A program made the position numbers and the translations under genes. Shown piece after piece: positions 1 to 20,924 of a stretch of 20,924 nt of DNA. The notes under the pieces are model-generated. The model was not told the origin of the DNA and ran no database searches. It worked only from the letters and a program-made list of their open reading frames with translations. Where the stretch lies: positions 1 to 20,924 of IMG/VR virus record IMGVR_UViG_3300025073_000182; one strand, 5' to 3'. The stretch comes from a virus. Positions within the stretch are counted from its first letter, which is position 1. Each line of letters begins with the position of its first letter.

Positions 1-1072
1 CGATGGATGTTGCTGCGATGGCGGCTTCTGTCGCAACAGCTGTACGTTTCACGGACTTGTACAAACTATCCATGACATCATTATCAACTTTGTCAAGACG
101 AGCATTACCAAACTTTACGCTTTTAATTCCTTGCGTGATGCCAGGATACTTTAAGGCATAAGTCAAACTACTGAGATCGTATGTGTTCTCGTAAGATGTG
201 GCTGTAAGAGCCGTTGAATCTCGTACTAATTCAAATTTCCAATCATGCTTCGTAATAGCTTGCTGACAATCGTTTGCATCATTAAGAAGCATGTTCTCAG
301 AGCTATATTGTCCTCCTACCTCTACAACGGCATCGTTACAGGCTTTTTCAACAATCTTTTCCAACGATGTACTTCCATTTCCACTGTAACTAACTCCTGT
401 CGAATAGGATCCATACGACGTTGCGGTAATCGTCCCTGTAGCTGGTGACACAGGAGCATTAGGAACTGTATAGGTAAAAGCACCAGACGTAGTTACAGTA
501 ATGGTGAATGTTCCGTTGTAATCTGCTTGATCAGCCCCAGCAATAGTGACAGACTGACCCGTTTGAAGATTGTGAGCGGCTGCCGTTACGGTTGCCGTGC
601 CAGCGGCACTCGTAATCGTCACCGATAACTGACGTGCAAAACGCGCAAAAGCATAACCCGATGAGTTGGTCAAATCTTTATAAAAACTACTTACAAGCTC
701 TTCGTCAATTGATTGCGTTGCAAGAACAGTTTTTGACCCTGTCAGAGTTGTAGCACGAGAAAATTCAATCTTCTCAAAATCGAGAACAGTTACCGAGGAA
801 TCAGAATAATGATCCTTCACGGTATTTGCTGACAATGTAACTGTAGAACCAGATGGCGCCGTGGCCGTGTGAATACGAACAATTTCTGCGCTTGAATCTC
901 CAAAAGAACCAAGGAGCAAAAGCTTCCCAATAGAAGTCGGTGAGATATTAGAAACGGAAATTGATGCTGAGCCTGCTGGAGAATCCGCGATCAACCGAAT
1001 TTGTGGCTGACCTTCTAACAAGCCCGAGTTATTCACGAGAAGATTTTTGTTTTTAATGCTCAGGTTGATCAT
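1..1072 (-). CDS. Partial virion protein, possible head-tail adaptor with inserted beta module
   Basis: An open frame starts at ATG 1072 and runs 357 codons without a stop to the left edge, so the C-terminus is missing. Residues 1-150 look like a beta-rich Ig or fibronectin-like domain. Residues 151-205 form a module with 'HNLQTGQSVTIAGA', then 'NGTFTITV' and 'FTYTV', the pattern of the FCCH-like beta module found in phage virion proteins; the gene at 7432 carries a related one. Residues 235-282 ('SLEKIVEKACNDAV', then 'NDCQQAITKHDWKFEL') resemble the helical part of gp6-like adaptors, but this is from memory and tentative. The other ATG at 1076 meets a stop after seven codons, so 1072 is the start. 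It is the last visible gene of the leftward late block, downstream of the lysis-like genes. Confidence 0.75.
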   Translation of the reverse strand, partial: MINLSIKNKNLLVNNSGLLEGQPQIRLIADSPAGSASISVSNISPTSIGKLLLLGSFGDSSAEIVRIHTATAPSGSTVTLSANTVKDHYSDSSVTVLDFEKIEFSRATTLTGSKTVLATQSIDEELVSSFYKDLTNSSGYAFARFARQLSVTITSAAGTATVTAAAHNLQTGQSVTIAGADQADYNGTFTITVTTSGAFTYTVPNAPVSPATGTITATSYGSYSTGVSYSGNGSTSLEKIVEKACNDAVVEVGGQYSSENMLLNDANDCQQAITKHDWKFELVRDSTALTATSYENTYDLSSLTYALKYPGITQGIKSVKFGNARLDKVDNDVMDSLYKSVKRTAVATEAAIAATSI

Positions 1073-1080
1073 ACATTTTT

Positions 1081-1128
1081 AGGGATAATTCCCTTAGCTA
1101 TGAGCCTCTATTCTACAGAGAGGCTCAT
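1081..1128. repeat. Two adjacent hairpins between late genes
   Basis: AGGGA-TAAT-TCCCT (1081-1094) is a 5-bp stem. ATGAGCCTCT (1100-1109) pairs perfectly with AGAGGCTCAT (1119-1128) around a 9-nt loop. Neither is followed by a T-tract on either strand, so they are not canonical intrinsic terminators. They lie in the short gap between the 25-aa gene and the partial adaptor gene, where an mRNA-processing or stability role is possible. Confidence 0.55.
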
Positions 1129-1138
1129 AAGAAAGAAA

Positions 1139-1216
1139 CTATTCAACAACTACTTCTGGTTCGGAAACAACTTCTTCAACCACTTCTGGTTGAACTTCTT
1201 GTTCTACTTCTTGCAT
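1139..1216 (-). CDS. Putative 25-aa Glu/Val-rich peptide
   Basis: ATG at 1216, stop TAG at 1141-1139. The product is 25 residues made almost only of Glu, Val, Gln and Pro ('MQEVEQEVQPEVVEEVV' then 'SEPEVVVE'), strongly acidic and repetitive. It begins 27 nt after the holin-like stop and has the T-before-ATG context of every other start here. It could be a real micro-protein or a low-complexity accident. No family recognised. The low-complexity composition weakens the case. Confidence 0.4.
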   Translation of the reverse strand: MQEVEQEVQPEVVEEVVSEPEVVVE

Positions 1217-1243
1217 AAAGTTTTATATTAGGAATTAGTGATG

Positions 1244-1477
1244 TTATCGAACGTCCTTACCTGCCGAAGCATCTAGTGGAGGATTCGTTGTAGTCGTAGT
1301 TGTCGATGTTACCTGATCAGACGTTGGAGGTTTTGTGTTGAAGTAGTAGACAAAGACCATGGAAGTAAGAACCATGAAATCTTTTGGATCTACCTTTCCA
1401 ACAAACAAACCAGCAATTGTGGCAATCGTTATGAGGATAAATACGATCTTTGAAGCTGACCTCAATATATCAGTCAT
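1244..1477 (-). CDS. Holin-like small membrane protein, two TM segments
   Basis: The 77-aa product has two hydrophobic stretches: residues 10-27 (IVFILITIATIAGLFVG) and about 33-46 (FMVLTSMVFVYYF). A Thr-rich tail follows (six Thr at 59-64). Size, two TM helices and position directly after a peptidase gene fit a class II-type holin, which would form the membrane lesion that releases or activates a lytic enzyme. The start at 1477 lies 9 nt after the peptidase stop, within CTTAATATG. No family was identified by signature, so the holin call rests on topology and neighbourhood. It could instead be another small envelope protein. Confidence 0.6.
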   Translation of the reverse strand: MTDILRSASKIVFILITIATIAGLFVGKVDPKDFMVLTSMVFVYYFNTKPPTSDQVTSTTTTTTNPPLDASAGKDVR

Positions 1478-1486
1478 ATTAAGTTT

Positions 1487-2503
1487 TTATAGACCTTTGA
1501 TCCGTGTATACCACTGATCGCGTGTCTCTTGGTTAAAGTCGAAGATGTGTTCTCCTGTGCGTCTCCAGTTATAGAGAGAGTTGATACAGTCTCTGTAAGA
1601 ATACCCACCGTATGCGATAGCATTTGTAAGTAGTGGCCAGAATCTTCCTGCTGCGTCCAAGACGCTCTGGTTGTTAAACGCCTTCAACTGTTGCAACAGC
1701 TCGTTTGCGACCTCTATTTCTCGCTCTAGCGAGCGTCGTTGGCCATAGTGAGCTAACGCATCCTTATTGCCTTCCGCACGCACTGTATCGCGAATTTCAC
1801 GCCAATTCTCTGGTAGATCCAACATGGAATAAGCTGACTGAAACGTATAGGACAGATCTACGGTATTACGACCTTCTGAAAGAGAGAAGAGTGAGTCGTG
1901 GAGAATCCATTTATCTTTTGTCCAGCCTTTCAAGACAATAACGTGGTTATCATCCTTGCGAGTTCGTTTAGATCCGCCTGCGAAATATGTTCCAAAGGCG
2001 GCTACTGGTACGATTACACCTCCGTCTTCCATGATGGCTTGTTTCAGTTGTGCCTCGTTTGGAACGACTCGCACATATCCTGGAATTTTCTTAGCATCTC
2101 CAAATGGAATATCCAAAGCGGTCTTGCGTAGTGAATCCAGAGCGTTTGGAATGTATGGAGGAATTGGTAACTTGTCGTAAGCAACAGCCCCTTTCTTTAC
2201 CAACACGTCTAGTACAGCACGAATTGAACTTCCTTGTTCTGTACCACCTGCTTCAAAGAATGTTTTAGTCTCTGAGAGATCACAGTCGATTCCAATTTCT
2301 TTGTACTTTTTTTCCTCTATGCGAGTACATGCCATTGCTACACAGAATGGCCAGGACTGTTGGTAGCGGAAGTTTAAGTCAGGTACCTCATATTCTTCTG
2401 GAAGTTCCGTCGGTCCAGCAAAGATCTCGTCTCGCCAAACGTCACGCGGATCGAAAGAATCTGGTATGAATCCACTATTTAATTTTGGCTTGAATAGTTC
2501 CAT
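1487..2503 (-). CDS. Papain-like (C1-type) cysteine peptidase, candidate lysis enzyme
   Basis: The 338-aa product carries papain-family landmarks. 'IPDSFDPRD' (residues 13-21) resembles the start of mature C1 domains. 'QQSWPFCVAMAC' (48-59) supplies an oxyanion Gln and the likely nucleophile Cys54. 'DDNHVIVLKGW' (184-194) gives the catalytic His187. 'WILHDSLF' (199-206) sits where papain has its Asn-containing NSWG motif, with Asp203 in that place. Residues 240-338 are a helical C-terminal region of unknown role. No signal peptide is visible. It lies between a 37-aa peptide gene (one-base gap) and a holin-like gene, so lysis is the simplest reading. Alternatives are a virion maturation protease or a virion-associated entry peptidase. 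The fold call is fairly secure; the role is inferred. Confidence 0.75.
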   Translation of the reverse strand: MELFKPKLNSGFIPDSFDPRDVWRDEIFAGPTELPEEYEVPDLNFRYQQSWPFCVAMACTRIEEKKYKEIGIDCDLSETKTFFEAGGTEQGSSIRAVLDVLVKKGAVAYDKLPIPPYIPNALDSLRKTALDIPFGDAKKIPGYVRVVPNEAQLKQAIMEDGGVIVPVAAFGTYFAGGSKRTRKDDNHVIVLKGWTKDKWILHDSLFSLSEGRNTVDLSYTFQSAYSMLDLPENWREIRDTVRAEGNKDALAHYGQRRSLEREIEVANELLQQLKAFNNQSVLDAAGRFWPLLTNAIAYGGYSYRDCINSLYNWRRTGEHIFDFNQETRDQWYTRIKGL

Positions 2504-2504
2504 A

Positions 2505-2618
2505 TTAAGCGTATCGAGAACCCATCTTTTTCAATGGGTGATCCTTCTTTTTTAACGGTGTAGTTTTCTTCACAAGGTTTACTGTTCTGCCCGTAACACT
2601 ATTTTTGAGTTTAGCCAT
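2505..2618 (-). CDS. 37-aa basic peptide, tightly coupled between lysis-region genes
   Basis: ATG at 2618 and TAA at 2507-2505 encode a 37-residue product that begins 'MAKLKNSVTGRTVNLVKK' and ends 'KKMGSRYA', with about 13 Lys/Arg and only one acidic residue. The start is one base after the TAA of the 95-aa gene, and its own TAA is one base before the ATG of the peptidase gene, both as TAA-T-ATG. That double coupling fills the gap exactly and is the main evidence that it is a gene. There is no TM segment and no family is recognised. A small nucleic-acid- or membrane-binding peptide is possible. Confidence 0.6.
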   Translation of the reverse strand: MAKLKNSVTGRTVNLVKKTTPLKKKDHPLKKMGSRYA

Positions 2619-2619
2619 A

Positions 2620-2907
2620 TTACTTGATCAATTCCCATGATTTAAGTTGGCCTTTTAGTTCACCAACGTCCGAGATAATTTCGGTTGATTGTTGAGAGTT
2701 CCGGTCAATCTTATCGTTGCTGTGATCCAATTTGTCGTCAACGCGTAAGATAAGATTGATCTGAAATGCAAGGACACTTGTGATGACGGCCATTGCTGTT
2801 CCAAGTACCCAATAGAAGTGACGGTACCCAACCTTTTCTTCAAGAGCTTCCGTCATTTTTGTTGAGAAGTCGTTAAATTCTTTGGTTGAGACAAATGATT
2901 CAGGCAT
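2620..2907 (-). CDS. Small membrane protein with one TM and flanking coiled coils
   Basis: The 95-aa product has an amphipathic N-terminus (residues 8-27), one hydrophobic helix at about 32-54 (FYWVLGTAMAVITSVLAF and on), then a polar helical region (55-95) of coiled-coil character (DDKLDHSNDKIDRN). The topology resembles phage lysis accessory or XhlA-like membrane proteins, though XhlA has its TM near the C-terminus, so the match is not direct. It sits 15 nt downstream of the beta-helix spike gene and is followed after one base by the 37-aa gene, at the head of the lysis-like cassette. Alternatives are a spanin-like or antiholin-like protein. Confidence 0.6.
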   Translation of the reverse strand: MPESFVSTKEFNDFSTKMTEALEEKVGYRHFYWVLGTAMAVITSVLAFQINLILRVDDKLDHSNDKIDRNSQQSTEIISDVGELKGQLKSWELIK

Positions 2908-2922
2908 ACCAATTAAATATAA

Positions 2923-4590
2923 TTATGAAACTTGTGATCGTTTCTTATAAGGTGAGTGAGTGACGAGCGCTGCGTTTCCTCCGAGAGTAATTTCTGCCAG
3001 CAGTGTCGTATCACTAATCTTCGTTACTCCCGTCACTGGAATCCCTGTCTCAAAACAGATCGACGCCGCATTGACCACATAGTCTGCATCAACGACTGGG
3101 TTACCAGAGATACTGTTCAAGTCTTGGACAGCTCCCGCCTGCCATTCAGCAAGTGTTGAATAAGAGGCAGCAGGAAACTTTGTTCCCATTGTGGCAGTTC
3201 CAGTTAGGTAGAAACACTGATAGTCAGCGTCAAGCGTGGCGAATGACGTATCCGAGAACTCGTAGGCTTTATCGGCGTCTCGAATGACTAAGTTATTTCG
3301 CAAGAAGGCATTATCTGAGTCCTCTCCTACTCCATTTTCTGTGATAGCGAGAGATGTTCCAACCATTGATCCGTTGTTATAGATTACGTTATTCACGCAT
3401 CTAATCGACGATTGACCTTTCATTCGTACTGGATAGGTACAATTCACAAATACGTTGTTACGAATGTAACCAGCCGTCCATGCCTCGCTATATCCTTTAC
3501 ATGCAGCCGCATAAGCAGCTCCATAAACATAGTTATTTTCAACGTAGAGGTTCTTATTTCCACCCATCATGATTGCATGAGCAGAACCGATAGAAAGTCC
3601 ATAATATGGGGCAAAGTATAGTTGATTTCCTCGGATCGTCGATCCGTCAAAGGCATTTGCTTTGGATGTAATATCTCCACCTTCATCACCCATCAAAATA
3701 CCGTAGTTATCAGCATTGTGTGTGTAGATGATGTTGTCTTCCACTGTCCAAACACAGTTGGGGCCAGTACCAACAGTCGATCGGAATGAAACTGGAAGCG
3801 TTGTGGTCAAGACACCAGGAACATTGACTGTGTTACGTGAGAATGTTCCCGTTCCATTCACGTTGAGAATATCAACAATCGTTCGTGTGTTGTTTGTTCC
3901 AACGGTAAATACGTTGTCGGTAATGACCATGTTTGTATATCCACCAGCTGCCATGCGGATCAAAGCATAATTTGAAAGGCAAGAAATGTTACAATTCGTA
4001 ATCGTAACGACTCCAGATGTAACAGCTGTCTGCATGTAAATAACACCATTCATCGTGAGTCCGAGTGGTACGTCAATCGTACAGTTGTTGAGTGTGAATC
4101 CTCCAGCTCCTCCCAGTACGTGAACGATTTGTGATTCTGTATTTGCTGTGATCGTGCATCCATCAAGCGTCACACCGCTCATTCCACTGTTCAACCGAAG
4201 TGTTGTTGTTTTTCCGTTGATAAATCCACAATTTGAGAATGTGGTGGCTTGATTAGCAGCTCCACCCTCGACATGATAAGCGGGTAGAGAACCGCTTGAA
4301 GATCCATCAATAGAAAATCCAGTAAAAGTCTTTGTTTTTGTACTGTTCAAGTAAATAACACGAGAAGTGTTGTTGCCTCTGATAAATGTAATCCCTCGTC
4401 CAGCACCAACCCAAGTGATCTGTTTAGCCACGGTCAAGTACGTTGCTTCTTGAAAAATACCAGCACCAACATTCACCGTGTCTCCGTCAGATGCGGATGA
4501 TTCGGCTTTGGTCAACGTTAACCACGGCGTCCCAGCGGAGCCGTTACCTGTGGTGTCGTTACCTGTTGTTGCGACGTAGTAGGTGGCCAT
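2923..4590 (-). CDS. Right-handed beta-helix tail spike or fibre protein
   Basis: The 555-aa product opens with 'ATYYVATTGNDTTGNGSAG' and then 'GDTVNVGAGIFQEATY', the usual start of pectate-lyase-like parallel beta-helix proteins (DUF1565 or NosD style). Regularly spaced Asn/Thr/Val-rich turns continue to about residue 450 ('FSNCGFING', 'LDGCTITAN', 'LNNCTIDVP', 'ITNCNISC', 'VENNYVYGA', 'IRNNVFVN'). The last ~100 residues are a separate C-terminal part. Such proteins serve as receptor-binding spikes, often polysaccharide-degrading, but I cannot assign catalytic residues. The upstream neighbour is a LamG-like gene whose stop is 3 nt away (TAA-TCT-ATG), so they are co-translated and probably both surface-exposed. 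Confidence 0.8.
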   Translation of the reverse strand: MATYYVATTGNDTTGNGSAGTPWLTLTKAESSASDGDTVNVGAGIFQEATYLTVAKQITWVGAGRGITFIRGNNTSRVIYLNSTKTKTFTGFSIDGSSSGSLPAYHVEGGAANQATTFSNCGFINGKTTTLRLNSGMSGVTLDGCTITANTESQIVHVLGGAGGFTLNNCTIDVPLGLTMNGVIYMQTAVTSGVVTITNCNISCLSNYALIRMAAGGYTNMVITDNVFTVGTNNTRTIVDILNVNGTGTFSRNTVNVPGVLTTTLPVSFRSTVGTGPNCVWTVEDNIIYTHNADNYGILMGDEGGDITSKANAFDGSTIRGNQLYFAPYYGLSIGSAHAIMMGGNKNLYVENNYVYGAAYAAACKGYSEAWTAGYIRNNVFVNCTYPVRMKGQSSIRCVNNVIYNNGSMVGTSLAITENGVGEDSDNAFLRNNLVIRDADKAYEFSDTSFATLDADYQCFYLTGTATMGTKFPAASYSTLAEWQAGAVQDLNSISGNPVVDADYVVNAASICFETGIPVTGVTKISDTTLLAEITLGGNAALVTHSPYKKRSQVS

Positions 4591-4593
4591 AGA

Positions 4594-5208
4594 TTAAATT
4601 GCGTGGACAAGACCGATATTTGGACGTTTGAGATCATATCCATAGACAAAATCTGTTGGATAGATACGTTTTTTTGAAATGTTTGTGACTTCTGTGGCTG
4701 TAAGCGCGCGCGAATAGAAGTAAGGCTTTGTCACCTTCATTCCACCAGGATGCGCACCATCGGCGTCACCGAATTGAAATGGGATCGCAATGGTCGGGTC
4801 AAAGTTTTCTGCTTCTGAATGTGCACTTTGTGTCAAAGAAGTTCCATCAACGTAAAAATCAATTCCATCAACACCAGAGTGAGTACCATTCAAAATTACG
4901 TTATACCAATTACCGACGATCATCTTGTCTGTCCATCCATAGTTCCGTGTATTTGCAGACTCATCGGTCATTTCAAGATCAATCACGCCAGCGTTTTTGT
5001 TACGAAAAAGGTAAAAAGAACTACTGTCAGACGCTCCACCAAAAAACGCATTGTAATTTGCGTCAGTAAACAAAACATCGAACACCATAGCAAATGCCGT
5101 TTCCGTCACGAGATTGAGACTTCCAAGCGTTCCGAGGACGGCCTTATCGCCAGCCGCTCCTGGAATATGGATTGAAAATCCCACGTCATTTGCTGTTGGA
5201 TGCAACAT
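4594..5208 (-). CDS. LamG/concanavalin-like virion protein (paralogue 2)
   Basis: The 204-aa product has a jelly-roll LamG_3 pattern: 'FAMVFDVLF' (39-47), 'GNWYNVILNGTH' (99-110), 'IDFYVDGTSL' (116-125) and 'KPYFYSRALTATEV' (161-174). The last motif is shared with the gene just upstream. An ATG at 5295 would add 29 residues but would overlap that gene by 86 nt and has A at -1. ATG 5208 follows the upstream TAA by one base (TAA-T-ATG) and starts the domain cleanly, so I chose it. The fold usually binds glycans or proteins; here it is probably a fibre or decoration module on the virion. Confidence 0.8.
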   Translation of the reverse strand: MLHPTANDVGFSIHIPGAAGDKAVLGTLGSLNLVTETAFAMVFDVLFTDANYNAFFGGASDSSSFYLFRNKNAGVIDLEMTDESANTRNYGWTDKMIVGNWYNVILNGTHSGVDGIDFYVDGTSLTQSAHSEAENFDPTIAIPFQFGDADGAHPGGMKVTKPYFYSRALTATEVTNISKKRIYPTDFVYGYDLKRPNIGLVHAI

Positions 5209-5209
5209 A

Positions 5210-5962
5210 TTAAACTTGGCGTGCAGGTCTTGACTTATAGGGCGTGCTAGTGACCCATTGACCGGCAGCAGTAAGCGTCCCTGTGTGTGCAGCATTTACA
5301 TCAGCAACGGAAGTTCCTGCTCCTTCTGTGAACTCATATCCAGCGAATGGACTTGAAGGAACAGTGTGTTGATAAAACCAGTCTGTTACCTCCTGTTGTG
5401 TAAGTTCTCGTGTGTAGAAGTATGGACGGGACAGAGATCCAACCCATGCGGTTGTGACGGCACCAGTTCCAAGACCTGAACCAAAAGCAAAGTTTCTGTT
5501 GAAGTCAATACAGTCTGTGAGAAGAACATCTGAAATTGTGGTTGTGGTCTGCAAAACTCCGTCAAGATACATCTTCATTCCAGCCGCACGATTCGTTGCG
5601 TCTTTTGTACAGACGAGGTGATGCCATAGACCGTCGTTCACACGTTTTGTACTTACCTGGACACCAAGTGCGTGACCTGATTGATCTCGAAGTTGGAAGT
5701 TCACGAATCCGACGTTGCTTGAATTTCGAGTAATTCCACACAAAAGATAATTTCCTCCAGCAGAGTTCGATGTTCCAAGGTAATACTGAACTGTTGTGAG
5801 TTTGCTATTCGTCTTAATCCAGAGACCAAACGAAAATCCACCCATCATCGACGAACCGAGTGTTCCCATCGTATCCAAAGAAACACGCTGTGACCCACTA
5901 AAAGATAGTGCATACGGCATGTTGTCTACTTTTCTTCGATTGGATACGGCTGTTCGTGCCAT
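5210..5962 (-). CDS. LamG/concanavalin-like virion protein (paralogue 1)
   Basis: The 250-aa product shows the LamG-like jelly-roll signature: 'YALSFSGSQRVSLD' (17-30), 'FSFGLWIK' (43-50), 'DGLWHHLVCTKD' (110-121), 'MYLDGVLQ' (131-138) and 'PYFYTRELTQQEV' (180-192). A C-terminal extension follows ('GYEFTEGAGTSVADVN'). It shares the PYFY[ST]R[AE]LT..EV motif with the next gene, so the pair probably arose by duplication. The start at 5962 comes 3 nt after the upstream TAA (TAATCTATG); an internal Met15 has C at -1 and is less likely. The likely role is glycan or protein binding at the virion surface. No catalytic residues were recognised. Confidence 0.8.
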   Translation of the reverse strand: MARTAVSNRRKVDNMPYALSFSGSQRVSLDTMGTLGSSMMGGFSFGLWIKTNSKLTTVQYYLGTSNSAGGNYLLCGITRNSSNVGFVNFQLRDQSGHALGVQVSTKRVNDGLWHHLVCTKDATNRAAGMKMYLDGVLQTTTTISDVLLTDCIDFNRNFAFGSGLGTGAVTTAWVGSLSRPYFYTRELTQQEVTDWFYQHTVPSSPFAGYEFTEGAGTSVADVNAAHTGTLTAAGQWVTSTPYKSRPARQV

Positions 5963-5965
5963 AGA

Positions 5966-6565
5966 TTATCGGTAAGAGACCATCACGTTGACGTCAGCAG
6001 TTGTTGTAAAGTCAACATAAATTCCAGTGGCACAAGACACATCGAGAATTACAGTGACAGGAGCGATTAAGGCGGCTGGGATATACGTTGAGAAGATCTT
6101 TGTACCTGCGGCGGACGTGTTGTCGTAAATATCAATCGTTCCAGCCGTTGCTGCTGCGTCTGTTGGGGTGATTGTTACCGTATGAACAAAGCCTGCGGAT
6201 GCTTTCACCTGTGCGTCAGCCGTAAGAATAGCCGACATGGAGTATCGGTGTTCGACTTTTGCAACGGCTGCGTCATTATCTTCGTATCCAGGAGCATATC
6301 CCTCACGAATCCAAACGTGACCATTGGCATCTGTATTGATAGTCGCATAATCACCGTCTGTTCCAGCAGAAGAAGCGGCTGTGTCTGTGCGTTTAGTCAA
6401 GGCGGGAATACCTTTATCTCCACTAGAATGGGCTGCATCTTCTGTTTTGATAGCAGACTCAATAGTAGCAAGAGAAGTATTCCCTGTATCTTGCTTTGAA
6501 GCGATGGCTAGTTTTTCCCCAAGCGTGAGATAGGAGCTATCAAAAGAAGCTGTTCTTTCACCCAT
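5966..6565 (-). CDS. Virion protein with 'DGDYATI..DANG' motif
   Basis: The 199-aa product contains 'KTEDAAHSSGDKGIPALTKR' followed by 'DTAASSAGTDGDYATINTD', a pattern I recognise from structural proteins of many tailed phages ('EDAAH.SGD.G..AL..R.DTAA..AGTDGDY..L..D..G'). The C-terminal half (residues 105-199) is predicted beta ('VHTVTITPTDAAATAGTIDI' region), like a jelly-roll virion domain. It lies between a long coiled coil and the LamG pair, with short gaps. The exact role (base, neck or fibre component) is not determined. Confidence 0.65.
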   Translation of the reverse strand: MGERTASFDSSYLTLGEKLAIASKQDTGNTSLATIESAIKTEDAAHSSGDKGIPALTKRTDTAASSAGTDGDYATINTDANGHVWIREGYAPGYEDNDAAVAKVEHRYSMSAILTADAQVKASAGFVHTVTITPTDAAATAGTIDIYDNTSAAGTKIFSTYIPAALIAPVTVILDVSCATGIYVDFTTTADVNVMVSYR

Positions 6566-6574
6566 ATATTTTAA

Positions 6575-7429
6575 TTACTCGATTGAATCAATCAGTGCTT
6601 CTAGCTCTTTTTCTTCAGTCATAGACTTGAAGCGTCGCACCTTTGTATCAATACCTTCTTCAAGCTTATCCAAGAAAGCTCGTTTTTCTGACATGGTTTC
6701 TTCAAATAACTCAAACTCCATCTCTTTAGCTTTTACATCATCACAGAGTTTTGAGAACTCCTTCTGAAGTTTCTTTAGTCCTTCTTCCACACCAATCAAC
6801 TTCTTTTGTGATAATTCAGCCTGATCTAATTCAACTCGAACTATTTCAAGTTTTTCAGACAACTTTTGAAGAATTTTCTTCTTGCTCTTTTCTTCCTCAT
6901 TCAAATTCTCTAAACGAGTTAGAGTACCAGCAACATCATCTGTATTCTTCTCAATTTTTTGAACAAGAAAATCACAACTCTTCTGAAGGGTCTTTTTCTG
7001 TGACTGAAGATCACTCACAAGTTCAAGTTCGGCCTTTTTTTCATCCTGAATAGCTACCAATTCTTTACGAGAACGTCTTGTAACTTCATCAATACCTTTC
7101 TGAATCGTTGAATCTAATTGATCGACTTCCTTTTGTTTTTCTTTCTGTTTCACTTGCAAAGAACGAATTTCGGATTGAGCCGTAACTTTATCTTGTTCTA
7201 AGTCCATGCGAATTTGACGCAAATCTTCTATCTTCTGTTTTTCTACGATCTGTTCGTCAAAGACTCGCTGCTTTTCAATTCGTAGATCAGCGATTTCTTC
7301 TTCAAGAGCACGTTTTTCTTTTTTTGTCAAATCCAACTGTGTCTCTGCACTCTTTGCGAGATTGTAAAAACGATCTGCCTCTTTTTTTGCCTCGGCGACA
7401 GAATAAGGCTTTTGTGTATTTTGAATCAT
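6575..7429 (-). CDS. Long coiled-coil protein, probable virion rod or fibre component
   Basis: The 284-aa product is almost entirely heptad-type coiled coil from about residue 12 to 280, rich in Glu, Lys, Gln and Leu, with a single Pro at position 8. Examples are 'KKEKRALEEEIADLRIEKQR' and 'KLSEKLEIVRVELDQAELSQ'. No signal peptide, TM segment or enzymatic motif is seen. It sits two bases after the stop of the 202-aa virion gene and before another virion gene, so a structural rod, trimeric stalk or assembly factor is the best guess. It is too short for a usual tape-measure protein and lacks the hydrophobic segments those carry. Confidence 0.6.
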   Translation of the reverse strand: MIQNTQKPYSVAEAKKEADRFYNLAKSAETQLDLTKKEKRALEEEIADLRIEKQRVFDEQIVEKQKIEDLRQIRMDLEQDKVTAQSEIRSLQVKQKEKQKEVDQLDSTIQKGIDEVTRRSRKELVAIQDEKKAELELVSDLQSQKKTLQKSCDFLVQKIEKNTDDVAGTLTRLENLNEEEKSKKKILQKLSEKLEIVRVELDQAELSQKKLIGVEEGLKKLQKEFSKLCDDVKAKEMEFELFEETMSEKRAFLDKLEEGIDTKVRRFKSMTEEKELEALIDSIE

Positions 7430-7431
7430 AC

Positions 7432-8040
7432 CTATAAGACATTATTCAAACGAACCTTGACCGTAGCTTCTCCAGCAGTTCCAGCAGTTGCCAAGACTCC
7501 AATCCAGCGCATCTTGCTTCTATTGACGACAAAAGTACGATGATCGTCTGCGGTTGCAACAACAAATCCTGTATCTCCATCAATACTTGCTTCATCCTCT
7601 GTATCAACAACGTCGACAAAATCATATTGATTAGAGGTAGACTGAGCGAGTGCTGGATCTGGACATGTTTCTTGATCGGAACACCAAAACTTGAGTGTAA
7701 AGGCAGCATCACCACCTCCGTCGGTATCAACAGAGATGGACACATGGTTTGCGTCGTCTGCAAAGATTCCAACAGAAGACATTTTGGCCCATGTTCCAGT
7801 ACCAGCTCCAATACCATTTCCTGTTGAATCATCAAGAGAAAATTCGTTTGCGGAAACTCGTGTTACTTTCCACGTTCCATTAGCAGCAGTGTTTACCGCG
7901 TGACTAATAATAGTCACATAGTCTCCAGTAGCAAGACCATGAGAGGCATCTGTAACAACAATCGGAGAAGCATTTGTTGAGCTATCAATTGCTCGTACTG
8001 GGGCAGCACTCATTAAAGTATATTGAACGGATGAGTTCAT
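7432..8040 (-). CDS. Virion protein with N-terminal FCCH-like beta module
   Basis: In the 202-aa product, residues 27-70 show 'IVVTDASHGLATGDYVTI', then 'NTAANGTWKVT' and 'ANEFSLD', the 'HGL.TGD.V.I...NG.W.VT' module (FCCH-like) common in tail and fibre proteins. The rest is beta-rich: 'AFTLKFWCSDQETCPDP', then 'RTFVVNRSKMRWIGVLATAG' near the end. It follows the 543-aa beta-helix gene after a 63-nt gap that holds a 24-bp perfect palindrome. The same module is found in the partial gene at the left edge. The role is probably structural. Confidence 0.65.
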   Translation of the reverse strand: MNSSVQYTLMSAAPVRAIDSSTNASPIVVTDASHGLATGDYVTIISHAVNTAANGTWKVTRVSANEFSLDDSTGNGIGAGTGTWAKMSSVGIFADDANHVSISVDTDGGGDAAFTLKFWCSDQETCPDPALAQSTSNQYDFVDVVDTEDEASIDGDTGFVVATADDHRTFVVNRSKMRWIGVLATAGTAGEATVKVRLNNVL

Positions 8041-8065
8041 AGAGATGTGTTTAGAAAGTATTACG

Positions 8066-8089
8066 AGGGAGTCGTGGCCACGACTCCCT
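8066..8089. repeat. 24-bp perfect palindrome between virion genes
   Basis: The half-site AGGGAGTCGTGG is followed directly by its exact reverse complement CCACGACTCCCT. As RNA it gives about a 10-bp stem with a GGCC loop. There is no T-tract on either side, so it is not a typical intrinsic terminator. It lies in the 63-nt gap between the 543-aa and 202-aa virion genes and could be an mRNA processing or stability hairpin, or a protein-binding site. Confidence 0.8.
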
Positions 8090-8103
8090 GAAATAGCATC
8101 TAG

Positions 8104-9735
8104 TTAAGCAGCAGCAGTTACAGTCGAACCTGATGTAAGAGGGATGTAAGTCAAACGCCATGTCACGTTACCCGTATCAGCAGCGTCGAGAACTTGAGCA
8201 ATTGTAAGAGCAGCCTGAGCATCTCCGACAATAGCGACATCCAGCTGTTGAGCACCTGTGATGTTAGGAATTGAACCGATAACAGGAACTGCACCTGTAC
8301 CATTCAAGATGTTTGTGCTGATAGAGGTGAGTGCGTACATCGTTCCAACAGCATCAGTGTCAATCGTGGTAGCTGCACACAAGTCAACAGAGTTTGTCAC
8401 GTCACGAAGTTTCAAGGTAGCAGCACCACCGATCACCGTTGTGACTTCACCAGTAAGACTTGTAATGAGCACGCGACCAGTGACAGTAAAGAGGTTGTCT
8501 GTGCCAGCGCCATCAGCCAGGTCACTCACTTTCGTGACACCGAATCCAAGTCGAGGATTGTAGCCAGCAAGAGGATCCATGAGGGCTTCAAGACGTTCCA
8601 AGATAGTTCCATCTACGTTTGCTACTACACTTGTGGTAGCCGCTACGTTGTCGGCATCATCAAGTCCGATGTAGTTGCTTGCAACGTCATCTCGCAAAGT
8701 AGCGATAATTGTTTCCAAGCGTTCCAACACAGAACCATCACGGTTATCAGCAACAGTAGACGAATCAAATCCGTTATCAGCATCGTTTGCACCAAGGACG
8801 TTTGAAGCACTATCAACTTCTGGGAAAATAGGAGAGTCAGACACTTGATCGGTTGTATCAGCCCATCGTACGTTATGTGTGCGAAGACCACCGTTATCAA
8901 GAGCCGTAGCTTTTGTGTCGGTTCCCAAACGACAGTTGACGATCTCACCAGTACAAGACGTACCGTTGATCGAGATAGCTGCGACGTTGGTAAGCAAGTT
9001 CACGATACGTGAATCACGAATGGCGAGATCAAGACAAGCGTTTCCGCCTGCTGGAATGTAGATTCCACCAAGATCCCAGTCACCGTAGATATCGACGTTC
9101 TCAATACGCACACCAACCATATCTTTTGCAATATGGATAGCAGCGTCACCGTTACCAGCCGTAGGACAGTAGAACTGGCAGTTCTTAATCTTCAAGCGGT
9201 TAGAGTCTGCATCAACAGTATCAGCAGCGACAAAGAACAAAGGAGTTGCAGTACCTTCTCGGAAAGCAAGATTTTCGAGTGTAAGGTCAGTTCCCTTTAC
9301 ATCGAACATGTGATTCAAAGAAGCTTCATTACATTTAAAGACCATGTTATCCCACTTCACGTTTGCAGCAGATACAACGATACTTGGTGTCGCATCAGAG
9401 CCATCAAACGTAAGGATTGGGCGATCTTCGCCCTGACCAAGACCAATAATCGCAACACCTGCAACATCACAAGTAATAGCACCAGCAGTTGCAACTGTTT
9501 CTGCATGGCCAGGCATAACAAAGATTTTGTCACCAGCATTAGCTGTACAAGCTCCAATAGCTGCGTCAATTGTCGAGAAGAAGCGAACAACTCCATCTGC
9601 ATCGTTGTCAAACAACTCAGCGAGCATTGTTCGATTTGCTGTGCCAGAATCACCGACAGCGAATACTTTTCCAGAACCAGAGAAAGGCAACTGACCAATA
9701 ATCTGGCCGTAACCTGAATTTTTATTCCAAACCAT
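8104..9735 (-). CDS. Beta-helix virion protein with internal repeat, next to the capsid gene
   Basis: The 543-aa product has a right-handed beta-helix-like middle (residues ~45-290; 'DKIFVMPGHAETV', 'IVVSAANVKWDNMVFKCNEA', 'LKIKNCQFYC', 'IRDSRIVNLL'). A linker follows with a 26-residue repeat: residues 318-343 and 360-385 share DADN followed by a conserved [NV]xDG[ST][VI]LERLE core. The C-terminal ~130 residues ('TGRVLITSLTGEVTTVIGG') look like a jelly-roll virion domain. The gene directly follows the capsid gene after 77 nt, so it may be a capsid-associated fibre or an abundant virion protein. The beta-helix call is from repetitive pattern, not from catalytic residues. Confidence 0.7.
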   Translation of the reverse strand: MVWNKNSGYGQIIGQLPFSGSGKVFAVGDSGTANRTMLAELFDNDADGVVRFFSTIDAAIGACTANAGDKIFVMPGHAETVATAGAITCDVAGVAIIGLGQGEDRPILTFDGSDATPSIVVSAANVKWDNMVFKCNEASLNHMFDVKGTDLTLENLAFREGTATPLFFVAADTVDADSNRLKIKNCQFYCPTAGNGDAAIHIAKDMVGVRIENVDIYGDWDLGGIYIPAGGNACLDLAIRDSRIVNLLTNVAAISINGTSCTGEIVNCRLGTDTKATALDNGGLRTHNVRWADTTDQVSDSPIFPEVDSASNVLGANDADNGFDSSTVADNRDGSVLERLETIIATLRDDVASNYIGLDDADNVAATTSVVANVDGTILERLEALMDPLAGYNPRLGFGVTKVSDLADGAGTDNLFTVTGRVLITSLTGEVTTVIGGAATLKLRDVTNSVDLCAATTIDTDAVGTMYALTSISTNILNGTGAVPVIGSIPNITGAQQLDVAIVGDAQAALTIAQVLDAADTGNVTWRLTYIPLTSGSTVTAAA

Positions 9736-9812
9736 AGAGAGAATTTAGATGAAAGCCACCACCAACCGATGTCACCTCTTAATGAGGGATTTATCCTTCC
9801 ATCAATTTAGAT

Positions 9813-10820
9813 TTAAGCAGTTCCGTCACCAAGAGAAATCTTGAACCAGTTAGCACCAACAATGGCGATACCGTATCCACCACGAGCACCGTAGTTCCAG
9901 TCATCAGTAGAAAATTCTTCACCATTAGTACCGAGAGCAGGCGTCTTCAAACGTGGCTCTTCCCAAATACCGAGGTAGAAGGATGAAAGGGCACTAGAAG
10001 CAAGACCCCAGTAATAACGCTTGGTTGTGTCTGGTGTACCAGCGGCGACCGTTGCCACAAGTGGCAAGACAGCGTGTCGGTACTTAGACATGTAGACGTT
10101 CTTTACAGCAGAGTTAGAACCAGTAACGTCGGCAGTAGACTGCAAGTATTCCTTAGCTGTATTCACGGTATTTGGATCATCAGTCGTCCAGAGAATGTCA
10201 AAGGAAGCAGACATCTTTTCACCGAACTGGTTGAGAGTTTCCTCAACAACCAATCGTTCCATACCTTCAAGAGCGCCTTTAGAAAGACGTGGGTTGTTGG
10301 CAAGAATGTTTCGGTATGTCGTAGAAGTACCGCGAAGAGTGTGAACAGAAGAAGCAAGAGCCAAGGTGTCACCAACTGACACGTCAACTGTATTTCCATC
10401 CATGTCTGTAAAAGAAGTGGATGTTGCAAATGTGATGTGGTGAGAAAGATCAAGCTCCAAACGATTACCAACCTGATTTCCTAGACTGGTCAATTTTTGA
10501 ATCACCTCTGGATATTTGTTCTGTGTTCGCATTTCGTAACTGATACCAATATCGAGCGCTACACGCTTTTGATACATGGTCTTTGTGTAACCCTGCTGAG
10601 TACGAGCACGGGCAGCCTGGTCACTTTCACCTTTAAACTTTGCGTATTCTTCGGAATCAATCTCAGAAAATTCACGGGTATTACCAGTGTTCTGAGGAAT
10701 TGGATATTCCTTAACAATACCTGACTTACGCATGTGCTTTGGGACGCTTTCAAGACCTTTGCCCCAAATTACCTTTGCCAACTTTGTGAAGTCGGACTGA
10801 CTGATTGTATTTAATTCCAT
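9813..10820 (-). CDS. Major capsid protein (probable HK97 fold)
   Basis: The 335-aa product follows a decoration-type gene and comes after portal and scaffold genes, the standard place for the capsid protein. It has a polar N-terminus with alternating helix and extended segments ('YTKTMYQKRVALDIGISYEM' at about 77-96, resembling the E-loop strand region), a long central helix ('LSKGALEGMERLVVEETLNQ') and a C-terminus ending 'GARGGYGIAIVGANWFKISL'. No protease is fused or seen nearby, and a separate scaffold-like gene exists. The call rests on position, length and general pattern; a structure prediction would settle it. Confidence 0.75.
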   Translation of the reverse strand: MELNTISQSDFTKLAKVIWGKGLESVPKHMRKSGIVKEYPIPQNTGNTREFSEIDSEEYAKFKGESDQAARARTQQGYTKTMYQKRVALDIGISYEMRTQNKYPEVIQKLTSLGNQVGNRLELDLSHHITFATSTSFTDMDGNTVDVSVGDTLALASSVHTLRGTSTTYRNILANNPRLSKGALEGMERLVVEETLNQFGEKMSASFDILWTTDDPNTVNTAKEYLQSTADVTGSNSAVKNVYMSKYRHAVLPLVATVAAGTPDTTKRYYWGLASSALSSFYLGIWEEPRLKTPALGTNGEEFSTDDWNYGARGGYGIAIVGANWFKISLGDGTA

Positions 10821-10841
10821 ATAAAATCTGAGTAATTAAGA

Positions 10842-11282
10842 CTATGATTTGACTTTTCCGTCAGCACCCATGTTCAAGATGAAGTCACCTTTTGCTGCCG
10901 TCCGATACTTAACACACTGTGCAATATCAAGTGAAGAAGCAGATTGATCAATACCAGTTCCATCGTCAGCAGTCGTAAGATCGAAATAAAGACCAACAGA
11001 CGATGCAGCGAGAGTTCCTACGGTAACATCAGCTGTCCAAACTACGTTCTTTTCTACTGGGACTTCGATAGGAATCAAACGAGCTGTAGCATAATCAGAG
11101 TCAGCTGTCGTGATTGCTTTACGAATAACACCCATGATTGAAAATGAATCTACGGTATTTGTAGCAGGAACCAACGTACCAGAAGAAAATGCCATCAAAG
11201 AACCATTAGCTACAGCACCAGCGGAAGCAGCAACAGGGAGCCACATCACTTTAGTCTTTCCAGACTGTCGAATAAAAGCCAT
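10842..11282 (-). CDS. Capsid decoration-like protein
   Basis: The 146-aa product begins 'MAFIRQSGKTKVMWLPVAAS', then 'AGAVANGSLMAFSSGTLVPA', a pattern like small beta-rich decoration proteins (DUF2190-type) that coat capsids. It contains 'IMGVIRKAITTADSDYATAR' and 'IPIEVPVEKNVVW', and ends in a short polar tail. It sits 21 nt upstream of the capsid gene, the common order for decoration/capsid pairs. The 234-nt leader before it holds a terminator-like hairpin, a possible pseudoknot and repeated hairpins, so it may be the first gene of a separately regulated capsid transcript. Confidence 0.7.
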   Translation of the reverse strand: MAFIRQSGKTKVMWLPVAASAGAVANGSLMAFSSGTLVPATNTVDSFSIMGVIRKAITTADSDYATARLIPIEVPVEKNVVWTADVTVGTLAASSVGLYFDLTTADDGTGIDQSASSLDIAQCVKYRTAAKGDFILNMGADGKVKS

Positions 11283-11318
11283 AAAATTAATTTGAGAAGT
11301 AATGATTTATCGAGTCCT

Positions 11319-11371
11319 GTATTGGGTACAAATAATCAAAAAACACGAAGATTTGCCCAATACTCGTGTTT
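11319..11371 (-). ncRNA. Possible pseudoknot leader element before the capsid genes
   Basis: On the minus-strand transcript, AAACACGA (11371-11364) pairs with TCGTGTTT (11348-11341), and GTATTGGG (11363-11356) pairs with CCCAATAC (11326-11319). The four arms interleave with no base between the first two, which is H-type pseudoknot topology. Both stems are perfect 8-bp. The element lies in the 5' leader of the decoration and capsid genes. It could control termination, mRNA stability or translation; it could also be two alternative hairpins. No known RNA family is recognised. Confidence 0.5.
11338..11371 (-). terminator. Intrinsic terminator-like hairpin upstream of decoration gene
   Basis: On the minus strand, AAACACGA, a 15-nt loop and TCGTGTTT are followed by more T (six in all, 11343-11338). 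The 8-bp stem plus U6 fits a weak rho-independent terminator. It would separate the portal-to-127-aa genes from the capsid genes or reduce readthrough. It shares its bases with the interleaved stem described for the same region, so the two structures may compete. Confidence 0.5.
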
Positions 11372-11438
11372 GTTGACGCAGGTTCAATCTGCGAAGAGTA
11401 AGTTTTGATTCGTTTTTTGACGCGGGTGTTGTCCCTCG
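11368..11438 (-). repeat. Duplicated hairpin plus GTTTnTTGACGC repeat
   Basis: GTTTGTTGACGCAGG (11368-11382) and GTTTTTTGACGCGGG (11412-11426) are 13/15 identical and 44 bp apart. Each overlaps the base of a hairpin: CGCAG/CTGCG with a 7-nt loop (11377-11393), and a mismatched stem with GGG/CCC (11421-11438). On the transcript strand, each unit is a hairpin followed by CGTCAA(A/C)AAAC. They lie just upstream of the terminator-like hairpin in the capsid leader and may bind a regulator. Confidence 0.55.
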
Positions 11439-11456
11439 CTAAATTGTTCTAGTGAA

Positions 11457-11484
11457 TGCCATTTGTAAGAGGAATCAAATGGCA
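11457..11484. repeat. 9-bp hairpin downstream of the 127-aa gene
   Basis: TGCCATTTG (11457-11465) and CAAATGGCA (11476-11484) are perfect inverted repeats around a 10-nt loop. There is no U-run on the minus strand after the stem, so it is not a classic terminator. It lies 32 nt beyond the stop of the 127-aa gene and may protect the 3' end of that mRNA or mark a processing site. Confidence 0.6.
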
Positions 11485-11516
11485 CTCGAAGAAAAATTTA
11501 CTACGCTACAATGTTA

Positions 11517-11900
11517 TCACACTTCATTTTCAGCTTCAACACTTACAGCATTATCCACAAGAAGCTTGAGCGAAATATCACTCCCGCCACTACAACCAAA
11601 CGTCTTACGGATCAACTCTTCGCGCAAGTTGTGAGCCAGGGTTGCCATCGCAATTCCAATGCTATCAGCAAAGTAAAAGTTCAAATCATACTGGGAAAGT
11701 TCAGAAATAAACTTTCGTGCAAAGAAATCACGTACGTTATCTGTCATGTTTCCAACTCCCCTTTCTTCTGTAACAAGCAACTTGTACAGTTCCTCATTGA
11801 TAAGTTTTTCAGAACCATCCTCTAGTACAAGGTTAACAAAACCCTCTTTTGAGAATACAGGCTTAACTTCTTTAACTTCTAAATCTCCAATAAAAGGCAT
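11517..11900 (-). CDS. Hypothetical protein, head region (127 aa)
   Basis: The product begins 'MPFIGDLEVKEVKPVFSKEG', with a beta-type N-terminus ('FVNLVLEDGSEKLINEELYK') and a helical C-terminal half ('DFFARKFISELSQYDLNFYF', then 'IGIAMATLAHNLREELIRK'). No family is recognised. It lies 8 nt after the 151-aa gene and is the last gene before the capsid leader region. Its stop is TGA, followed at once by an in-frame TAA. A head-completion, scaffold-partner or regulatory role is possible; none can be assigned. Confidence 0.65.
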   Translation of the reverse strand: MPFIGDLEVKEVKPVFSKEGFVNLVLEDGSEKLINEELYKLLVTEERGVGNMTDNVRDFFARKFISELSQYDLNFYFADSIGIAMATLAHNLREELIRKTFGCSGGSDISLKLLVDNAVSVEAENEV

Positions 11901-11908
11901 AATTCGTG

Positions 11909-12364
11909 TTAGTTAAGGAACTTTGAGTTAATGTTGAGGACACTGCCATCTTCTAATTGCAGCTCAAGAAAAAGTTCAGAACCTTTTCGAGTTTCCGAAA
12001 TCACGTCAGCTTTTACATGCGTGTAACGACGCGCAAAAACCGCATACGCAATTTCAGTTGACGTATTGTCTTCAAACGTCACTGTTGTGGACTGATCCTC
12101 ATACCAAGCACCATTGACATTTTTTTCGACGATATTCTTATTCATATCACTCCATGAAGTGATAACTTTGCCATCGAGACAACGAACCCTTACTACTTTA
12201 CCTACTTTTTCACGATGTTGATCATCAAAATGAGCTAATTGCGCCTTATCAGCAGCAGCCTCGACACGTTGAAGACGCGAAAGAATTTGGTCGAGTGAAG
12301 ATTTAGTAATTGTTACGGTTTCCTCAGCTGGAGCTGAAGCTTTGGTTTCTAATTCTTTAGACAT
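11909..12364 (-). CDS. Hypothetical protein, head region (151 aa)
   Basis: Residues 20-45 are a short coiled coil ('KSSLDQILSRLQRVEAAADK'). The rest is beta-rich with a repeated 'DG' turn pattern: 'VRVRCLDGKVITSWSDMNKN', 'GAWYEDQSTTVTFEDNTSTE', and near the end 'FLELQLEDGSVLNINSKFLN'. I recall similar small phage proteins of unknown function encoded between scaffold and capsid genes, but cannot name a family. It is 14 nt downstream of the scaffold-like gene. A virion or capsid-assembly role is inferred from position only. Confidence 0.65.
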   Translation of the reverse strand: MSKELETKASAPAEETVTITKSSLDQILSRLQRVEAAADKAQLAHFDDQHREKVGKVVRVRCLDGKVITSWSDMNKNIVEKNVNGAWYEDQSTTVTFEDNTSTEIAYAVFARRYTHVKADVISETRKGSELFLELQLEDGSVLNINSKFLN

Positions 12365-12378
12365 AGATAGATGTAAGG

Positions 12379-12948
12379 TTATGTTGCGTACTTCTCAAGA
12401 TCTTCTTTTGAAATTCCCATCTTGTTTGCCATATCCAAAACATCTTCACTTACAGCTTTAGATGCTGGAATCGAGATGCCGCTTCCATTTTGACCCATGG
12501 CAGCAGTGAGAGGGTTACGAGAACGACCACCTGTCGAAAGGAGAATTGACTCACGAACGAGTGATTCAATCTCCGCACGAGAGCGAGCTGTCTTAGACTC
12601 TGGGAGACGTGAAAAATGATGTTCTGCCTTCTTTTTTAGTTCATCATCATCACCAATAAGTTGACCAAAAATGTCATCTTTAATGCCGGTGACAAAATTA
12701 TTCTCAAGATCCTTCACTTTCTGATCAATTTCTTCTTCTTTCTTTTTAAGACCTAGTTCGGTAGCAGATAACTTAGAGCGCTCTTCCTCTGTCATCTGTT
12801 CCAGTTTACGAAAATTAAACTCCTTATTCTCCAACTTAGAGAGCTTCACTTTTGTTTCTTCGAGCTGAGCAGAAAGAGCCAAAGCTTCTTCTGGAGCCAA
12901 TAATCCCTCAACAAGGTTTCCATCAGCGTCGTACGCTTCAATAGGCAT
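12379..12948 (-). CDS. Scaffold-like protein
   Basis: The 189-aa product is highly charged, with coiled coil at about residues 22-85 ('QLEETKVKLSKLENKEFNFR' and 'ATELGLKKKEEEIDQKVKDL'). A helical C-terminal part ends 'DVLDMANKMGISKEDLEKYA'. These traits (small, coiled, charged, with a C-terminal helix) are typical of phage capsid scaffolds, which hold capsid subunits during shell assembly. Position after the portal and before the capsid genes supports it. No protease motif is seen. Confidence 0.65.
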   Translation of the reverse strand: MPIEAYDADGNLVEGLLAPEEALALSAQLEETKVKLSKLENKEFNFRKLEQMTEEERSKLSATELGLKKKEEEIDQKVKDLENNFVTGIKDDIFGQLIGDDDELKKKAEHHFSRLPESKTARSRAEIESLVRESILLSTGGRSRNPLTAAMGQNGSGISIPASKAVSEDVLDMANKMGISKEDLEKYAT

Positions 12949-12971
12949 AAAATGACATAAAATAAACTGAA

Positions 12972-13328
12972 TTAAATGACTTCCTGACGATCAAATGTCT
13001 CTTGTGGCTTAACACTATCAAGATAAAGAAGATGAAAGTTGCGAATCGTTTCAAACATAGCCGCTAGACCAAAGAGATACCCTCGACCCTCAACTAAATC
13101 TTCAAAAGATCCGGATTTAGAAAAAGAGGCGATAAGTTCTTTGGTATAAATTTCATCACCAATTCTCTGGAGAGCAGGATTATTAAAGAGCAACGAACAA
13201 TTAGCAAGAAGTTCCTTTTTCTCCGTCTCATTTAGGTTTTCAAACAATTCTTCCTTGGAGAAAGAAAAGAATTGATTTACTCTATCCATTTTTTCTTGGA
13301 CTGTCGGTGTTTTTGCTTTTCGAGGCAT
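12972..13328 (-). CDS. Hypothetical protein between portal and scaffold (118 aa)
   Basis: The mostly helical product has 'EKMDRVNQFFSFSKEELFEN' and 'LFNNPALQRIGDEIYTKELI', no TM segment and no motif I recognise. The start ATG 13328 lies 7 nt after the portal stop (TAACTAATCTATG). Small helical proteins at this place are often head-assembly accessories. No function is assigned. Confidence 0.65.
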   Translation of the reverse strand: MPRKAKTPTVQEKMDRVNQFFSFSKEELFENLNETEKKELLANCSLLFNNPALQRIGDEIYTKELIASFSKSGSFEDLVEGRGYLFGLAAMFETIRNFHLLYLDSVKPQETFDRQEVI

Positions 13329-13335
13329 AGATTAG

Positions 13336-15279
13336 TTATTGATTCATTGCGCTCGTACCAATACCTCTATTTAACTGGGCGCCTAAACCACCTTGGTCAC
13401 CACCTTGCATAGCTGCTTCCGTTGGAAGAGCCGGCATGTTCTTATTAAAGAACTTGTCAGGATTCTGTTTAGAGTGAACAGCGTAACGATCCATAAGATA
13501 AGGGAAGTTGAGAGACTGTGGACCAAATAACGTGATCGCATCCTGAATATCTTGCTTAAACATCACTCGCTGTAGATCTGAAGAATCCTTTTCGGTTGGA
13601 TTAATTGTGATATACCAGAAATATTTCATTTTCGCGATATCTGGATGGATATATGTCTTGCGAATAGGCATCCGCATCTGTTTAGACAACTGATCTTCCT
13701 CCTCCATGATCTGTTCTGGTGAAAAGTTTGGCGCATCAGGAGAAAATTGAATGATTTTCTTACCCTTTTGCGTATTTTCCATCGCTGTTTCCACAGAAAA
13801 CTGTTGGTATACGTCCTGCATCTCTCCAGTAATGTCACTAATCTTGGTATCTTGCTTCTTCGTGTAATTGGCAAGGATGTTATAGATACGCAACCAAGCA
13901 AGTTGTTTCTCAAAGGCAATAACGCCATAAATTGCGAGACCAAGTTTCATCATCTGCTGCTTTTTCAGCTCTAAAATCTCCGTGGCAGTCTGACGACCTG
14001 CTTCAGAGTCCCCCATGAAAGCCGGTGATACTGACTTTTGGTCAACAAGGTTCTTAATAAACTGATATGCCGCAAATTCTGACTGTGAAACCCCTTGAAC
14101 ATCTCCAATTGGCTGAAGCTTTGAAGGATCAACCTGGTTCGTAATCTCACCAGCATTAAAAATCTTTCGTGACAGCACACGACCCGTGTTGTTAGCCATT
14201 GGAGGCATGAACGACTTGCGGGTTTTGAGAATAATCAATTTAAGAAATTCGTCCAAGACTTCCTGATCAACTTTTGTCTTTGACGGAATACTCTTAGAAA
14301 GAGCAAAAAACTGCGAGATAGGATAGACGTCGCCTTTAGCAATTGGCAATTCACCAGAAGGCGAAATGGCCGATAGTGGAAAGCCACATGGCAACATCAT
14401 CACGCCATTCAACATGATCATGAACTCGTTGCTGAACGGTTTATAAACCTTGAGAATTTCAACAAAACCTTCCTTTTGTTGCTCTAACGTCCACGAACGA
14501 TAAGAAGAATCTTCAGTCTCTACGGTACGAACAACATGCTTTGGAACAAAAGCAAAACGCTCCCAACCTTTGTAAATTGCTTCTGCTTGAGCGTAAGGAA
14601 CAACGTCAATCGTTGCAACTAAAGCCTGCTTCTTAATCTCAAACTCGTGCATGTTGCCCAAGATCACCTTGTCACCACGAATCAAGCGCGTCTGACAACC
14701 AACAAAACCTGGTGCATCCTTTTCCGTCCACTTGATATTCTTAATTTTCACACCACTCGACCAATCGACATCTTTCAACTTCTTTTCGATCTTCGTTTCT
14801 TCAATCCACAATTCCTCCACAAAAACCGTCCCTTGATCGAGAAGCTCTTTATAAAGAAGTGGGCGGCGAGCATCGTAGTCCTCCAGCTCACGCGACTTCT
14901 TAATGAGATCCTCCATGTTTGCACCAAGCTCATCAATCTCTAAATTCTCCTCATCAAACGCCAAAATATCTGCTTCAAGATTATAGTTAAGCAGAGCTGA
15001 AAGGAGAGTCGAAGATTTTTCTTCTGTAGTGCCAGTAACAATGCGCGTGTCTTCAGAGTTCTTCTTTGGGGGAATATAAGAATTTGCGGCGCGAAGGTTG
15101 GAGTCATAATACTCCTGACCATTCATGTCATTCAGTTCGCGGTGTGCAGAGTTCCATTGCAACCGAGCTTCCGTCAGTTCCTTAATAAGGAGCGAACGGT
15201 ACGCGGTCTCTTCCTCGGAATAATCAGGAATCGTAGCAGATTCGAGGACGGCGACTGCTTCGCTCTTTTTATAAGCCAT
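13336..15279 (-). CDS. Portal protein
   Basis: The 647-aa product is directly downstream of TerL, where the portal is encoded. It is large and mixed alpha/beta, with the 'GDSEAGRQTATEILELKKQQ' stretch (residues 423-442), a TATE-type motif seen in podovirus-like portals. The helix after it ('MMKLGLAIYGVIAFEKQLAW') fits the portal stem or crown region. The Gly/Gln-rich C-terminus ('AAMQGGDQGGLGAQLNRGIG') is also common in portals. The portal is the 12-mer vertex through which DNA is packaged and ejected; it works with TerL. Length fits the larger portal families. Confidence 0.85.
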   Translation of the reverse strand: MAYKKSEAVAVLESATIPDYSEEETAYRSLLIKELTEARLQWNSAHRELNDMNGQEYYDSNLRAANSYIPPKKNSEDTRIVTGTTEEKSSTLLSALLNYNLEADILAFDEENLEIDELGANMEDLIKKSRELEDYDARRPLLYKELLDQGTVFVEELWIEETKIEKKLKDVDWSSGVKIKNIKWTEKDAPGFVGCQTRLIRGDKVILGNMHEFEIKKQALVATIDVVPYAQAEAIYKGWERFAFVPKHVVRTVETEDSSYRSWTLEQQKEGFVEILKVYKPFSNEFMIMLNGVMMLPCGFPLSAISPSGELPIAKGDVYPISQFFALSKSIPSKTKVDQEVLDEFLKLIILKTRKSFMPPMANNTGRVLSRKIFNAGEITNQVDPSKLQPIGDVQGVSQSEFAAYQFIKNLVDQKSVSPAFMGDSEAGRQTATEILELKKQQMMKLGLAIYGVIAFEKQLAWLRIYNILANYTKKQDTKISDITGEMQDVYQQFSVETAMENTQKGKKIIQFSPDAPNFSPEQIMEEEDQLSKQMRMPIRKTYIHPDIAKMKYFWYITINPTEKDSSDLQRVMFKQDIQDAITLFGPQSLNFPYLMDRYAVHSKQNPDKFFNKNMPALPTEAAMQGGDQGGLGAQLNRGIGTSAMNQ

Positions 15280-15296
15280 AAAAAATATTATAGGAA

Positions 15297-16580
15297 CTAA
15301 ATCGCGGCAAAGCGATCAAATGAGGTGTTATGTTCAGAAAAATCTTCATCAGAAGACGTGGCTGGAATCAGTGTAGAACGTACAGGAATAGTGAGACCGT
15401 GTACCGCGAGTGCAAGTGAAAATACGCAGTCGTCATGGAAACCTTTTCGTGAGCGTACATCAATTTTTCCATTCGGCGTCAAGACAAATTGAAACGCTTC
15501 AAGCTCGCTCAAGAGTTGAGGATCATCCGGTATTTTAATTTTATCTTGTTGCAAGAGAATTGCCAAGTTATCAAGAAGTTCTCGACGCGTCTGCTTTGAG
15601 AAAACAACAGCACCATCCTCACCGATATTTAAACCCTTGCGTTCGAGATCCTCCACGATAGGATCACCAACACCCGTGCGGTCAATCTTGAGCGCCGCGT
15701 TATTGTACTTAAGAGCACTAGCCTGAATAAGAAGCTTTTGAAAATTCCAATCCACCTGATTGAACCGCTCCTGCTTCTTCACACGAAAGTCATAAAGATC
15801 AATCGGAGTAATAACCGTCCAGTCATTGTACTTCGCAAGGTCAATACCCATCTGATAGAAGTGGGTAGGATTTGGAAGATCATCGGCGTGGTACGTATTT
15901 TCGCGGATACGACGAAAAAACGCTCCAGCATTTTCAAGAAAGTCACACAAATACTCCTGTCGAAAAAGTGCTTCTGGTGTCGAGCGCTTAGCTTCCTCAA
16001 TCTCTTGCTGCGTAAGACCCTGGGTATCGTAAACACTCTTTACGGACGTATACCACTCCTCAGGATTTTGACGAGCAAATTCTAAAAGTTCCCAAGAATG
16101 ATTCTTACCTTTAGGGGTAAAAATAAACGTCGCTGACCCGTGGTTTTCACGAAGAACCGGCTGAATAATAGCCGTCCAAATATCAGGATTCATTTCCGAA
16201 TATTCGTCAAAGACCACATCAATCGGGTTAATACCGCGGTGCTTGTCAATGTCCTCACATCCAGCAAGCCGTTGAATGGAACCGTTCTTCCAATAGATAC
16301 AAAGTTCAGAAGCGTTTAGCTTTTGAACCAATGGAAGCGGGACATGAGTCTTTACCAACTCGTCCCAGATAACCTTCTTCGCCTGAGCATACGTCGGCAA
16401 GAAGTAGTAATAGATCCCTGGCCGTTCTTGCGTCTTACGAATCTGTTCATTAAAAGCCGTCTTCGACTTCCCACCACGACGGTGGAAAACACCCACCTTA
16501 AACCGCTGGGGAGCCTGAAGGAAATCGAGTTGGTATGGGCGCGGAGAATAGAGATGAGGGATCTGGAACTCTTGTGGCAT
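15297..16580 (-). CDS. terL: Terminase large subunit
   Basis: The 427-aa product is the DNA-packaging motor ATPase/nuclease. The Walker A-like motif is 'FHRRGGKSK' (32-40), Walker B 'IDVVFDE' (120-126, Asp125-Glu126), and the coupling motif 'FIFTPKGKNH' (152-161). The C-terminal RNase H-like nuclease has candidate metal ligands Asp247 ('MGIDLAK'), Asp300 ('LKIDRTGVGDP') and Asp383/Asp384 ('FHDDCVFSLALA'). All key residues are present, so it looks intact, and the length fits the family. The start at 16580 is preceded by an 80-nt pyrimidine-rich leader. It pairs with the gene upstream (TerS candidate) and the portal downstream. Confidence 0.95.
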   Translation of the reverse strand: MPQEFQIPHLYSPRPYQLDFLQAPQRFKVGVFHRRGGKSKTAFNEQIRKTQERPGIYYYFLPTYAQAKKVIWDELVKTHVPLPLVQKLNASELCIYWKNGSIQRLAGCEDIDKHRGINPIDVVFDEYSEMNPDIWTAIIQPVLRENHGSATFIFTPKGKNHSWELLEFARQNPEEWYTSVKSVYDTQGLTQQEIEEAKRSTPEALFRQEYLCDFLENAGAFFRRIRENTYHADDLPNPTHFYQMGIDLAKYNDWTVITPIDLYDFRVKKQERFNQVDWNFQKLLIQASALKYNNAALKIDRTGVGDPIVEDLERKGLNIGEDGAVVFSKQTRRELLDNLAILLQQDKIKIPDDPQLLSELEAFQFVLTPNGKIDVRSRKGFHDDCVFSLALAVHGLTIPVRSTLIPATSSDEDFSEHNTSFDRFAAI

Positions 16581-16658
16581 AGAGAGAAAGGAAAAAGAGT
16601 CCTTAAAGGGAGAAAGTAGGGGGAGGATGGAAGTGGAAAAAAAGAGAATGGGGAGGGG
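16581..16658. other. Purine-rich tract between TerS candidate and TerL
   Basis: On the plus strand, 69 of 78 bases are purines, so the minus-strand message has a pyrimidine-rich leader ending CCTTTCTCTCTATG. Strand asymmetry this strong is unusual and could support triplex-type DNA, an S1-like ribosome loading site, or a pac/cos-linked element between terminase genes. No hairpin or promoter is evident. Confidence 0.7.
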
Positions 16659-16661
16659 CTA

Positions 16662-17069
16662 CTAACCATCTTCTGGTTCTGGTTCTGGCACCACGTCGAT
16701 GGCATCGGGATAAGAAATCTGATTATTGTCATCTATGGCCTGTTTTGTGGCATACGACATGAGCTTCACGACGATACCACCATCCTCTGGGGACGTAAGC
16801 TCTGTAGGCAAGATGCGACATTGAAGCTTATTGTACTCCATTAAAGCTGTACGACGAACTATTGGGTCTGTAGAGACCAGATCCTCTTCCAAGGCATCCC
16901 ACCACAACTTACGGTTCTTATCGACCATCGCCTTAATATAAAGACTGGTCTGGCCTGTAGCGTTTAAGGTCGAAATCTTAGCTTCTTTCAAAGAAGCTAG
17001 AGAAGAGTCCAACTGCGCTGGAGGAACAGTCGTGGGAAGAGAAAGAGGATTCACATCGAAAGATGACAT
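16662..17069 (-). CDS. Candidate terminase small subunit
   Basis: The 135-aa product lies directly upstream of TerL and is the first gene of the late block, where TerS is expected. It is helical in the middle ('LYIKAMVDKNRKLWWDALEE', then 'IVRRTALMEYNKLQCRILPT') with an acidic Pro-rich tail ending 'PEPEPEDG'. I see no clear DNA-binding HTH, so the call rests on position and size. A very strong promoter candidate lies just upstream; its predicted start point is about four bases before the ATG. Confidence 0.5.
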   Translation of the reverse strand: MSSFDVNPLSLPTTVPPAQLDSSLASLKEAKISTLNATGQTSLYIKAMVDKNRKLWWDALEEDLVSTDPIVRRTALMEYNKLQCRILPTELTSPEDGGIVVKLMSYATKQAIDDNNQISYPDAIDVVPEPEPEDG

Positions 17070-17079
17070 ATTGAAGCTA

Positions 17080-17108
17080 ATTATAGCATAGAGAAAGAAT
17101 GGGGTGAA
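17080..17108 (-). promoter_or_regulatory. Leftward sigma70-type promoter for the late block
   Basis: On the minus strand, TATAAT (17085-17080) is preceded by TG-N (extended -10, TGCTATAAT) and, 17 nt upstream, by TTCACC (17108-17103, 4/6 of TTGACA). The predicted start is near 17073, about four bases before the ATG at 17069, so the message would be nearly leaderless. Confidence 0.6.
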
Positions 17109-17123
17109 AAAAGATATGCAAAA

Positions 17124-17152
17124 TTGACAAGATTAAAAGAGTCGCATAAGAT
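17124..17152 (+). promoter_or_regulatory. Rightward sigma70 promoter for the HNH gene
   Basis: TTGACA (17124-17129) is a perfect -35, with a 17-nt spacer and TAAGAT (17147-17152) as -10. The predicted start near 17159 leaves about 25 nt before ATG 17184. It is divergent from the leftward promoter 16 nt away, so a single regulator could control both. Confidence 0.7.
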
Positions 17153-17183
17153 AGAGACACTAAGATATACACATAAGAAAAAT

Positions 17184-17714
17184 ATGAGCAGCAAATACAA
17201 TGGCCGTGAGTTAAGAAAGAGAATTGAAGACAAACTTGAAATATCGAGGGGAGGATATAAGGAGTTTATTGGTGAACTATACGCGGATGGAATGTCTGGG
17301 CCTGAAATCAGCGAGTACATCACAAGAGAAACTGGTGAGACTGTAAGTGGAAGAAGCATCCAGCGAATGTTGGCAAAGGTCGGAGAAACGCGAGAGAAAA
17401 AAGAAGCTTTCAATAATGCTATTAACAGAGGGCGTGTGGTGTGGCAACTAGAAGAAGATAGAAAGAGACGAGAAGGAGCCGTACATCAGATAAATCGAGG
17501 GCTTAGATACTTAATAATAAAACGAGATGGTGGTAGATGCGTATTATGCGGGGCTAAAGATCTATTACAAGTCGATCATATCCTGGCAAAAATGAATGGG
17601 GGAAACGATTCAGAGGCTAATTTAAGGACACTGTGCATTGATTGCAATATAGGAAAAGCTATAGCAGAAGGTGAAAAACGAGTAAGTGGTACATGGAAGA
17701 AGAAAGTAGATTAA
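17184..17714 (+). CDS. HNH endonuclease with N-terminal HTH
   Basis: In the 176-aa product, residues ~25-66 ('YADGMSGPEISEYITRETGE', then 'VSGRSIQRMLAKVG') look like an HTH DNA-binding domain. Residues 107-160 form an HNH fold: Cys119-x2-Cys122, 'LQVDHILAKMNGGNDSEANL' with Asp131-His132, Asn146, and Cys151-x2-Cys154-Asn155. The zinc-ribbon cysteines and core catalytic residues are present. A TTG at 17124 is in frame but is the -35 box of its promoter, so ATG 17184 is the start. Eleven of 19 Arg codons are AGA/AGG, while TerL's first six are all CGN, so it is a likely recent arrival. It may be a homing endonuclease or, being next to the terminase, a packaging-linked nuclease. Confidence 0.85.
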   Translation: MSSKYNGRELRKRIEDKLEISRGGYKEFIGELYADGMSGPEISEYITRETGETVSGRSIQRMLAKVGETREKKEAFNNAINRGRVVWQLEEDRKRREGAVHQINRGLRYLIIKRDGGRCVLCGAKDLLQVDHILAKMNGGNDSEANLRTLCIDCNIGKAIAEGEKRVSGTWKKKVD

Positions 17715-17871
17715 CAATATAATATTAAGTCAAAGTAAAATGGAGGAGGTAATGAGAAGCCTGAATTGATAATTTATTCGCTCACGGCTGGTACCCACCC
17801 CCGCCCCTAAAGTCTGGCAAATAAGTGTCAACGACTAACAACAAATACAGAAACAAACCCATATAAACTTG

Positions 17872-17900
17872 AAACTTGGCTAAACAAAGCCAAGTTTTTT
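17872..17900 (+). terminator. Rho-independent terminator after the HNH gene
   Basis: AAACTTGGC (17872-17880) pairs with GCCAAGTTT (17889-17897) around an 8-nt loop, TAAACAAA, and the run of T (17895-17900) follows. The perfect 9-bp stem plus six T fits a canonical intrinsic terminator that would end the HNH transcript. Confidence 0.8.
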
Positions 17901-17924
17901 GTTATTGGGGGGGGTGTTATATAA

Positions 17925-17977
17925 GTGTCGCATATTGGTGTCGCTACCTGTGGCGTAGAAGAAAGAATGTGCGACAC
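17925..17977. repeat. GTGTCGC inverted and direct repeats
   Basis: GTGTCGCA (17925-17932) pairs with TGCGACAC (17970-17977), and a second direct GTGTCGC is at 17938-17944. Inside, CTAC/GTAG (17944-17947/17955-17958) can form a smaller stem. It could be a structured RNA or protein-binding site. Confidence 0.5.
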
Positions 17978-18035
17978 ATGGCCAGAAAATAGCTAAACAA
18001 AGCCTAAAGGGTGGAGACAACCGAGCAAAAACGCA

Positions 18036-18060
18036 TTTTGTAAACTTTAGGTTTACAAAA
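18036..18060. repeat. 10-bp inverted repeat with TTTAG loop
   Basis: TTTTGTAAAC (18036-18045) and GTTTACAAAA (18051-18060) pair perfectly around TTTAG. An operator-like palindrome is possible. On the plus strand A residues follow, not T, so it is not a typical terminator. Confidence 0.6.
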
Positions 18061-18161
18061 ACCAGGGGCTTGTTCCTAAGTTTTAGGGGCTTGGATTGAG
18101 ACGAAAAACGGGTTTTCTCCCCCTCAGTTTCCCATTACTCTATTCTATAATTGACTTTCCC

Positions 18162-18221
18162 AATTCCTAGCAGTGGACTAGCATTTTTCAAAAATTTTCC
18201 TGCTAGGAATTTTTTTTTTTT
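18162..18221 (+). terminator. Terminator-like hairpin with T12 run, overlapping repeat units
   Basis: AATTCCTAGCAG (18162-18173) pairs with CTGCTAGGAATT (18200-18211), a perfect 12-bp stem, and T12 follows (18210-18221). The 26-nt loop holds another small hairpin and one GGACTAGCA copy. Structurally a strong rightward intrinsic terminator, but no gene lies just upstream, so it may instead serve in replication or regulation. Confidence 0.55.
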
Positions 18222-18427
18222 GCTTTGTTGACTATCAAAATAGCCTAAATGGACTAGCAGGACTAGCAGAATGCTATTTTTGCAAATCGTTTCTAGGTAA
18301 AAAAAAAGAGGAAATTGGATACAATGAATTTAGTATTTTACTCTTTCTGCTAGTCCTTCAATGCTTTTCACCCCATTTTTATTGACGTTTTCGGCATTCC
18401 TAGCAGTGGACTAGCACTGGACTAGCA
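18163..18427. repeat. Iteron-like GGACTAGCA repeats
   Basis: GGACTAGCA occurs at 18175-18183, 18251-18259, 18260-18268 (direct tandem), 18408-18416 and 18419-18427, and inverted (TGCTAGTCC) at 18348-18356. Two copies belong to an exact 21-bp direct repeat (18163-18183 and 18396-18416) that begins ATTCCTAGCAG, and each 21-mer follows a TTGAC by 7-9 nt. Clusters like this are typical of replication-initiator or repressor binding sites. Confidence 0.75.
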
Positions 18428-18463
18428 CGATGTTTTGACCCATTTTTACCATTACAGTGTTAG

Positions 18464-18493
18464 TTGTCCACACCTAAGTGTTGACAATATAAT
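18464..18493 (+). promoter_or_regulatory. Possible rightward early promoter
   Basis: TTGTCC (18464-18469, 4/6 of TTGACA), an 18-nt spacer and a perfect TATAAT (18488-18493). The predicted start near 18500 lies in the large palindrome, so the transcript would begin with a stem-loop. The -35 is weak; the palindrome may bind a regulator that overlaps the -10. Confidence 0.4.
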
Positions 18494-18538
18494 GTCGATG
18501 CTATACCCTATAAGGGTAAAGCATCGACATTATATTGT
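18484..18538. repeat. 55-nt near-perfect palindrome upstream of the early cassette
   Basis: The arm ACAATATAATGTCGATGCT (18484-18502) and its exact complement (18520-18538) pair over 19 bp. After one A/A mismatch, TACCCT/AGGGTA adds six pairs around ATA, giving 25 bp in all. ACAATATAAT also occurs at 17714-17723. It overlaps the predicted -10 box and lies 9 nt before the first early gene. It may be an operator, a replication element or a cruciform site. Confidence 0.9.
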
Positions 18539-18547
18539 TTATATTCT

Positions 18548-18661
18548 ATGCAACGAGCAACAAAGAAACGATTCCGCGCCCTCGTCCTTCGCTTGCCAAG
18601 TGTCAAAGCGTCCCTGATCTTTTTAACTCTTTTTGTAGTCTTAACCTTTACAGGTTTATAA
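18548..18661 (+). CDS. Short basic membrane peptide (37 aa)
   Basis: ATG 18548 (TTCTATG) to TAA 18659-18661 encodes a 37-residue product: a basic N-terminus ('MQRATKKRFRALVLRLPSVK') followed by one hydrophobic helix ('ASLIFLTLFVVLTFTGL'). This is the layout of a single-pass membrane peptide. A TTG at 18535 opens another frame through the same DNA into the zinc-ribbon gene, but that reading has no T-ATG start and lies in the palindrome arm. The stop is five bases before the next ATG. A leader peptide is also possible. Function unknown. Confidence 0.55.
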   Translation: MQRATKKRFRALVLRLPSVKASLIFLTLFVVLTFTGL

Positions 18662-18666
18662 CCCCT

Positions 18667-18795
18667 ATGCCTTTCCTCCATTGCCTTGCGTGTGGCTATC
18701 ACGGCGTCACTACTGGAACCCTAACAGAATTTATTTTCTTGGCTTGCCCTCATTGTGGATCAACAAAAGACACTTCAGTCACTATCGAAAAATAA
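18667..18795 (+). CDS. Small zinc-ribbon protein (42 aa)
   Basis: ATG 18667 (CCCTATG) starts a 42-residue product with two CxxC knuckles: Cys6-x2-Cys9 ('HCLACGYHG') and Cys27-x2-Cys30 ('LACPHCGSTK'). That pattern binds one zinc ion, as in rubredoxin-like knuckles. An upstream TTG (18535) would give an 86-aa version, but the extra N-terminus is low in domain signal and overlaps the 37-aa gene. Such small ribbons often act as nucleic-acid or protein adaptors in phages. The gene is in the tight early cassette. Confidence 0.7.
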   Translation: MPFLHCLACGYHGVTTGTLTEFIFLACPHCGSTKDTSVTIEK

Positions 18796-18810
18796 AATCA
18801 ACCAATCAAT

Positions 18811-19104
18811 ATGAGAAAAATAACAAACGAGATTGTTCTTGCATTTAATAACAACGAAACATTGAAACGCTCAAACACGGAGACAAACGGGACGGCTATA
18901 TGGTTACACGGAAACAAGATAGCCGAAAAACGGGACGGCTCTTTATGGATTTCTAATGCTGGGTGGTTTACCAAAACAACAAAGGAGCGTTTGAACGCGC
19001 TTTATGGCGTATCAATTCAACAGAAAAAGGGTCAGTGGTTTCTAAACAGTAAACCATGGTCAGGTGAGTGGGTAAACACTAGTGATTGGACTGCTAAAAT
19101 ATAA
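18811..19104 (+). CDS. Conserved phage hypothetical protein (97 aa)
   Basis: The product contains 'AIWLHGNKIAEKRDGSLWIS' followed by 'NAGWFTKTTKERLNALYGVS'. I recall this small-protein pattern from many phage early regions, but without a known function. It has no TM or catalytic motif. It lies 15 nt after the zinc-ribbon stop and 15 nt before the next gene. Confidence 0.7.
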   Translation: MRKITNEIVLAFNNNETLKRSNTETNGTAIWLHGNKIAEKRDGSLWISNAGWFTKTTKERLNALYGVSIQQKKGQWFLNSKPWSGEWVNTSDWTAKI

Positions 19105-19119
19105 CTATAATCAACCTAT

Positions 19120-19416
19120 ATGATCTCCACAGTTTCATTCACAGATTTCTGTGATTCATTCTCCGACACTTACAAAAATAACTTCACTTGGGAAGGTAAG
19201 CGTGCCCTGTTTGATTATCTTGAAGAGTATGAGGAATCAACAGATGAACAGCTTTATCTTGACCCTGTCGCCCTTTGTTGTGAGTTCTCAGAATACGAGG
19301 ATCTCGAAGATTATAATAAGCAACATGGTTCAGAATACGAAACAATTGACGAGCTAGAAGATGAAACAACCGTTATTCGTTTTGGTTCCGATTCTTTCAT
19401 CCTTGCCGATTTTTAA
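19120..19416 (+). CDS. Very acidic conserved phage hypothetical protein (98 aa)
   Basis: The 98-aa product has about 27 Asp/Glu against 5 Lys/Arg, net charge near -22. Recognisable segments are 'TWEGKRALFDYLEEYEESTD', 'LDPVALCCEFSEYEDLEDYN' and 'DETTVIRFGSDSFILADF'. I recall the 'CCE[FY]SEYE' pattern from small phage proteins of unknown function. An acidic, compact protein in an early cassette could mimic DNA (anti-restriction or anti-nuclease), but nothing here proves that. It is 15 nt downstream of the previous gene. Confidence 0.7.
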   Translation: MISTVSFTDFCDSFSDTYKNNFTWEGKRALFDYLEEYEESTDEQLYLDPVALCCEFSEYEDLEDYNKQHGSEYETIDELEDETTVIRFGSDSFILADF

Positions 19417-19426
19417 ACTAAACACT

Positions 19427-19600
19427 ATGCCAATAAGAAAAGTTGACATTTTTCTCAAAGATTTGCGCGGATTCAAAAAATATGAATGTTCAACGATTAC
19501 TGATAAAACACTGAAGCAAGTTGCGCACAACTTTCGTGTTAGACATTGTTTAGACGTTTCGCAAGTGTCTTGCGCGATTGACCATAACTATAATCCCTAA
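19427..19600 (+). CDS. Hypothetical early protein (57 aa)
   Basis: ATG 19427 (AACACTATG) starts 'MPIRKVDIFLKDLRGFKKYE'; the product ends 'VSCAIDHNYNP'. An earlier in-frame ATG (19361) would add 22 residues but overlap the acidic-protein gene, so I prefer 19427. It is basic and cysteine-containing (Cys21, 41, 49), with no recognised family. It follows the upstream stop by 10 nt. Confidence 0.6.
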   Translation: MPIRKVDIFLKDLRGFKKYECSTITDKTLKQVAHNFRVRHCLDVSQVSCAIDHNYNP

Positions 19601-19606
19601 AACACT

Positions 19607-19765
19607 ATGCAAAAAACAAAAAAAGAATCTCTGGATCTTTACCTTGATTATGTCAATAACTTTTTGACGATTGAAAAATTCGCTGAACATCATGGGATGG
19701 ATATAGTTCAAGCGTGTTGTGTTCTTCGTGAAGGTCGTTTACTCAATGAAGGGTGGATAAAATAA
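19607..19765 (+). CDS. Hypothetical early protein (52 aa)
   Basis: ATG 19607 (AACACTATG) to TAA 19763-19765. The product begins 'MQKTKKESLDLYLDYVNNFL', then 'TIEKFAEHHGMDIVQACCVL' and 'REGRLLNEGWIK'. The 'LDYVNNFLT.E.FAE..G' pattern is one I recall from phage early-region small proteins, of unknown function. It looks like a compact helical protein with a possible HTH-like arrangement. It lies 6 nt after the upstream stop and 10 nt before the next gene. Confidence 0.7.
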   Translation: MQKTKKESLDLYLDYVNNFLTIEKFAEHHGMDIVQACCVLREGRLLNEGWIK

Positions 19766-19775
19766 CTAAAAATCT

Positions 19776-19991
19776 ATGTTCTACTATAACGTGCTTCGTG
19801 AAGACGGCACTGAGTCTCTAGGCTCAACGTTTCAAGGTTTCGTTAATCTTAAAACAATGCGCGGGCTTCGTAACCGTCTCGCGCGTCGGTATGAGTTCCA
19901 AGGGAAGCGAGCAAACATCTACCACACTTTAGGTGATAACGTGTTTAACGATTCCGCGTATACGTTCCTTTGTTCAATCATTATCCACTGA
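19776..19991 (+). CDS. Hypothetical early protein (71 aa)
   Basis: The product starts 'MFYYNVLREDGTESLGSTFQ' and has a basic middle ('LKTMRGLRNRLARRYEFQGK') and a beta-type C-terminus ('NDSAYTFLCSIIIH'). No family recognised. The start is AATCTATG, 10 nt after the upstream stop. The stop is TGA immediately followed by an in-frame TAA. Confidence 0.65.
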   Translation: MFYYNVLREDGTESLGSTFQGFVNLKTMRGLRNRLARRYEFQGKRANIYHTLGDNVFNDSAYTFLCSIIIH

Positions 19992-19998
19992 TAAACAT

Positions 19999-20220
19999 AT
20001 GCAACGCGAATATCTCTTTTATATCTCAGGATCATGGACGTTAGGGATCAAAGCTCACACCTTGAAACAAGCTATCGTCAAAGCACGCAAGGATCTTTCC
20101 TCGTCGCCTTGGCTCCTCGCTCAAGACGGCCACAACAATCATGTTCTGCTCGGCTCATATCAAACTGCCTCGCCTTCTGCCTTCTGCTTTTCTCCAAAGC
20201 TAAGACACTTTAAAGAATAA
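19999..20220 (+). CDS. Hypothetical early protein (73 aa)
   Basis: ATG 19999 (AAACATATG) starts 'MQREYLFYISGSWTLGIKAH', followed by 'TLKQAIVKARKDLSSSPWLL'. An in-frame ATG at 19933 would add 22 residues but overlaps the previous gene, so 19999 is preferred. The middle is a likely amphipathic helix, and the C-terminus is basic. No family recognised. It is 7 nt after the upstream stop. Confidence 0.6.
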   Translation: MQREYLFYISGSWTLGIKAHTLKQAIVKARKDLSSSPWLLAQDGHNNHVLLGSYQTASPSAFCFSPKLRHFKE

Positions 20221-20225
20221 CGTTT

Positions 20226-20426
20226 ATGTCCCTCTCCACCATCCAATACTATTCCCGCGACGTGTACGGTTCGCGCTATCACTACGTCAAAGACCCAGAT
20301 ATTGCCTTTCACATTCAAGCTATTACCGGCCACAAAACACTCTCGACGTCTGATATCACGCATCTAACGGCTCTGGGCTTTACCTTTAACGAAGTCTTGC
20401 GTCCTGATACTCTCGTGAGAGATTAG
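20226..20426 (+). CDS. Conserved phage hypothetical protein (66 aa)
   Basis: The product begins 'MSLSTIQYYSRDVYGSRYHY', then 'VKDPDIAFHIQAITGHKTLS' and 'LTALGFTFNEVL'. I recall the 'YYSRDVYG...Y.KDP..A..IQ..TG.KTL...D...L..LGF.F.EV' pattern from many phages, always of unknown function. It looks like a small alpha/beta protein. It is the last gene of the cassette, 5 nt after the previous stop and about 40 nt before the terminator. Confidence 0.75.
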   Translation: MSLSTIQYYSRDVYGSRYHYVKDPDIAFHIQAITGHKTLSTSDITHLTALGFTFNEVLRPDTLVRD

Positions 20427-20465
20427 CCTCCCCCTTCCGTCCTCCATCGATTCACACACCAAAAT

Positions 20466-20499
20466 ACCGCCTCAGCGTTTCCACGCTTGGGGCGGTTTT
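20466..20499 (+). terminator. Rho-independent terminator closing the early cassette
   Basis: ACCGCC (20466-20471) pairs with GGCGGT (20491-20496), with an inner AGCGT/ACGCT stem (20474-20478/20483-20487) and a TTCC loop; TTTT follows. A good rightward terminator. The reverse strand has a shorter T-run, so weak bidirectional activity is possible. Confidence 0.8.
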
Positions 20500-20518
20500 C
20501 CCGTTTGTGAGTCCTTTG

Positions 20519-20546
20519 CCCTTATAGGTTACTTGTTCCCTATAAG
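20519..20546. repeat. Inverted repeat CTTATAGG/CCTATAAG before the HTH gene
   Basis: CTTATAGG (20521-20528) and CCTATAAG (20539-20546) are perfect 8-bp inverted repeats 10 nt apart. The left arm reads CCTATAAGGG on the minus strand, and that sequence also lies in the loop of the 55-nt palindrome (18507-18516). An operator for a shared regulator is possible. Confidence 0.5.
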
Positions 20547-20564
20547 CCCATAGCCTACTACCTT

Positions 20565-20924
20565 ATGATACCAATCAAAGCCCCTGAATATATGCGCCCA
20601 TTCCCCGACCCGTCGCTTGACGGTCGCGTTAAGATATCCCCCAAGGATTATGATCAAGTACGCCGTGATTATAATGATCTGCATTCGTACGCTAAGGTCG
20701 CTAACGTGTGGCATGTTTCCAAGGGGACGATTATCAACATCTGTCGCCCTGATCTGTATCATGCCAAGCAACAGAAGCGATACGCCATGCACGTGTGGCG
20801 TGATTACTACACCACGGAAGCCAATCGTTTGGCTCAGCGTGCCCATCGTGCCAAGAAGCGTTCCTTGAACCTTCTTAACAAGCCCAAAGCCCCTTGTGTT
20901 GTTTGCTATAAGCCTCTCGACCAG
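20565..20924 (+). CDS. Partial HTH protein
   Basis: ATG 20565 (CCTTATG) opens a frame of 120 codons without a stop to the right edge, so the C-terminus is missing. The start is 'MIPIKAPEYMRPFPDPSLDG'. Residues ~39-63 ('LHSYAKVANVWHVSKGTIIN', then 'ICRPD') look like an HTH of the 'sy..vA..w.VS..tI..i' type, and residues 68-102 are strongly basic and helical. A CxxC near the edge (Cys111, Cys114) may begin a zinc-binding part. It is separated from the early cassette by a terminator and an inverted repeat, so it probably has its own control. A phage regulator or nuclease-type protein is possible. Confidence 0.75.
   Translation, partial: MIPIKAPEYMRPFPDPSLDGRVKISPKDYDQVRRDYNDLHSYAKVANVWHVSKGTIINICRPDLYHAKQQKRYAMHVWRDYYTTEANRLAQRAHRAKKRSLNLLNKPKAPCVVCYKPLDQ

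Follow-up and report, generated by a model that had tools for sequence, protein, structure and literature searches.

How ribosomes that do without Shine-Dalgarno (SD) pairing pick the correct AUG is an open question, and the starts of one fragment of a tailed phage raise it in a form in which one base holds much of the signal. The fragment, which spans 20,924 bases, is the virus record IMGVR_UViG_3300025073_000182, and the whole of this stretch is referred to here as the window. A first-pass annotation reported T before all 33 of the start codons that it assigned, and suggested that U at position -1 of the message might form a pair with A37 in the initiator tRNA.

In the present study, starts were called blind to their context: each ORF was begun at its first ATG, and the longest ORFs that did not overlap were retained if they reached 80 aa. 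This procedure gives T at -1 in 20 of 21 cases. The only exception, at 5295, has A at -1 and is situated within the upstream gene; the next candidate ATG in the same frame, at 5208, adjoins the stop of the upstream gene and has T at -1. An independent curated list of 29 well-supported starts has T(-1) in 29/29 and A(-1) in 0/29, in agreement with the earlier report of T before every start, although the 33 starts of that report were not itemised. In 28 of these 29 there is no other ATG between the start and the upstream in-frame stop and the choice of start is therefore forced, as the first-pass annotation had held for most of its starts. It was also correct that 5295 is preceded by A and that Met15 of the gene starting at 5962 is preceded by C. 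Of the 101 internal Met codons within the window, 10.9% come after a T, and T makes up 37.2% of third codon positions. Under the most generous null (0.372), the probability of 29/29 is 3.5e-13. The U at -1 is a real signal for the initiation of translation.

Pairing with the 16S rRNA tail does not account for these starts. None of the 29 reaches -4.4 kcal/mol with the anti-SD (3% do so in shuffles), the mean pairing energy of the 29 leaders is that of shuffled sequence, and the purine-rich motif 5-10 nt before the start that SD-led initiation would place there is not found in the window; the earlier claim that a Shine-Dalgarno is lacking is thus borne out. Near the starts, the frequency of ATG is roughly half that in gene interiors, and structure is weaker there (-3.6 versus -7.7 kcal/mol in gene interiors, p 4e-9). 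The weak structure of these regions is roughly what base composition alone yields. In-frame TATG is depleted inside the window genes (11 observed, 27.7 expected), with no depletion in the other frames. The depletion is milder in other phages (324 observed, 429 expected) and in the putative host class considered below (548/631), and is nearly absent in a Bacillota control (2193/2267). Phages that lack the U(-1) rule also show a mild in-frame depletion, as do Bacteroidota phages, and therefore this result supports the reading as a start signal, but is not specific to it.

All of the genes described here have T at -1; those on the minus strand start at the higher coordinate of the pair given, and those on the plus strand at the lower. 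The large terminase expected of Caudoviricetes is present (PF03237, PF17289, PHROG_2), and two other ORFs are candidates for their HK97-fold capsid and portal. This terminase large subunit (15297..16580, minus strand) matches Terminase_6N at 6.1e-9, Terminase_6C at 7.1e-7, and PHROG_2 at 1.1e-35. Beside it is a small ORF (16662..17069, minus strand), possibly the small terminase subunit, homologues of which are directly upstream of terL in the related contigs L003, L004, L005, L006, and L007. The ORF at 13336..15279 (minus strand) is taken to encode the portal protein, based on its position between the terminase and capsid genes; it is 68-70% identical over its full length in four contigs, has no Pfam or PHROG match, and has no detectable relative among deposited isolate phages. 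The probable major capsid protein (9813..10820, minus strand) is 74-77% identical to, and co-terminal with, its counterparts in L002 and L007. Two further genes on the minus strand have starts identical to those of their relatives, a 146-aa head ORF (10842..11282; 71-72% to L004 and L007) and a 189-aa ORF of the portal-capsid interval (12379..12948; 45-49% to L002, L004, and L007). The same strand carries ORFs of 118 aa (12972..13328), 151 aa (11909..12364), 127 aa (11517..11900), and 543 aa (8104..9735), the last with homologues in L002, L007, and L004.

Also on the minus strand are a 202-aa ORF (7432..8040), an ORF judged by eye to be coiled-coil (6575..7429), a 199-aa ORF (5966..6565; 34% identical to L012 along 83 aa), and two ORFs that are LamG-like by eye (5210..5962 and 4594..5208). 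In the second of these, the longer start at 5295 was set aside in favour of 5208, which abuts the upstream gene's stop at 5210. These are followed by ORFs of 555 aa (2923..4590), 95 aa (2620..2907), and 338 aa (1487..2503; no Pfam or PHROG match), a small ORF (1244..1477) starting at its first ATG with a stop four codons upstream, and a structural gene truncated at the edge of the window (2..1072), which starts at its first ATG (context aaaaatgt before the ATG) with an in-frame stop three codons upstream. By eye, the product of this last gene resembles a protein starting MINLRI on a relative contig (L034:16631-17986). The plus strand encodes an HNH endonuclease (17184..17714; PF01844 at 3e-8, PHROG_589 at 1.4e-15), a 42-aa ORF that appears by eye to be zinc-ribbon-like (18667..18795), and ORFs of 97 aa (18811..19104), 98 aa (19120..19416), 52 aa (19607..19765), 71 aa (19776..19991), 73 aa (19999..20220), and 66 aa (20226..20426), as well as one cut by the window end (20565..20924).

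Relatives of the window were found in IMG/VR by terminase, portal, and capsid, and have the order terminase-portal-capsid in common. Among the portal and capsid relatives, T is at -1 in 58-91% of starts (contigs with at least 10 genes), compared with 12-41% of internal ATGs. Five relative contigs of 39-47 kb, read in whole or in part, have T(-1) at 83, 74, 76, 73, and 62% of starts. The upstream regions of the relatives are A-rich and G-poor. Where a start is 0-10 nt behind the upstream gene, T is present in 59/66 (89%); where it is more than 50 nt behind, in 80%. The rule is present in L008 (terminase 58% identical; T(-1) 82%) and absent from L009 to L012 (terminase 53-58% identical; T(-1) 18-36%).

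Candidate hosts were surveyed at 80 named genome loci around rpsL, located with an S12 query built from conserved motifs; the sequences then analysed were all real genome sequence. Sampling was chiefly of Bacillota, Chloroflexota, Patescibacteria, and Bacteroidales. Candidatus Uhrbacteria (L089) stood out, with T(-1) at 17/22 starts, followed by Magasanikbacteria (5/8). Genomes were drawn by GTDB class, and the one to which Candidatus Uhrbacteria belongs is presumably ABY1. Across 29 stretches, nearly all from that class, 278 of 450 first ATGs have T(-1), against 21% of internal ATGs, and the base frequencies at -1 in the class are A 0.11, C 0.19, G 0.08, and T 0.62. Errors of start choice were removed by using starts fixed by homology (rpsL, rpsG, fusA, tuf, rplC, and rplD). 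At these, the Uhrbacteria class has T(-1) in 86/108, C(-1) in 7, and ATG as the start codon in 107/108, whereas controls (Bacillota, Chloroflexota, and others) have T(-1) in 75/315 and ATG in 245/315. In the class, strong SD pairing is about as common as in shuffled sequence (13% versus 11%), unlike in the controls (63% versus 38% shuffled). Nonetheless, nearly all of the genomes of the class that were seen keep CCTCC in the 16S tail, with two close variants, so the putative host class retains CCUCC in its 16S rRNA and leaves SD unused.

The rule is patchy within the Uhrbacteria class, with 1/6 in one genome and 31-41% in several stretches, and in most of its genomes T(-1) is weaker than in the window. 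Elsewhere, the Moraniibacteriota class has a milder bias (110/197 T(-1), internal ATGs 29%) and the rule is therefore not unique to one class. The Peregrinibacteria class has a pyrimidine at -1 in 21 of 27 fixed starts (12 C, 9 T). Annotated Bacteroidales starts have A and T about equally often at -1 (21/21 and 16/20), and T(-1) is 22-31% in Flavobacterium and Cellulophaga phages and 67% in crAss001. The first-pass annotation had proposed looking for the bias beyond the window, and it reappears in related phages and in Uhrbacteria-class Patescibacteria. An SD-free start rule is thus common to a group of phages and to one class of Patescibacteria, and goes beyond a quirk of one contig.

From this shared signature, it is likely that the host would be found within the Patescibacteria. 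With a little less confidence, the U(-1) signal is probably imposed by the host, the phage infecting a member of the Uhrbacteria class with SD-free U(-1) starts. Because no prophage or other sequence link was found, the host assignment is drawn from the start signature. A capsid-profile search of three draws of Patescibacteria genomes (381, 380, and 384; 1,145 in all) gave no convincing prophage, its lone weak match being a cell gene rather than a prophage. The terminase profile found no prophage in genome contigs, and in Patescibacteria genomes it gave no near match and two distant ones, of 21% and 32% (partial) identity. The lack of a prophage match would equally be expected of a lytic phage.

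Other readings of the same counts differ widely in probability. That the bias is an artefact of base composition or start selection might be suspected from the few starts that the first-pass annotation chose partly by context, but blind calling gives 20/21 T, 28/29 starts are forced, internal ATGs have T at 11%, and the homology-fixed host starts have 80% T against 24% in controls; these counts refute it, and its probability is negligible. Scarcely more credible are leaderless mRNAs, in which T(-1) would be the final base of a promoter element abutting the gene. By eye, there is a TATAAT shortly upstream of one start (17069), but the rule is strongest (89%) in genes 0-10 nt behind the preceding one, and closely packed genes cannot each own a promoter, which counts against this explanation. 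It is also improbable that the host belongs to the Bacteroidota or another SD-poor lineage, with an extra T added to the known A-rich SD-free context. The relatives do have A-rich, G-poor upstream regions, as in Flavobacterium johnsoniae (PMC6847099), and crAss001 has 67% T(-1). However, the equal use of A and T in Bacteroidales and the low T(-1) of Flavobacterium and Cellulophaga phages do not fit, and nor does the window itself, with A(-1) in 0/29. Its blind-called leaders have 24% A(-3) and 95% T(-1), and are thus not A-rich at -3; the Bacteroidota pattern of A at -3/-6 with no bias of T over A at -1 is not seen there.

A host in an unsampled phylum that shares the same start rule is unlikely, though clearly less so than a Bacteroidota-type host. 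The limited range of phyla in the survey and the milder form of the rule in the Moraniibacteriota class are in its favour, but the Uhrbacteria class is the closest match found so far and the other sampled phyla do not have the rule at comparable strength. The alternative with the most weight, which falls somewhat short of an even chance, concerns the cause rather than the host: U(-1) may be selected for a contact with 16S rRNA, uS7, uS11, or an initiation factor, or through exclusion of purines. Consistent with this, the Uhrbacteria class is depleted of A and G, but not of C, at -1, the fixed starts of the Peregrinibacteria class take either pyrimidine, and A37 does not follow the strength of the rule. 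On the other hand, U greatly exceeds C at the homology-fixed host starts (86 versus 7) and is exclusive in the window, and therefore a specific pair fits better than a pyrimidine rule.

The pairing of U(-1) with A37 in initiation is plausible. Under this proposal the ribosome of the host, without SD pairing, would find the AUG in open, unstructured, G-poor leaders; the putative host class itself starts almost only at AUG, with a preference for U and an avoidance of purines at -1. U(-1) would then add a contact that marks the true AUG and partly replaces SD. The weaker step is that this contact would take the form of a fourth base pair, made in the P site with A37 of initiator tRNA. A Met-tRNA pattern that left position 37 free matched 8 of 57 Uhrbacteria-class genomes. 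Each of the eight matched genes carries A37, and the two whose whole sequence was read look like initiators. The suggestion of the first-pass annotation is compatible with this as far as the contact goes. Because A37 is widespread among bacteria and occurs even in a genome where the rule is weak (G033), its presence alone cannot account for which lineages have the rule, and the suggestion is thus partly supported. As a marker of the rule A37 was rejected, being invariant in the few tRNAs seen. More broadly, it is proposed, tentatively and with the balance tilted somewhat against it, that in a large part of the Patescibacteria and their phages UAUG may be read through A37 as a four-base initiation word that supplants Shine-Dalgarno.

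SD-free initiation is already known, and the one-base U(-1) rule is rated as a variant of it. An extended codon-anticodon interaction of U(-1) with A37 at initiation was described by Esposito et al. (2003, EMBO J), as cited in PMC8877259. Their experiments reportedly concerned single mutated starts in a chloroplast. The contact proposed here is the same, with A37 present, whereas the present case is a genome-wide base rule without SD. Flavobacterium johnsoniae, which initiates without SD, favours A at -3, -6, -12, and -13 (PMC6847099). That system and the present one are alike in leaving SD unused, keeping CCUCC in the 16S rRNA, having weak structure at starts, and having few AUGs near them (PMC6847099); they differ in that here U(-1) is dominant and A is avoided. 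SD-scarce organisms that retain CCUCC exist, chiefly Bacteroidota, and some Patescibacteria have lost it; those without CCUCC include Absconditabacteria, Campbellbacteria, Wolfebacteria, and Peribacter (PMC10783764). Both that group and the Uhrbacteria class are Patescibacteria poor in SD sites, but the latter differs in keeping CCTCC or a close variant, and no -1 rule was found in the portion of that source consulted. A search of the literature on SD use in Patescibacteria, Parcubacteria, and CPR, mostly outside subscription papers, returned almost nothing relevant and no description of a U(-1) rule.

Should the rule prove general among these uncultured bacteria, gene finders would gain a better model of starts for their genomes, and sequence would by itself offer a hint for matching phages to hosts that cannot be cultured. 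The old idea of a fourth pair with the initiator tRNA becomes testable on natural sequences.

With regard to the affinities of the phage itself, the head gene block is like that of tailed phages among the Terminase_6-type Caudoviricetes, isolates of which have no detectable relative of the portal protein. The capsid protein has 26% identity to the annotated major capsid of one environmental record (MW202647), and the terminase family is shared with Caudoviricetes having a Terminase_6-type enzyme, for example Halorubrum phage Hardycor1 (30% identity).

Terminases with 53–58 % identity to that of the window are encoded on four phage contigs (L009, L010, L011, and L012), yet these contigs do not follow the T(-1) rule, in which a T directly precedes the start ATG. 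This pattern suggests that some members of the phage group have either changed host or lost the rule. For the pair L006 and L007, the terminase gene of a 9.8-kb contig listed under IMG genome 2619618936 looks identical to its counterpart on metagenome contig 3300005672_000006; knowing what this IMG genome is could provide a host name. In phage contig G004, an intein-like insertion seems, by eye, to interrupt a DNA methylase (L034:1280–3334). A phage protein contains a long repeat run resembling SVRASVGDSVWASV (L036:2053–3159).

Within the class containing Candidatus Uhrbacteria, the putative host class, one Met-tRNA gene (L224) is initiator-like and has A:U at anticodon-stem pair 29:41; three G:C pairs, including 29:41, are usual in initiator-type stems. 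Three others (L221, L227, and L228) resemble L224 across the matched stretch, and a further Met-tRNA gene (L225) has G-U at pair 31:39. Two genomes of this class (L200 and L191) have altered 16S tails, GGATTATCTCC and GGACCATCTCC, compared with GGATCACCTCC.

In the class of Peregrinibacteria (L273–L291), either pyrimidine is preferred at -1, and rpsL starts with GTG in some of these genomes. For crAss001 (L049), T(-1) is present at 67 % of starts, against 41 % of internal ATGs, with SD-like motifs upstream of 10 out of 39 genes. The ribosomal protein operon is present in two PLSDB records (L294 and L295) that are labelled as Bacteroides finegoldii and Parabacteroides distasonis plasmids but look like pieces of chromosome.
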